NCBI RefSeq assembly: GCF_002216855.1
Contig: NZ_CP022356.1
Coordinates: forward strand, 1 to 64,000
Length of the DNA stretch: 64,000 nt
Source of the DNA: Paraphotobacterium marinum
GTDB lineage: Bacteria; Pseudomonadota; Gammaproteobacteria; Enterobacterales; Vibrionaceae
Direction: 5' to 3'
The notes under the pieces are model-generated. The model was not told the origin of the DNA. It worked only from the letters and a program-made list of their open reading frames with translations, and did no database searches. The position numbers were made by a program, and so were the translations under genes. Positions 1 through 64,000 of the stretch are shown in pieces. Within the stretch, counting starts at the first letter, position 1, and the number at the start of each line of letters is the position of its first letter.

Positions 1-3000
1 TGATGCCAAATGACTGTGATGATTGATGATCACGATGATGACATGATGGATGTGGACGACATGATTGTGCAACGGAACGGTGAATGATTGATAATGATTG
101 AGATGATGGATGATAACGATGTGTCAATGATGATGATGATGACTGTGACAACACAGAGCTAGGTGCAACGGACTTTGATAATGATGGTTGTGACGATGCC
201 AACGATGACGATGATGATAACGATGGCGTGAATGACGATGCAGATTCCTGTGATGATACCGTTCTAGGTGCGACTGATTTTGACAATGATGGTTGTGATG
301 ATGCCAACGATGACGATGATGATAACGATGGCGTCAATGACGACGATGATGACTGTGACAACACAGAGCTAGGCGCAACGGATTTTGATAATGATGGTTG
401 TGATGATGCCAATGACGACGATGATGATAACGATGGCGTCAATGACGACGATGATGACTGTGACAACACAGAGCTAGGTGCAACGGATTTTGACGGCGAT
501 GGTTGTGATGATGCAAACGATGATGATGATGACAACGATGGCGTGGATGATGATGCAGATTCCTGTGATGATACAGTTCTAGGTGCAACGGATTTCGATA
601 ATGACGGTTGTGATGATGCCAATGATGACGATGATGACAACGATGGCGTGGATGATGATGCAGATTCCTGTGATGATACAGTATTAGGCGCAACGGATTT
701 TGACGGCGATGGTTGTGATGATGCCAATGACGACGATGATGATAACGATGGCGTCAATGACGACGATGATGACTGTGACAACACAGAGCTAGGTGCAACG
801 GATTTTGACGGCGATGGTTGTGATGATGCCAATGACGACGATGATGATAACGATGGCGTCAATGACGACGATGATGACTGTGACAACACAGAGCTAGGTG
901 CAACGGATTTTGACGGCGATGGTTGTGATGATGCCAACGATGATGATGATGACAACGATGGCGTGGATGATGACGCAGATGCCTGTGATGATACAGTTCT
1001 AGGTGCAATGGATTTCGATAATGACGGTTGTGATGATGCCAATGATGACGATGATGACAACGATGGCGGGATGATGATGCAGATGCCTGTGATGATACAG
1101 TATTAGGCGCAACTGACTTTGACGGTGATGGTTGTGATGATGCCAATGATGATGATGATGACAACGATGGTGTCAATGATGATGATGATGATTGTGACAA
1201 CACAGAGTTAGGCGCAACGGATTTTGATAATGATGGTTGTGATGATGCCAATGATGACGATGATGATAACGATGGTGTCAATGATGATGATGACGACTGT
1301 GACAACACTGAGCTAGGTGCAACGGATTTCGATAATGACGGTTGTGACGATGCTAATGATGATGATGATGACAACGATGGTGTCAATGATGATGATGACG
1401 ACTGTGACAACACTGAGCTAGGTGCAACGGACTTTGATAATGACGGTTGTGACGATGCTAATGATGATGATGATGACAAGTGTCAATGATGATGATGACG
1501 ACTGTGACAACACTGAGCTAGGTGCAACGGATTTTGACGGTGATGGTTGTGACGATGCTAATGATGATGATGACAACGATGGTGTTAATGATGGTGATGA
1601 TGCTTGTGATGATACAGTTCTAGGCGCATCTGACTTTGACGGTGATGGTTGTGATGATGCCAACGATGATGATGATGATAACGATGGTGTCAATGATGAT
1701 GATGACGACTGTGACAACACTGAGCTAGGTGCAACGGATTTTGACGGTGATGGTTGTGATGATGGATGATGATGATAACGATGGTGTCAATGATGATGAT
1801 GACGACTGTGACAACACTGAGCTAGGTGCAACGGACTTTGATAATGATGGTTGTGACGATGCCAACGATGATGATGATGACAACGATGGTGTCAATGACG
1901 ATGATGATGCTTGTGATGATACAGTATTAGGTGCAACGGACTTTGATAATGATGGTTGTGACGATGCTAATGATGATGATGATGACAACGATGGTGTGGA
2001 TGATGACGCAGATGCCTGTGATGATACAGTTCTAGGCGTATCTGACTTTGACGGTGATGGTTGTGATGATGCCAATGATGATGATGATGACAACGATGGT
2101 GTTAATGATGTGATGATGCTTGTGATGATACAGTTAGGGGCATAGATACGGATAGTGATGGTTGTGATGATGCAACGATGATGATGATGATGGTGATGGT
2201 ATCAGTGATTTGATGAGGGATGTGGGTATCTTTGCCTCTCAAGATGAATCTGGTAATTATTCATTCTTAGTGATACACAGGTTTCGATGCATTTACAGGT
2301 AATATAGTCAAGTGTTATATACAGAGAATGGTGGCCCTGAAGATTATACCCTTGAGAAAACTTATCTTCTTTCGTCATGACGTTCAGAGATGATGCATAT
2401 ATCCAATGATAATACTACTGTTGTAACGGACAAATTTCTGGATCCAGAAAATAATCAAATTTTCGCAGTGATCACCTGATTATATTAAAATCAGGGTAAT
2501 GCTGCATCAAGCGTTGCGAATATTTAGTTGTAAATAATACAACAGGAGAATCTGGAAAAATATATAAAATTGCAAATAGAAACGTATTGCGACCACAATT
2601 CTCTTAAATATAGGAATATATAACAGTCTTATCAACTTTAAATGAAATCAACAATCACCAAACTTTCAGTTGGTCAAGTCCCTTACACAGATTTAATTTC
2701 CGGTATTGTGGTGATAATATGGGACTGTTGATACAGATGATGATGGTATAGATGATCATTTAGATATAGATAGTGATAACGATGGTGATCCAGATAGTAC
2801 AGATCCATGTCGATTGGATGCATTAAATATAGATACAGACGGAGACGGCATATGTGATGCAGAAGATAATGATGATGATGGTGATGGTATAAGTGATGAT
2901 AATGATAATTGTCCTGAAACGCCACTTAATTCAAGTGTTAATAGTGAAGGATGCCTAGATGGTGATGGTGATGGTGTTAGTGACGACGATGATGATTGTC

Positions 3001-3402
3001 CAAATACACCTGAAGGTGACACTGTCAATGCTACTGGTTGTACAGACTCGGATGATAATGGTGTGCCAGACGCGGATGAAGGAGATGGTAATGGTATAGG
3101 TTTATATACAATTAAAGATAACAGTAGTTATGTTGACCAAAATAGAGGCTTTATCAACGCACATGATGGAGAGGCTTATTTCTTTAATGGTAATATTAAT
3201 TTAAATTTAGAGCCAAGATTAATTACAGGTGGTTACGACCGTTTTGATAATGCAAACTTACCAACTGGTTTAACAAATTCTAATTCAGCTTATCATGAAA
3301 TTGGAAGAGGTTATGATATTTCTATTTCAAGTATAAGTGTACCTAAAATTATGAAGATCAAGCCAGTATTTAACTAATGAAAATCTTTACAAATATGAGT
3401 GG
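1..3402 (+). pseudogene. Frame-broken 5' part of giant TSP3-repeat protein gene
   Basis: This stretch encodes the same protein type as the genes at 9,664 and 17,616, but the frame is broken repeatedly. Up to about 2,215 it is 105-bp TSP3 repeats with core residues DNDGV, CD(N/D)T and DFDxDGCDDAN. The frame breaks at or near 1-170, 1,070, 1,477, 1,765 and 2,110-2,215, mostly by losses of one to a few bases. From 2,220 to 2,710 a TTGESG module can be read only by changing frames (VNNTTGESGKIYKIANR near 2,530). From 2,730 to 3,350 TSP3 repeats lead into a beta-propeller. A last shift near 3,350 joins the open frame at 3,403: after correction the residues LTNENLYKYEWMSFQG align with LTHEYIWTSFQY of the paralogue at 17,616. 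The start lies left of the window. Either a decaying gene or consensus errors at a contig edge; the confinement of the errors to the first 3.4 kb makes the second plausible. Confidence 0.75.
130..2215 (+). repeat. 105-bp tandem repeats, TSP3-like, degraded copy
   Basis: About 20 units of 105 bp (35 codons) made of GAT/GAC-rich calcium-loop sequence. The unit matches those of the genes at 9,664 and 17,616. The piece at 439-693 appears identical over 255 bp to 12,770-13,024 in the second gene. Units are partly deleted at several points, which breaks the frame. Confidence 0.9.
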
Positions 3403-6400
3403 ATGTCTTTCCAAGGGAACGATGCGGGCTCATCGGTAGATTATATTGAAAACCTTGTTGTGGATGATAAAGGTCAAATATATGTCGCTGGACGAGTATT
3501 TGGCGATCACGCAAATTATGATAGTTCTTTAGAAACCAATATGCTCAGCGGCACCGGAAATATCCCCGTTTTAAGTAAATATAATTATGATGGTAGTTTA
3601 GATTGGATTATGCAACCAGGTCATTCAGGCAACAGCTCTGACAGGGGTGGTGCTCGAGGAGTTGCTGTTTATGGTAATTATGTCTTTGTAGCTGGTTATT
3701 CTTTACTTTCACATTATGGTGATAATAGTAGTACTCCATATGGTGATGCGGGTGTTTTGGAAGGTGAATCGGATGCATTTTTAGAAGTCTATGAAATTGA
3801 TTCTTCAAGCAATACGTCAACTGTCACAGTCCCTAATACTGCTCTTAAAGCAGCCTTAAGATTTGGTACTACGCAATTTGAATCCATTAGAGACATCAAA
3901 GTTATTGAACAAGGTGGAGATCTAAAATTATATATTGTTGGAACCAGTGAAGGTCAAATTGATGGCTTCATGAATGGTTCTGAAGACAAAATTAATTATG
4001 TTGATGCAAGTATTGACAATGATTCTAATGACTACTTTGATTATTTTATTGCCAAATATGACGTTGACTTAAGCAATGGTGTTACATTAAATGCGGATTG
4101 TGCTTTGAGTGTTAATGATAATACATTTGATGAAGAAGCATTTAGAATGGAGATTGATTCAAATGGTAATATGTTTGTGGCAGGTCGAACTGCATCAGGT
4201 GATAATGATAATACACGTGATGGGTTTATCGCTAAATTTAACAATAATTGCGAAAGAGAATGGACTTCAACATTCGATACCCAACAAAATAATCGTGAAA
4301 ATTATGTGACGGATATTGTTCTTTCGGTGAATGAAAATCGAATTTACTTTACAGGATTAGTGAAAAATGGACAAATGCTTAATGAAACCGAACAAGCTTC
4401 CCAATCATTTGGCGGGACGGACTATTTTGTTGGGGCTATTAATACAGTTAATGGAGATTTGATTGATTTAGATCAATATGGAACCAATCAAAATGACTCT
4501 GGCCAATCGATAACCATTTCCAGTGACAATGTTATTTACACAACAGTTTTAGTTGTGGATAGTGGCTCTCTAGGAGGAGACAATCCACAGGGAAGTAGTG
4601 TAATCCATAAGTTTTATGATTTATCATACGACTATAACAATACAGGATTAACAGGTATTCCTGGACCGATAAATAACGATAATGTTCCAACAAATAGTGA
4701 GCAAGATGGTGATAATTGTGCATTTAGTGATGAAGCTGATGGAACGACTGGTGAGACAGATCCGTTCTTAGTTGACTGTATTCCTTCTTTAACTGGTGTA
4801 GGTGCTGGAACTGATGATGGTTTCGATTTAGATAGTGATGGGGATGGTGTTGGTGATGATGACGATGATTGTCCTAATACGCCCATTGGTTCACCTGTAA
4901 ATGATAGTGGTTGTACCGACACAGATGGAGATGGCTTACCGGATAATGATGAATGTAGTACTGACTCTGTTAACGATTATGCGTCCTTAAATGACAGCGG
5001 TAATTATGAGTTATTAATATACACAGGTATTCCAAGTATATATGAAACACCAATTACAGGTTATATCAATGGGAGCAAAACTAAAATAATTACATCAGAT
5101 TTGTCTGCACAAATTATAGAAATTTCAGATGATGATATTATGTTACATGATAATTACAGTAGTGATGGTCAATTATCAGATGACAAACCAAATTCTCAAA
5201 TTTTAGCAAGTCAATTAGTTGTAGGTACTACTACTTATCCGATGACTCGAGAAATTCATAGTTTAGCTCGAATTACTGCTGAAAACTTAACAACGGGTGA
5301 GTCGGGTTATTTGTATTCTATTGGCGTAAACAATTCAACAGCGGGCGCTTTTGCGACATCAATTATTTTAAATGAAGGGGACGAAGTAAAATTAACAGCG
5401 CTTAATTCAGAATGGTTTACAGGACAAGTCAATTATGCAGAATTAATTGCATCTGAAGTTTCTTTACCATATTGCGAAAATGATACAGACAATGACGGCA
5501 TCCCAGATTATTTAGATCCTGATAGTGATAATGATGGAGTGGGTGATGGTGAAGATGATTTTCCAAACGATCCTAATGAAGACACAGATTCAGATGGGGA
5601 TGGTGTTGGAGATAATGAAGATGATTTTCCAGATGATGAAAATGAACATACAGATTCAGATGGGGATGGTGTTGGAGATAATGAAGATGATTTTCCAAAT
5701 GATCCTAATGAAGATACGGATACAGATGGAGATGGTGTAGGGAATAATGAAGATACTGATGATGACGGAGATGGTTTAGCTGATACTGATGAATGTAGTA
5801 CTGACTCTATTAACAATTATACTTCCTTAAATGAAAGTGGTAATTATGAGTTATTAATATATACAGGTATTCCAAGTATTTATGAAACAGCCAATTCAGG
5901 ATATATCAATGGAAGCAAAACAAAAATAATTACATCAGATTTGTCTGCACAAACTATAGAGATTTCAGATGATGATATCATGTTACATGACAACTTTAAT
6001 ACTAGTGGTCAATTATCAGATGACAATCCAAACTCTCAACTTTTAGCAAGTGAATTAGTGATAGGTTCAAATTCTTTATCAGCTAATCAGGAAATTTATA
6101 GTATAGCTCGAATTACTGCTGAAAATTTAACAACGGGTGAGTCGGGTTATTTGTACTCTCTTCGTATAAACACCACAACAGGTGCTTTTGCGACTTCAAT
6201 TATTTTAAATGAAGGAGACGAAGTAAAATTAACAGCGATCGGTTCAGAGTGGTTTACAGGACAAGTCAATTATTCTGAATTAATTGCCTCAGAGGTATCT
6301 TTACCAAGTTGCGAGAACGATACAGATAATGATGGCATCCCGGATTATTTAGATCCTGATAGTGATAATGATGGAGTTGATGATGGAGTAGATAGCGATC

Positions 6401-8181
6401 CATTAGATCCAAATGTAAGTGCTATAGTTGCTTATTTTATAGAATTTGAGCCAGGGAAATATGCATATCCATTATTTGAAACAGAAGATGAAGTAAATGC
6501 TTATATTCAAACAAATAATGAAACAGGTGGCGCGCATACTCATACATACACTTCTGATCCAAGTTTAACTACTTGGTATATGCCAAATTTTGCACATGAA
6601 ATGGATGGAAGTAGCTCTCCTGTTAACACCGATTTAATTACTTATGTGGAAATTCCTTCTGACTGGGATGAAGATGGTATTTTAAACGATGATGACACTG
6701 ACAATGATAATGACGGTGTATCTGATGAGGATGACGCCTTCCCGTATGATGATAGTGAAACAACAGATACTGATGGTGATGGTGTCGGTGATAATACGGA
6801 TGATTTTCCAACCGATGAAAATGAACATACGGATTCAGACGGGGATGGTGTCGGTGATAATGAAGATGATTTTCCTGACGATGTTAATGAAGATACGGAT
6901 ACAGATGGAGATGGTATAGGAAATAATGAAGATACCGACGATGATGGTGATGGTTTAGCCGACACGTCTGAATGCACATCTGGTATAGAGTTTTCTTCAG
7001 CTGATGAAAATGGCAATTTCGAATTTATTGTATATGGAAATATTGTTGAGAATCCAGTAAATACCTCAGAAAAACAATTATTTTTTGATGGCTCTAGAAC
7101 AATTACACTAAATAATATTCTGTCTGAGGTAATAACTGTAAATGACGATGATGATATGCTCCATGACGATTTATCTTCAGTCGGCCAAATGGAAGATAAT
7201 AATTCAGATACTCAACGTCTTGTAAATGCGACAACAATAACTGACTTTACAGCCAATAACAATATTTATAGTATAGCCAGATCGATTGTTGAAAATGAAA
7301 CAACAGGTGAATCCGGTTTTATATACTCATTGAGATCTCCTCCTTCACAAAATTACATTTATGCCTCAACGATTGCTTTATCAGACTCGGATGTTATTAA
7401 AATAACATCTTCTAACAATGAAAGTATTCAAAATCCCATATTTGGAATAGGTCAAGCTAGATACACTGATTTAATCGTGTCTGATGGAAAAAATAATTGT
7501 GATATTGATACAGATAATGATGGTATTCCCAATTATTTAGATCCCGACAGTGATAATGATGGGGTCAATGATGGTGATGATTTTGACCCCCAGAATGCAA
7601 ATATTAGTGTGGAGGCTCCTGAGTTTGATGTTGTTAATATAGCTAATATTCCTTATGTATTGGTTGAAGGTTTCAACAATATAATAAACTCAGGTTGTCA
7701 AGCTTGGGAAAACACAACTAACAACAACTTAGGAATTCCAGACATTCCAAACGTTGGAACTTTGTTAGTTAATGCAAACTCGCAATATGCAACTTTAGAA
7801 GGGGAACTTGCAAATAAATGGACCAATGGTGATGGTGTTGATGCCATGGTAATGAGTTTTTTTAGTACAACGACTACTTATAGTGTACGTTTAAAATTAT
7901 CAGATGATTCATTTACTGAACAACAACAAGTCCTTCAAAACAAAGTTAGTCAATCTATTAACGGTACATATATATCTGGATGTGGCACAGGTGCAAACAC
8001 AATGTCTTATAATAATACTACCCAATTAAATTATGCCGAAATAGAATTCTCTAACTTTAATATCCCTGATGGTTTGAGCGTTAAAGGTGCAGAAATTATT
8101 TCTGAAGGACCCGACCCAGAGATGCCATTTTTTGTAATTACCGAAAATGCACAATGGTCGGGAGCTAATGTTTCTGATTAA
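3403..8181 (+). CDS. 3' part of giant secreted protein: SBBP propeller, TSP3 repeats, three TTGESG modules
   Basis: An open frame of 1,592 residues that continues the broken gene upstream; the ATG at 3,403 is only the first Met after the last frameshift. Residues 1-415 are SBBP-type beta-propeller blades (GQIYVAGR, NRIYFTGL, DYFVGAINT, then VIHKFYDLSYDYN at the end, as in the paralogues). Short TSP3 blocks follow (DxDxDG loops, CPNTPIG) and separate three TTGESG modules at about residues 530-692, 806-970 and 1,200-1,365. A 75-residue insert near 1,005-1,085 (AHTHTYTSDP) has no relative in this window. The last 190 residues form a C-terminal domain I do not recognise, replacing the LamG-like domain of the genes at 9,664 and 17,616. 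Probably exported and surface exposed, inferred from the lipoprotein paralogues. No enzymatic motif is visible. Confidence 0.8.
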   Translation: MSFQGNDAGSSVDYIENLVVDDKGQIYVAGRVFGDHANYDSSLETNMLSGTGNIPVLSKYNYDGSLDWIMQPGHSGNSSDRGGARGVAVYGNYVFVAGYSLLSHYGDNSSTPYGDAGVLEGESDAFLEVYEIDSSSNTSTVTVPNTALKAALRFGTTQFESIRDIKVIEQGGDLKLYIVGTSEGQIDGFMNGSEDKINYVDASIDNDSNDYFDYFIAKYDVDLSNGVTLNADCALSVNDNTFDEEAFRMEIDSNGNMFVAGRTASGDNDNTRDGFIAKFNNNCEREWTSTFDTQQNNRENYVTDIVLSVNENRIYFTGLVKNGQMLNETEQASQSFGGTDYFVGAINTVNGDLIDLDQYGTNQNDSGQSITISSDNVIYTTVLVVDSGSLGGDNPQGSSVIHKFYDLSYDYNNTGLTGIPGPINNDNVPTNSEQDGDNCAFSDEADGTTGETDPFLVDCIPSLTGVGAGTDDGFDLDSDGDGVGDDDDDCPNTPIGSPVNDSGCTDTDGDGLPDNDECSTDSVNDYASLNDSGNYELLIYTGIPSIYETPITGYINGSKTKIITSDLSAQIIEISDDDIMLHDNYSSDGQLSDDKPNSQILASQLVVGTTTYPMTREIHSLARITAENLTTGESGYLYSIGVNNSTAGAFATSIILNEGDEVKLTALNSEWFTGQVNYAELIASEVSLPYCENDTDNDGIPDYLDPDSDNDGVGDGEDDFPNDPNEDTDSDGDGVGDNEDDFPDDENEHTDSDGDGVGDNEDDFPNDPNEDTDTDGDGVGNNEDTDDDGDGLADTDECSTDSINNYTSLNESGNYELLIYTGIPSIYETANSGYINGSKTKIITSDLSAQTIEISDDDIMLHDNFNTSGQLSDDNPNSQLLASELVIGSNSLSANQEIYSIARITAENLTTGESGYLYSLRINTTTGAFATSIILNEGDEVKLTAIGSEWFTGQVNYSELIASEVSLPSCENDTDNDGIPDYLDPDSDNDGVDDGVDSDPLDPNVSAIVAYFIEFEPGKYAYPLFETEDEVNAYIQTNNETGGAHTHTYTSDPSLTTWYMPNFAHEMDGSSSPVNTDLITYVEIPSDWDEDGILNDDDTDNDNDGVSDEDDAFPYDDSETTDTDGDGVGDNTDDFPTDENEHTDSDGDGVGDNEDDFPDDVNEDTDTDGDGIGNNEDTDDDGDGLADTSECTSGIEFSSADENGNFEFIVYGNIVENPVNTSEKQLFFDGSRTITLNNILSEVITVNDDDDMLHDDLSSVGQMEDNNSDTQRLVNATTITDFTANNNIYSIARSIVENETTGESGFIYSLRSPPSQNYIYASTIALSDSDVIKITSSNNESIQNPIFGIGQARYTDLIVSDGKNNCDIDTDNDGIPNYLDPDSDNDGVNDGDDFDPQNANISVEAPEFDVVNIANIPYVLVEGFNNIINSGCQAWENTTNNNLGIPDIPNVGTLLVNANSQYATLEGELANKWTNGDGVDAMVMSFFSTTTTYSVRLKLSDDSFTEQQQVLQNKVSQSINGTYISGCGTGANTMSYNNTTQLNYAEIEFSNFNIPDGLSVKGAEIISEGPDPEMPFFVITENAQWSGANVSD

Positions 8182-8217
8182 AGTACTTTATTTGAGATAA
8201 TTGGGGAATTTTAATAA

Positions 8218-8234
8218 TTGGCATATAGTTTGCT
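8218..8234 (+). promoter_or_regulatory. Sigma-54 promoter of lipoprotein gene
   Basis: TTGGCATATAGTTTGCT matches the RpoN consensus TGGCAC-N5-TTGCW, with exactly 10 nt between the GG (-25/-24) and GC (-13/-12) pairs. Predicted +1 is near 8,245, about 25 nt before the ATG. Of the four related sites in the window it has the best -12 element. Confidence 0.8.
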
Positions 8235-8238
8235 TTAA

Positions 8239-8269
8239 ATGAATTAGTTTAACTCTAATTCATTTTTTT
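8239..8269 (+). terminator. Rho-independent terminator overlapping the next gene's leader
   Basis: A 9-bp perfect stem (ATGAATTAG / CTAATTCAT) with a 7-nt loop is followed by seven T and then directly by the ATG at 8,270. It should end transcription from the gene finishing at 8,181. The sigma-54 start predicted for the next gene falls inside the 5' arm, so that transcript would carry only half of the hairpin. Confidence 0.75.
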
Positions 8270-9298
8270 ATGCAAAATTTTAATCACTTTTTTACAATCA
8301 TTAAGAAAATCATCATATCTTTCGTACTTTGCTTATCAGTTGTCTCTTGTGGCGGTAATGAGAGCAATGATAATACATTTAAAGAAAATGAAGGTGTATC
8401 TTCTTCTCAATCTCTTGAAAACAATAATCATGATGAAAATAACGAAAGTGATGAAAATAACGAAAGTGATGAAAATAACGAAAGTGATGAAAATAACGAA
8501 AGTGATGAAAATAACGAAAGTGATGAAAATAATGAGAATGATGAAAATAACGAAAGTGATGAAAATAACGAAAGTGATGAAAATAACGAGAATGATGAAA
8601 ATAACGAGAATGATGAAAATAACGAGAATGATGAAAATAATGAGAATGATGAAAATAATGAGAATGATGAAAATAATGAAAATAATGAAAATAATGAGAA
8701 TGATGAAAATAATGAGAATGATGAAAATAATGAGAACGATCAAAACGAACAAGATAATTGTTCTCAAGGTGAAAATATCGTAAATCTAGTTGTTTATTCA
8801 AATGATTTAATTAAAAATCTACCATCAATGGTTCCTGGATTCGCTGGAACGGGTTTTACACTTTTTGGAAAAATGACGTTTGAGGTTGGTTCATTTGAAT
8901 CAGGTATTTTAACAATTCAAGATGATGATGAATTTTTTGATGATGATTCGTATTTTTTAAACGGGGAGATAATTGTTGACGAATCAGATCCTCAAATTGC
9001 AAAAAACACCTTCTCTATGATAGCCGAAGAGGATATTGTATACTCTTACACGAAATATTTTGTCTCAAACCTAACTACCAATGAATCTGGTATATTATAT
9101 GGAATAGATAATGACTTTGACTTTCCTATCTTTGCAACGACTATAATTATTAATTCTGGAGATTTACTTGAGTGGAATGGCGAGCCTGGGGTAATTCCTG
9201 ATGTCAATGAATCTATAGATATGATTGATGTTGAGTTTGGTAGAGTAAAGTATAGTGATCTACAACAAAGCATTGATGAATCATGTCCTGAAGAATAG
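8270..9298 (+). CDS. Lipoprotein with 18-bp Asp/Glu/Asn repeat and one TTGESG module
   Basis: A 342-residue protein. A signal peptide (basic Lys pair, hydrophobic stretch) ends in a lipobox with Cys27, followed by GGNESNDNTFKE, which matches CGDSNTFKE in the giant genes downstream. Residues 55-156 are about 17 copies of DENNE(S/N), an extremely acidic hydrophilic linker. Residues 165-342 are a TTGESG-type module: VVYSND, then TIQDDDEFFDD, NLTTNESGILYGI, FATTIII-SGD and GRVKYSDLQQS. It looks like a minimal family member, an anchored linker carrying one module without TSP3 repeats or propeller. The start gives a proper signal peptide, but no Shine-Dalgarno site precedes it because the terminator T-run abuts the ATG. 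Product role unknown; likely an outer-membrane-anchored surface protein. Confidence 0.85.
   Translation: MQNFNHFFTIIKKIIISFVLCLSVVSCGGNESNDNTFKENEGVSSSQSLENNNHDENNESDENNESDENNESDENNESDENNESDENNENDENNESDENNESDENNENDENNENDENNENDENNENDENNENDENNENNENNENDENNENDENNENDQNEQDNCSQGENIVNLVVYSNDLIKNLPSMVPGFAGTGFTLFGKMTFEVGSFESGILTIQDDDEFFDDDSYFLNGEIIVDESDPQIAKNTFSMIAEEDIVYSYTKYFVSNLTTNESGILYGIDNDFDFPIFATTIIINSGDLLEWNGEPGVIPDVNESIDMIDVEFGRVKYSDLQQSIDESCPEE
8432..8737 (+). repeat. 18-bp tandem repeat (about 17 units)
   Basis: The unit is GATGAAAATAACGAAAGT and variants, encoding DENNES or DENNEN. Units are nearly identical, with AGT/AAT and AAC/AAT swaps and one NENNEN unit near the 3' end. Such an array is a likely site of slippage-driven length change that stays in frame. 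Confidence 0.95.
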
Positions 9299-9316
9299 AG
9301 CTATATTATGCTTCAA

Positions 9317-9347
9317 TTAATCATATAGTTTATTCAACTATGATTAA
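9317..9347 (+). terminator. Possible terminator hairpin after the 8,270 lipoprotein
   Basis: TTAATCATATAG pairs with CTATGATTAA around a 9-nt loop, with one bulged base. The T-run after it is short and interrupted, so termination is uncertain. Confidence 0.45.
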
Positions 9348-9599
9348 GATTTTAATTAATTCATCACAAGTGTAAATTTGAAAATTATTACATATTTATT
9401 AATGTTTTTTGTAGTAATTTTTAATTTTAAAAATACTTCCTTTTAGTAACCCAAATTTTTAATTTAAAATTTTAAATTTGCAAATATTATAATTTTTTTG
9501 TGAAATTCTGATTTTAAAAAAATTACATATCATGCCCCTTGATATTAAATATTATCATAACTACTTGTTTATATTACAAATAACCAATCATTAATAGTT

Positions 9600-9616
9600 T
9601 TGGCATTAAAAATGCT
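9600..9616 (+). promoter_or_regulatory. Sigma-54 promoter of second giant gene
   Basis: TTGGCATTAAAAATGCT has GG and GC separated by 10 nt, as RpoN requires. Predicted +1 is about 9,627, giving a leader of roughly 37 nt. TTAGT sits at 9,628-9,632, at +1/+2 as in the sister promoters. Confidence 0.78.
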
Positions 9617-9663
9617 TATTAAGTTCATTAGTCAAATTAATGACATCTAATTAAGGATATTTT

Positions 9664-12600
9664 ATGTGCCTTCAAAACTTACTAAATGCTTTCAGAAAAA
9701 TTTTAATAGTAATTTTTTGTACATCATTTCTATATGGTTGCGGTGACAGTAACACATTCAAAGAACAAGATAGTCAACCAGCTCCTCAGGAACAACCGGT
9801 TTCCAATGATCCTGAGCCTGATGCAGACTCAGCCCCAGATAGTGATTCTCCTAATAATGATCCTGATTCCGATTCAAATGGTGATGATAACTCTAGTGTT
9901 TTTTTGGGCTCTGGAAATGATAATGATGATGATAATGATGGGGTTAGTAATAATAACGATGAATGTCCTAATACATTAAATGGAGTGGAAGTTGCTTCAG
10001 ATGGATGCGCAGATTCAGATGGAGATGGTTCATCAGATAATAAAGATGATGATGATGATAATGATGGCGTCAATGATGATGAAGATGCTTGTGACAATAC
10101 GGTTGCAGGTGCTACTGACTTTGACGGTGATGGTTGTGATGATGCCAACGATGACGATGATGATAACGATGGCGTGAATGACGGTGATGATGACTGTGAC
10201 AACACAGTGACGGGCGCAGCTGACTTTGATAATGATGGTTGTGATGATGCCAACGATGATGATGATGATAACGATGGCGTGAATGACGATGATGACGCTT
10301 GTGACAATACGGTATTAGGTGCGACTGATTTTGATAAAGATGGTTGTGATGATGCTAACGATGATGATGATGATAACGATGGCGTGAATGACGATGATGA
10401 CGCTTGTGACAATACGGTATTAGGTGCGACTGATTTTGATAAAGATGGTTGTGATGATGCCAACGATGACGATGATGACAACGATGGTGTCAATGATGGT
10501 GATGATGCTTGTGACAACACAGAGTTAGGTGCAACCGACTTTGATAATGACGGTTGTGATGATGCCAACGATGACGATGATGATAACGATGGTGTCAATG
10601 ATGGCAATGATGCTTGTGATGATACTACACTGGGTGCACTTGATACCGATGGTGATGGTTGTGATGATGCCAACGACGATGATGATGATAACGATGGTGT
10701 GAATGACGAAAATGACAAGTGTCCCAATACACCTATAAATGAGCCTGACTTAGATCAAGATGGCTGCGGTGATGAAACACAAGATGATGACAGCGATGGC
10801 GATGGTGTAGATGACAGTAATGATGATTGTCCAAATACACCATCTGGTGCAACTGACTTTGATAATGACGGTTGTGATGATGCCAACGATGACGATGATG
10901 ACAACGATGGTGTGAACGACGATGATGATGATTGTGACAACACAGAGATAGGCGCAACGGATTTCGATAATGACGGTTGTGATGATGCTAATGATGATGA
11001 TGATGACAACGATGGTGTCAATGACGATGCAGATTCCTGTGATGATACAGTTTTAGGTGCAACTGACTTTGACAGTGATGGTTGTGATGATGCCAACGAT
11101 GATGATGATGATAACGATGGTGTCAATGACGATGATGATGCTTGTGATGATACACCATTAAATACTAATGTTGCTGATAATGGTTGTACAGACACTGATG
11201 ACGATGGTGTGGATGATGACGCAGATGCTTGTGACGACACAGTTTTAGGCGCAACGGATTTTGATAATGACGGTTGCGATGATGCCAACGATGATGATGA
11301 TGATAACGATGGTGTGGATGATGACGCAGATACCTGTGATGATACACCTTTGAACACTAATGTTGCTGACAATGGTTGTACTGACACTGATGATGATGGT
11401 GTAGATGATGATGCGGATGCTTGTGATGATACAGTCGCAGGCGCAGCTGACTTTGATAATGATGGTTGTGATGATGCCAACGATGATGATGATGATAATG
11501 ATGGTGTCAATGACGACGAAGATGCCTGTGATGATACAGTGACGGGCGCAGCTGACTTTGACGGCGATGGTTGTGACGATGCCAATGATGATGATGATGA
11601 CAATGATGGCGTCAATGATGACGACGATGATTGTGATGACACGACATTAGATGCCACTGATACAGACAATGATGGTTGTGATGATGCCAACGATGATGAT
11701 GATGATAACGATGGTGTGAATGACGACGATGATAAGTGTCCTAATACGCCAGAGAATGAGCCTGATTTAGACCAAGATGGATGTGGTGATGATACGCAAG
11801 ATGATGACACTGATGGCGATGGTGTGGATGACAGTAATGATAATTGTCCGGACACTCCTTCTGGTGCCACTGATTTTGATAATGACGGTTGTGATGATGC
11901 CAATGATGACGATGATGATAACGATGGTGTCAATGACGACGATGATGATTGTGACAACACAGAGCTAGGTGCAACGGACTTTGATAATGATGGTTGTGAC
12001 GATGCCAACGATGACGATGATGATAACGATGGCGTGAATGACGATGCAGATTCCTGTGATGATACCGTTCTAGGTGCGACTGATTTTGACAATGATGGTT
12101 GTGATGATGCCAACGATGATGATGATGATAACGATGGCGTCAATGACGACGATGATGACTGTGACAACACAGAGCTAGGTGCAACGGATTTTGATAATGA
12201 TGGTTGTGATGATGCCAACGATGACGATGATGATAACGATGGTGTCAATGACGATGATGACGCCTGTGATGATACTGTCTTAGGCGCAACGGATTTTGAT
12301 GGTGATGGTTGTGATGATGCCAACGATGACGATGATGACAACGATGGTGTGGATGATGACGCAGATGCTTGTGATGATACTGTTCTAGGTGCGACAGATT
12401 TCGATAATGACGGTTGTGACGATGCCAACGATGACGATGATGATAACGATGGCGTGAATGATGATGCAGATGATTGTGACAACACAGAGCTAGGCGCAAC
12501 GGATTTTGATAATGATGGTTGTGATGATGCCAATGACGACGATGATGATAACGATGGCGTCAATGACGACGATGATGACTGTGACAACACAGAGCTAGGT

Positions 12601-15600
12601 GCAACGGATTTTGACGGCGATGGTTGTGATGATGCAAACGATGATGATGATGACAACGATGGCGTGGATGATGATGCAGATGCCTGTGATGATACAGTTC
12701 TAGGTGCAACGGATTTCGATAATGACGGTTGTGATGATGCCAATGATGACGATGATGATAACGATGGCGTCAATGACGACGATGATGACTGTGACAACAC
12801 AGAGCTAGGTGCAACGGATTTTGACGGCGATGGTTGTGATGATGCAAACGATGATGATGATGACAACGATGGCGTGGATGATGATGCAGATTCCTGTGAT
12901 GATACAGTTCTAGGTGCAACGGATTTCGATAATGACGGTTGTGATGATGCCAATGATGACGATGATGACAACGATGGCGTGGATGATGATGCAGATTCCT
13001 GTGATGATACAGTATTAGGCGCAACTGACTTTGACGGTGATGGTTGTGATGATGCCAATGACGACGATGATGATAACGATGGCGTCAATGACGACGATGA
13101 TGACTGTGACAACACAGAGCTAGGTGCAACGGATTTTGACGGCGATGGTTGTGATGATGCCAATGACGACGATGATGATAACGATGGCGTCAATGACGAC
13201 GATGATGACTGTGACAACACAGAGCTAGGTGCAACGGATTTTGACGGCGATGGTTGTGATGATGCCAACGATGATGATGATGACAACGATGGCGTGGATG
13301 ATGACGCAGATGCCTGTGATGATACAGTTCTAGGTGCAACGGATTTCGATAATGACGGTTGTGATGATGCCAATGATGATGATGATGACAACGATGGCGT
13401 GGATGATGATGCAGATGCCTGTGATGATACAGTATTAGGCGCAACGGATTTTGATAATGATGGTTGTGATGATGCCAACGATGATGATGATGACAACGAT
13501 GGCGTGGATGATGATGCAGATGCCTGTGATGATACAGTATTAGGCGCAACGGATTTTGATAATGATGGTTGTGACGATGCCAATGATGACGATGATGACA
13601 ACGATGGTGTGGATGATGACGCAGATGCCTGTGATGATACTGTTCTAGGCGCAGCTGACTTTGACGGTGATGGTTGTGATGATGCCAACGATGATGATGA
13701 TGACAACGATGGCGTCAATGACGACGATGATGACTGTGACAACACAGTGACGGGCGCAGCTGACTTTGACGGTGATGGTTGTGATGATGCCAACGATGAT
13801 GATGATGATAACGATGGTGTAAACGATGATAATGATAATTGTCCAGAAACACCGCTTAATTCAAATGTTAATGATGAAGGGTGTACATTTGAAGATGATG
13901 ATGGGGATGGTGTAGGCAATGACGATGATGATTGTCCAAATACACCAGCAGGTAACCCAGTTAACTCAAATGGTTGTACCGATACCGATGGAGACGGCGT
14001 TCCAGATGTGGATGATGAAGAAAATGGAATTGGTTTACTGACCGTACCTTCAAATCCAAGTTTCTTGACACAACAAGGTGATAATGCAACTCATTTTTAT
14101 AATATTGATTATCACATAGGAACTAACGGGGAAGAGTATTTATACGCCATAGGAAGAACATACGGAGATGGTGGACTTGATTTGCTCATTCACAGAATTG
14201 ATCCAATAAATCATCAATATTTGGCAACTCAAACTCAAAGAAATGATACTAGTAATGGATGGGATTATGCTTCTGAGTTAACAATTGATGATAATGGCAA
14301 TATTTATGTAGTTGCAAGAACACAGGGTGATCATGCTACTATCCATCCTTCATTAGAAACAGGAATGTTAAGTGGTACGCATGGCATTGGTGCTCTAAGT
14401 AAATATGATAAGGATTTAAATTTAATTTGGTTAATTCAACCCGGTCATAGCGGTAATAATAGTGACAGAAGTGTACCTTATACGGTAGATGTTACAAATG
14501 ATTACGTATTTGTTGCAGGTTTCACGCAATCTCCAATACTTGGACAAGGAAGTATTGATGGACAAAATGACGCCTACCTAGAAATTTATGCAAATGAAAA
14601 TGATGCTAGTATATATCCTTCTGATAATTCGCAAGTATTACCAAAAGCAGCTTTACGTTTAGGAACAGAAAAATTTGAGTCTATTTATGACATTAAAGTA
14701 GTTGAATCTGGACAAGACTTGATTATTAATCTTGTGGGATCAACACAAGGAGATATCGATGAATTCACTACTGTCAATAATACGAATAATGGTGTGAATG
14801 ATAACTATGATCCATTCATTGCGAAATATCGTTTTAACACCAGTACTGAAACGTTAACAGAAATATGTGCTTATCAAGATAATAGAACAACTTTTACAGA
14901 TGAAGCGCACAACATTGAAGTGGATAGCGAAAATAACATTTATATTTCAGGTCGAGTTAAAACAACCTCTAATGATAATTCCCGTGATGGTTTTGTGATG
15001 AAATATGACAGTGACTGTCAACCTGTTTGGTCAGATTACTCTATTGTTCGAGCAAGTGGCAATGGTAATGAAGATGCAATAGATGATATTGAACTATCAG
15101 TGAATGAAAATAGGATTTACTTTGTGGGTGATACTTTTGGTGGACAAATGGAAAACCAAGACAATCCAATTGGAGGACTCGGGGGTTATGACTATTTTGT
15201 TGGGGCGATGAACACCATTAATGGTGGGATTATTGATGTACAACAGTTTGGCTCATCTAGCAATAATATTGCTTATGACTTAGCGGTTACAGATAATAAT
15301 GTTATTTATGTTGTAACCAGAAGCTATAGCGATGCCTCTATTTCAGGTGCAAACTCAACTTCTACTCAAACAGGTAGCTCAGTGATTCAAGAGTTTTATG
15401 ATTTATCTTATGATTATGATGGTGATGGCATCATAGCACAGGATGATACTGATAAAGATGGAGTTGAAGATACTTGTCCTGATACACTAGAGCTCACAGG
15501 TGATGTAACCAATCCATTTAAAAATGATTGTCCTGTAGATGCGTCATTTGAAGATGATGATGGCGATGGCGTTGGTGATGATGATGATGATTGTCCGAAT

Positions 15601-17433
15601 ACGCCTATTGGCTCACCTGTAAATGACAGTGGTTGTATCGACACCGATGGAGATGGTACCGCAGATGATGAAGATGATTTTCCAAATGATCCAGATGAAG
15701 ATACAGATACAGATGGTGATGGAACCGGTGACAATGAAGATACCGATGATGATAATGATGGAACATCAGATGAAGATGAAGATAATAATGGAACCGATCC
15801 ACTAGTGTACGAGTCTAGAGAGCATGAGTTTTCAGTCTTTGGGGTAAAATTCCTACCTGAAAGTGGCATTGATTTCTTTGGCTTACCAACTGGAGGGTTA
15901 AATAATCCCATCACATATCAAGTTCCAGGTGATGATTATTATGAAATATTAACAGTTCAAGATGATGATCAGTTTTTAAATGATGTAGATTCAGGTGATA
16001 CAGAAGATACTTCTGAGCAAACCTTAAACATGAACTTGACTTGGAACCAAATCGATTACTTTATGACTTTTTCACAAGATTATCGAACAGAGTTATCTAA
16101 TGGTGAAAGGTTGAACAGTTACCAATGCTACAATGTTAATAATCTAACAACAGGTGAGTCTGGCTTCATTTGTAATATAGGAACTAGTTTAAATGAAACG
16201 AAGAAGCATAATGTATTTGCTAAAACAATCAGTATTGTTAGCGGAGATACTTTAGAGTATTTTATTACTGATAATTATGACTTAGGACGAGTGCCTTATC
16301 GCGATTTATGTTTAATGATATCTTGTGGACATGATTCAGATGGCGATACTTTAAGCGATGAATTGGAGGCGACATTAGGAACAGATCCAAATAATCCTGA
16401 TACAGATGGGGATGGTGTTGATGATCGAGAAGAGTTACAAAATGGAACCGATCCAACAGTGGCTGATGATGGCGCTGATATTACGTCAGGTGTCAATTTA
16501 GATAATAATTATGGTAGTAGTGCTGAAAGCCACTTGGTTTATAATACTGATAACTTGAATTATAACCCACTTTATCGTTCAGCTGATAACCAAGAGATGC
16601 CTTGGGCGGTTTCGATTACGCTAAAAACAGATATTGTAACAACTTCAGTGCCAACTATAGTATGGTCTTATGCTTCAAGCACTATTGATAGAAATAAAGC
16701 GCATGCAACTTTGTATATCCAGAATCAAAAGTTAAAATTTGCTTATGGTACCCACTATAATCATTTAAGGTTTACCTCGGTAGATACGATTGATTTGTCA
16801 AGCTGGAGTAGTGTAGTAACGATTTACAAAGGTGGTAAAACAGGTGGGGGCAGTAATCAATTAAATCAATTTTATAATGAGTTTGAATTTTATTTGGTTG
16901 CATTGGATGGAACTGTTCAAGAAATTCCTATGAATGGTGCACATCGAAACTATGGCTATAGTAATCAAATGCAAAGTGGTAAGTTCCGTATAGCAGCAAC
17001 AGGCCAATATAATGGTATAAATAATTGGTATAAACCAGCCTCAAGTGGAGATACGGTCCAATCATATAATTATTTAAGTGGTTCGATAGCCTATACCATT
17101 ATGACAACTTTGACGCCATTGAAAGCAGACAATATTACGGATGAAGAAATCCAAGCAATGGCTTTTGATCCGACTACATGGTTAGCAGATTATAAAGAAG
17201 ACACTAACTATAGAGTGTCGGGGTCAACTAATATCACTTCAAACTTCACATCAAGTGATGCGAGTGATAATTCTTGGAAATCAACTCAAGTATGGATCTT
17301 TGATGAGAATAATATAGTGACCAATGGTACCTATGATTACTTATCGAGTGAAGTAAACTCTCCAACAACAGGAATAGGAGATGCTTATTTGATTTTTAAT
17401 GATGTTGACGCATCGTTATTCGAAAATTATTAA
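9664..17433 (+). CDS. Giant TSP3-repeat lipoprotein with SBBP propeller, TTGESG module and LamG-like C-terminus
   Basis: 2,589 residues. A signal peptide ends at lipobox Cys26, followed by GDSNTFKEQDSQ. Residues 89-1,395 hold about 35 TSP3-like 35-residue units whose Asp/Asn loops (DxDxDG) should bind calcium; Cys residues recur twice per unit. The shorter spacer units CPNTPENEPDLDQDGCGDD break up the array. Residues 1,456-1,920 are an SBBP-like beta-propeller (GNIYVVAR, NNIYISGR, DYFVGAMNT, VIQEFYDLSYDYD). A short TSP3 block follows, then a TTGESG module (about 2,053-2,216) and a C-terminal domain (2,275-2,589) resembling concanavalin A/LamG-type lectin folds (GKFRIAATGQYNG, GSIAYTIMTTL), a fold-level guess. 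Start chosen from AAGGA 6 nt before the ATG. Probably an outer-membrane stalk carrying a propeller and a carbohydrate-binding head. Both ends are nearly identical to those of the next gene. Confidence 0.88.
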   Translation: MCLQNLLNAFRKILIVIFCTSFLYGCGDSNTFKEQDSQPAPQEQPVSNDPEPDADSAPDSDSPNNDPDSDSNGDDNSSVFLGSGNDNDDDNDGVSNNNDECPNTLNGVEVASDGCADSDGDGSSDNKDDDDDNDGVNDDEDACDNTVAGATDFDGDGCDDANDDDDDNDGVNDGDDDCDNTVTGAADFDNDGCDDANDDDDDNDGVNDDDDACDNTVLGATDFDKDGCDDANDDDDDNDGVNDDDDACDNTVLGATDFDKDGCDDANDDDDDNDGVNDGDDACDNTELGATDFDNDGCDDANDDDDDNDGVNDGNDACDDTTLGALDTDGDGCDDANDDDDDNDGVNDENDKCPNTPINEPDLDQDGCGDETQDDDSDGDGVDDSNDDCPNTPSGATDFDNDGCDDANDDDDDNDGVNDDDDDCDNTEIGATDFDNDGCDDANDDDDDNDGVNDDADSCDDTVLGATDFDSDGCDDANDDDDDNDGVNDDDDACDDTPLNTNVADNGCTDTDDDGVDDDADACDDTVLGATDFDNDGCDDANDDDDDNDGVDDDADTCDDTPLNTNVADNGCTDTDDDGVDDDADACDDTVAGAADFDNDGCDDANDDDDDNDGVNDDEDACDDTVTGAADFDGDGCDDANDDDDDNDGVNDDDDDCDDTTLDATDTDNDGCDDANDDDDDNDGVNDDDDKCPNTPENEPDLDQDGCGDDTQDDDTDGDGVDDSNDNCPDTPSGATDFDNDGCDDANDDDDDNDGVNDDDDDCDNTELGATDFDNDGCDDANDDDDDNDGVNDDADSCDDTVLGATDFDNDGCDDANDDDDDNDGVNDDDDDCDNTELGATDFDNDGCDDANDDDDDNDGVNDDDDACDDTVLGATDFDGDGCDDANDDDDDNDGVDDDADACDDTVLGATDFDNDGCDDANDDDDDNDGVNDDADDCDNTELGATDFDNDGCDDANDDDDDNDGVNDDDDDCDNTELGATDFDGDGCDDANDDDDDNDGVDDDADACDDTVLGATDFDNDGCDDANDDDDDNDGVNDDDDDCDNTELGATDFDGDGCDDANDDDDDNDGVDDDADSCDDTVLGATDFDNDGCDDANDDDDDNDGVDDDADSCDDTVLGATDFDGDGCDDANDDDDDNDGVNDDDDDCDNTELGATDFDGDGCDDANDDDDDNDGVNDDDDDCDNTELGATDFDGDGCDDANDDDDDNDGVDDDADACDDTVLGATDFDNDGCDDANDDDDDNDGVDDDADACDDTVLGATDFDNDGCDDANDDDDDNDGVDDDADACDDTVLGATDFDNDGCDDANDDDDDNDGVDDDADACDDTVLGAADFDGDGCDDANDDDDDNDGVNDDDDDCDNTVTGAADFDGDGCDDANDDDDDNDGVNDDNDNCPETPLNSNVNDEGCTFEDDDGDGVGNDDDDCPNTPAGNPVNSNGCTDTDGDGVPDVDDEENGIGLLTVPSNPSFLTQQGDNATHFYNIDYHIGTNGEEYLYAIGRTYGDGGLDLLIHRIDPINHQYLATQTQRNDTSNGWDYASELTIDDNGNIYVVARTQGDHATIHPSLETGMLSGTHGIGALSKYDKDLNLIWLIQPGHSGNNSDRSVPYTVDVTNDYVFVAGFTQSPILGQGSIDGQNDAYLEIYANENDASIYPSDNSQVLPKAALRLGTEKFESIYDIKVVESGQDLIINLVGSTQGDIDEFTTVNNTNNGVNDNYDPFIAKYRFNTSTETLTEICAYQDNRTTFTDEAHNIEVDSENNIYISGRVKTTSNDNSRDGFVMKYDSDCQPVWSDYSIVRASGNGNEDAIDDIELSVNENRIYFVGDTFGGQMENQDNPIGGLGGYDYFVGAMNTINGGIIDVQQFGSSSNNIAYDLAVTDNNVIYVVTRSYSDASISGANSTSTQTGSSVIQEFYDLSYDYDGDGIIAQDDTDKDGVEDTCPDTLELTGDVTNPFKNDCPVDASFEDDDGDGVGDDDDDCPNTPIGSPVNDSGCIDTDGDGTADDEDDFPNDPDEDTDTDGDGTGDNEDTDDDNDGTSDEDEDNNGTDPLVYESREHEFSVFGVKFLPESGIDFFGLPTGGLNNPITYQVPGDDYYEILTVQDDDQFLNDVDSGDTEDTSEQTLNMNLTWNQIDYFMTFSQDYRTELSNGERLNSYQCYNVNNLTTGESGFICNIGTSLNETKKHNVFAKTISIVSGDTLEYFITDNYDLGRVPYRDLCLMISCGHDSDGDTLSDELEATLGTDPNNPDTDGDGVDDREELQNGTDPTVADDGADITSGVNLDNNYGSSAESHLVYNTDNLNYNPLYRSADNQEMPWAVSITLKTDIVTTSVPTIVWSYASSTIDRNKAHATLYIQNQKLKFAYGTHYNHLRFTSVDTIDLSSWSSVVTIYKGGKTGGGSNQLNQFYNEFEFYLVALDGTVQEIPMNGAHRNYGYSNQMQSGKFRIAATGQYNGINNWYKPASSGDTVQSYNYLSGSIAYTIMTTLTPLKADNITDEEIQAMAFDPTTWLADYKEDTNYRVSGSTNITSNFTSSDASDNSWKSTQVWIFDENNIVTNGTYDYLSSEVNSPTTGIGDAYLIFNDVDASLFENY
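9930..13850 (+). repeat. 105-bp tandem repeats of second giant gene
   Basis: About 35 in-frame 105-bp units encoding 35 residues, with GAT/GAC swaps as the main variation. Four spacer-type units of other length (around 10,720-10,830, 11,150-11,200, 11,340-11,400 and 11,730-11,860) interrupt the array at the same order as in the next gene. Confidence 0.93.
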
Positions 17434-17450
17434 AGTTAAAAATAACATGC

Positions 17451-17483
17451 AAAAAGCTACACAAATAAGTGTAGCTTTTTTTT
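17451..17483 (+). terminator. Rho-independent terminator after second giant gene
   Basis: AAAAAGCTACAC / GTGTAGCTTTTT form a perfect 12-bp stem with loop AAATAA, followed by further T. It lies 18 bp after the stop codon. Confidence 0.92.
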
Positions 17484-17499
17484 GTTCGCAATTATTTTA

Positions 17500-17508
17500 G
17501 CAATATGC
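17500..17508 (+). promoter_or_regulatory. Candidate upstream activator site
   Basis: GCAATATGC begins 53 nt upstream of the -24 GG of the sigma-54 promoter. The same 9-mer occurs at 30,149-30,157, also exactly 53 nt upstream of the corresponding GG. It was not found at that distance before the genes at 8,270 or 9,664. Confidence 0.4.
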
Positions 17509-17550
17509 AATTTATCGCAACATATAAAAAACAAAATCAACACTTTAATG

Positions 17551-17567
17551 TTGGCATTGATTATGCT
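17551..17567 (+). promoter_or_regulatory. Sigma-54 promoter of third giant gene
   Basis: TTGGCATTGATTATGCT has the 10-nt GG-GC spacing of RpoN promoters. Predicted +1 is about 17,578. A GTCA-N6-TGAC dyad follows at 17,583-17,596, at the same place as in the previous gene. Confidence 0.78.
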
Positions 17568-17615
17568 TAATCATCCTTATTAGTCAAATTTCTGACATTG
17601 TATTAAGGATGTATT

Positions 17616-20600
17616 ATGTGCCTTCAACATTTACTATTCACATTAAAGAAAGTCATTTTAGTTTTGTTATGTTCAACTCTTCTTTTTGCCTGTGGAGACA
17701 GTAACACATTCAAAGAACAAGATAGTCAATCAGCAGCTCAGGAACAACCGGTTTCCAATGATCCTGAGCCTGATGCAGACTCAGCCCCAGATAGTGATTC
17801 TCCTAATAATGATCCTGATTCCGATTCAAATGGTGATGATAACTCTAGTGTTTTTTTGGGCTCTGGAAATGATAATGATGATGATAATGACGGGGTTAGT
17901 AATAATAACGATGAATGTCCTAATACATTAAATGGAGTGGAAGTTGCTTCAGATGGATGCGCAGATTCAGATGGAGATGGTTCATCAGATAATAAAGATA
18001 ATGACGATGATAATGATGGCGTTAATGATGATGAAGATGCTTGTGACAATACGGTTGCAGGTGCTACTGACTTTGACGGTGATGGTTGTGATGATGCCAA
18101 CGATGATGATGATGATAACGATGGCGTGAATGACGATGATGACACTTGTGACAATACGATATTAGGTGCGACTGATTTTGATAATGATGGTTGTGATGAT
18201 GCCAACGATGATGATGATGATAACGACGGTGTCAATGATGATGAGGACGCTTGTGACAATACAGAGAGAGGTGCAACGGATTTCGATAATGATGGTTGTG
18301 ATGATGCCAACGATGATGATGATGATAACGACGGTGTCAATGACGGCGATGATGACTGTGACAACACAGTGACGGGCGCGGCTGACTTTGATAAAGATGG
18401 TTGTGATGATGCCAACGATGACGATGATGATAACGATGGTGTTAATGATGGTGATGATGCTTGTGACAACACAGAGTTAGGTGCAACCGACTTTGATAAT
18501 GACGGTTGTGATGATGCCAACGATGACGATGATGATAACGATGGTGTCAATGATGGCAATGATGCTTGTGATGATACTACACTGGGTGCGCTTGATACCG
18601 ATGGTGATGGTTGTGATGATGCCAACGACGATGATGATGATAACGATGGTGTGAATGACGAAAATGACAAGTGTCCCAATACACCCATAAATGAGCCTGA
18701 TTTAGATCAAGATGGCTGCGGTGATGAAACACAAGATGATGACAGCGATGGCGATGGTGTAGATGACAGTAATGATGATTGTCCAAATACACCATCTGGT
18801 GCAACTGACTTTGATAATGACGGTTGTGATGATGCCAACGATGACGATGATGACAACGATGGTGTGAACGACGATGATGATGATTGTGACAACACAGAGA
18901 TAGGCGCAACGGATTTCGATAATGATGGTTGTGACGATGCAAACGATGACGATGATGATAATGATGGTGTCAATGACGATGATGATTATTGTGACAACAC
19001 AGAGCTAGGCGCAACGGATTTTGATAATGATGGTTGTGACGATGCCAATGATGATGATGATGACAATGATGGTGTCAACGACGATGATGATGCTTGTGAT
19101 GATACACCATTAAATACTAATGTTGCTGATAATGGTTGTACAGACACTGATGACGATGGTGTGGATGATGACGCAGATGCCTGTGACGACACAGAGCTTG
19201 GTGCGACTGACTTTGATAATGACGGTTGTGATGATGCCAACGATGATGATGACGATAACGATGGTGTGGATGATGACGCAGATACCTGTGATGATACACC
19301 TTTGAACACTAATGTTGCTGACAATGGTTGTACTGACACTGATGATGATGGTGTAGATGATGATGCGGATGCTTGTGATGATACAGTCGCAGGCGCAGCT
19401 GACTTTGATAATGATGGTTGTGATGATGCCAACGATGATGATGATGATAATGATGGTGTCAATGACGACGAAGATGCCTGTGATGATACAGTGACGGGCG
19501 CAGCTGACTTTGACGGCGATGGTTGTGACGATGCCAATGATGATGATGATGACAATGATGGCGTCAATGATGACGACGATGATTGTGATGACACGACATT
19601 AGATGCCACTGATACAGACAATGATGGTTGTGATGATGCCAACGATGATGATGATGATAACGATGGTGTGAATGACGACGATGATAAGTGTCCTAATACG
19701 CCAGAGAATGAGCCTGATTTAGACCAAGATGGATGTGGTGATGATACGCAAGATGATGACACTGATGGCGATGGTGTGGATGACAGTAATGATAATTGTC
19801 CGGACACTCCTTCTGGTGCCACCGATTTTGACAATGACGGTTGTGATGATGCCAATGATGACGATGATGATAACGATGGCGTGAATGACGATGCAGATTC
19901 CTGTGATGATACCGTTCTAGGTGCGACTGATTTTGACAATGATGGTTGTGATGATGCCAACGATGATGATGATGATAACGATGGCGTCAATGACGACGAT
20001 GATGACTGTGACAACACAGAGCTAGGTGCAACGGATTTTGATAATGATGGTTGTGATGATGCCAACGATGACGATGATGATAACGATGGTGTCAATGATG
20101 ACGCAGATGATTGTGACAACACAGAGCTAGGCGCAGCTGACTTTGACGGGGATGGTTGTGATGATGCCAACGATGACGATGATGACAACGATGGTGTGGA
20201 TGATGACGCAGATGCCTGTGATGATACTGTTCTAGGCGCAACGGATTTTGATAATGATGGTTGTGATGATGCCAACGATGACGATGATGACAACGATGGT
20301 GTGGATGATGACGCAGATTCCTGTGACGATACGGTTCTAGGCGCAACGGATTTTGACAATGATGGTTGTGATGATGCCAACGATGACGATGATGACAACG
20401 ATGGTGTGGATGATGACGCAGATGCTTGTGATGATACTGTTCTAGGTGCGACAGATTTCGATAATGACGGTTGTGACGATGCCAACGATGACGATGATGA
20501 TAACGATGGCGTGAATGATGATGCAGATGATTGTGACAACACAGAGCTAGGCGCAACGGATTTTGATAATGATGGTTGTGATGATGCCAATGACGACGAT

Positions 20601-23600
20601 GATGATAACGATGGCGTCAATGACGACGATGATGACTGTGACAACACAGAGCTAGGTGCAACGGATTTTGACGGCGATGGTTGTGATGATGCAAACGATG
20701 ATGATGATGACAACGATGGCGTGGATGATGATGCAGATGCCTGTGATGATACAGTTCTAGGTGCAACGGATTTCGATAATGACGGTTGTGATGATGCCAA
20801 TGATGACGATGATGATAACGATGGCGTCAATGACGACGATGATGACTGTGACAACACAGAGCTAGGTGCAACGGATTTTGACGGCGATGGTTGTGATGAT
20901 GCAAACGATGATGATGATGACAACGATGGCGTGGATGATGATGCAGATTCCTGTGATGATACAGTTCTAGGTGCAACGGATTTTGATAATGATGGTTGTG
21001 ACGATGCCAATGATGACGATGATGACAACGATGGTGTGGATGATGACGCAGATGCCTGTGATGATACTGTTCTAGGCGCAGCTGACTTTGACGGTGATGG
21101 TTGTGATGATGCCAATGACGACGATGATGATAACGATGGCGTCAATGACGACGATGATGACTGTGACAACACAGAGCTAGGTGCAACGGATTTTGACGGC
21201 GATGGTTGTGATGATGCCAATGACGACGATGATGATAACGATGGCGTCAATGACGACGATGATGACTGTGACAACACAGAGCTAGGTGCAACGGATTTTG
21301 ACGGCGATGGTTGTGATGATGCAAATGATGACGATGATGATAACGATGGCGTCAATGACGACGATGATGACTGTGACAACACAGAGCTAGGTGCAACGGA
21401 TTTTGATAATGATGGTTGTGATGATGCCAACGATGATGATGATGACAACGATGGCGTGGATGATGATGCAGATGCCTGTGATGATACAGTATTAGGCGCA
21501 ACGGATTTTGATAATGATGGTTGTGACGATGCCAATGATGACGATGATGACAACGATGGTGTGGATGATGACGCAGATGCCTGTGATGATACTGTTCTAG
21601 GCGCAGCTGACTTTGACGGTGATGGTTGTGATGATGCCAATGACGATGATGATGATAACGATGGTGTCAATGACGGCGATGACGACTGTGATGATACAGT
21701 GATGGGTGCGACTGATACAGATAATGACGGTTGTGATGATGCCAACGATGATGATGATGATAACGATGGTGTCAATGATGAAAATGATCAATGTCCTAAT
21801 ACTCCAGAAAATGAGCCTGATTTAGATCAAGATGGATGCGGTGATGATACGCAAGATGATGACACAGATGGAGACGGTGTTGATGACAGCAATGATGCTT
21901 GTCCAGAAACCCCATCTGGTGCGACTGATTTCGATAATGATGGTTGTGATGATGCCAATGATGACGATGATGATAACGATGGTGTGGATGATGACGCAGA
22001 TTCTTGTGATGATACAGTTCTAGGTGCAACGGACTTTGATAATGATGGTTGTGACGATGCCAACGATGATGATGATGACAACGATGGTGTCAATGATGAT
22101 GATGATGCCTGTGATGATACGGTTCTAGGCGCAACGGATTTTGATAATGACGGTTGTGACGATGCCAATGATGACGATGATGACAACGATGGTGTCAATG
22201 ATGATGATGATGATTGTGACAACACAGAGTTAGGCGCAACGGATTTTGATAATGATGGTTGTGATGATGCCAATGATGATGATGATGACAACGATGGTGT
22301 CAATGATGACGCAGATGCCTGTGATGATACAGTTCTAGGTGCAACGGATTTCGATAATGACGGTTGTGACGATGCCAATGATGACGATGATGACAACGAT
22401 GGTGTCAATGATGATGATGATGACTGTGACAACACAGAGTTAGGCGCAACGGATTTTGATAATGATGGTTGTGATGATGCCAATGATGATGATGATGACA
22501 ACGATGGTGTCAATGATGACGCAGATGCCTGTGATGATACAGTTCTAGGTGCAACGGATTTCGATAATGACGGTTGTGACGATGCCAATGATGACGATGA
22601 TGATAATGATGGCGTCAATGATGACGCAGATGCCTGTGATGATACAGTTCTAGGCGCAACGGATTTTGACGGTGATGGTTGTGATGATGCCAATGATGAT
22701 GATGATGACAACGATGGTGTCAATGATGACGCAGATGATTGTGACAACACAGAGCTAGGCGCAGCTGACTTTGACGGGGATGGTTGTGATGATGCTAACG
22801 ATGACGATGATGACAATGATGGCGTGAATGACGATGATGATGATTGTGATGATACAGTTCTAGGTGCAACGGATTTTGACGGTGATGGTTGTGATGATGC
22901 CAATGATGATGATGATGACAACGATGGTGTCAATGATGACGCAGATGATTGTGACAACACAGAGCTAGGCGCAGCTGACTTTGACGGGGATGGTTGTGAT
23001 GATGCTAACGATGACGATGATGATAACGATGGTGTGGATGATGATGCAGATGCTTGTGATGATACTGTTCTAGGCGCAGCTGATTTTGACGGCGATGGTT
23101 GTGATGATGCGAACGATGATGATGACGATAACGATGGTGTGGATGATGATGCAGATGCTTGTGATGATACTGTTCTAGGCGCAGCTGATTTTGACGGCGA
23201 TGGTTGTGACGATGCCAACGATGATGATGATGACAACGATGGTGTGGATGATGACGTAGATGCCTGTGATGATACTGTTCCAGGCGCAGCTGACTTTGAC
23301 GGTGATGGTTGTGACGATGCCAACGATGATGATGATGACAACGATGGTGTCAATGACGATGATGATGACTGTGATGATACAGTTCTAGGTGCAACGGATT
23401 TCGATAATGACGGTTGTGACGATGCCAATGATGATGATGACGATAACGATGGTGTGGATGATGATGCAGATGCTTGTGATGATACTGTTCTAGGTGCAAC
23501 GGATTTCGATAATGATGGTTGTGACGATGCCAATGATGATGATGATGACAACGATGGTGTCAATGACGACAATGACGACTGTGATGATACAGTTCTAGGT

Positions 23601-26600
23601 GCAACGGATTTCGATAATGACGGTTGTGACGATGCCAACGATGATGATGACGATAACGATGGTGTGGATGATGATGCAGATGCTTGTGATGATACTGTTC
23701 TAGGCGCAGCTGATTTTGACGGCGATGGTTGTGATGATGTCAACGATGATGATGACGATAACGATGGTGTGGATGATGATGCAGATGCTTGTGATGATAC
23801 TGTTCTAGGCGCAGCTGATTTTGACGGTGATGGTTGTGATGATGCCAACGATGATGATGATGATAACGATGGTGTGGATGATAACGCAGATGCTTGTGAT
23901 GATACTGTTCTAGGCGCAGCTGATTTTGACGGCGATGGTTGTGACGATGCCAACGATGATGATGATGATAACGATGGTGTCAATGATGATGACGATGACT
24001 GTGACAACACTGAGCTTGGTGCAACGGATTTTGACGGGGATGGTTGTGATGATGCCAACGATGATGATGACGATAACGATGGTGTGGATGATGATGTAGA
24101 TGCTTGTGATGATACTGTTCTAGGCGCAGCTGATTTTGACGGCGATGGTTGTGATGATGCCAACGATGACGATGATGACAACGATGGTGTCAATGATGAT
24201 GACGATGACTGTGACAACACTGAGCTTGGTGCAACGGATTTTGACGGGGATGGTTGTGATGATGCGAATGATGATGATGATGACAACGATGGTGTGGATG
24301 ATGACGCAGATGCTTGTGATGATACAGTTCTAGGTGCAACGGATTTCGATAATGACGGTTGTGACGATGCCAACGATGATGATGATGATAACGATGGTGT
24401 GGATGATAACGCAGATGACTGTGACAACACAGAGCTAGGTGCAACGGATTTTGACGGTGATGGTTGTGACGATGCCAACGATGACGATGATGACAATGAT
24501 GGTGTGGATGATGACGCAGATGCTTGTGATGATACAGTGACGGGCGCAGCTGATTTTGACGGCGATGGTTGTGATGATGCCAACGATGACGATGATGACA
24601 ATGATGGTGTGGATGATGACGCAGATGCTTGTGATGATACAGTGACGGGCGCAGCTGATTTTGACGGCGATGGTTGTGACGATGCCAACGATGACGATGA
24701 TGACAACGATGGTGTGGATGATGACGCAGATGCTTGTGATGATACAGTGACGGGCGCAGCTGATTTTGACGGCGATGGTTGTGACGATGCCAACGATGAT
24801 GATGATGACAACGATGGCGTGGATGATGACGCAGATGCCTGTGATGATACTGTTCTAGGCGCAGCTGACTTTGATGGCGATGGTTGTGATGATGCCAACG
24901 ATGATGATGATGATAACGATGGTGTGGATGATAACGCAGATGACTGTGACAACACAGAGCTAGGTGCAACGGATTTTGACGGTGATGGTTGTGACGATGC
25001 CAACGATGATGATGATGACAACGATGGTGTGGATGATGACGCAGATGCCTGTGATGATACTGTTCTAGGCGCAGCTGACTTTGATAATGATGGTTGTGAT
25101 GATGCCAACGATGATGATGATGATAACGATGGTGTGGATGATAACGCAGATGACTGTGACAACACAGAGCTAGGTGCAACGGATTTTGACGGTGATGGTT
25201 GTGATGATGCCAACGATGATGATGATGATAACGATGGTGTGGATGATAACGCAGATGCTTGTGATGATACTGTTCTAGGCGCAGCTGATTTTGACGGCGA
25301 TGGTTGTGATGATGCGAACGATGATGATGACGATAACGATGGTGTGGATGATGATGCAGATGCTTGTGATGATACTGTTCTAGGCGCAGCTGATTTTGAC
25401 GGCGATGGTTGTGACGATGCCAACGATGATGATGATGACAACGATGGTGTGGATGATGACGTAGATGCCTGTGATGATACTGTTCTAGGTGCAACTGATT
25501 TTGATAATGATGGTTGTGATGATGCCAACGATGATGATGATGACAACGATGGTGTTAATGATGGTGATGATGATTGTGACAACACAGAGTTAGGTGCAAC
25601 GGATTTTGACGGGGATGGTTGTGATGATGCCAATGATGACGATGATGACAACGATGGTGTGGATGATGACGCAGATGCCTGTGATGATACGGTATTAGGT
25701 GCATTAGATACGGATAATGATGGTTGTGATGATGCCAATGATGATGATGATGATGGTGACGGAATTAGTGATGAAAATGAAGGATGTATTGCACCAAGTT
25801 ATGCTGAAAATAATAATGGTGAGTATACAATATTGGTCTATGGGGAAGGTCTACAAAGCTCTGTAGGTGGAGGTGTGTATTTATTAGCGAACAATACCAC
25901 CCATATATTAGGAGCACTCAATCCTGAAACTTTGATTGTTTCTGATGATGATGGAATATTTAATGACAATGTAGCCTCTACGGCTAACCTACAATTAACT
26001 GACAGTGATAGTAATACACAAATAGCTGTAAATTCAGTAGATAATATCATAGCTGGCGATAACGTTTACGCCTCTCTTAGAGTAAGTGTTGTAAACAATA
26101 CTACAGGTGAGTCGGGATCAATACATATTATCAAACATCAAAATCAATACAACAATACATCACATGTATATGCTTCAACAATTTTATTGAGTGAAGGTGA
26201 TTCTGTGACTGTTGATGCAGGAGATAATTTGATCCCACCTAGATTCGTAGGGCAAGTTGACTATGTTAATTTAGTAAGTTCAATGGAATGTGAGGGTGTG
26301 GATAGTGATGGAGATGGTACAGATGATCATTTAGATACAGATAGTGATGATGATGGCGATCCTGATAACACAGATCCATGTCGATTAGATGCCACAAACT
26401 TAGATACCGATGGCGATGGCATTTGTGATAGTACGGATGATGATGATGATGGTGATGGCGTAAACGATGATAATGATAATTGTCCAGAAACACCGCTTAA
26501 TTCTAATGTTAATGATGAAGGATGTATATTTGTTGATGATGATGGGGATGGCGTAGGCAACGACGATGATGATTGTCCAAATACACCAGTTGGTAACCCA

Positions 26601-29600
26601 GTTAACTCAAATGGTTGTACCGATACCGATGGAGACGGTGTTCCAGATGTAGACGATGAAGAAAATGGAATTGGTTTGCTGACTGTGCCTTCAAACTCAA
26701 GCTTCTTGACACAACAAGGTGATAATGGCACACATTTTTATGCTATTGATTCCCATAATGGATTAAACGGTGAATTTTTATATGCTGTTGGTGAAAACTT
26801 AAACAGCCCTGTTTCAGGCACGATTGTTGAACCCTATCAAGGGGGAGATCTCGATATACAAATATCGAAAATTGATCCTTTAACTCACGAGTATATATGG
26901 ACCTCTTTCCAGTATAATGATTTTTATGGTTGGGATTATGCTAATGAGATAACTCTTGATGACAATGGCAATATTTATGTAGTTGCAAGAGTACAGGGTG
27001 ATCATACCACAATCCATCCATCTTTAGATACAGGAATGTTAAGTGGTACGCATGGTATTGGTGCGCTGAGTAAATACGACGAAAATGGAAATTTAGTATG
27101 GTTAATACAACCCGGTCATAGCGGTAACAATAGTGATGCAGCATCTGCAGAAGCCATTGATGTAACAAGTGATTATATATTTGTCGGAGGTAACACTGAA
27201 TCAGATACGATATTGGGACAAGGAAATAACGAAGGAGGATATGATGGGTATTTGGAAATATATGCAAATGTAGATAACAATAGTATTTACACTCAAACAC
27301 CTGTAGCAGCAATTAGATTAGGAACAGATGGGTATGAATCAATCTATGATCTTAAAGTGAAACAAGAAGGACAAGACTTGATTATTAATCTTGTGGGATC
27401 AACACAAGGAGATATCGATGAATTCACTACTGTCAATAATACGAATAATGGTGGGAATACTAACTATGATCCATTTATTGCGAAATATCGTTTTGATACC
27501 AGTACTGAAACGTTAACAGAAATATGTGCTTATCAAGATAATAGAACAACTTTTACAGATGAAGCGCGTAATATTGAAGTGGATAGTGAAAATAACATTT
27601 ATATTTCAGGTCGAGTTAAAACGACCTCTAATAATAATTCTCGAGATGGTTTTGTGATGAAATATGACAGTGACTGTCAACCTGTTTGGTCAGATTACTC
27701 TATTGTTCGAGCAAGTGGCAATGGAAATCAAGATATAATAAATGATATTGAACTATCAGTGAATGAAAATAGGATTTACTTTGTGGGTGCTACATTAGGC
27801 GGACAAATGGAGAATCAGACATTTCCTGGACAAGGTGGTTATGACTATTTTGTTGGGGCGATGAACACCATTAATGGTGGGATTATTGATGTACAACAGT
27901 TTGGCTCATCTAGCAATAATATTGCTTATGACTTAGCGGTTACAGATAATAATGTTATTTATGTTGTAACCAGAAGCGATGGCAATGCTTCTATTTCAGG
28001 TCAGAACTCTACCTCTAATCAAACTGGTAGCTCAGTGATTCAAGAGTTTTATGATTTATCTTATGATTATGATGGTGATGGCATCATAGCACAGGATGAT
28101 ATCGATAAAGATGGAGTTGAAGATACTTGTCCTGATACACTAGAGCTCACAGGTGATGTAACCAACCCATTTAAAAATGATTGTCCTGTTACAGCAACTT
28201 TTGAAGATGATGACGGGGATGGTGTTGGTGATGATGATGATGATTGTCCGAACACACCTATTGGCTCACCTGTAAATGACAGTGGTTGTATCGACACCGA
28301 TGGAGATGGTACCGCAGATGATGAAGATGATTTTCCAAATGATCCAGATGAAGATACAGATACAGATGGTGATGGAACCGGTGACAATGAAGATACCGAT
28401 GATGATAATGATGGAACATCAGATGAAGATGAAGATAATAATGGAACCGATCCACTAGTGTACGAGTCTAGAGAGCATGAGTTTTCAGTCTTTGGGGTAA
28501 AATTCCTACCTGAAAGTGGCATTGATTTCTTTGGCTTACCAACTGGAGGGTTAAATAATCCCATCACATATCAAGTTCCAGGTGATGATTATTATGAAAT
28601 ATTAACAGTTCAAGATGATGATCAGTTTTTAAATGATGTAGATTCAGGTGATACAGAAGATACTTCTGAGCAAACCTTAAACATGAACTTGACTTGGAAC
28701 CAAATCGATTACTTTATGACTTTTTCACAAGATTATCGAACAGAGTTATCTAATGGTGAAAGGTTGAACAGTTACCAATGCTACAATGTTAATAATCTAA
28801 CAACAGGTGAGTCTGGCTTCATTTGTAATATAGGAACTAGTTTAAATGAAACGAAGAAGCATAATGTATTTGCTAAAACAATCAGTATTGTTAGCGGAGA
28901 TACTTTAGAGTATTTTATTACTGATAATTATGACTTAGGACGAGTGCCTTATCGCGATTTATGTTTAATGATATCTTGTGGACATGATTCAGATGACGAT
29001 ACTTTAAGCGATGAATTGGAGGCGACATTAGGAACAGATCCAAATAATCCTGATACAGATGGGGATGGTGTTAATGATCGAGAAGAGTTACAAAATGGAA
29101 CCGATCCAACAGTGGCTGATGATGGCGCTGATATTACGTCAGGTGTCAATTTAGATAATAATTATGGTAGTAGTGCTGAAAGCCACTTGGTTTATAATAC
29201 TGATAACTTGAATTATAACCCACTTTATCGTTCAGCTGATAACCAAGAGATGCCTTGGGCGGTTTCGATTACGCTAAAAACAGATATTGTAACAACTTCA
29301 GTGCCAACTATAGTATGGTCTTATGCTTCAAGCACTATTGATAGAAATAAAGCGCATGCAACTTTGTATATCCAGAATCAAAAGTTAAAATTTGCTTATG
29401 GTACCCACTATAATCATTTAAGGTTTACCTCGGTAGATACGATTGATTTGTCAAGCTGGAGTAGTGTAGTAACGATTTACAAAGGTGGTAAAACAGGTGG
29501 GGGCAGTAATCAATTAAATCAATTTTATAATGAGTTTGAATTTTATTTGGTTGCATTGGATGGAACTGTTCAAGAAATTCCTATGAATGGTGCACATCGA

Positions 29601-30086
29601 AACTATGGCTATAGTAATCAAATGCAAAGTGGTAAGTTCCGTATAGCAGCAACAGGCCAATATAATGGTATAAATAATTGGTATAAACCAGCCTCAAGTG
29701 GAGATACGGTCCAATCATATAATTATTTAAGTGGTTCGATAGCCTATACCATTATGACAACTTTGACGCCATTGAAAGCAGACAATATTACGGATGAAGA
29801 AATCCAAGCAATGGCTTTTGATCCGACTACATGGTTAGCAGATTATAAAGAAGACACTAACTATAGAGTGTCGGGGTCAACTAATATCACTTCAAACTTC
29901 ACATCAAGTGATGCGAGTGATAATTCTTGGAAATCAACTCAAGTATGGATCTTTGATGAGAATAATATAGAGACCAATGGTAACTATGATTACTTATCGA
30001 GTGAAGTAGACTCTCCAACAACAGGAATAGGAGATGCTTATTTGATTTTTAATGATGTTGATGCATCATTATTCGAAAATTATTAA
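17616..30086 (+). CDS. Largest TSP3-repeat lipoprotein: about 70 repeats, SBBP propeller, two TTGESG modules, LamG-like C-terminus
   Basis: 4,156 residues, over 400 kDa. The signal peptide differs from the previous gene's except for the MCLQ start, but from lipobox Cys26 onward (GDSNTFKEQDSQ) the two are almost identical. Residues 89-2,717 are TSP3-like 35-residue repeats. The next parts are a TTGESG module (2,724-2,892; YTILVYGEG, IVSDDDGIFNDN, NNTTGESGSIHII, GQVDYVNLVSS), TSP3 loops, an SBBP propeller (3,019-3,482), TSP3, a second TTGESG module (3,619-3,787) and the LamG-like domain (3,839-4,156). The first module is absent from the previous gene but present, decayed, in the gene at the left edge. 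AAGGA at 17,605 supports the start. The 3' 2 kb differ from the previous gene by only a handful of bases, while the first half of the propeller is clearly diverged. Likely surface stalk; partner and ligand unknown. Confidence 0.88.
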   Translation: MCLQHLLFTLKKVILVLLCSTLLFACGDSNTFKEQDSQSAAQEQPVSNDPEPDADSAPDSDSPNNDPDSDSNGDDNSSVFLGSGNDNDDDNDGVSNNNDECPNTLNGVEVASDGCADSDGDGSSDNKDNDDDNDGVNDDEDACDNTVAGATDFDGDGCDDANDDDDDNDGVNDDDDTCDNTILGATDFDNDGCDDANDDDDDNDGVNDDEDACDNTERGATDFDNDGCDDANDDDDDNDGVNDGDDDCDNTVTGAADFDKDGCDDANDDDDDNDGVNDGDDACDNTELGATDFDNDGCDDANDDDDDNDGVNDGNDACDDTTLGALDTDGDGCDDANDDDDDNDGVNDENDKCPNTPINEPDLDQDGCGDETQDDDSDGDGVDDSNDDCPNTPSGATDFDNDGCDDANDDDDDNDGVNDDDDDCDNTEIGATDFDNDGCDDANDDDDDNDGVNDDDDYCDNTELGATDFDNDGCDDANDDDDDNDGVNDDDDACDDTPLNTNVADNGCTDTDDDGVDDDADACDDTELGATDFDNDGCDDANDDDDDNDGVDDDADTCDDTPLNTNVADNGCTDTDDDGVDDDADACDDTVAGAADFDNDGCDDANDDDDDNDGVNDDEDACDDTVTGAADFDGDGCDDANDDDDDNDGVNDDDDDCDDTTLDATDTDNDGCDDANDDDDDNDGVNDDDDKCPNTPENEPDLDQDGCGDDTQDDDTDGDGVDDSNDNCPDTPSGATDFDNDGCDDANDDDDDNDGVNDDADSCDDTVLGATDFDNDGCDDANDDDDDNDGVNDDDDDCDNTELGATDFDNDGCDDANDDDDDNDGVNDDADDCDNTELGAADFDGDGCDDANDDDDDNDGVDDDADACDDTVLGATDFDNDGCDDANDDDDDNDGVDDDADSCDDTVLGATDFDNDGCDDANDDDDDNDGVDDDADACDDTVLGATDFDNDGCDDANDDDDDNDGVNDDADDCDNTELGATDFDNDGCDDANDDDDDNDGVNDDDDDCDNTELGATDFDGDGCDDANDDDDDNDGVDDDADACDDTVLGATDFDNDGCDDANDDDDDNDGVNDDDDDCDNTELGATDFDGDGCDDANDDDDDNDGVDDDADSCDDTVLGATDFDNDGCDDANDDDDDNDGVDDDADACDDTVLGAADFDGDGCDDANDDDDDNDGVNDDDDDCDNTELGATDFDGDGCDDANDDDDDNDGVNDDDDDCDNTELGATDFDGDGCDDANDDDDDNDGVNDDDDDCDNTELGATDFDNDGCDDANDDDDDNDGVDDDADACDDTVLGATDFDNDGCDDANDDDDDNDGVDDDADACDDTVLGAADFDGDGCDDANDDDDDNDGVNDGDDDCDDTVMGATDTDNDGCDDANDDDDDNDGVNDENDQCPNTPENEPDLDQDGCGDDTQDDDTDGDGVDDSNDACPETPSGATDFDNDGCDDANDDDDDNDGVDDDADSCDDTVLGATDFDNDGCDDANDDDDDNDGVNDDDDACDDTVLGATDFDNDGCDDANDDDDDNDGVNDDDDDCDNTELGATDFDNDGCDDANDDDDDNDGVNDDADACDDTVLGATDFDNDGCDDANDDDDDNDGVNDDDDDCDNTELGATDFDNDGCDDANDDDDDNDGVNDDADACDDTVLGATDFDNDGCDDANDDDDDNDGVNDDADACDDTVLGATDFDGDGCDDANDDDDDNDGVNDDADDCDNTELGAADFDGDGCDDANDDDDDNDGVNDDDDDCDDTVLGATDFDGDGCDDANDDDDDNDGVNDDADDCDNTELGAADFDGDGCDDANDDDDDNDGVDDDADACDDTVLGAADFDGDGCDDANDDDDDNDGVDDDADACDDTVLGAADFDGDGCDDANDDDDDNDGVDDDVDACDDTVPGAADFDGDGCDDANDDDDDNDGVNDDDDDCDDTVLGATDFDNDGCDDANDDDDDNDGVDDDADACDDTVLGATDFDNDGCDDANDDDDDNDGVNDDNDDCDDTVLGATDFDNDGCDDANDDDDDNDGVDDDADACDDTVLGAADFDGDGCDDVNDDDDDNDGVDDDADACDDTVLGAADFDGDGCDDANDDDDDNDGVDDNADACDDTVLGAADFDGDGCDDANDDDDDNDGVNDDDDDCDNTELGATDFDGDGCDDANDDDDDNDGVDDDVDACDDTVLGAADFDGDGCDDANDDDDDNDGVNDDDDDCDNTELGATDFDGDGCDDANDDDDDNDGVDDDADACDDTVLGATDFDNDGCDDANDDDDDNDGVDDNADDCDNTELGATDFDGDGCDDANDDDDDNDGVDDDADACDDTVTGAADFDGDGCDDANDDDDDNDGVDDDADACDDTVTGAADFDGDGCDDANDDDDDNDGVDDDADACDDTVTGAADFDGDGCDDANDDDDDNDGVDDDADACDDTVLGAADFDGDGCDDANDDDDDNDGVDDNADDCDNTELGATDFDGDGCDDANDDDDDNDGVDDDADACDDTVLGAADFDNDGCDDANDDDDDNDGVDDNADDCDNTELGATDFDGDGCDDANDDDDDNDGVDDNADACDDTVLGAADFDGDGCDDANDDDDDNDGVDDDADACDDTVLGAADFDGDGCDDANDDDDDNDGVDDDVDACDDTVLGATDFDNDGCDDANDDDDDNDGVNDGDDDCDNTELGATDFDGDGCDDANDDDDDNDGVDDDADACDDTVLGALDTDNDGCDDANDDDDDGDGISDENEGCIAPSYAENNNGEYTILVYGEGLQSSVGGGVYLLANNTTHILGALNPETLIVSDDDGIFNDNVASTANLQLTDSDSNTQIAVNSVDNIIAGDNVYASLRVSVVNNTTGESGSIHIIKHQNQYNNTSHVYASTILLSEGDSVTVDAGDNLIPPRFVGQVDYVNLVSSMECEGVDSDGDGTDDHLDTDSDDDGDPDNTDPCRLDATNLDTDGDGICDSTDDDDDGDGVNDDNDNCPETPLNSNVNDEGCIFVDDDGDGVGNDDDDCPNTPVGNPVNSNGCTDTDGDGVPDVDDEENGIGLLTVPSNSSFLTQQGDNGTHFYAIDSHNGLNGEFLYAVGENLNSPVSGTIVEPYQGGDLDIQISKIDPLTHEYIWTSFQYNDFYGWDYANEITLDDNGNIYVVARVQGDHTTIHPSLDTGMLSGTHGIGALSKYDENGNLVWLIQPGHSGNNSDAASAEAIDVTSDYIFVGGNTESDTILGQGNNEGGYDGYLEIYANVDNNSIYTQTPVAAIRLGTDGYESIYDLKVKQEGQDLIINLVGSTQGDIDEFTTVNNTNNGGNTNYDPFIAKYRFDTSTETLTEICAYQDNRTTFTDEARNIEVDSENNIYISGRVKTTSNNNSRDGFVMKYDSDCQPVWSDYSIVRASGNGNQDIINDIELSVNENRIYFVGATLGGQMENQTFPGQGGYDYFVGAMNTINGGIIDVQQFGSSSNNIAYDLAVTDNNVIYVVTRSDGNASISGQNSTSNQTGSSVIQEFYDLSYDYDGDGIIAQDDIDKDGVEDTCPDTLELTGDVTNPFKNDCPVTATFEDDDGDGVGDDDDDCPNTPIGSPVNDSGCIDTDGDGTADDEDDFPNDPDEDTDTDGDGTGDNEDTDDDNDGTSDEDEDNNGTDPLVYESREHEFSVFGVKFLPESGIDFFGLPTGGLNNPITYQVPGDDYYEILTVQDDDQFLNDVDSGDTEDTSEQTLNMNLTWNQIDYFMTFSQDYRTELSNGERLNSYQCYNVNNLTTGESGFICNIGTSLNETKKHNVFAKTISIVSGDTLEYFITDNYDLGRVPYRDLCLMISCGHDSDDDTLSDELEATLGTDPNNPDTDGDGVNDREELQNGTDPTVADDGADITSGVNLDNNYGSSAESHLVYNTDNLNYNPLYRSADNQEMPWAVSITLKTDIVTTSVPTIVWSYASSTIDRNKAHATLYIQNQKLKFAYGTHYNHLRFTSVDTIDLSSWSSVVTIYKGGKTGGGSNQLNQFYNEFEFYLVALDGTVQEIPMNGAHRNYGYSNQMQSGKFRIAATGQYNGINNWYKPASSGDTVQSYNYLSGSIAYTIMTTLTPLKADNITDEEIQAMAFDPTTWLADYKEDTNYRVSGSTNITSNFTSSDASDNSWKSTQVWIFDENNIETNGNYDYLSSEVDSPTTGIGDAYLIFNDVDASLFENY
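17880..25765 (+). repeat. 105-bp tandem repeats of third giant gene
   Basis: Roughly 70 in-frame 105-bp units over nearly 7.9 kb. Higher-order copying is visible: a 210-bp pair of units around 22,200-22,410 is repeated at 22,410-22,620. The 5' third keeps the unit order of the previous gene; the middle is expanded. Confidence 0.93.
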
Positions 30087-30103
30087 TGTAGTATCTAATT
30101 TAA

Positions 30104-30126
30104 GAGCCATACCTATTGTATGGCTC
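30104..30126 (+). terminator. Hairpin after third giant gene
   Basis: GAGCCATAC / GTATGGCTC form a perfect 9-bp stem around CTATT, 18 bp past the stop. There is no T-run, so it is either a weak terminator or a 3'-end protecting hairpin. Confidence 0.6.
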
Positions 30127-30148
30127 CGTCAATATTTAAAAAATATTT

Positions 30149-30157
30149 GCAATATGC
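30149..30157 (+). promoter_or_regulatory. Candidate upstream activator site
   Basis: GCAATATGC, second occurrence, again 53 nt upstream of the promoter's -24 GG. It lies inside an A/T-rich stretch with ATATTT on both sides. Confidence 0.4.
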
Positions 30158-30199
30158 TAAATATTTAAAGCATTGTTATTGTAAATCAATGTCTTATTT

Positions 30200-30216
30200 T
30201 TGGCATGTTTAATGCT
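30200..30216 (+). promoter_or_regulatory. Sigma-54 promoter of fourth giant gene
   Basis: TTGGCATGTTTAATGCT has the canonical 10-nt GG-GC spacing. Predicted +1 is about 30,227. AGTC-N7-GACT (30,231-30,245) lies just downstream. Confidence 0.78.
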
Positions 30217-30263
30217 TCTTAATCAGTATTAGTCTCACTAAGACTGACTTGAAAGGATTTAAC

Positions 30264-33200
30264 ATGTTGAGCCAAATTATCAAACTTTCTGTAACTCTTT
30301 TATTATCATTATTACTCATTTCCTGTGGGGACTCTGATCATAATAATACTTTTAAAGAAAGCGAACAAAGCTCAAATACGGTACTAACTTCCAACTCTGA
30401 AACTGATGATCAAGATGACAATTATGCAAATAGTGAAAACTCTAGTTTTGGAGATGACAGCGGCTCAGGAAGCTTTTTGGAAACAGCGAACGGTAATGGC
30501 GACAATTCAGACAACGATGATGATAATGATGGTAACGATAATACAGATAATACCTTCCTTTTAGTTCCAATAGAAGATACGGATACTGATAATGATGGTA
30601 CGTCAGACTCGGATGATGCATTTCCTTCAGACCCAACTGAAGACACAGATACAGATAAAGATGGAACTGGCGATAATGCAGATACCGATGATGATGGGGA
30701 TGGAACAGATGATACTAATGATGCCTTTCCTTTAGATCCAACAGAAGATACCGATACGGATAATGATGGAATAGGAGATAATGCCGACAACGATGATGAT
30801 GGTGACGGTACCGATGACAGTAATGATGCCTTCCCACTTGATCCAACGGAGGATACAGATACCGATAATGATGGAACAGGAGATAATGCCGACAAAGATG
30901 ATGATAATGATGGAACAGATGATGGTGATGACGACTTCCCACTTGATCCAAATGAAGATACAGATACGGATAATGATGGAACCGGTGATAATGCCGACAC
31001 CGATGACGATGGGGACGGTACCGATGACAGTAATGATGCCTTCCCACTTGATCCAACGGAGGATACAGATACCGATAATGACGGAACCGGTGATAATGCT
31101 GATACTGATGATGATGGGGATGGCACAGATGATGGTGATGACGCCTTTCCTTTAGATCCAACAGAAGATACAGATACAGATAGTGATGGAACGGGTGATA
31201 ATGCCGACAACGATGATGATAATGATGGAACAGATGATACTGAAGATGCCTTTCCTTTAGATCCAACAGAAGATACAGATACGGATAATGATGGAACGGG
31301 TGATAATGCCGACAACGATGATGATAATGATGGAACAGGTGATGGTGATGATGCATTTCCTTTAGATCCGGATGAAGATACAGATACCGATAATGACGGA
31401 ACCGGTGATAATGCTGATACCGATGATGATAATGACGGTACGCCAGACGCGGATGATGCATTTCCTTTAGATCCAAATGAAGACACCGACACGGATAATG
31501 ATGGAACAGGCGATAATGCGGACACCGATGATGATGGTGACGGTACTGATGACAGTAATGATGTATTTCCTTTAGATCCAACTGAAGATACAGATACAGA
31601 TAGTGATGGAACGGGTGATAATGCCGATAACGATGATGATGGAGATGGCACAGAAGACGGTAATGATGCCTTTCCTTTAAATCCGGATGAAGATACAGAT
31701 ACAGATAGTGATGGAACCGGTGATAATGCTGACACCGATGATGATGGAGATGGAACAGATGATACTGAAGATGAATTTCCTTTAGATCCAACTGAGGATA
31801 CAGATACGGATAATGACGGAACAGGGGATAATGCCGACAACGATGATGATGGAGATGGCACAGATGATGGTGATGATGCATTTCCTTTAGATCCAAATGA
31901 AGATACAGATACAGATAGTGATGGAACGGGTGATAATGCTGATACCGATGATGATGGTGACGGTACCGATGACAGTAATGATGCCTTCCCACTTGATCCA
32001 ACGGAGGATACAGATACCGATAATGATGGAACAGGAGATAATGCCGACAAAGATGATGATAATGATGGTACTGATGATATAGATGATGCATTTCCTTTAG
32101 ATCCAAATGAAGATACAGATACAGATAGTGATGGAACAGGAGATAATGCTGATACCGATGACGATGGGGATGGTACGCCAGACGCGGATGATGCATTTCC
32201 TTTAGATCCAAATGAAGACACCGACACGGATAATGATGGAACAGGCGATAATGCGGACACCGATGATGATAATGACGGTACGCCAGACGCGGATGATGCC
32301 TTCCCACAAGATCCAACGGAGGATACAGATACAGATAGTGATGGAACAGGAGATAATGCTGATACCGATGACGATGGGGATGGTACGCCAGACGCGGATG
32401 ATGCATTTCCTTTAGATCCAACTGAAGATACAGATACGGATAATGATGGAACCGGAGATAATGCAGATACCGATGATGATGGAGATGGTACTGATGATGG
32501 TGATGATGCCTTTCCACTAGATCCAACAGAAGATACAGATACAGATAGTGATGGAACAGGAGATAATGCTGATACCGATGACGATGGAGATGGTACAGAT
32601 GACGATAATGATGCATTTCCTTTAGATCCAAATGAAGACACCGACACGGATAGTGATGGAACAGGAGATAATGCTGATACCGATGACGATGGGGATGGTA
32701 CGCCAGACGCGGATGATGCATTTCCTTTAGATCCAACTGAAGATACAGATACGGATAATGATGGAACCGGAGATAATGCAGATACCGATGATGATGGAGA
32801 TGGTACTGATGATGGTGATGATGCCTTTCCACTAGATCCAACTGAAGATACAGATACAGATAGTGATGGAACAGGAGATAATGCTGATACCGATGACGAT
32901 GGAGATGGTACAGAAGACGGTAATGATGCATTTCCTTTAGATCCAAATGAAGATACAGATACAGATAGTGATGGAACCGGTGATAATGCTGATACCGATG
33001 ACGATGGAGATGGTACAGATGACGATAATGATGCCTTTCCTTTAGATCCAACTGAGGATACAGATACAGATAGTGATGGAACCGGTGATAATGCTGATAC
33101 CGATGATGATGGAGATGGTACCGATGATGATGATGATGCCTTCCCACTAGATCCAACTGAAGACACGGATACAGATAATGATGGAACGGGCGATAATGCA

Positions 33201-36200
33201 GATACCGATGATGATAATGATGGAACAGATGATGGTGATGACGCCTTCCCACTTGATCCAACTGAGGACACAGATACAGATAATGATGGCACGGGTGATA
33301 ATGCTGATACCGATGATGATAATGATGGAACAGATGATGATGATGATGCCTTTCCTTTAGATCCAAATGAAGATACAGATACAGATAGTGATGGAACCGG
33401 TGATAATGCTGATACCGATGATGATGGGGATGGAACAGATGATGGTGATGACGCCTTCCCACTAGATCCAACTGAAGACACGGATACAGATAATGATGGA
33501 ACGGGCGATAATGCAGATACCGATGATGATAATGATGGAACAGATGATGGTGATGACGCCTTCCCACTTGATCCAACTGAGGATACAGATACGGATAACG
33601 ACGGAACCGGTGATAATGCAGATACCGATGATGATGGAGATGGTACGCCAGACGCAGATGATGCATTTCCTTTAGATCCAACAGAAGATACAGATACGGA
33701 TAATGATGGAATCGGTGATAATGCAGATACCGATGATGATGGAGATGGTACCGATGACGGTGATGATGCCTTCCCACAAGATCCAACGGAGGATACAGAT
33801 ACAGATAGTGATGGTACAGGAGATAATGCTGATACCGATGATGATGGGGATGGTACGCCAGACGCGGATGATGCATTTCCTTTAGATCCAACGGATGACA
33901 CAGATACGGATAACGACGGAACCGGTGATAATGCCGACACCGATGATGATGGAGATGGCACAGATGACGGTAATGATGCATTTCCTTTAGATCCAACGGA
34001 GGACACAGATACGGATAACGACGGAACCGGTGATAATGCAGATACCGATGATGATGGGGATGGAACAGATGACGATAATGATGCATTTCCTTTAGATCCA
34101 ACGGAGGACACAGATACGGATAACGACGGAACCGGTGATAATGCCGACACCGATGATGATGGAGATGGCACAGAAGACGGTAATGATGCATTTCCTTTAG
34201 ATCCAAATGAAGATACAGATACGGATATTGATGGAACAGGAGATAATGCTGATACCGATGACGATGGGGATGGTACGCCAGACGCGGATGATGCATTTCC
34301 TTTAGATCCAACGGAGGACACGGATACAGATAATGATGGAACGGGCGATAATGCAGATACCGATGATGATAATGATGGAACAGATGACGATAATGATGCA
34401 TTTCCTTTAGATCCAACGGAGGACACAGATACGGATAACGACGGAACCGGTGATAATGCCGACGCCGATGATGATGGAGATGGCACAGATGACGGTAATG
34501 ATGCATTTCCTTTAGATCCAACTGAAGATACAGATACCGATAATGATGGAATCGGTGATAATGCAGATACCGATGATGATGGGGATGGAACAGATGATGG
34601 TGATGATGCCTTTCCTTTAGATCCAACTGAGGACACAGATACAGATAATGATGGAATCGGTGATAATGCCGACACCGATGATGATGGGGATGGAACAGAT
34701 GATGGTGATGACGCCTTCCCACTTGATCCAACTGAGGACACAGATACGGATAATGATGGAATCGGAGATAATGCAGATACCGATGATGATGGGGATGGAA
34801 CAGATGATGGTGATGATGCCTTTCCTTTAGATCCGGATGAAGATACAGATACGGATAATGACGGAATCGGAGATAATGCAGATACCGATGATGATGGGGA
34901 TGGAACAGATGATGGTGATGATGCCTTTCCTTTAGATCCAACAGAAGATACAGATACAGATAGTGATGGAACAGGAGATAATGCAGATACCGATGATGAT
35001 GGAGATGGGACAGATGACGGTGATGATGCATTTCCTTTAGATCCAAATGAAGATACAGATACCGATAATGATGGAATCGGTGATAATGCAGATACCGATG
35101 ATGATGGAGATGGTACGCCAGACGCAGATGATGCATTTCCTTTAGATCCAACTGAAGATATAGATACAGATAGTGATGGAACAGGAGATAATGCAGATAC
35201 CGATGATGATGGAGATGGTACGCCAGACGCAGATGATGCCTTTCCACTAGATCCAACTGAAGATACAGATACAGATAGTGATGGAACAGGAGATAATGCT
35301 GATACCGATGATGATGGGGATGGAACAGATGATGGTGATGATGCATTTCCTTTAAATCCAAATGAAGATACAGATACCGATAATGATGGAATCGGTGATA
35401 ATGCAGATACCGATGATGATGGGGATGGTACGCCAGACGCGGATGATGCCTTCCCACAAGATCCAACGGAGGATACAGATACCGATAATGATGGAATCGG
35501 TGATAATGCAGATACCGATGATGATGGAGATGGTACGCCAGACGCAGATGATGCCTTCCCACAAGATCCAACGGAGGATACAGATACAGATAGTGATGGA
35601 ACAGGAGATAATGCTGACACCGATGATGATGGAGATGGGACAGATGATGGTGATGACGCCTTCCCACTAGATCCAACTGAAGACACGGATACAGATAATG
35701 ATGGAACGGGCGATAATGCAGATACCGATGATGATAATGATGGAACAGATGACGATAATGATGCATTTCCTTTAGATCCAACGGAGGACACAGATACGGA
35801 TAACGACGGAACCGGTGATAATGCCGACACCGATGATGATGGAGATGGAACAGATGATGGTGATGACGCCTTCCCACTTGATCCAACTGAGGACACAGAT
35901 ACGGATAATGATGGAATCGGTGATAATGCAGATACCGATGATGATGGAGATGGTACAGATGACGATAATGATGCATTTCCTTTAGATCCAACTGAGGACA
36001 CAGATACAGATAATGATGGAATCGGTGATAATGCCGACACCGATGATGATGGGGATGGAACAGATGATGGTGATGACGCCTTCCCACTTGATCCAACTGA
36101 GGACACAGATACGGATAATGATGGAATCGGTGATAATGCAGATACCGATGATGATGGAGATGGTACGCCAGACGCAGATGATGCATTTCCTTTAGATCCA

Positions 36201-39200
36201 ACTGAAGATACAGATACGGATAACGACGGAACCGGAGATAATGCAGATACCGATGATGATGGAGATGGAACAGATGATGGTGATGATGCATTTCCTTTAG
36301 ATCCAACAGAAGATACAGATACAGATAGTGATGGAACAGGAGATAATGCAGATACCGATGACGATGGAGATGGGACAGATGACGGTAATGATGCCTTTCC
36401 TTTAGATCCAACTGAGGATACAGATACCGATAATGATGGAATCGGTGATAATGCAGATACCGATGATGATGGAGATGGTACGCCAGACGCAGATGATGCC
36501 TTCCCACAAGATCCAACGGAGGATACAGATACAGATAGTGATGGAACAGGAGATAATGCTGATACCGATGATGATGGAGATGGTACTGATGATGGTGATG
36601 ATGCATTTCCTTTAGATCCAACAGAAGATACAGATACAGATAGTGATGGAACAGGAGATAATGCTGATACCGATGACGATGGAGATGGTACAGATGACGA
36701 TAATGATGCATTTCCTTTAGATCCAACTGAGGATACAGATACAGATAGTGATGGAACCGGTGATAATGCGGACACCGATGATGATAATGACGGTACGCCA
36801 GACGCGGATGATGCCTTCCCACAAGATCCAACGGAGGATACAGATACAGATAGTGATGGAACAGGAGATAATGCTGATACCGATGACGATGGGGATGGTA
36901 CGCCAGACGCGGATGATGCCTTTCCTTTAGATCCAACTGAAGATACAGATACGGATAATGATGGAACCGGAGATAATGCAGATACCGATGATGATGGAGA
37001 TGGAACTGATGATAGTAATGATGCCTTTCCACTAGATCCAACAGAAGATACAGATACCGATAATGATGGAACAGGAGATAATGCTGATACCGATGACGAT
37101 GGAGATGGCACAGATGACGGTAATGATGCATTTCCTTTAGATCCAACAGAAGATACAGATACGGATAATGATGGAATCGGTGATAATGCAGATACCGATG
37201 ATGATGGGGATGGAACAGATGATGGTGATGATGCCTTTCCTTTAGATCCAACTGAAGATACGGATACGGATAATGATGGAACCGGAGATAATGCTGATAC
37301 CGATGATGACGGAGATGGAACAGATGATGGTGATGATGCATTTCCTTTAGATCCAACTGAAGATACAGATACCGATAATGATGGAACGGGTGATAATGCC
37401 GACAACGATGACGATGGAGATGGGACAGATGACGGTAATGATGCATTTCCTTTAGATCCAACAGAAGATACAGATACGGATAACGACGGAATCGGTGATA
37501 ATGCCGACAACGATGACGATGGGGATGGAACAGATGATGGTGATGATGCATTTCCTTTAGATCCAACTGAAGATATGGATACGGATAATGACGGAACCGG
37601 AGATAATGCTGATACCGATGATGACGGAGATGGAACAGATGATGGTGATGATGCATTTCCTTTAGATCCAACTGAAGATACAGATACCGATAATGATGGA
37701 ACGGGTGATAATGCCGACAACGATGATGATGGAGATGGCACAGAAGACGGTAATGATGCATTTCCTTTAGATCCGGATGAAGATACAGATACAGATAGTG
37801 ATGGAACCGGTGATAATGCAGATACCGATGATGATGGAGATGGCACAGATGACGATAATGATGCATTTCCTTTAGATCCAACAGAAGATACAGATACGGA
37901 TAATGACGGAACCGGTGATAATGCAGATACCGATGATGATGGAGATGGAACTGATGATAGTAATGATGCCTTTCCACTAGATCCAACAGAAGATACAGAT
38001 ACCGATAATGATGGAACAGGAGATAATGCTGATACCGATGACGATGGAGATGGCACAGATGACGGTAATGATGCATTTCCTTTAGATCCAACAGAAGATA
38101 CAGATACGGATAATGATGGAATCGGTGATAATGCAGATACCGATGATGATGGGGATGGAACAGATGATGGTGATGATGCCTTTCCTTTAGATCCAACTGA
38201 AGATACGGATACGGATAATGATGGAACCGGAGATAATGCTGATACCGATGATGACGGAGATGGAACAGATGATGGTGATGATGCATTTCCTTTAGATCCA
38301 ACTGAAGATACAGATACCGATAATGATGGAACGGGTGATAATGCCGACAACGATGATGATGGAGATGGCACAGAAGACGGTAATGATGCATTTCCTTTAG
38401 ATCCAACAGAAGATACAGATACGGATAACGACGGAATCGGTGATAATGCCGACAACGATGACGATGGGGATGGAACAGATGATGGTGATGATGCATTTCC
38501 TTTAGATCCAACTGAAGATATGGATACGGATAATGACGGAACCGGAGATAATGCTGATACCGATGATGACGGAGATGGAACAGATGATGGTGATGATGCA
38601 TTTCCTTTAGATCCAACTGAAGATACAGATACCGATAATGATGGAACGGGTGATAATGCCGACAACGATGATGATGGAGATGGCACAGAAGACGGTAATG
38701 ATGCATTTCCTTTAGATCCGGATGAAGATACAGATACAGATAGTGATGGAACCGGTGATAATGCAGATACCGATGATGATGGAGATGGCACAGATGACGA
38801 TAATGATGCATTTCCTTTAGATCCAACAGAAGATACAGATACGGATAATGACGGAACCGGTGATAATGCAGATACCGATGATGATGGAGATGGAACCGAT
38901 GATGATGATGATGCCTTCCCACTTGATCCAACTGAGGACACAGATACGGATAATGATGGAATAGGAGATAACTCAGATCCCTGTATTACAAACGCAGATC
39001 ATACTGATAGTGATTCAGATTCTTTGTGTGATTTTGAAGATACTTGCCCATTAGATGCCTTAAATGATTACGATAATGATGGTTTATGTGCAAATGAAGA
39101 TAATGATGACGATAATGATGGTGTAATAGATGAAGATGACTTTGCTCCTAATGATGAGCAAAGACAGTATTGTACAAAAATTGATTCAGGTGATGATAGT

Positions 39201-41423
39201 TGTACCGAGGATTATTGTATTTATGCTATTGATACAAAAGATTGTGACGATGATGCAGCAGGTAACCCATATAGCATTGAAGGTGGTAATTTAGGTGGTG
39301 TTACAGGTGCTGATTTAATTTGTAACTTACACCAAATCTCAATGCCAAATGAAAATAGTGAAGATTACGTTTATAAAGCATTTATTGGAGATAAAAATGT
39401 TAGGGATACCGATAATGATTGGGTTTTACAGAGTAATAAGACCTATTATCGACCTGATGGAACGGAAATCGGTACTACAACAAATCAAGGTATTTTTGAT
39501 TTCGATAACGGTAATGAGCTTGTAAATACACTTAAGCCTTCTGGATCTGGAGAACATTGGTCTGGTTTTGGTGCATCAAGTCCATGGTCAATTATTGAAA
39601 ACTCTGATAATTGTTCTGATTGGACAAGTTCACTAAGTTCTGACAGTGGTAAGGTAGGATTCAATGGTTCAACAAGCTATGAAAATATCAGTAGTTATTC
39701 AAAATTTTGTAACACATGGAAAGATATAGTTTGTGTTGCTTCGCCAGAGCCAGACTCTGATAATGATCGAATCATTGATATAAATGACAACTGTCCAGAA
39801 ATATATTCTCCTGATAATTCATGTGATGCAGTATATGACGGTGAAATATATACTTTGATTGATGCTAACAATCCATACTTCACTCAGCAAGTTGAAGCAA
39901 ATAAAACAGAATACTTCAGTGATCTAGTTTTTAGTAGTTCGAATGAATTATTTGGAACTGGCTTTGCGTTTGGTACTATTCCAACAGATTCAACCAGTAA
40001 TATAAATGGTCAGTTTAGTTCAAATAACACAAACAGTGGAGATGCCTTCATTGCTAAAATTGACCCTTATAATCTTCTGACAGAGTGGGTAGTTTACCAA
40101 CCTAATTCAGATGATAATGGACCAGATTATGGATACGATATTGCGTTAGATGAAAGTTTCAGCAACCTATTAATTTATTCTGTTGGTCGGTCTGACGGTC
40201 ATCATGGTAGTTATGGTAACAATATAGATACAACAGCCTCAAATGGAACCTTTGGGTTTTTAACTCAACATGAATTAAACTCAGGTTCAGATTTAACAGG
40301 TATTGGAGAAAGTGATGACGATACTTTAAGTAGAAATTGGCTTGTTCAGCCAGGAACATTTAACTCTAACTGGTCAGATAAAAGTTTGACTGAGGTTGCT
40401 ACAAATAATAATGGGATTGTTTATGCTGCTGGTGCTAATGAAGATGATGGAATTATCATCATTTATAATGCAACAGGAATAGAATTGAACACCTATTCAT
40501 TTGCTTCCTCAAATAATGAATATGACTCTGTTAATGATATTTATTACGAAAACGTAAACGGTAGTGAATTTATATATGTCACTATTTCAAGTTATGGAAA
40601 TATATTAGGTTTCACCAATATTGGCGAAAAGGATTCATATATTGCTAAGTTTGAATTGCAAAATGAAGGTGAAGGTTTCGATGTAAATAATCCAGTTTGT
40701 GTAACTAGAATTAATAATTCAAATGCATATGCAGATAGTCTAAGAACTATTAAAGGTGATGGTTTGGGCAATATTTATGTTGGTGGTGATTTATATACAA
40801 ATGCCAATAGCAATAGCCAAGATGTGTTTGTTAGTAAATATGATGCGAATTGTACACATCAGTGGACTACAGATATTACATCGACAAATGGAAAGCAGGA
40901 GTTTTTGACAGATTTAGAATTGAATCTTTCACATATTACAGATGAAACTGATGTTCGTATTTATTTTTCAGGGTCTACTTATGGTAGTTTACCCAACAAC
41001 TCGTTTGGAGGAGGTGGAAATAAAACAGATTATTTTCTAGGTATGCTTGATTATGAAGGAAGTTTATTATCACTTTATCAAAATGGTGGTAACGGTTTTG
41101 ATACAGCTAAAGGCATTGCTGTAAATCCTATAAATGGTGCAATATACGTGTCAATCTTAACAGATAAATCAGTAGTACCTGGAAAAAATGGTGCATATTA
41201 TGATTATGTGATTCAAAAATTTTATGACTTATCTTTGGACTATGATGGTGATGGCATTATTGCTAAATATGATGATGATAATGATGGTGATGGATTGAGC
41301 GATGAACTGGAAATTCAATTAAATTTAAATCCATTTGAATCTGATTCTGATGGTAATTTAGTTAGTGATGGTGAGGAAGATAGTAATGGAAATGGAATTT
41401 CAAATGCTAATGAATATAATTAA
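30264..41423 (+). CDS. Giant TSP3-repeat lipoprotein with endostatin/DUF1554-like domain and SBBP propeller
   Basis: 3,719 residues from the ATG at 30,264. An in-frame TTG 15 bp earlier is less likely, because AAAGGA (30,252) is well spaced only for the ATG and the signal peptide then starts MLSQIIK. Lipobox Cys21 is followed by GDSDHNNTFKE. Residues 106-2,904 are about 80 units of a second TSP3 type, 35 residues with DAFPLDPTEDTDTDNDGTGDN, lacking Cys. After Cys-containing loops comes a domain (2,970-3,166; GGNLGGVTGADLICN, YKAFIGD, CSDWTSS, WKDIVCV) resembling the endostatin/DUF1554 C-type-lectin-like fold of secreted bacterial proteins. The last domain is an SBBP propeller (3,193-3,663) ending VIQKFYDLSLDYD as in the other genes. 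There is no TTGESG module. Likely a calcium-stiffened surface stalk with a binding head. Confidence 0.88.
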   Translation: MLSQIIKLSVTLLLSLLLISCGDSDHNNTFKESEQSSNTVLTSNSETDDQDDNYANSENSSFGDDSGSGSFLETANGNGDNSDNDDDNDGNDNTDNTFLLVPIEDTDTDNDGTSDSDDAFPSDPTEDTDTDKDGTGDNADTDDDGDGTDDTNDAFPLDPTEDTDTDNDGIGDNADNDDDGDGTDDSNDAFPLDPTEDTDTDNDGTGDNADKDDDNDGTDDGDDDFPLDPNEDTDTDNDGTGDNADTDDDGDGTDDSNDAFPLDPTEDTDTDNDGTGDNADTDDDGDGTDDGDDAFPLDPTEDTDTDSDGTGDNADNDDDNDGTDDTEDAFPLDPTEDTDTDNDGTGDNADNDDDNDGTGDGDDAFPLDPDEDTDTDNDGTGDNADTDDDNDGTPDADDAFPLDPNEDTDTDNDGTGDNADTDDDGDGTDDSNDVFPLDPTEDTDTDSDGTGDNADNDDDGDGTEDGNDAFPLNPDEDTDTDSDGTGDNADTDDDGDGTDDTEDEFPLDPTEDTDTDNDGTGDNADNDDDGDGTDDGDDAFPLDPNEDTDTDSDGTGDNADTDDDGDGTDDSNDAFPLDPTEDTDTDNDGTGDNADKDDDNDGTDDIDDAFPLDPNEDTDTDSDGTGDNADTDDDGDGTPDADDAFPLDPNEDTDTDNDGTGDNADTDDDNDGTPDADDAFPQDPTEDTDTDSDGTGDNADTDDDGDGTPDADDAFPLDPTEDTDTDNDGTGDNADTDDDGDGTDDGDDAFPLDPTEDTDTDSDGTGDNADTDDDGDGTDDDNDAFPLDPNEDTDTDSDGTGDNADTDDDGDGTPDADDAFPLDPTEDTDTDNDGTGDNADTDDDGDGTDDGDDAFPLDPTEDTDTDSDGTGDNADTDDDGDGTEDGNDAFPLDPNEDTDTDSDGTGDNADTDDDGDGTDDDNDAFPLDPTEDTDTDSDGTGDNADTDDDGDGTDDDDDAFPLDPTEDTDTDNDGTGDNADTDDDNDGTDDGDDAFPLDPTEDTDTDNDGTGDNADTDDDNDGTDDDDDAFPLDPNEDTDTDSDGTGDNADTDDDGDGTDDGDDAFPLDPTEDTDTDNDGTGDNADTDDDNDGTDDGDDAFPLDPTEDTDTDNDGTGDNADTDDDGDGTPDADDAFPLDPTEDTDTDNDGIGDNADTDDDGDGTDDGDDAFPQDPTEDTDTDSDGTGDNADTDDDGDGTPDADDAFPLDPTDDTDTDNDGTGDNADTDDDGDGTDDGNDAFPLDPTEDTDTDNDGTGDNADTDDDGDGTDDDNDAFPLDPTEDTDTDNDGTGDNADTDDDGDGTEDGNDAFPLDPNEDTDTDIDGTGDNADTDDDGDGTPDADDAFPLDPTEDTDTDNDGTGDNADTDDDNDGTDDDNDAFPLDPTEDTDTDNDGTGDNADADDDGDGTDDGNDAFPLDPTEDTDTDNDGIGDNADTDDDGDGTDDGDDAFPLDPTEDTDTDNDGIGDNADTDDDGDGTDDGDDAFPLDPTEDTDTDNDGIGDNADTDDDGDGTDDGDDAFPLDPDEDTDTDNDGIGDNADTDDDGDGTDDGDDAFPLDPTEDTDTDSDGTGDNADTDDDGDGTDDGDDAFPLDPNEDTDTDNDGIGDNADTDDDGDGTPDADDAFPLDPTEDIDTDSDGTGDNADTDDDGDGTPDADDAFPLDPTEDTDTDSDGTGDNADTDDDGDGTDDGDDAFPLNPNEDTDTDNDGIGDNADTDDDGDGTPDADDAFPQDPTEDTDTDNDGIGDNADTDDDGDGTPDADDAFPQDPTEDTDTDSDGTGDNADTDDDGDGTDDGDDAFPLDPTEDTDTDNDGTGDNADTDDDNDGTDDDNDAFPLDPTEDTDTDNDGTGDNADTDDDGDGTDDGDDAFPLDPTEDTDTDNDGIGDNADTDDDGDGTDDDNDAFPLDPTEDTDTDNDGIGDNADTDDDGDGTDDGDDAFPLDPTEDTDTDNDGIGDNADTDDDGDGTPDADDAFPLDPTEDTDTDNDGTGDNADTDDDGDGTDDGDDAFPLDPTEDTDTDSDGTGDNADTDDDGDGTDDGNDAFPLDPTEDTDTDNDGIGDNADTDDDGDGTPDADDAFPQDPTEDTDTDSDGTGDNADTDDDGDGTDDGDDAFPLDPTEDTDTDSDGTGDNADTDDDGDGTDDDNDAFPLDPTEDTDTDSDGTGDNADTDDDNDGTPDADDAFPQDPTEDTDTDSDGTGDNADTDDDGDGTPDADDAFPLDPTEDTDTDNDGTGDNADTDDDGDGTDDSNDAFPLDPTEDTDTDNDGTGDNADTDDDGDGTDDGNDAFPLDPTEDTDTDNDGIGDNADTDDDGDGTDDGDDAFPLDPTEDTDTDNDGTGDNADTDDDGDGTDDGDDAFPLDPTEDTDTDNDGTGDNADNDDDGDGTDDGNDAFPLDPTEDTDTDNDGIGDNADNDDDGDGTDDGDDAFPLDPTEDMDTDNDGTGDNADTDDDGDGTDDGDDAFPLDPTEDTDTDNDGTGDNADNDDDGDGTEDGNDAFPLDPDEDTDTDSDGTGDNADTDDDGDGTDDDNDAFPLDPTEDTDTDNDGTGDNADTDDDGDGTDDSNDAFPLDPTEDTDTDNDGTGDNADTDDDGDGTDDGNDAFPLDPTEDTDTDNDGIGDNADTDDDGDGTDDGDDAFPLDPTEDTDTDNDGTGDNADTDDDGDGTDDGDDAFPLDPTEDTDTDNDGTGDNADNDDDGDGTEDGNDAFPLDPTEDTDTDNDGIGDNADNDDDGDGTDDGDDAFPLDPTEDMDTDNDGTGDNADTDDDGDGTDDGDDAFPLDPTEDTDTDNDGTGDNADNDDDGDGTEDGNDAFPLDPDEDTDTDSDGTGDNADTDDDGDGTDDDNDAFPLDPTEDTDTDNDGTGDNADTDDDGDGTDDDDDAFPLDPTEDTDTDNDGIGDNSDPCITNADHTDSDSDSLCDFEDTCPLDALNDYDNDGLCANEDNDDDNDGVIDEDDFAPNDEQRQYCTKIDSGDDSCTEDYCIYAIDTKDCDDDAAGNPYSIEGGNLGGVTGADLICNLHQISMPNENSEDYVYKAFIGDKNVRDTDNDWVLQSNKTYYRPDGTEIGTTTNQGIFDFDNGNELVNTLKPSGSGEHWSGFGASSPWSIIENSDNCSDWTSSLSSDSGKVGFNGSTSYENISSYSKFCNTWKDIVCVASPEPDSDNDRIIDINDNCPEIYSPDNSCDAVYDGEIYTLIDANNPYFTQQVEANKTEYFSDLVFSSSNELFGTGFAFGTIPTDSTSNINGQFSSNNTNSGDAFIAKIDPYNLLTEWVVYQPNSDDNGPDYGYDIALDESFSNLLIYSVGRSDGHHGSYGNNIDTTASNGTFGFLTQHELNSGSDLTGIGESDDDTLSRNWLVQPGTFNSNWSDKSLTEVATNNNGIVYAAGANEDDGIIIIYNATGIELNTYSFASSNNEYDSVNDIYYENVNGSEFIYVTISSYGNILGFTNIGEKDSYIAKFELQNEGEGFDVNNPVCVTRINNSNAYADSLRTIKGDGLGNIYVGGDLYTNANSNSQDVFVSKYDANCTHQWTTDITSTNGKQEFLTDLELNLSHITDETDVRIYFSGSTYGSLPNNSFGGGGNKTDYFLGMLDYEGSLLSLYQNGGNGFDTAKGIAVNPINGAIYVSILTDKSVVPGKNGAYYDYVIQKFYDLSLDYDGDGIIAKYDDDNDGDGLSDELEIQLNLNPFESDSDGNLVSDGEEDSNGNGISNANEYN
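30580..38975 (+). repeat. 105-bp tandem repeats, second TSP3 type (about 80 units)
   Basis: An uninterrupted array of 105-bp units (GATGCATTTCCTTTAGATCC landmark every 105 bp), different in sequence from the arrays of the other three genes but identical in period. Variation is mostly GAT/GAC, GGA/GGG and N/S/G swaps at a few positions. Confidence 0.95.
36976..38865 (+). repeat. 945-bp higher-order tandem duplication (9 units x 2)
   Basis: The blocks 36,976-37,920 and 37,921-38,865 match in unit order and in synonymous variants, offset by exactly 945 bp (9 x 105), with only a few differences seen (near 37,415/38,360). This is a recent block duplication inside the array. Confidence 0.85.
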
Positions 41424-41523
41424 GTTATGTTTATCACAAAAGAGACAATGAATAGTCAAACTTTATTTATTACTCACTTATATATGTTATCTTTTAATTT
41501 AAACAATTGATTAGGTTTTACAA

Positions 41524-41640
41524 ATGACCACTTTTTCGGCTATCTTTGTTGTTGCTTGTATTGTTGGTGTTATCTATTTTGTTAAGACAATTTTTCCCAG
41601 CAAAAAGAAACAATCAAAACAACTTAAACACAAAAAATAA
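41524..41640 (+). CDS. Small membrane peptide, 38 residues
   Basis: The ATG opens a 38-codon frame: a hydrophobic helix of about 19 residues (FSAIFVVACIVGVIYFV), then a strongly basic tail with ten Lys among the last 18 residues. This is the usual shape of a single-pass inner-membrane micropeptide with the tail in the cytoplasm. AGG lies about 10 nt upstream, a weak ribosome site. It sits alone between the fourth giant gene and the DHH phosphoesterase gene. Function unknown; a chance frame cannot be excluded. Confidence 0.5.
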   Translation: MTTFSAIFVVACIVGVIYFVKTIFPSKKKQSKQLKHKK

Positions 41641-41716
41641 TTTTATAATTATTGATTGATTATTTTCGTTTTAATTATATTATTAGAGCTACACTTCATT
41701 AATCAAAATATAAGTT

Positions 41717-42568
41717 ATGGATCTCTTTTCAAATATCAATCTAGATAATGGCATATGTATCTACCATAAGAACTGTCCCGATGGTTTTGGCTCAGCTTTA
41801 GCAGTCCAAAAGTATTGTGAATTAAATCATTTTAATTGTGAGTATATTGCTGCAAATCATGGCGATACACCTCCGGATGTTGATGGTAAAAATGTTATTA
41901 TTGTTGATTTTTCTTACAAGCGACCAGTACTTGAAAAATTAAAAGAGAAAGCAAATAGCTTAATAGTTATTGATCATCATATTTCAGCACAAAAAGATTT
42001 GGAAAATTTGGATTATTGCCTTTTTGACATGGAGCATTCAGGCGCTGTCTTGACTTGGAAAACTCTGTTTCCAAATAAAAATATCCCACAACTACTTCTA
42101 TATATTGAAGATAGAGATTTATGGAATTGGAAGTTAGTAGATAGTAAAGAATTGTCATCAGGGTTACGTTTGATCCCAATGGATTTTGATGCATGGAACT
42201 ATTATTTAAATGATCAAAACTTAAATCAATTGATTGAAAAAGGACGCGCAATTGTTGAATATGAAAATCAAAAAATTGAACGAATAACGAAATCTGAATT
42301 AGAAATCATTACGTTAGATGGCTATCAAGTCCCAATCATTAATACAACTCAACTGATTAGTGAGATTGGAAATGCATTATGCCAAGAATATCCTTTTGCA
42401 GTTATGTATTTTGAAACTAAAGATAAAAGAATATATTCTTTGAGATCTCAAGGAGAAAAGGGTGTAGATGTGTCCATGATTGCATCTAAGTTTGGTGGCG
42501 GAGGTCATAGAAATGCTGCGGGATTTTCGATTGAAAAACCCCAGATTGATTTAAATCAATATATTTAA
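41717..42568 (+). CDS. DHH/DHHA1 family phosphoesterase
   Basis: 283 residues. The N-terminal DHH domain has the metal-binding motifs His17...Asp22 (YHKNCPDGFGSA), Asp64 (IIVDFS) and DHH at 86-88. The C-terminal DHHA1 domain carries GGGGHRNAAGF (260-270), the substrate-binding loop of the family. DHH/DHHA1 proteins hydrolyse phosphodiester bonds in short oligonucleotides, cyclic dinucleotides or pAp; the exact substrate cannot be told here, and no sensor or membrane domain is fused. Cytoplasmic. The ribosome site is weak (AAGTT near the ATG). The next gene, 83 bp downstream on the same strand, encodes a regulator whose C-terminus is related to this protein's DHHA1 domain, so the two probably act together. 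Confidence 0.9.
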   Translation: MDLFSNINLDNGICIYHKNCPDGFGSALAVQKYCELNHFNCEYIAANHGDTPPDVDGKNVIIVDFSYKRPVLEKLKEKANSLIVIDHHISAQKDLENLDYCLFDMEHSGAVLTWKTLFPNKNIPQLLLYIEDRDLWNWKLVDSKELSSGLRLIPMDFDAWNYYLNDQNLNQLIEKGRAIVEYENQKIERITKSELEIITLDGYQVPIINTTQLISEIGNALCQEYPFAVMYFETKDKRIYSLRSQGEKGVDVSMIASKFGGGGHRNAAGFSIEKPQIDLNQYI

Positions 42569-42587
42569 TTTAAGTGGACAAAAGTCC
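42545..42587. promoter_or_regulatory. Two dyads before the XRE regulator gene
   Basis: ATTGATTTAAATCAAT (42,545-42,560) is a perfect 16-bp palindrome covering the last codons of the phosphoesterase gene. GGAC-AAAA-GTCC (42,576-42,587) follows directly. Either could be an operator for the XRE regulator encoded 65 bp further on, or part of a terminator; neither has a T-run. Confidence 0.4.
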
Positions 42588-42651
42588 TGGTTATAAATTT
42601 TTAGAATAGTTATATTAGTATTCAAAAGAGATATGTAATATTTTCAACACT

Positions 42652-43152
42652 ATGAATACTTTAACTATTAGAAAAAAATTAGGTTGGTCTCAAGTAGATT
42701 TAGCAGATCACTCTGGGGTCAGCGTAAGAACGATTCGACGTTTAGAAAATGGTTCAAATATATCACCTTCCTCGTATTTAAGAATTTCGAATGCTTTGAA
42801 TCAAATAGATTTAAAAGCGTCAGATTTCAAAAATTCAATTTCAAAAAAAATATTAAAAGAAGACATTTCTTTTATTCAATTATTTAACCAAAATATACCT
42901 TATGTAAACGTTCGTCCAAACTTTGATGAACTTGCTAAATTATTAGCAGAACAAAATCCTTTTGCAATATTATATTATGATCGAAAAGATGACAGAATGA
43001 ATTTTATTTATTCTGAAAACAACAATTTTGATGCAGGGAAAATTGCCAGGAAATTAGGCGGAAAGGGGACAAAATATAAGGGAGAATTTATTACAAAAAA
43101 ATCTGAACTTCCTTCTGCATTTTTTAGTTTAGAAGACCTAAAAGCATTGTAA
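42652..43152 (+). CDS. XRE-type HTH regulator fused to a degenerate DHHA1-like domain
   Basis: 166 residues. Residues 4-60 are a classic XRE helix-turn-helix (RKKLGWSQVDLADHSGVSVR, TIRRLENG). Residues 77-153 align with the DHHA1 domain of the phosphoesterase just upstream: IPYVNVRPNFDELAKLLAEQ with VPIINTTQLISEIGNALCQE, PFAILYYDRKDDR with PFAVMYFETKDKR, and KIARKLGGKG with MIASKFGGGG. The catalytic DHH half is missing, and the substrate-loop GGGGHRNAAG is changed to GGKGTKYKG, with its His lost. I infer a transcription factor that uses an old nucleotide-binding domain to sense the phosphoesterase's substrate or product. The N-terminal domain is certain; the DHHA1 relation is from my own alignment. 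Confidence 0.85.
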   Translation: MNTLTIRKKLGWSQVDLADHSGVSVRTIRRLENGSNISPSSYLRISNALNQIDLKASDFKNSISKKILKEDISFIQLFNQNIPYVNVRPNFDELAKLLAEQNPFAILYYDRKDDRMNFIYSENNNFDAGKIARKLGGKGTKYKGEFITKKSELPSAFFSLEDLKAL

Positions 43153-43420
43153 AGTCATTTTTATATTTTAATCACATAAATAAAAGTTATTTATCCCTAT
43201 AATTTTAACTTTTTCATAAGATCATTTAATCTTTTTGTGTTAATGAAATAGTTTAAATTTATCTTGATATTTTTGGTTGATAGTATAAAAAAATGACAAA
43301 AAACAACTATGTGGATGTCTTATATCAATTTATTGTCAACACTTTGAAAATGATATAGACATTTTTAAATTATTTTTTTATCTTGGAGAAAGATTTTGTC
43401 TTCTATGCATAAGGGTTTTC

Positions 43421-44047
43421 ATGCTTCGATTTATCTTGGAAAAAAGAAATGGTTTTTTTATATTACTTTTAAGTTTAATTCTTTCAGGTTGTGCTACTGC
43501 TCCACCAAGAGATATAAACAATGTTTGTTCGATGTTTGAACAATACCCTTCTTGGTATACAGCAGCAAAAAAATCTAGAAATAAATGGAATGTTCCAATT
43601 AGCTCTCAAATGGCAATTATTTATTATGAATCACATTTTGTATCAGATGCCCAGCCACCTAGACAATCAATTTTAGGAGTTATACCCTGGTCTAGACCTT
43701 CATCTGCCTATGGTTATGCACAGGCTCTGGATGGTACGTGGAGTGACTATCAAAAATCTACAGGTAATTATTCAGGCTCTAGAGATAATTTTGCTGATGC
43801 TATAGATTTTGTAGGGTGGTATACAAGTAATTCATCTCGAAGGTTAGGTATTCCACGTAATGATGCTGGCAAACTGTATCTTGCTTATCATGAAGGAGAT
43901 GGAGGGTATCGAAGAGGTACTCATTACAAAAAAAGATGGCTTCTGAATAAATCTAGAAAAGTAACTAATAAAGGTAGAATTTATTACAGACAATTAATTA
44001 ATTGTGAAGCACGATTAAATCGTGAGTCATCATCTTCATTTTGGTAG
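43421..44047 (+). CDS. Lipoprotein lytic transglycosylase (SLT-like)
   Basis: 208 residues. A signal peptide with lipobox SGC puts the lipidated Cys at 24. Glu70 in IIYYESHF fits the catalytic Glu of SLT lysozyme-like folds; SSAYGYAQALDGTWSDY and YLAYHEGDGGY match the conserved substrate-groove segments of lipoprotein transglycosylases. It would cleave peptidoglycan glycan strands in the periplasm from a membrane anchor. ATAAGGG lies 8 nt before the ATG and supports the start. The 268 bp upstream are A/T-rich without recognisable features. It stands alone on the strand, between the XRE regulator and the large glycoside hydrolase gene. Confidence 0.85.
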   Translation: MLRFILEKRNGFFILLLSLILSGCATAPPRDINNVCSMFEQYPSWYTAAKKSRNKWNVPISSQMAIIYYESHFVSDAQPPRQSILGVIPWSRPSSAYGYAQALDGTWSDYQKSTGNYSGSRDNFADAIDFVGWYTSNSSRRLGIPRNDAGKLYLAYHEGDGGYRRGTHYKKRWLLNKSRKVTNKGRIYYRQLINCEARLNRESSSSFW

Positions 44048-44230
44048 AAATAAATTCTTTAAATTAGATCAGGTTTGAAAGATTAAGATATTCAGGCCTG
44101 ATGTGACTTTAATCGCAGTTCTATTACAAATCTTCAATTATCTAAAAGAAATACTAAATCATATTTATATTTTTTTCTCTTGTGGACGTTTTAAGTATGT
44201 AACTACTTATCCTAAGAGTACTAATTTATA

Positions 44231-47200
44231 ATGAACTTTTATTCGAGATGTTTTAAATTTACAACGATTTTAATTCTGATACTTTCAAGTGGATTTGCTA
44301 ATGCAGATTTAAAAAAATTCCCTCAAAACCTCAAGTATTCTTCTAATTATATTGTTCCAAATAATTATTCTAAAGAACAGAAAAATCAACATGTGAAAGA
44401 GTTTTACGATTATTGGAAGCAACATTACTTGATAAAAGTTAATAATGATTACAGAGTTGCATTTGGAAAAAACTCATCTGTTACAGTATCTGAAGGACAG
44501 GGTTATGGGATGATCATTTTACCAATCATGTCAGGTTATGAAGATAATGCACAAGAGATTTTTGATGGACTTTTTAGGTTTGCCAAAAAATATCCTAGTG
44601 GTATCAATAAAGATCTTATGAGCTGGAGAGTTGATAATCAGGCAGTGACAGGCGGAAATGCTAGTGCATTTGATGGTGATAGCGACATTGCTTATGGTTT
44701 ACTATTAGCTCACGAGCAATGGGGGAGTAGCGGTGATATTGACTATTTATCAGAGGCTATAAAAATCATTAATGCTACGAAATCATCCGTTATTGGTCCG
44801 ACAAGCTTTTTACCAAAATTAGGAGATTGGGTAACTGACAACGCTGATAAATTTAATCAATATACACCTCGTTCTTCAGATTTAATGATCTCTCACTTTA
44901 GAGCTTTTTATGAAGCAACTAAGGATGAATCTTGGCTTAATGTTGTTTCTTCAAGTCAAAATTTAATAAATATTATACAAAATAAATACTCTAAAGATAC
45001 CGGTCTTTTACCTGATTTTGTTGTGAATTGTTCAATTATTGAAAGTTGTAAACCGGCAGAAGGAAAATTTCTTGAAGGTGAAAATGATGGTTATTACTAT
45101 TATAATTCTGGAAGAGTTCCATGGCGGTTAGCTATGGATGCGCTTTTTTATAATGATTCAGATTCTTTAAGACACTTAGATAAAATAAACAAATGGTTGG
45201 TTAATGAAACAAATAATGAACCCTCCAATATTAAATCAGGTTTTAAATTGAATGGTGAAGTCATCGGAAACTACTTTTCTTCATTTTTTGCATCCCCTTT
45301 TGCTTTAGGTTTGATGTTATCAAATGATAATCAAGTTTATCTTAATGATCTATATGAACTCATCTATCAGAAAAAGGAAGGATATTATCAAGATTCAATT
45401 AACTTAATCTCCCTATTAATTTTAAGTGAGAATTTTTGGCCTGCTCAAAATAACTTGATTGTCGAGCCGGTCATTGAGAAGGATTCATTTTTTTATGAGG
45501 CTGAAAACTATTTGTACATGTCAGGTATTAAAACTGAAAAGACTAATGATAATGGGGGAGGTTTAAACGTAGGTTGGATTGATGAGGGTGACTGGTTAAG
45601 TTATAGACCAGAAAGCTTTTCTGATGAAATAAAATACAAGGTAGAATTAAGAGTAGCGAGTCCCGAAGGTGGTAAGCTATCTCTTGATACAGATGCAGGT
45701 ACAAATTTTTTAGGAAATTTTGATATTCCTGCAACAGGTGGTTGGCAAAATTGGCAAACAATCAGTAAAACACTTTCCTTCAAGAGTGGCCTTCAAAATT
45801 TAGGTGTTTTTGCTACTGAAGGTGGATGGAATATTAATTGGATTAGAATAACACCAACTTCTGAACTTAATGTAATTCAAAATAGTAATGAGAGCTCACC
45901 AGAAAAAATGGGAGACACAAACAACAGTGAGGAACTCTCTTTTTCAGAGGAAGATAATAATGTAGTTTCATCAGACAATAGTTTAGAAGTCGTTAATAAT
46001 GAGGATTTTGAAAATGATTTTTTAACCGTTATTGTATCGGATCAAAGTTCGACTTGGTCTGGTGGTATGACGATAAATCTTGAAGCAACAAATAATACTT
46101 CAGAAGATTTAGTTAACTGGAATTACAGTTTTACTACTTTTTATGAGATTGATTCAAGTGAGGTATGGGGTTTAGAGGTAATCTCTAAAAGCATCAACTC
46201 TGATGGATCATTTAATTATGTTATTGAAGGTAATGATTATGCGGATACTATTCCTGCTGGGAGAACATACTTAGTTGGTTTTAATGCATATCAATCATCA
46301 GAAAATACAAATACACAATTTTTAAATTACAATAATTTTTTCATTAATAGTTCTCAAGAGAAGGAAACAAATTCCGAGGATGTTTCCTATATCAACTCAA
46401 ATATTGACTCTAATATCTACATTAATGAAAATTCTAATAATAATATTAATGATAACTCTAACGTTGATGACAATACAGATCTTAGTGAAAACTTAATGGA
46501 AGAAACTAATATTGATTCAAGTGCATCTACTAAATTTATTGTCGCAACAAACCCTAAAATTAAATATTTTGGAAGAACAAAATTTGTAGAAGATGAAGTG
46601 CATTTTAATTGGTCAGGGGTTTATTGGAAAACACAATTTTCAGGAAGTCGGCTTGTATTAAGTTTTGAAGGAAGTAACACCTATTTTGATATTTATATTG
46701 ATGGAGAAAAGCTTTTCTTAGAGAGTGATAATTCTTCACAAGATGCATCTTTAATAATAAAACAAGGGCAAACTGAATATATAATTACAGATAATTTATC
46801 AGATGATGTTCATACTCTAGAGGTTTATAAGCGAAATGAAAATATATCAAATATTGTTAAATTTAGGGGAATAGAAATAAATGAATCAAGCGATATTCTG
46901 GAGCCTATATTAAAAACAGGACCTTTACTTGAATTTTTAGGAGACTCTTATTCAGCTGGATATGGAAATGTATCAAAAAGTAAAAATGATTTTAATGTTC
47001 AGGATGAAACAGGGCGAACTTGCTCTAGTGAAGAACTGCAAAAATTTACAAATACGCATAAAACATATGCCGCAGAAACAGCTAAAATGCTTGGAAGTGA
47101 GTATGTAATTAATGCAATATCTGGGTTGGGAGTTACCAGAAATTACTCGGGAAGCACTTATATGCAGCCATACCCTTTCTATTATAATCAAGAAATAATT

Positions 47201-48040
47201 GGAGAAAATAGAAATTGGGCTTTTGAGAATAACATTCCCAAATATGTCATAATTAATCTTGGAACAAATGACTTTTCAACGTATGTAAGTGGTTCAGAAT
47301 CTTATGGTTCATACGAGAACTTAGTGCAAGAATATAAATCTTCTTATAATGCTCTTATTAATAACATTTACAATAAATACCCTTTGACACACATTGTGTT
47401 AGTTTCAACTAATAGCTCTGTATATGATTCTATGCATCAAATTGTTAAGGATATTGTTGATGAGCAATCTATTATTTATGGTGCTGATAAAATTTCGCAT
47501 TATGAATATCAATTAAAGACTGGATTTGGGTGTGACTGGCATCCTGATCTACAAGATAACGAGTTAAATGGTCAAGGTTTATCAGCTCATATCAAGAAAA
47601 TTGAATCCCAATATGAAAACAATAACACTGAGGGAACTGAGGAGAGTGTTCCCGAAATTAACCAAGCTTATTTAACTTGGTATACATCATATCCAGAGCC
47701 AGGTAGTGAAGAGTGCATCTACTATAATGGTTGTAAATGGGCTGGATATTTTGCGGGTATTAGTGGACAAATGTCTGAAGAGTGGGTGCAACAAAATAAT
47801 ATTGCTGCGGTTCATGAAAAAGATTTTGAACAGTATAAAAATAAAACCTTACGATTAATGCAGGGTAATGATTACATAGATGTTGTTGTTTATGATATGT
47901 GTTCGGACTCTGATTGTAATGGATGTTGTACAAGAAATGCTGGAGATTTGGAGTTTTTAATTGATATTGAGTCCTACACAGCAGAGCGCTTTGGACGATA
48001 TAGCGGAGTTGTGGATTGGTATTGTTTAGATTGTGACTAA
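44231..48040 (+). CDS. Secreted multidomain polysaccharide-degrading enzyme: GH8, CBM6, CBM2-like, CE2 esterase, expansin-like
   Basis: 1,269 residues. A signal peptide (cleavage near ANA-D26) leads into a GH8 domain (26-400): SEGQGYGM has the catalytic acid Glu88, and YTPRSSDLMISHF the conserved Asp of the family. CBM6 (about 420-545; EAENY, GWIDEGDWLSY, WNINWIRI) and a CBM2-like domain (595-705; WSGGMTINLEATN) follow, then an Asn/Ser-rich linker (708-765). A CE2 acetylesterase comes next: jelly-roll 765-890 plus SGNH domain with Ser906 (FLGDSYS), Asn1013 (GTND) and Asp1102-x-His1104. Residues 1,143-1,269 are a Cys-rich double-psi beta-barrel like expansins (DMCSDSDCNGCCTRNAGDLEF). Together it would bind, loosen, deacetylate and cut beta-1,4 glucan or xylan outside the cell. 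The upstream TAAGTA-N6-TACTTA dyad (44,193-44,210) may be regulatory. Confidence 0.9.
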   Translation: MNFYSRCFKFTTILILILSSGFANADLKKFPQNLKYSSNYIVPNNYSKEQKNQHVKEFYDYWKQHYLIKVNNDYRVAFGKNSSVTVSEGQGYGMIILPIMSGYEDNAQEIFDGLFRFAKKYPSGINKDLMSWRVDNQAVTGGNASAFDGDSDIAYGLLLAHEQWGSSGDIDYLSEAIKIINATKSSVIGPTSFLPKLGDWVTDNADKFNQYTPRSSDLMISHFRAFYEATKDESWLNVVSSSQNLINIIQNKYSKDTGLLPDFVVNCSIIESCKPAEGKFLEGENDGYYYYNSGRVPWRLAMDALFYNDSDSLRHLDKINKWLVNETNNEPSNIKSGFKLNGEVIGNYFSSFFASPFALGLMLSNDNQVYLNDLYELIYQKKEGYYQDSINLISLLILSENFWPAQNNLIVEPVIEKDSFFYEAENYLYMSGIKTEKTNDNGGGLNVGWIDEGDWLSYRPESFSDEIKYKVELRVASPEGGKLSLDTDAGTNFLGNFDIPATGGWQNWQTISKTLSFKSGLQNLGVFATEGGWNINWIRITPTSELNVIQNSNESSPEKMGDTNNSEELSFSEEDNNVVSSDNSLEVVNNEDFENDFLTVIVSDQSSTWSGGMTINLEATNNTSEDLVNWNYSFTTFYEIDSSEVWGLEVISKSINSDGSFNYVIEGNDYADTIPAGRTYLVGFNAYQSSENTNTQFLNYNNFFINSSQEKETNSEDVSYINSNIDSNIYINENSNNNINDNSNVDDNTDLSENLMEETNIDSSASTKFIVATNPKIKYFGRTKFVEDEVHFNWSGVYWKTQFSGSRLVLSFEGSNTYFDIYIDGEKLFLESDNSSQDASLIIKQGQTEYIITDNLSDDVHTLEVYKRNENISNIVKFRGIEINESSDILEPILKTGPLLEFLGDSYSAGYGNVSKSKNDFNVQDETGRTCSSEELQKFTNTHKTYAAETAKMLGSEYVINAISGLGVTRNYSGSTYMQPYPFYYNQEIIGENRNWAFENNIPKYVIINLGTNDFSTYVSGSESYGSYENLVQEYKSSYNALINNIYNKYPLTHIVLVSTNSSVYDSMHQIVKDIVDEQSIIYGADKISHYEYQLKTGFGCDWHPDLQDNELNGQGLSAHIKKIESQYENNNTEGTEESVPEINQAYLTWYTSYPEPGSEECIYYNGCKWAGYFAGISGQMSEEWVQQNNIAAVHEKDFEQYKNKTLRLMQGNDYIDVVVYDMCSDSDCNGCCTRNAGDLEFLIDIESYTAERFGRYSGVVDWYCLDCD

Positions 48041-48101
48041 TTCTATGCATTTTTTTTATTTTGTTAATTAATTATTGATTATGTAAGTTGGAGATGTCTT
48101 T

Positions 48102-49616
48102 ATGTCTCTTAAAAAAGAATCATTAATATATGATGTTGTTATTATTGGTGGAGGAGCTAATGGCTCTGGTATAGCAGCTGAGGCTGCTGAACGAGGTCTT
48201 AAAATTGCTCTTTTTGAAAAAAATGATTTTGCTTCAGCTAGTTCTTCTGCAAGTTCGAAGTTACTTCATGGAGGTTTAAGGTATCTTGAGAACTTTGAAT
48301 TTTCATTTGTTAAAAATGCGCTTGTTGAACGTGATATTTTACTAAAAAAACTTCCTTTTATTGCTCATCCTCTTGCTTTTCAAATCCCTATTTTAAATAA
48401 AATAAGATTTAGTTTTACTTTGAAATTAGGTTTGAAAACTTATGATATGCTTGCTGTTAACAGTGCATTACCAAAATATAAAAAAATAAAATTTAATAAA
48501 TTATTTTTAAAACCAAAAATAAAAAAGGGGTTTGAATATTTTGATTGTTGGGTCGATGATTCAAGGTTGGTCATTTTAAATATTTTACAAGCTCATCTTT
48601 TTGATGGAAATGTTCAAAATTATCATGAAGTGATCAAATGTGATTATGATATTAAAGAGTCTTTATGGAAAATTTTAGTAAAAGATAAAATTCACAATAA
48701 AGAGTTCCATGTCTTTAGTAAGTTTCTAATTAATGCTTCTGGTGCATGGGTAAATGAAGTTTGTGAAAAAGTTTTGAATTATAAAATGACGCCCAATTTA
48801 AGATTAATCAAGGGCTCTCATATTATTATCAGAAATAAGTTAGATGTTAAAAATGCATTTTTGTTACAACATTTTGATAAAAGATTTGTATTTGTAATTC
48901 CTTACTTAGAAAACTTTCTAATTGTGGGAACAACGGATTACGAATTTGATGAATGTATAGAGAACGTTGAAATATCGGAAAGTGAAAAACATTATTTAAT
49001 TGATATATTCAATACATACTTTAATTATTCAATCAATAAAGAGGATATTTTATCAAGTTACAGCGGTATTCGACCTTTGATAGATGATAAGGGTTCTAAA
49101 CCACAGAATATTTCACGAAAATTTTTAATCAAATATGACAAAGCTAAAAAACTTGTTTCAGTTTTTGGTGGAAAATTAACTACTTATAGGCTTCTTTCAG
49201 AGCAGGTTATAGATAAGCTTAAAGAAGACTTAACTTTAATTAAACCATCTATAAGTGAAACAACTTGTTTTATTGATTCCGATGTTTCTTCTTCACCAAA
49301 ACTGTTGTATAGAGAAATCCATAAAAAATACCCCTTTTTGCCCAAATCTTTTATTCAAAGGTTGATATCTACCTATGGGGAAAAATGTGAAGATATATTA
49401 AAAGGATCAAAGAGTTTAGAGGATTTAGGCGAAGACTTTGGCTTAAATATATTTGAAAAAGAAATTACTTACACTGTTAAAAATGAATTTGTGATGAAAG
49501 CTGAAGACTTTTTATATCGAAGAACAAAATTGGGATTATTATGTAACGATAATCAAATTCAAAAAATATCACATTTTGTTAAAAGATTAGTTAACGTAAA
49601 TCAGGATTTCAACTAA
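48102..49616 (+). CDS. glpD: Aerobic glycerol-3-phosphate dehydrogenase
   Basis: 504 residues, the length usual for GlpD (about 500). The N-terminal FAD site is DVVIIGGGANGSGIAAEAAERG (residues 11-32), and SSKLLHGGLRYLENFEF, GAWVNEV and YSGIRPL are family landmarks. It oxidises glycerol-3-phosphate to dihydroxyacetone phosphate and passes electrons to the quinone pool at the inner membrane. GGAG lies 8 nt before the ATG. No glpF or glpK is next to it, so it appears to be transcribed alone. Lys-rich with low-GC codon use like its neighbours. Confidence 0.93.
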   Translation: MSLKKESLIYDVVIIGGGANGSGIAAEAAERGLKIALFEKNDFASASSSASSKLLHGGLRYLENFEFSFVKNALVERDILLKKLPFIAHPLAFQIPILNKIRFSFTLKLGLKTYDMLAVNSALPKYKKIKFNKLFLKPKIKKGFEYFDCWVDDSRLVILNILQAHLFDGNVQNYHEVIKCDYDIKESLWKILVKDKIHNKEFHVFSKFLINASGAWVNEVCEKVLNYKMTPNLRLIKGSHIIIRNKLDVKNAFLLQHFDKRFVFVIPYLENFLIVGTTDYEFDECIENVEISESEKHYLIDIFNTYFNYSINKEDILSSYSGIRPLIDDKGSKPQNISRKFLIKYDKAKKLVSVFGGKLTTYRLLSEQVIDKLKEDLTLIKPSISETTCFIDSDVSSSPKLLYREIHKKYPFLPKSFIQRLISTYGEKCEDILKGSKSLEDLGEDFGLNIFEKEITYTVKNEFVMKAEDFLYRRTKLGLLCNDNQIQKISHFVKRLVNVNQDFN

Positions 49617-49749
49617 TTTTTTTAAAAGAAACAATCTACTACCTTTTTTAACTTAAATAATTATTTTTGAGATTTATATTATTTGTAAATTGATAAATAT
49701 TACGGAATAATATAAAACATAAAAAATTTTTAATGTTAAGGATTTTTAC

Positions 49750-50313
49750 TTGAAAAAAGATATTATTGTGGGCATCACTGGTGCAACCGGGGCTCCATTA
49801 GCATATAAAGTTCTTGAAATCTTAAATGACTTAAATGTTAATATTCATCTTATGGTGTCTAAATGGGGTGCAAGAACTATTGAGATTGAAACCGATAAAA
49901 CTCTAAAAGATTTTAGTGAGCTGGCTACACGTGTCTATAATTCAAGAGATCAAGCAGCTTGTATTTCAAGCGGTTCATTTAGAACAGATGGTATGATAAT
50001 TGTACCATGTAGTATGAAAACATTATCTTCTATCAGTGTGGGATTCGCTGATAATTTAATAAGTAGAAGTGCAGATGTCATATTAAAAGAACAAAAGCCC
50101 CTCATTTTGGTTACAAGAGAGACACCTCTAAGTCAAATTCACTTAGAAAATATGCTAAAATTATCTCGCATGGGTGTAAGTATTTTTCCTCCAATGTTAA
50201 CTTTTTACAATCACCCCAAAACGATTGATGATATGACTGCTCACACTGCTTATAGAATTTTAGATCAGTTGGGAATCGAACATCCAGACGCTAAACGTTG
50301 GAAAAATAATTAA
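49750..50313 (+). CDS. ubiX: Flavin prenyltransferase UbiX
   Basis: 187 residues, normal for UbiX/Pad1. VGITGATGAP at the N-terminus is the flavin phosphate loop; GSFRTDGMIIVPCSMKTL, SVGFADNLISRSADV, LVTRETPLSQIHLENM and FPPMLTFYNHP are the conserved core that binds dimethylallyl phosphate and FMN. It makes prenylated FMN, the cofactor of UbiD-type decarboxylases in ubiquinone synthesis. The start is a TTG: AAGGA at 49,738-49,742 is correctly spaced to it, and the glycine-rich loop begins nine residues later. No ubiD is in the window. Confidence 0.93.
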   Translation: MKKDIIVGITGATGAPLAYKVLEILNDLNVNIHLMVSKWGARTIEIETDKTLKDFSELATRVYNSRDQAACISSGSFRTDGMIIVPCSMKTLSSISVGFADNLISRSADVILKEQKPLILVTRETPLSQIHLENMLKLSRMGVSIFPPMLTFYNHPKTIDDMTAHTAYRILDQLGIEHPDAKRWKNN

Positions 50314-50414
50314 ATAAATTTGATTTCTTTCTATTATTTGAAAGACTTACCTATGCTTTTTGGGAGCTTATCATACTATGGAATAGTGTAAAAAATATTC
50401 CTTGGAGTTTGATA

Positions 50415-51179
50415 ATGAAATTTAAAAATTTTTTTAAAAGTTTAGTTTTAATTTGTTTTTTATCACTTCCCATAAGTGCCATTGCAGAAACTGGAAAATT
50501 TGTCGATTATCAAGTTGGTTCAAAGACTTATGAAGGTTATTATATTGCAGAAAATAAAAATAACCCTTTAATTATGATGGTTCACGATTGGGATGGTATT
50601 ACATCATATGAAATAGAAAGAGCAAAAATGTTGTCTAATAAAGGATATAATGTCTTTCTAGTTGATATGTATGGTAAAGGAGTCCGACCTCAAGAAGTGG
50701 CTGATAAAAAAGCGTTGACCAGTCATTTATATAAAAATAGAGATGAGATGCAAAGTTTAATGACTGCAGCTTTAAATGAAATCAATAAATTAGGTTATAA
50801 AGATAACAAAATTATTGCTGCAGGTTATTGTTTTGGAGGAACGGCTGTCCTAGAAATGGCAAGAAACTTACCTCAAGTGAATGGCTATGTTGTTTTTCAC
50901 GGTGGGCTGCAAACCCCTGAAGGCCAAGACTATAAGAAAGTAAAAGGGAAAATTTTAGTTTTTCAAGGGGGAATAGATAAAGTATCTGATATGAAAACTT
51001 TTGCTGATTTATCAAATTTATTAAACAAAGATAATGTGAATAATGAGATGATCGTATATGGTGGAGCGAGACATGCTTTTACAGTACCAAATTCTGATCG
51101 ATATAATAAAAAAGCGGATGAATTATCTTGGACTCGTTTTTTAGAATTTATTCAAAATCAGAATGAAAAAACATCGTAA
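50415..51179 (+). CDS. Secreted dienelactone-hydrolase-family protein
   Basis: 254 residues from the ATG at 50,415; TTGGAG ends 7 nt before it, so an in-frame TTG at 50,409 is not used. A signal peptide (FKSLVLICFLSLPISAIAE) sends it to the periplasm. The alpha/beta-hydrolase fold has nucleophile Cys in AAGYCFGGTAVLEM, Asp in QGGIDKVSD and His in GGARHAFT, the Cys-Asp-His triad of dienelactone hydrolases. The preceding MVHDWDGI and VFLVDMYGKG match family motifs. Exported members of this family are common and their substrates mostly unknown. Followed by a strong hairpin. Confidence 0.85.
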   Translation: MKFKNFFKSLVLICFLSLPISAIAETGKFVDYQVGSKTYEGYYIAENKNNPLIMMVHDWDGITSYEIERAKMLSNKGYNVFLVDMYGKGVRPQEVADKKALTSHLYKNRDEMQSLMTAALNEINKLGYKDNKIIAAGYCFGGTAVLEMARNLPQVNGYVVFHGGLQTPEGQDYKKVKGKILVFQGGIDKVSDMKTFADLSNLLNKDNVNNEMIVYGGARHAFTVPNSDRYNKKADELSWTRFLEFIQNQNEKTS

Positions 51180-51204
51180 ACTCTCAAGATTTGCAATACA
51201 TTCT

Positions 51205-51240
51205 TTCACCCTAGCTTATGTTTTAAAAAGCTAGGGTGAA
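51205..51240. terminator. Terminator hairpin after the dienelactone-hydrolase-like gene
   Basis: TTCACCCTAGCTT / AAGCTAGGGTGAA form a perfect 13-bp stem with a 10-nt loop, 25 bp past the stop. Only a short T-run follows (ATTGCTTTAA). Confidence 0.75.
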
Positions 51241-51381
51241 ATTGCTTTAATATGTTTTTAATTTATTCTCTTTAGAATAGACTCCATAAAGTAAACCGTT
51301 ATTATTTACAATAAAATAAAAATCATATATGCTCTTCAATTCTTAAATTTTTCCAATAAATGATTCTTCACTTTAAATATT

Positions 51382-52353
51382 ATGTCAAATCGTAGTCATG
51401 TTTTTAATACTATCCTTTTAATAGTCCTTTCTATAATATGGGGGAGTCAATTTGCCTTAAATAGTATCGTATTAGAAAGTGTTCCTCCATTTTTTCTTGC
51501 AACAGCAAGAGTTATGATTGGTGCAATAACTCTATGTATATTAACCATTTTTTTTGAGAAAAAAGAAACATATGTAAAACACAAGTCAGTGGCACTTAAT
51601 AAGAAACTGCTGATTTTATATGTTTTAATTGCAATACTTGAAACTTTAATACCAATGACCGCTATTACTTATGGGCAAAGTCAAAATGTGCCAAGTAGTA
51701 TAACCGGGATTCTGATGGGTACTATCCCATTATTTGTTATTTTACTTTCATATTTTTTTTATCCTAAAGAAGAAAAAAAAGTTGTTACTTTGTTGAGTAT
51801 CTTAGTCGGTTTTGTAGGATTGATTGTACTATTTATACCCAAACTTGTTTTAAATGAGCAACATAGTTTAATGGGGGAGTTTTTTGTTCTTTTAGGTGCT
51901 TTTTCATTTGCACTCTCTCTGGTATTAATTGGGCTGATGCCCCCTAAATTATCGCCTTTGAGAATGACTAGAAATATTTTATTAATATCGTCAACTTTAA
52001 TGTTAATTATTTTAATGGGCACATTCCCAAAAATTTCAATTACTGATTGGATGACTTATTTTTGGATTATCATTCTTGGTGTTTTTGCTTCTGGTGTTGG
52101 CTATTTTATTTATGTTAAACTCGTTGAAAAAGCTGGAGTGACATATACTTCCTTTACAAACTACGTGGCACCTTTGATTAGCACTTTGATAGGCATCCTT
52201 TTTTTAAAAGAAGCTTTTGAAATGACAACTTTGTTTGCATTAATTTTAATTTTATTTGCTTTAATTTTAAAAAATTTTAGTGAGTGGAACATGTTATTGA
52301 CTATAAAAAAATTGTTTGGGTTAAAATATGAAAGAAATAACACAAAAGTTTAA
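51382..52353 (+). CDS. EamA/DMT-family transporter
   Basis: 323 residues with ten predicted membrane helices in two EamA repeats. IIWGSQFALNSIVLESVPPFFLATARVMIGA is the typical first-repeat start (given here in two parts: WGSQFALNS and PPFFLATARVMIGA), and YVAPLISTLIGILFLKE the end of the second. Such proteins export amino acids, metabolites or drugs across the inner membrane; the substrate is unknown. Its last 26 bp overlap the next gene, so the three genes to 53,804 form one operon. Confidence 0.88.
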   Translation: MSNRSHVFNTILLIVLSIIWGSQFALNSIVLESVPPFFLATARVMIGAITLCILTIFFEKKETYVKHKSVALNKKLLILYVLIAILETLIPMTAITYGQSQNVPSSITGILMGTIPLFVILLSYFFYPKEEKKVVTLLSILVGFVGLIVLFIPKLVLNEQHSLMGEFFVLLGAFSFALSLVLIGLMPPKLSPLRMTRNILLISSTLMLIILMGTFPKISITDWMTYFWIIILGVFASGVGYFIYVKLVEKAGVTYTSFTNYVAPLISTLIGILFLKEAFEMTTLFALILILFALILKNFSEWNMLLTIKKLFGLKYERNNTKV

Positions 52354-52618
52354 TAAAATTTCAAATGCGTTTTTAATAAATAATTTTGGGATATTTATAG
52401 ATAATGATGTCAAAAGAGGAGAGCTTTTGACATTGATAGAAACAATTCATGAGTTTCATGATAAAAAGCCAGATAATGTAAATGAAGATACTCTTATTAA
52501 GATGTCAAGTTTTTATAAAAATGAAACTAACCCACAGTTTAAAATAACAATGATTATGTCGGTTTTAGCTTTGTATAGTTTTTTAACTGAACAACTAACA
52601 TTAAAGAACTTAAAATAA
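52328..52618 (+). CDS. Small hypothetical protein between two exporters
   Basis: 96 residues, mostly soluble and probably helical, with one mildly hydrophobic stretch near the C-terminus (ITMIMSVLALYSFL). I do not recognise a family. It overlaps the EamA gene by 26 bp and its stop is one base before the ATG of the Bcr/CflA exporter, a tight translationally coupled arrangement. The codon use (low GC, Lys/Asn/Ile rich) matches the neighbours, which favours a real gene. Confidence 0.65.
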   Translation: MKEITQKFNKISNAFLINNFGIFIDNDVKRGELLTLIETIHEFHDKKPDNVNEDTLIKMSSFYKNETNPQFKITMIMSVLALYSFLTEQLTLKNLK

Positions 52619-52619
52619 C

Positions 52620-53804
52620 ATGAAAAAAATTTTCTTTACCTTATTTCTATCAGGGTTAGGGGCGCTTGCACCATTTTCAACTGATGTTTATCTACCTGCA
52701 ATGCCTGAAATGACCAGGTACTTTAACACTGACTTTTCTACAATGCAGCTGACGTTATCCTTGTTTTGGGTTAGCTTTGCTTTTGGTCAACTTGCTTGGG
52801 GACCTTTATCCGACATGTTTGGTCGAAAAAAAATGATATTTATTGGTGTAACAGTTTTTATTATTTCATCATTTGCTTGTGCATTTGCGCATAGTATTGA
52901 GTTTTTAATTTTTACAAGAATTATTCAAGGGTTATCTGCTTGCTCTGGTATGGTCATCTCAATGGCTATTGTTAAAGACAGTTATAAAGATGAGGATGAA
53001 ATGGGTTTTGTGATTAGTCGAGTGTGGCTAATTATGACTTTAGCACCTATGATTGCGCCAACTATAGGTAGCTTTATTTTATTATTTTTTGACTGGCAAG
53101 CAAATTTTTATTTTTTAGCTTTCTACGGTATTGTTATTTTTATTGTGTCATTTTTTATTAAAGAAAGTCATCCAGCTAACAAACGAGAAAAATTAAGCTT
53201 AAAACCTTTGGCAAAGTCTTACATTGAACAACTGAAATGTAAGCCATACTTGTTGGCTGCTTTGGCATTAGGTTGTACTTCAGGAACTGTTGCTTGCTTT
53301 GTTGCAACCTCTTCAATGGTTTACATTGATATTTATCATGTTACGCCTCATTTTTATGGGCTTTTATATGCTTGGAACTGTGTGGCTTTAATTTTAGGTA
53401 ATTTTTTTATGCCTAAACTAAGTAGAGCTTTGGGTGAAATTAAAACGATTATTTTTGCTTGTGGTATTTCATTTTTAGGTCTTTTTGCATCCTACATTGG
53501 CCTAAGTTTATGGTCTAAATCTGTAGTCACTTTAGCTTTAACCATTTCAATTATCACACTCGGATTAGGGGTATTAATGCCTTTAATTACTAAAATGATT
53601 TTTAGACATGTTGTGAAATATTCAGGTTTAGCATCTGCGCTATTTGGAAGTATGCGCTTTTTTATTTTAGGATTTACATCTACGCTCATCTCTTTTTTTA
53701 TTTCAAAAAGTGCTTACCCAATGATTATTGGCATGAATATTATGATTTTGTTCATCATTTCGTTTTTGTATTTATATTTTCAAACTTTAAAAAGAGCCAA
53801 TTGA
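52620..53804 (+). CDS. Bcr/CflA-family MFS multidrug exporter
   Basis: 394 residues and twelve membrane helices, as usual for the family. The start LGALAPFSTDVYLPAMPEM is the Bcr/CflA signature; WGPLSDMFGRKKMIF is MFS motif A, and RIIQGLSACSGMVISMAIV marks helix 4-5 of drug:proton antiporters. It would export drugs or metabolites in exchange for protons. It starts one base after the stop of the small gene upstream, with no clear ribosome site of its own, so it depends on coupling. Confidence 0.9.
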   Translation: MKKIFFTLFLSGLGALAPFSTDVYLPAMPEMTRYFNTDFSTMQLTLSLFWVSFAFGQLAWGPLSDMFGRKKMIFIGVTVFIISSFACAFAHSIEFLIFTRIIQGLSACSGMVISMAIVKDSYKDEDEMGFVISRVWLIMTLAPMIAPTIGSFILLFFDWQANFYFLAFYGIVIFIVSFFIKESHPANKREKLSLKPLAKSYIEQLKCKPYLLAALALGCTSGTVACFVATSSMVYIDIYHVTPHFYGLLYAWNCVALILGNFFMPKLSRALGEIKTIIFACGISFLGLFASYIGLSLWSKSVVTLALTISIITLGLGVLMPLITKMIFRHVVKYSGLASALFGSMRFFILGFTSTLISFFISKSAYPMIIGMNIMILFIISFLYLYFQTLKRAN

Positions 53805-53907
53805 AAATTTACAAACATTTACATAAATATACCCTAATTTGCATTCACTTTGATAATATATATTCATCGCTTAAAGAAAAAGATTAAAAAAATATAAAGG
53901 TGAAATT

Positions 53908-54450
53908 ATGAATAGTACAAAAAAAATATCAGCTGCAATTATGGTTGTTTCATTAATCGTTGGTTCGACTTCTGCATTTGCATATGGTCATCACAAAAAT
54001 GGTTGCGGGCATCATCACAAAGGTCTTTATAAACAATTAAACTTAACGGATAAGCAAAAAGAAGAATTCAAAAATATTCGCGAACAGTCAAAAGAGGCGA
54101 TGAAAGCTTCACGTGCTGAATACAAAAAAACTTTATCTGAAAATAAAAACTCTTATAAAGAAGCTATGCAAAAATATGTTATGAATGATTCTGGATATGA
54201 TAAGGATAAAATTCAACAACTAATCTCTGAAAAAATGAATGCTAAAGCTAAATTAAAAACTGAACAAAAAATGATACGTTTAGAAGCTAAGCACAATATG
54301 TATAAGGATTTAACTGCTGAGCAACAAACTAAGTTAAAACAAATTAAAGCAAAACAGTTTGAGCAGTGTGCTGTGAAATTAGAGAAAAAATCAGCAAAAT
54401 TAAGTCAAAAGTCTGAAAAAATGAAAGAGCTTGCGAAAAGCATGCAGTAA
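53908..54450 (+). CDS. Spy/CpxP-family periplasmic protein
   Basis: 180 residues. A signal peptide ends STSAFA-YG; a His-rich start (GHHKNGCGHHHKG) may bind metal. Two LTxxQ-type motifs, LNLTDKQKEEFKNIR and YKDLTAEQQTKLKQI, define the Spy/CpxP family of helical, chaperone-like envelope-stress proteins. Most of the mature protein is a Lys/Glu-rich helix, with a coiled-coil-like tail after residue 140. Its own terminator follows, so it is a single-gene unit; family members are usually induced by envelope stress, but no such operator was identified here. Confidence 0.85.
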   Translation: MNSTKKISAAIMVVSLIVGSTSAFAYGHHKNGCGHHHKGLYKQLNLTDKQKEEFKNIREQSKEAMKASRAEYKKTLSENKNSYKEAMQKYVMNDSGYDKDKIQQLISEKMNAKAKLKTEQKMIRLEAKHNMYKDLTAEQQTKLKQIKAKQFEQCAVKLEKKSAKLSQKSEKMKELAKSMQ

Positions 54451-54468
54451 ATTTTACAGGTAATCGTT

Positions 54469-54495
54469 AAAAAAGCCCATTATATGGGCTTTTTG
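54469..54495 (+). terminator. Rho-independent terminator after the Spy-like gene
   Basis: AAAAAAGCCCAT-TAT-ATGGGCTTTTT forms a stem of ten or more pairs followed by TTTTTG and more T. Confidence 0.93.
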
Positions 54496-54583
54496 CTTTT
54501 TAATTGAAAAATATTTTCTATTCTCGCTTTTAAATATATGTATAATATCCACATAATTGGATACCCACACAGGAAGTCAATAC

Positions 54584-55426
54584 ATGAATATTGAAATTAA
54601 AAGTGAAAATAAATCTTTTGATGGTCTTAATCGTCAATACACTCATCGCTCTAACACTTTAGACTGTGATATGCAGTTTGGTGTTTTTTTACCAGAAAAA
54701 GCATTGCAGGGTAATAAGCTACCAGTTTTATTTTGGTTATCTGGCCTTACCTGTACGGATGAAAATTTTATGCAAAAATCAGGTATTCAAAAGATCGCCT
54801 CAAAATATAATGTAATCGTTGTTGCTCCAGACACGAGCCCAAGAGGAGAAAGTGTTCCTGATGATGTTGATAAGTCTTATGATTTTGGCTTAGGCGCAGG
54901 CTTTTACATAAATGCTACGCAAGAACCTTGGAAAAAAAACTACCAAATGTATAGTTATATCTTGGAAGAATTAATACCACTGGTCGATGAACACTTTCCT
55001 GTTGATGATACTCGTTTTATAAGTGGTCACTCAATGGGTGGACATGGTGCTTTAACGATTGGTTTAAAAAATAGCGAGTTGTTTAAATCCATATCAGCAT
55101 TCAGTCCAATTTGTAATCCTAGCCAAGTTCCTTGGGGAATTAAAGCATTTTCAAATTATTTAGGAGATGACAAAAATCAATGGAAAAAATATGATGCACT
55201 TGAGTTAGTTAAAAACAATAAGCCAAACCTTCCTATTTTAGTGGATCAAGGAAGTGATGATGTCTTTTATGCTGAGCAGCTGTCGACTGTATCTTTTCAG
55301 AAACAACTAAATGCCTATGACTCCGATCAATTTTCAGTCAGAATACAAGAAGGTTATGACCATAGTTATTACTTTATTGCTACGTTTTTAGAAGAACATA
55401 TTAAATTCCATCTTAAATCACTCTAA
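54584..55426 (+). CDS. fghA: S-formylglutathione hydrolase
   Basis: 280 residues from the ATG at 54,584, preceded by AGGAAG with 7-nt spacing; an in-frame TTG 27 bp earlier is not supported. The esterase-D fold shows FWLSGLTCTDENF, APDTSPRGE, the nucleophile Ser in SGHSMGGHGAL, Asp in VDQGSDDVFY and His in YDHSYYF. It releases formate and glutathione from S-formylglutathione, the last step of glutathione-dependent formaldehyde detoxification. The partner dehydrogenase gene (frmA/adhC) is not in the window, so the symbol rests on sequence alone. Confidence 0.92.
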   Translation: MNIEIKSENKSFDGLNRQYTHRSNTLDCDMQFGVFLPEKALQGNKLPVLFWLSGLTCTDENFMQKSGIQKIASKYNVIVVAPDTSPRGESVPDDVDKSYDFGLGAGFYINATQEPWKKNYQMYSYILEELIPLVDEHFPVDDTRFISGHSMGGHGALTIGLKNSELFKSISAFSPICNPSQVPWGIKAFSNYLGDDKNQWKKYDALELVKNNKPNLPILVDQGSDDVFYAEQLSTVSFQKQLNAYDSDQFSVRIQEGYDHSYYFIATFLEEHIKFHLKSL

Positions 55427-55448
55427 TTGTCTTCACTTGAAAAGCTTT

Positions 55449-55494
55449 AAAAAGTAAGATATATAGAAAAAATATGCTGTATTTCTTACTTTTT
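55449..55494 (+). terminator. Terminator-like hairpin after the S-formylglutathione hydrolase gene
   Basis: AAAAAGTAAGA (55,449-55,459) and TCTTACTTTTT (55,484-55,494) form a perfect 11-bp A/T-rich stem with a long loop and a T-run. An alternative start of the next gene (55,474) would sit inside the loop, which argues against that start. Confidence 0.65.
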
Positions 55495-55548
55495 CATAAG
55501 TTGCTTGAAGAACGAAATATAAAATACTGTATTAAAATTAAGTTTATT

Positions 55549-56472
55549 ATGTTTGATATCATCAAAAAAATACATAAAAGAAACCCGATCATAAAGTTTT
55601 TCATTATATTAATAATATGTTCATCTTTTGCCAGTTACTTTGAAATGCTCATGAGAGGCTCTCATTGGCATTTTTTAAACGAGCTTGATCCTTTTAATGA
55701 ATTGATTGCAGCTTTAATAAGTATGATTTCTCAAATTGCAGCGTTGTACTTTATAGATATTACTTTCATTCAGCAAAATAAATCATTTTTTAAATGGAAA
55801 ACATGTCTGCAATTCATAATTTGTCTTTTTATATGCTATGTTTTTCATTTTATTTTACTTTTAATGAAGGATATCTTTCTCAAAAGAAATTTGTACGATG
55901 AAGATTTCTTTTATGAAATAACTGTAAACACAGGTATCATCATTGATGTGATTGCATATATTTACATAACTCGGTTTTGGATGGAGCCCTACAACATTTT
56001 GACATCTCAAGTTCATTCATTATCTTTGAATCAAAAAAATAAAACACAAAAATATCTCCAAACCACAGATCTTGACGAAAAAAATATTTTTGAAACAAAC
56101 AAACAAAAAAAATCAAACATAAACTATTTCGAAGTCGTTAAAAGTAATCAAACATATTATGTAAAACATCACGAAATTTTATTTATAAAAGCTGCTAGTA
56201 ATTATATGGAGATTAATAGTTTCAATGGTTTATTTCCAGTTCGATCGACTTTAAAAAATATAAAAGAAGTCCTATCTGATCATTTTATTCAAATACATCG
56301 TTCAGTTATAATCAATTTAGATTCGGTCAAAGCTTTTAAATATGATGAGGTCCATAAAAAATATGTGGTTACAGTGATAGATAATACTCAGTTCAATATT
56401 TCAAAAAGTTTCATAGAAAACTTTAGAAAAGCATGGAAGTCAAAACAACTTAATAAATCTGACAAAATATAA
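55549..56472 (+). CDS. Membrane-bound LytTR-family transcription regulator
   Basis: 307 residues from the ATG at 55,549. Another ATG 75 bp upstream would add 25 residues but lies in the terminator loop of the previous gene. Four membrane helices occupy about residues 17-140 (FFIILIICSSFASYF, LIAALISMISQIAALYF, CLQFIICLFICYVFHFILLL, TGIIIDVIAYIYI). After a polar linker, a LytTR DNA-binding domain follows (FEVVKSNQTYYVKHHEILFI, then NYMEIN, FPVRSTLKNIKEVL and FIQIHRSVIINLDSV). Membrane LytTR proteins lacking a receiver domain typically control nearby envelope genes; the two acyltransferase genes just downstream are the obvious candidates. The inducing signal is unknown. Confidence 0.88.
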   Translation: MFDIIKKIHKRNPIIKFFIILIICSSFASYFEMLMRGSHWHFLNELDPFNELIAALISMISQIAALYFIDITFIQQNKSFFKWKTCLQFIICLFICYVFHFILLLMKDIFLKRNLYDEDFFYEITVNTGIIIDVIAYIYITRFWMEPYNILTSQVHSLSLNQKNKTQKYLQTTDLDEKNIFETNKQKKSNINYFEVVKSNQTYYVKHHEILFIKAASNYMEINSFNGLFPVRSTLKNIKEVLSDHFIQIHRSVIINLDSVKAFKYDEVHKKYVVTVIDNTQFNISKSFIENFRKAWKSKQLNKSDKI

Positions 56473-56854
56473 CTCTTTTTATCATTATAAAAAGAGCTGA
56501 GAATAATTTATCAGACACTGAACTATTCGGATTGAATTTAAACAACCTTAGTTTAATTTTAATACCATTTACAAATTATATAGATAACTATATAAAAATC
56601 TTATATTAAATAAAATGTTCCTTTATTTATTTTTCATCTTCAATTAATTTTAAAAAAAGTGAAATGATTATACAAAATTATCTATTTGAAGACTTCAACT
56701 TTAATAGTTATCTTTTATCAAATATCTACTTTTACATAAAATTTTATCCCTAAAAGGGATATTTATCCCCTAAACAGGCTCTTTGTCCCTTTTTTGTTTT
56801 CTCAAATATTTTTACCATTAATATAAAAAACCTATCAACCCATAGGAAAAAATA
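56473..56854 (+). promoter_or_regulatory. Intergenic region with alternative-hairpin leader of acyltransferase A
   Basis: The 382-bp gap has no gene. From 56,671 to the ATG it is about 95% identical to 58,611-58,794 before the second acyltransferase gene. One AAAAGGGATA segment (56,752-56,761) can pair with TATCCC upstream (56,745), with TATCCC just downstream (56,764), or with TCCCTTTT (about 56,786) followed by more T; the last resembles a terminator. CCTAT / ATAGG (56,831-56,846) can cover the AGGA ribosome site. This looks like an attenuator or an RNA-based switch; a regulator-binding region at DNA level is an alternative. Confidence 0.5.
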
Positions 56855-57922
56855 ATGAAAAAACCACGCCAAAAACGTATGTATTATTTAGATAACATTA
56901 AATGGCTTCTCGCTATCGTAGTTATTTTCCATCATTCATTTGATTTTTTAAAAAATAAATTTACAAGTTATTATATTGGATTTGATACTGTTAACGCCAT
57001 AGATCAAAGTTATTTTATGGATTTGTTCTTTTTTATTTCTGCTTTTTTTATTGTTCCCTCTTTTTTAAAAAAAGGAAAAGCTGAGTTTAATAAAGATAAA
57101 ATCATACGATTGGGTGGTGCAGTATTAATAACAATTTTGCTAGTGATGCCTATTCAATATGATTCAATAAAGGAATATTTGGGAACTAAATCATCATACT
57201 TATCTTATTTATATACACAAACTATTTCTTTTCAATGGGGCACTTTCATGGGTGTAACCTGGTTCTGCTGGACGTTGCTTGTTTTTACTTTAATTTGGAG
57301 CCAGTTTACAGATAAAAAAAGTATTCAAGAAAAATCTGACAAACCCTTACCATCTTTGATTAAAATCATTGTTTTTTGTCTGATTATGATACCGATAAAC
57401 CTAATAGCTTTGAAAGTTAACGGTATATTGGGAGATGGATTTTTAGGGTTTCATTATATTAAATATTTCCCAACTTATATTGCAGCTTTTATTTTGGGGA
57501 TAAAAGCTTACCAAAATAATTGGCTTGATAAAATTGATTTTAAATATGGTTTATTTGGTTTGGTCATTTTTTTATTTTTTATTTCAGGAATATCCAATTT
57601 AACGAGTTTTTCTTTTAATATAAGCAACTCATTTGAGATTTTAAGAACACCTTGTGCCGTAGGTATGATTCTTTTTCTTCTTTATATTTTTAAAACGTTT
57701 TTTAATCACTCAAATAAAGTGACTAAAGTATTAGCTCGTGCTTCATTTCCTGCATATGTTGTACAATTTATTTTTTTAGGACTGATGTTTAAGTTCGTAC
57801 TTCCTCATCTATCTTGGAACCCGTGGTGGATAGCAATATTTATTGGAGCTGTAGCAACAATAGCTTCATTTATCCTGGGTATCATTTTATATTGTTTACC
57901 AATTTTCAGAAGAATTTTTTAA
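56855..57922 (+). CDS. Acyltransferase-3 family membrane protein (copy A)
   Basis: 355 residues with about ten membrane helices. The N-terminus RMYYLDNIKWLLAIVVIFHH matches the OafA/acyltransferase-3 pattern, with the catalytic His near 26-27; FFFISAFFIVPSFLKKGKAEF and the following KIIRLG fit the second family motif. Such enzymes transfer acetyl or other acyl groups to surface sugars, peptidoglycan or small molecules across the inner membrane. AGGAAAA precedes the ATG. It is one of two tandem paralogues (about 80% identical; the other starts at 58,795), with the LytTR regulator gene just upstream. The acceptor is unknown. Confidence 0.85.
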   Translation: MKKPRQKRMYYLDNIKWLLAIVVIFHHSFDFLKNKFTSYYIGFDTVNAIDQSYFMDLFFFISAFFIVPSFLKKGKAEFNKDKIIRLGGAVLITILLVMPIQYDSIKEYLGTKSSYLSYLYTQTISFQWGTFMGVTWFCWTLLVFTLIWSQFTDKKSIQEKSDKPLPSLIKIIVFCLIMIPINLIALKVNGILGDGFLGFHYIKYFPTYIAAFILGIKAYQNNWLDKIDFKYGLFGLVIFLFFISGISNLTSFSFNISNSFEILRTPCAVGMILFLLYIFKTFFNHSNKVTKVLARASFPAYVVQFIFLGLMFKFVLPHLSWNPWWIAIFIGAVATIASFILGIILYCLPIFRRIF

Positions 57923-57951
57923 TTACACCATTTTTGATACATTGATAGTAC

Positions 57952-58003
57952 CCTAAAGTTATTAAGATAGCTAAAGCTGGCGTAATGACTTTAGGAAATT
58001 TTT
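57952..58003. terminator. Terminator between acyltransferase A and the permease remnant
   Basis: CCTAAAGTTATTAAG pairs with CGTAATGACTTTAGG (57,981-57,995) with two mismatches, followed by AAATTTTTTTATT. It is the slightly decayed copy of the perfect hairpin at 59,899-59,942 and could serve both strands. Confidence 0.8.
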
Positions 58004-58052
58004 TTATTATCACTTTAGAAGCTTAAACTTTAAGGGGTTTTTTTAAAATATT

Positions 58053-58609
58053 TTAAATTGTACGTAGTTGTGCTTTTGATACCTTTGCAGATAATTTATT
58101 TTGGACAATTTTAAACTTAATAGATAAACACCCACAGAGAAAAAGCTAATATAAATAACATCTATTCCAAATGGGATAATTGCCATTCCACCAAAAGTCC
58201 TACCAAACTTTTCCAACTTGAGAAGGTGAATAGATAAATTATTGCAATAATTGTATTAAAGACAATACTTTTGACGGGGGTTCCTTTTTGATTAAAGTGA
58301 CTCAACTTTTAGGAATATAACCATTTTTACTCATAGCACAAGTCATGCGACTTGTAGTTGCTCCAATGACAAGACCAGTTCCAAAAGGGGTTATCACGGA
58401 TTCCAAGTAAAGCACTTTAACAAAAAAAGTTACGCCTAAAAGAGTTAGAAGCCCTTGAATAGGAGCCGTGACACCGCTAAATGTAAGGTGGCTCTACCCA
58501 TTAGCATAACTATTGTTGGGTAAGGCATAAATAAAAGCTGCTTGTAAATGGTGTACAATAAAGTTGTAAATAATAGAGAAAGAAGTAAAGATTTAGGTAC
58601 TGTCTTCAT
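58053..58609 (-). pseudogene. Truncated remnant of APC amino-acid permease
   Basis: On the minus strand this matches the 3' part of the permease copy at 59,998-61,565 (its segment 59,998-60,885), but has lost about 330 bp internally plus some single bases. The loss joins two copies of CCACCAAAAG, which in the longer copy lie at 60,134 and 60,462, so deletion between short direct repeats is likely. The remnant stops exactly where the duplicated acyltransferase leader begins (58,610), marking the duplication breakpoint. It cannot encode a working transporter. Confidence 0.88.
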
Positions 58610-58794
58610 ATACAAAATTATCTATTTTAAAACCTCAACTTTAATAGTTATCTTTTATCAAATATCTATTTTTATATAAAATTTTATCCCTAAAAGGGAT
58701 ATCTATCCCCCAAACAGGCTCTTTGTCCCTTTTTTGTTTTCTCAAATATTTTTACCATTAATATAAAAAACCTATCAACCCATAGGAAAAAAAA
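58610..58794 (+). promoter_or_regulatory. Alternative-hairpin leader of acyltransferase B
   Basis: Copy of the leader at 56,671-56,854. TATCCC (58,685), AAAAGGGATA (58,692), TATCCCC (58,704) and GTCCCTTTTTT (about 58,723) keep the same spacing. CCTAT / ATAGG in front of the ATG is also kept. Confidence 0.5.
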
Positions 58795-59862
58795 ATGAAA
58801 AAACCACCCCAAAATCGTATGTATTATTTAGATAACATTAAATGGCTTCTAGCTGTAGTAGTAATCTTTCATCATTCATTTGATGATATGGGAACTCAAT
58901 TTCCCAGTTATCATGATGTATTTAATAAAATTACCGGTATAAATCAAAGTTTTTTTATGGACTTATTCTTTTTTATTTCTGCTTTTTTTATCATTCCCTC
59001 TTTTTTAAAAAAAGGAAAAGCTGAATTTAATAAAGATAAAATCATACGGTTGGGCGGTGCAGTCTTGATTACAATTTTGCTTGAAATGCCGATTGAATTT
59101 ACTTTAATGAAGGAATTTGTTGGAATTAAATCATCATACTTATCTTGGTTATATACACAAACTATTTCTTTTCAATGGGGCACTTTCATGGGTGTAACCT
59201 GGTTCTGCTGGACGTTGCTTATTTTTACTTTACTTTGGAGCCAGTTTGCAGATAAAAAAAATATTCAAAAAAAATTTGACAATCCCTTACCATCTTTAAT
59301 TAAAATCTTTGTTTTTTGTATGGTCATGATTCCAATAAATTATATTGCAGTCGTTTTAAATAACAAGCTTGGCGATGCTTTTCTAGGTTTTTTAGATATA
59401 AAGTTTTTTCCAACTTATATCACAGCTTTTATTTTGGGTATAAAAGCTTACCAAAATAATTGGCTTGAAAAAATTGACTTTAAATATGGTATATTTGGCT
59501 TAATTATCTTTATGTTTTTTATATCGGGGACCAAAGGTTTAATAGGGTATTCTTTTAATATAAGCAACTCATTTGAGATTTTAAGAACACCTTGTGCCGT
59601 AGGTATGATTCTTTTTCTTCTTTATATTTTTAAAACGTTTTTTAATCACTCAAATAAAGTAACTAAAGTATTAGCTCGCGCTTCATTTCCTGCATACGTC
59701 GTACAATTTATTTTTTTAGGACTAATGATAAAGTTCGTACTTCCCCAATTATCTTGGAATCCGTGGTGGATAGCAATATTTATTGGAGCTGTAGCAACAA
59801 TAGCTTCATTTATCCTAGGTATCATTTTATATCGTTTACCCATTTTCAGAAGAATTTTTTAA
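58795..59862 (+). CDS. Acyltransferase-3 family membrane protein (copy B)
   Basis: 355 residues, the paralogue of the gene at 56,855. The N-terminal RMYYLDNIKWLLAVVVIFHH, the FFFISAFFIIPSFLKKGKAEF motif, the WGTFMGVTWFCWTLL segment and the whole C-terminal third are shared; differences cluster at residues 30-50, 95-110 and 185-260, in loops and helices that may touch the substrate. The two proteins may therefore act on different acceptors or donors. Ribosome site AGGAAA. A perfect 15-bp terminator hairpin follows. Its upstream leader is more alike between the copies than the coding parts are. Confidence 0.85.
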   Translation: MKKPPQNRMYYLDNIKWLLAVVVIFHHSFDDMGTQFPSYHDVFNKITGINQSFFMDLFFFISAFFIIPSFLKKGKAEFNKDKIIRLGGAVLITILLEMPIEFTLMKEFVGIKSSYLSWLYTQTISFQWGTFMGVTWFCWTLLIFTLLWSQFADKKNIQKKFDNPLPSLIKIFVFCMVMIPINYIAVVLNNKLGDAFLGFLDIKFFPTYITAFILGIKAYQNNWLEKIDFKYGIFGLIIFMFFISGTKGLIGYSFNISNSFEILRTPCAVGMILFLLYIFKTFFNHSNKVTKVLARASFPAYVVQFIFLGLMIKFVLPQLSWNPWWIAIFIGAVATIASFILGIILYRLPIFRRIF

Positions 59863-59898
59863 TTTATAATTATGCCATTTTAGATACATCGATAGCAT

Positions 59899-59951
59899 CC
59901 TAAAGTCATTACGATAGCTAAAGCTGGCGTAATGACTTTAGGAAATTTTTT
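59899..59951. terminator. Bidirectional terminator between convergent genes
   Basis: CCTAAAGTCATTACG and CGTAATGACTTTAGG form a perfect 15-bp stem around a 14-nt loop, followed by AAATTTTTTTATT on the plus strand. It separates acyltransferase B from the convergent permease gene. Confidence 0.92.
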
Positions 59952-59997
59952 TATTATCACTTTATAAGCTTAAACTTTAAATAGTATTTTTAATAAT

Positions 59998-61565
59998 TTA
60001 AATTGTCTGTAGTTGTGCTTTTGATACTTTTTCAGATAATTTTATTTTGGACAATTTTAAACTTAATAGATAAATACCTATAGAGAAAAAGCTAATATAA
60101 ACAACATCTATTCCAAATGGGATAATTGCCATACCACCAAAAGTTCCCAAATAACTGAATATACATAAACCTAAAAAGTAAACTAAAATCCAAGAACCCT
60201 TAATGATGTTTAAATTTCCCATTTTTTTTCTATTTAAAAGGCACATGATACCTAAAATTAAATAACCTGAAATAATTAAGAGCCCAATTTTTTGAACAAC
60301 ATTCCATCCAGCCCAGTAAACAATTAAAGTGCATATTGTTAAGGCTATGGTACACAGAGCATGTATGTATTTTTTGTGGTGTACTTTAAACAAAATTTTG
60401 TTTTGCGCTGTTAAAAGACCAAGTGCAAGAGGACCTACGATGTAACCCAGTGTCAGGCAGGCCACCAAAAGGCCTACCAAACTTTTCCAACTAGAGAAGG
60501 TGAATAGATAAATTATTGCAATAATTGTATTAAAGACAATGCTTTTGACGGGTGTTCCTTTTTGATTAAAGTGACTCAACTTTTTAGGAATATAACCATT
60601 TTCACTCATAGCACAAGTCATGCGACTTGTAGTTGCCCCAATGACAAGACCTGTTCCAAAAGGGGTTATCACGGATTCCAAGTAAAGCACTTTAACAAAA
60701 AAAGTGACGCCTAAAAGAGTTAGAAGTCCTTGAATAGGAGCAGTGACACCGCTAAATGTAAGGTGACTCCATCCATTAGCATAACTATTATTGGGTAAGG
60801 CATAAATAAAAGCTGCTTGTAAAATGGTGTACAATAAAGTTGTAAATAATAGAGAAAGAAGTAAAGCTTTAGGTACTGCCTTCATAGGATCTTTTACTTC
60901 TTTTGAAAGTTCAATTGCTGGGTTGAAGCCTAAAAAGAATAAATAATGCCAGCTAAAGGTAGAGCACTGAAAACGGCTTGCCAGCCATTAGGCGTAAATT
61001 CTGTAAAATTTGAAGTTAAATTATATTCATTATGACTAAAAAAAAGAAAAAATATTGTTCCAACTGGAATAACGAATTTCAGAATTAAAATTATATAGTT
61101 TGTTTTATTAAAAATTTTGTTTCCAGCAATGTTAATCATAGCCATGGAAATAACTATACATATTCCAAACATAATACCAAATTCAGTTAAATGAGGAGAT
61201 GCTCCCTTTGTCCACAAATGAGGTATGAAACTGCTACTACATTGAAGTACGGCAAAAGCTTCTATTGTAGGAACAGCTGCCCATGCCACCCATGTAATCC
61301 ATGAGATACAAAACCCAGCAAAATGGCCATGACTAATTTGAAAAAAACGAACTGTGCCGCCTGTTGTGGGTAAATTTTTTGCTAATAAAGCGAAACAAAA
61401 TGCAACCACTGAAATGAGTGCGCCGCCAATTATCCATGTGAGAATAGAGGCGGGGCCAGCAACTTGAGAGGCTGATAAAGGTCCTAATAACCAACCAGAA
61501 CCTATCATTCCTGATACCGAAGCAGCAAATATAGCAAAAGAACTTAAATTTTTCCTTGTTGTCAT
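59998..61565 (-). pseudogene. APC amino-acid permease with one frameshift
   Basis: Two adjacent open pieces (61,565-60,930 and a piece ending at 59,998) together match the intact permease at 61,999-63,570 over its full length. The frame breaks after PLAGIIYSF, where the intact gene continues LGFNPAIE. On the coding strand five T follow TC where six are needed, so one T is missing from a homopolymer; restoring it gives 523 codons. The N-terminus SVSGMIGSGWLLGPL is the first-helix motif of the APC superfamily. It is either inactivated, switching by slippage, or a sequencing error. Confidence 0.88.
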
Positions 61566-61658
61566 TTCATTAATCTTTAGTCTTGTTTTATAGGTTTTTT
61601 ATTCTAACAAAAAACAAATAAGATTAAATTGCGTAATTGCGAAAAATAAGCTTTTGTT

Positions 61659-61673
61659 TGATATTTTATTTCA
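61659..61673. promoter_or_regulatory. Dyad upstream of the frameshifted permease (candidate Lrp-type operator)
   Basis: TGATATTTTATTTCA, 94 bp before the permease start, is nearly the same as TGAAATTTTATTTCA, 91 bp before the intact permease. The surrounding gap (61,566-61,998) otherwise contains only the terminator of the next permease gene; I see no further gene in it. Confidence 0.5.
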
Positions 61674-61896
61674 ATACAGTCATTAATTTTAGCATTAGTA
61701 ACTTGATTTAATTTTATTCATGATATTTATTTTCTTTAGGATATTTTTTTTAAAAATATAATAATTTGAATATTGAAGTAAGTTGGTTGTTTATTCTGAT
61801 AAAGTTGTTTTTTGCGATATATAAAATGTTAATTAATTGTAGGATTACATTAATAAATATATTTCTATGTATTTCTGTAAACTTCAAAAGTAAATA

Positions 61897-61927
61897 AAAG
61901 ACGCAAACATAATATGTTTGCGTCTTT
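61897..61927 (-). terminator. Terminator of the intact permease gene
   Basis: AAAGACGCAAACAT-AAT-ATGTTTGCGTCTTT is a perfect 14-bp stem; on the minus strand TTTTATTTAC follows. It lies about 70 bp after the permease stop codon. Confidence 0.92.
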
Positions 61928-61998
61928 AAAGTATGTGGATTTGTATTAAATACTTTATGATTTAGATTGCTAACAATCACTTCATAGAAAATATACTT

Positions 61999-63570
61999 TT
62001 AACTCATAGAAAACTCCGGAGCATCTTGGGTACTATCTGATACTTGGTAATTAGATATTTTAATACTCATATAGTAAATAGCAGTTGCAAATATACTTAA
62101 ATATACGATATCAATGCCAAATGGTATGACATTGGTTCCGCCGAATGTCCCGAAATAACTAAATATACATAGACCTAAAATGTAGAGGAAAACCCATGAT
62201 CCTTTTACAAGATTTATGTTTTCAAAGTTGTTTTTATTAATAAAGTACATACAACCTAGAATGACGTAACCAACAGTAAATATGACACCAATTTTTTTGA
62301 TAACGTCCCAACCAGCCCAATAAACAATTAATGTACAGATAATTAGTGCTGTGATACATAAAGCATGAATGTATTTCTTGTGGTGTTCCTTAAAGTTTAT
62401 TTTATTTTGTGTTGTTAAAAGACCCAATGCAAGGGGACCCACTATGTATCCAAGTGTTAATGAAGCAACTAATAAACCAACTAAACTCTTCCAACTTGTA
62501 AATGTAAATAAGTAGCATATTGCAATAATTGAGTTAAAAATAATACTATTTACAGGCGTTCCTTTAGGACAAAACTTACTCAAATACTTTGGTAAATACT
62601 TGTTATCACTCATAGCACACGTCATTCTGCTTGTTGTGGCACTTATGACTAAACCCGTTCCGAAGGGTGCAATAATTGCATCTAAATATAGGATTTTAAC
62701 AAAAACTGCAACACCAAATAAAGTAAGAAGACCAGCAATAGGAGCACTGCTTCCAGTAAAAGATAGATGATCCCATCCATTCGCATAACTAGAATTAGGT
62801 AATGCATATATAAATGCAATTTGTAATAAAGAATAAACAACAGTTGTAAATAATAATGAGAAGAATAGAGCTCTTGGAACTGAACGTTTTGGATCTTTTG
62901 TTTCACGGGACATTTCAATAGCAGGATTAAATCCTAAAAATGAATAAAAAACACCAGCTAAAGGAAGTGCACTTAAAACTGCCTTCCATCCATTGGGAGC
63001 AAAATTTGAAAAATTTTCAACATGATTGACACTATTACTACTAAAGAAAAGATAAAAAATAGCACCAATGGGTATAAATAATTTCATTGCAAGAATGATA
63101 TAGTTCGTTTTATTAAATGCTTTAACACCTGCAATATTAATTAATGCTATAACTACAATTAAAGCTATACCTGCCAATATTCCAATATGCGTTAATTCTG
63201 GTGACGGTCCTTTAGTCATCAATCCTGGAATATAATTCCCACTGTATTGAAGGACCGCAAGCGCTTCAATTGCCGGAACTGATGCCCACGCAATCCAAGT
63301 AATCCAAGAAATACTAAAACCTGCAAAATGACCATGACTGATTTGAAAAAAACGAACTGAACCACCTGTTGTTGGGATGTTTTTTGATAAAAATGAAAAG
63401 CAGGCGGCAATAATTGCCATTAAAACACCACCCATAATCCATGATATAATTGAAGCAGGACCCGCAATTTGTGCTGTTGTTAGAGGTCCGAGCAACCATC
63501 CAGAGCCAATCATTCCTGAAACAGATGCAGCAAATAGTGAGAAAGTGGTTAAATTTTTTTTCGTTGACAT
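61999..63570 (-). CDS. APC-family amino-acid permease (intact copy)
   Basis: 523 residues with about twelve membrane helices. SVSGMIGSGWLLGPL near the N-terminus is the unwound first-helix substrate site of APC transporters; ISHGHFAGFSISWITWIAWA, FYSFLGFNPAIEMSRETKDP and FGTGLVISATTSRMTCAMS are further family positions. It takes up or exchanges amino acids or polyamines; which one is not clear. The divergent gene beyond its start encodes an Lrp/AsnC regulator, the usual partner of amino-acid transporters. Two damaged relatives lie further left (59,998 and 58,053). Confidence 0.9.
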   Translation of the reverse strand: MSTKKNLTTFSLFAASVSGMIGSGWLLGPLTTAQIAGPASIISWIMGGVLMAIIAACFSFLSKNIPTTGGSVRFFQISHGHFAGFSISWITWIAWASVPAIEALAVLQYSGNYIPGLMTKGPSPELTHIGILAGIALIVVIALINIAGVKAFNKTNYIILAMKLFIPIGAIFYLFFSSNSVNHVENFSNFAPNGWKAVLSALPLAGVFYSFLGFNPAIEMSRETKDPKRSVPRALFFSLLFTTVVYSLLQIAFIYALPNSSYANGWDHLSFTGSSAPIAGLLTLFGVAVFVKILYLDAIIAPFGTGLVISATTSRMTCAMSDNKYLPKYLSKFCPKGTPVNSIIFNSIIAICYLFTFTSWKSLVGLLVASLTLGYIVGPLALGLLTTQNKINFKEHHKKYIHALCITALIICTLIVYWAGWDVIKKIGVIFTVGYVILGCMYFINKNNFENINLVKGSWVFLYILGLCIFSYFGTFGGTNVIPFGIDIVYLSIFATAIYYMSIKISNYQVSDSTQDAPEFSMS

Positions 63571-63660
63571 ATCATGCCCTAAGTTAAATTAACAATTTGT
63601 TTATCTTATCAAACTAGATTCAGTCAATGATTGCTTAGTTCAAATATAAAAGCAAAATAT

Positions 63661-63675
63661 TGAAATTTTATTTCA
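63661..63675. promoter_or_regulatory. Perfect dyad in the permease-regulator intergenic region
   Basis: TGAAAT-TTT-ATTTCA is a perfect inverted repeat, 91 bp upstream of the permease start and about 140 bp before the Lrp-type gene. Its size and A/T-rich centre fit Lrp/AsnC operators, and the neighbouring gene encodes such a regulator. Confidence 0.5.
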
Positions 63676-63693
63676 GTTATGATAGTTTTATTG

Positions 63694-63731
63694 GAATAAT
63701 ATGGCGCCTTTAATTTTTCTCCATATTATTC
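63694..63731. promoter_or_regulatory. Long inverted repeat before the Lrp-type gene
   Basis: GAATAATATGG (63,694-63,704) and CCATATTATTC (63,721-63,731) are perfect 11-bp arms with a 16-nt spacer. It may be an operator or a leader hairpin; without a T-run after it, it is not a typical terminator. Confidence 0.45.
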
Positions 63732-63813
63732 AATGATACAGACACAAAAGAATATAGTTAAAAAAAAATAAAGAGACTTATTTAAGAAATAAGCAATTAT
63801 GGGGAGTAATATT

Positions 63814-64000
63814 TTGGATAGAATAGACCGACGCATTTTAGAGATTCTTCAGGAAAATAGTGCAATAAGTAATCAGGAATTGGCAGATATGATTTCATTA
63901 TCACCATCACCTTGTCTTAGAAGAGTCAAACAACTTGAAAAAGAGGGATATATAAAAAAATATGCTGCAATATTAAATCCTAAAAAATTAGGGTTGAATA
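63814..64000 (+). CDS. Lrp/AsnC-family transcription regulator (5' part, cut by window end)
   Basis: 62 codons are visible. The start is a TTG preceded by GGGGAG with 7-nt spacing. The product begins DRIDRRILEILQENSAISNQ, then ELADMISLSPSPCLRRVKQL and EKEGYIKKYAAILNPKKLG: a winged helix-turn-helix of the Lrp/AsnC type in the normal position and the start of the linker to the ligand-binding RAM domain, which lies outside the window. It is divergent from the intact amino-acid permease, which it probably regulates in response to an amino acid. Confidence 0.9.
   Translation, partial: MDRIDRRILEILQENSAISNQELADMISLSPSPCLRRVKQLEKEGYIKKYAAILNPKKLGLN

Follow-up and report, generated by a model that had tools for sequence, protein, structure and literature searches.

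Six genes for predicted, often giant, lipoproteins on chromosome II (Chr II) of Paraphotobacterium marinum NSCS20N07D (Vibrionaceae) are each preceded by a -24/-12 element that is very probably a sigma-54 (RpoN) promoter, and motifs upstream of these elements suggest that the quorum-sensing regulator LuxO probably acts directly on at least three of them in a genome in which Qrr small RNAs were not recognizable. P. marinum is a culturable ocean bacterium with a small genome. The window analyzed here comprises bases 1 to 64,000 of Chr II, which is circular, and position 1 falls within a lipoprotein gene that spans the start of the record. The genome (2,593,992 bp in three contigs) consists of two circular chromosomes (1,426,504 and 1,161,949 bp) and a 5.5-kb plasmid, and was assembled from PacBio RSII data with HGAP only (PMC5649133). 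Quorum sensing, sigma factors, lipoproteins and adhesion are mentioned nowhere in the text of the genome paper (PMC5649133).

A preliminary description had placed the sequence TTGGCAT-N5-(A/T)TGCT before four lipoprotein genes of one cluster, and all four occurrences were recovered as exact matches on the plus strand: TTGGCATATAGTTTGCT at 8218..8234 (342-amino-acid [aa] lipoprotein), TTGGCATTAAAAATGCT at 9600..9616 (2589 aa), TTGGCATTGATTATGCT at 17551..17567 (4156 aa) and TTGGCATGTTTAATGCT at 30200..30216 (∼3.7 kaa). They are the only matches in the 64-kb window (0.02 expected; 0 of 100 shuffles reached four). Each is intergenic and lies on the coding strand, the gap between the invariant dinucleotides is exactly 10 nt (GG-N10-GC) in every case, and the distance from GC to start codon is 36, 48, 49 and 48 nt, respectively (36 nt to ATG 8270 for the first; for the last gene, counted to ATG 30264 rather than to TTG 30249 chosen by the ORF caller). 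Genome-wide, the pattern TTGGCAYN5WTGCW gave 11 matches on both strands (reversed-pattern control: 0), of which six precede lipoproteins with a CG..NT(F/Y)KE N-terminus, namely the four in the window plus Chr II 1,159,149 and Chr II 504,699. A further strict match lies 37 nt before the ATG of glnK, a classical sigma-54 target. The looser pattern TTGGCAYN6TGC gave 20 matches in the genome; those just 5′ of genes belong to the six family lipoproteins, glnK, a gene at 954 kb and a gene at 1,107 kb (95-residue protein), both on Chr II, and the remainder fall inside genes, apart from one that no gene follows. The element is therefore not confined to the cluster, as it is found also before a sixth family member (Chr II 504,754) and before glnK; nor does the cluster stop at four genes, since it holds five in tandem, the fifth with the same promoter at Chr II 1,159,149. 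Of the seven CG..NT(F/Y)KE lipoproteins in the genome, six carry the site; the seventh (NTYKE, Chr II ∼464 kb) has no -24/-12 element at ≤3 mismatches. Other sites of this kind were noted outside the family. On Chr I, ATGGCACTTTTTATGCT at 72456 is sigma-54-like and lies 18 nt 5′ of a Card1-like endonuclease gene (PF09002), and the sigma-54-like ATGGCATTTATTTTGCT at 25401 lies 32 nt 5′ of fliD in a flagellar cluster. At Chr II 954014, a strict site precedes the gene for a secreted protein of 429 residues that has coiled-coil-like repeats and a C-terminus resembling a trimeric-autotransporter anchor, though without Pfam confirmation.

The tandem genes in the window are all on the plus strand. 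The first (1..8181) is the 3′ portion of a giant gene with its start at Chr II 1,159,211, and is split into several ORFs, probably due to sequencing errors. It is followed by genes for a 342-aa lipoprotein (8270..9298; SVVSC-GGNESNDNTFKE N-terminus, DENNES repeats, C-terminal TT(G/N)ESG domain), a giant 2589-aa lipoprotein (9664..17433; CGDSNTFKE N-terminus, Asp-rich DxDxDG-type repeats), its recent 4156-aa paralogue (17616..30086; CGDSNTFKE N-terminus) and a giant lipoprotein of ∼3719 aa counted from ATG 30264 (30264..41423; CGDSDHNNTFKE N-terminus, DUF1554 near the C-terminus). The sixth member has 266 residues with PDPN repeats, and the seventh (Chr II 464 kb) ∼420 residues with RCC1-like repeats. 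The giants are made mainly of Asp-rich repeats and a recurring ∼170-residue TTGESG domain with no match in Pfam; as TT(G/N)ESG...DDD, the domain recurs within 3403-8181, 8270-9298, 9664-17433 and 17616-30086 of the window. Scanning genome contigs for the C-terminal domain returned a single, distant locus elsewhere, which belongs to a Rhodobacteraceae MAG (DOHJ01000203); the structure predicted for the domain is rich in beta strands but of poor quality (pLDDT 61). Opposite the Asp-rich repeats, the minus strand has antisense open frames as long as 2839 codons (30422-38941, 10755-13919 and 21827-25738), likely a by-product of repeat codons. The lipobox cysteines, as read from the sequences, follow a hydrophobic signal peptide and have Gly rather than Asp at +2 (VVSC-G, LYGC-G, LFAC-G, LISC-G and LSAC-G). 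Under the usual +2 rule, lipoproteins with no Asp after the lipobox Cys go to the outer membrane, which points to an outer-membrane location for the CG..NT(F/Y)KE lipoproteins. A role at the cell surface may be supposed from these features, and the “stalk” function given to the giants in the preliminary description is a guess. A search of 99 relatives for the CGDSNTFKE-type motif found no such lipoprotein, so a cross-species footprint of the promoters is impossible.

Conservation around the six lipoprotein promoters is concentrated in the element itself, with a mean identity of 94% in the core against 34 to 37% for the spacer of 5 bases and for flanks of 60 bp upstream and 30 bp downstream. 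Genes 17616 and 30264 have distantly related intergenic regions in front of them (aligning above shuffles), in which the longest conserved blocks comprise GCAATATGC, the -24/-12 core, the AAGGAT ribosome site and, close to the predicted start, TATTAGTC, a pattern that selection on a promoter would leave. These alignable regions, together with the near-identical N-termini of genes 9664, 17616 and Chr II 1,159,211, might instead indicate that an upstream region was copied along with the gene and that the motif is a leftover unused as a promoter. However, the core has stayed nearly invariant while flanks and spacer diverged, the genes at 504,699 and 8218 retain the site without being recent copies, and the unrelated glnK has the same element, making simple duplication an extremely unlikely explanation. 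In the leaders that follow sites 9600, 17551, 30200 and Chr II 1,159,149, a conserved ATTAGTC / TTGTC ... TGACAT-like inverted repeat begins at about the predicted transcription start; hairpins in the leaders have about the stability seen in shuffled ones. The leader of the 342-aa gene (8236-8269, between the -12 element and ATG 8270) reads AATGAATTAG-TTTAACT-CTAATTCATT followed by a T-run, which is terminator- or attenuator-like and without an obvious ribosome site.

The first reading depended on the presence of rpoN, and the gene is present at Chr I 419346-420723; its C-terminal RpoN box (ARRTVAKYREE) is complete, although the assembled copy has two frameshifts. Both breaks lie at T-runs and resemble single missing bases; given an assembly from PacBio data alone and similar breaks in the repeats of the window itself, sequencing error is the likelier cause, though not proven. 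The broken frame would also suit a scheme in which sigma-70 promoters or read-through from upstream transcribe the lipoprotein genes and sigma-54 has no role, as would a sigma-70-like match (10/12) at 9464-9493 upstream of gene 9664. Nevertheless, sigma-70-like matches occur only at the level of shuffled sequence, none precedes the start codon of either 17616 or 30264 on the plus strand, and an intrinsic-terminator-like hairpin (17451..17480, plus strand) separates the 2589-aa gene from the 4156-aa gene, so that the latter needs a promoter of its own; taken with the nature of the rpoN breaks, this leaves transcription without sigma-54 very unlikely. Four clear sigma-54-activator-type proteins (PF00158) are encoded: NtrC (above cut-off), an FlbD/FlrC-like protein in the flagellar cluster, LuxO and a TyrR-like protein. 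The chance counts, the intergenic position, the core kept amid diverged flanks, rpoN, the four PF00158 proteins and the motif at glnK all argue for the sigma-54 promoter common to the lipoprotein genes that had first been proposed, and we consider it very probable that the sites before these genes would be used as such.

The activator had initially been left unnamed, with motility or nitrogen control as possibilities, and can now be narrowed down. The LuxO box motif is TTGCAWWWTGCAA (PMC10162802), and was tested here as the palindrome TTGCA-N3-TGCAA (TTGCANNNTGCAA). Candidate LuxO enhancers with one mismatch were found at 17498..17510 (TAGCAATATGCAA) and 30147..30159 (TTGCAATATGCTA), each 53 bp upstream of its -24 element (17551 and 30200, respectively); GCAATATGC is kept between both intergenic regions, and the two boxes are not fully independent because both sit in related intergenic DNA. 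A third box, with zero to one mismatch, lies at Chr II 504,627, at -72 of promoter 504,699. Thus, for three of six lipoprotein promoters the 150 bp upstream contain a box at ≤1 mismatch, a count reached in 0 of 2000 dinucleotide shuffles. As the resemblance to LuxO boxes was spotted by eye before testing, a fairer test is a scan of palindromes that have two or more G/C in each half-site and a spacer of 0 to 8, and among the 7,488 tested only TTGCA-N3-TGCAA reached three of six promoters (≤1 mismatch). Promoters 9600 and 1,159,149 have boxes with two mismatches only (for 9600, the weak LuxO-box-like TTTAAATTTGCAA at 9471..9483, alone not significant). Promoter 8218 has none at ≤2 mismatches within 300 bp (best: four mismatches); the DNA upstream of it is the end of the preceding gene, and its activation may come from the enhancers of its neighbors acting from a distance or from another activator. 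Six exact LuxO boxes exist in the genome, only one of them near a sigma-54 site and the others inside genes. As a positive control, 19 of 19 qrr promoters from relatives in the family showed the same type of -24/-12 element together with LuxO boxes at ≤1 mismatch, mostly at -72 to -107, and the element at 30200 (TTGGCATGTTTAATGCT) differs by one base from that of one relative's qrr promoter (TTGGCATGTTAAATGCTT).

Control by a different sigma-54 activator, either NtrC or the FlbD/FlrC-like protein, would have the lipoproteins expressed under nitrogen limitation or together with motility. The genome encodes both, each with an intact GAFTGA-type loop, glnK has the same strict site as the lipoproteins, fliD has a related one, and promoter 8218 lacks a LuxO box. 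Against this, the 17-base form of the NtrC motif fits five of the six lipoprotein promoters with five to six mismatches, and 8218 with three, inside a coding region. Furthermore, none of the sigma-54 sites outside the family (glnK, fliD, Card1-like, 954014 and 1106828) has a LuxO box, indicating that the boxes track lipoproteins and not sigma-54 sites generally. Nitrogen or motility control is thus less likely, because upstream enrichment is seen for the LuxO enhancer motif but not for NtrC motifs; we regard an activator other than LuxO as doubtful. Activation by LuxO of at least three of the sigma-54 lipoprotein promoters is the reading we would favor as probable.

A LuxO homologue is encoded at Chr I 121807-123144 in the order uvrB-luxO-luxU. 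The best NCBIfam models for the two regulators are LuxO (631 bits) and LuxU (57 bits), both scores being below curated cut-offs that were set for Vibrio (800 bits for the LuxO equivalog NF041946, still the best of all NCBIfam models here). On the LuxO model, 646 bits are reached by a homologue from a different family in the same order, and the P. marinum protein is therefore named from its best match and genomic neighborhood instead of the cut-off. Its recognition helix (STIYRKL) retains every residue that matters in V. cholerae LuxO (PMC11407668). The loop that contacts sigma-54 reads GAFTDA, compared to GAFTGA in 10 of 10 homologues; GAFTDA is among the variants tolerated in D. vulgaris (PMC4641369), whereas VfmH, a GAFTDA protein, showed no interaction with sigma-54 (PMC10714721).

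In Vibrio, low cell density leads to phosphorylated LuxO, which activates the Qrr small RNAs, and to our knowledge LuxO there is known almost solely in this capacity. A Qrr core pattern that occurs in 31 of 36 relatives in the family had no match in P. marinum at ≤3 mismatches, and the covariance model based on 19 Qrr sequences of relatives scored at best 20.5 bits in P. marinum (E = 0.15), against 85 to 117 bits in four Qrr-bearing genomes. Rfam RF00195 was rejected as a Qrr model, as it represents RsmY. In 8 of 8 relatives inspected, a qrr gene lies between luxO and uvrB; in P. marinum, this gap is 81 bp and contains no LuxO box, sigma-54 site or qrr. Absence of Qrr alongside LuxO is not unique to P. 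marinum, because three other Vibrionaceae relatives likewise have no Qrr match and keep a LuxO homologue.

Direct action of LuxO on the lipoprotein genes is proposed because no Qrr is recognizable here. Under this proposal, the four sites in the window and the two elsewhere on Chr II would be RpoN promoters serving one lipoprotein gene each, and LuxO, phosphorylated via LuxU, would be the likeliest enhancer-binding protein. It would bind the TTGCA-N3-TGCAA boxes, which lie ∼50 to 70 bp before the -24 element, at three or more promoters and hydrolyze ATP, opening the RpoN holoenzyme complex, so that at low cell density LuxO would directly turn on large predicted outer-membrane lipoproteins. The sites, boxes and genes and their statistics are direct observations; the overall scheme of direct LuxO-RpoN control is a model built on them, which we judge to be the best explanation and reasonably likely to be right, and its cell-density logic would follow from LuxO in Vibrio. 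Whether it amounts to a rewired output of quorum sensing, in which LuxO and RpoN without Qrr act on giant, recently duplicated Chr II lipoproteins and low density brings a new cell surface with no small-RNA step, is put forward more tentatively, as a possibility a little short of probable. If true, it would show how LuxO functions in the absence of its small-RNA target, and would tie giant repeat lipoproteins to a specific signal, cell density. The finding first described is real and better than stated, because the site reaches beyond the cluster and a testable activator can be named; it is a variant of known control, not a new kind.

The closest counterparts are the Vibrio qrr promoters driven by phosphorylated LuxO and RpoN, which share the TTGGCAY-N6-TGC element and, with three of the six lipoprotein promoters, upstream TTGCAWWWTGCAA boxes at ≤1 mismatch (PMC10162802, PMC10328515; 19 relatives). 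In contrast to these, the P. marinum sites would drive protein-coding lipoprotein genes in a genome without a recognizable Qrr, there is one box per promoter, and two of the boxes, at -53, are closer than in every qrr promoter read. In V. cholerae, ChIP-seq found LuxO bound only to qrr1-4 and one weak site (PMC10328515). The syp locus of V. fischeri, controlled by SypG and RpoN, is similar in combining a LuxO-like activator, sigma-54, cell-surface genes and a related motif (PMC10162802); however, the syp product is a polysaccharide, SypG belongs to another phosphorelay, and the SypG motif fits the lipoprotein promoters worse than the LuxO motif. Surface lipoproteins are also under sigma-54 control in Borrelia, where Rrp2, RpoN and RpoS govern OspC and other outer lipoproteins, but control there is indirect via RpoS (PMC3037356), while in P. 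marinum a -24/-12 site lies directly before each gene. More broadly, Francke et al. (2011; PMC3162934) associated sigma-54 sites with lipoproteins, polysaccharides and flagella; LuxO is unmentioned there, and P. marinum adds to this general theme a specific family of paralogues and a candidate activator.
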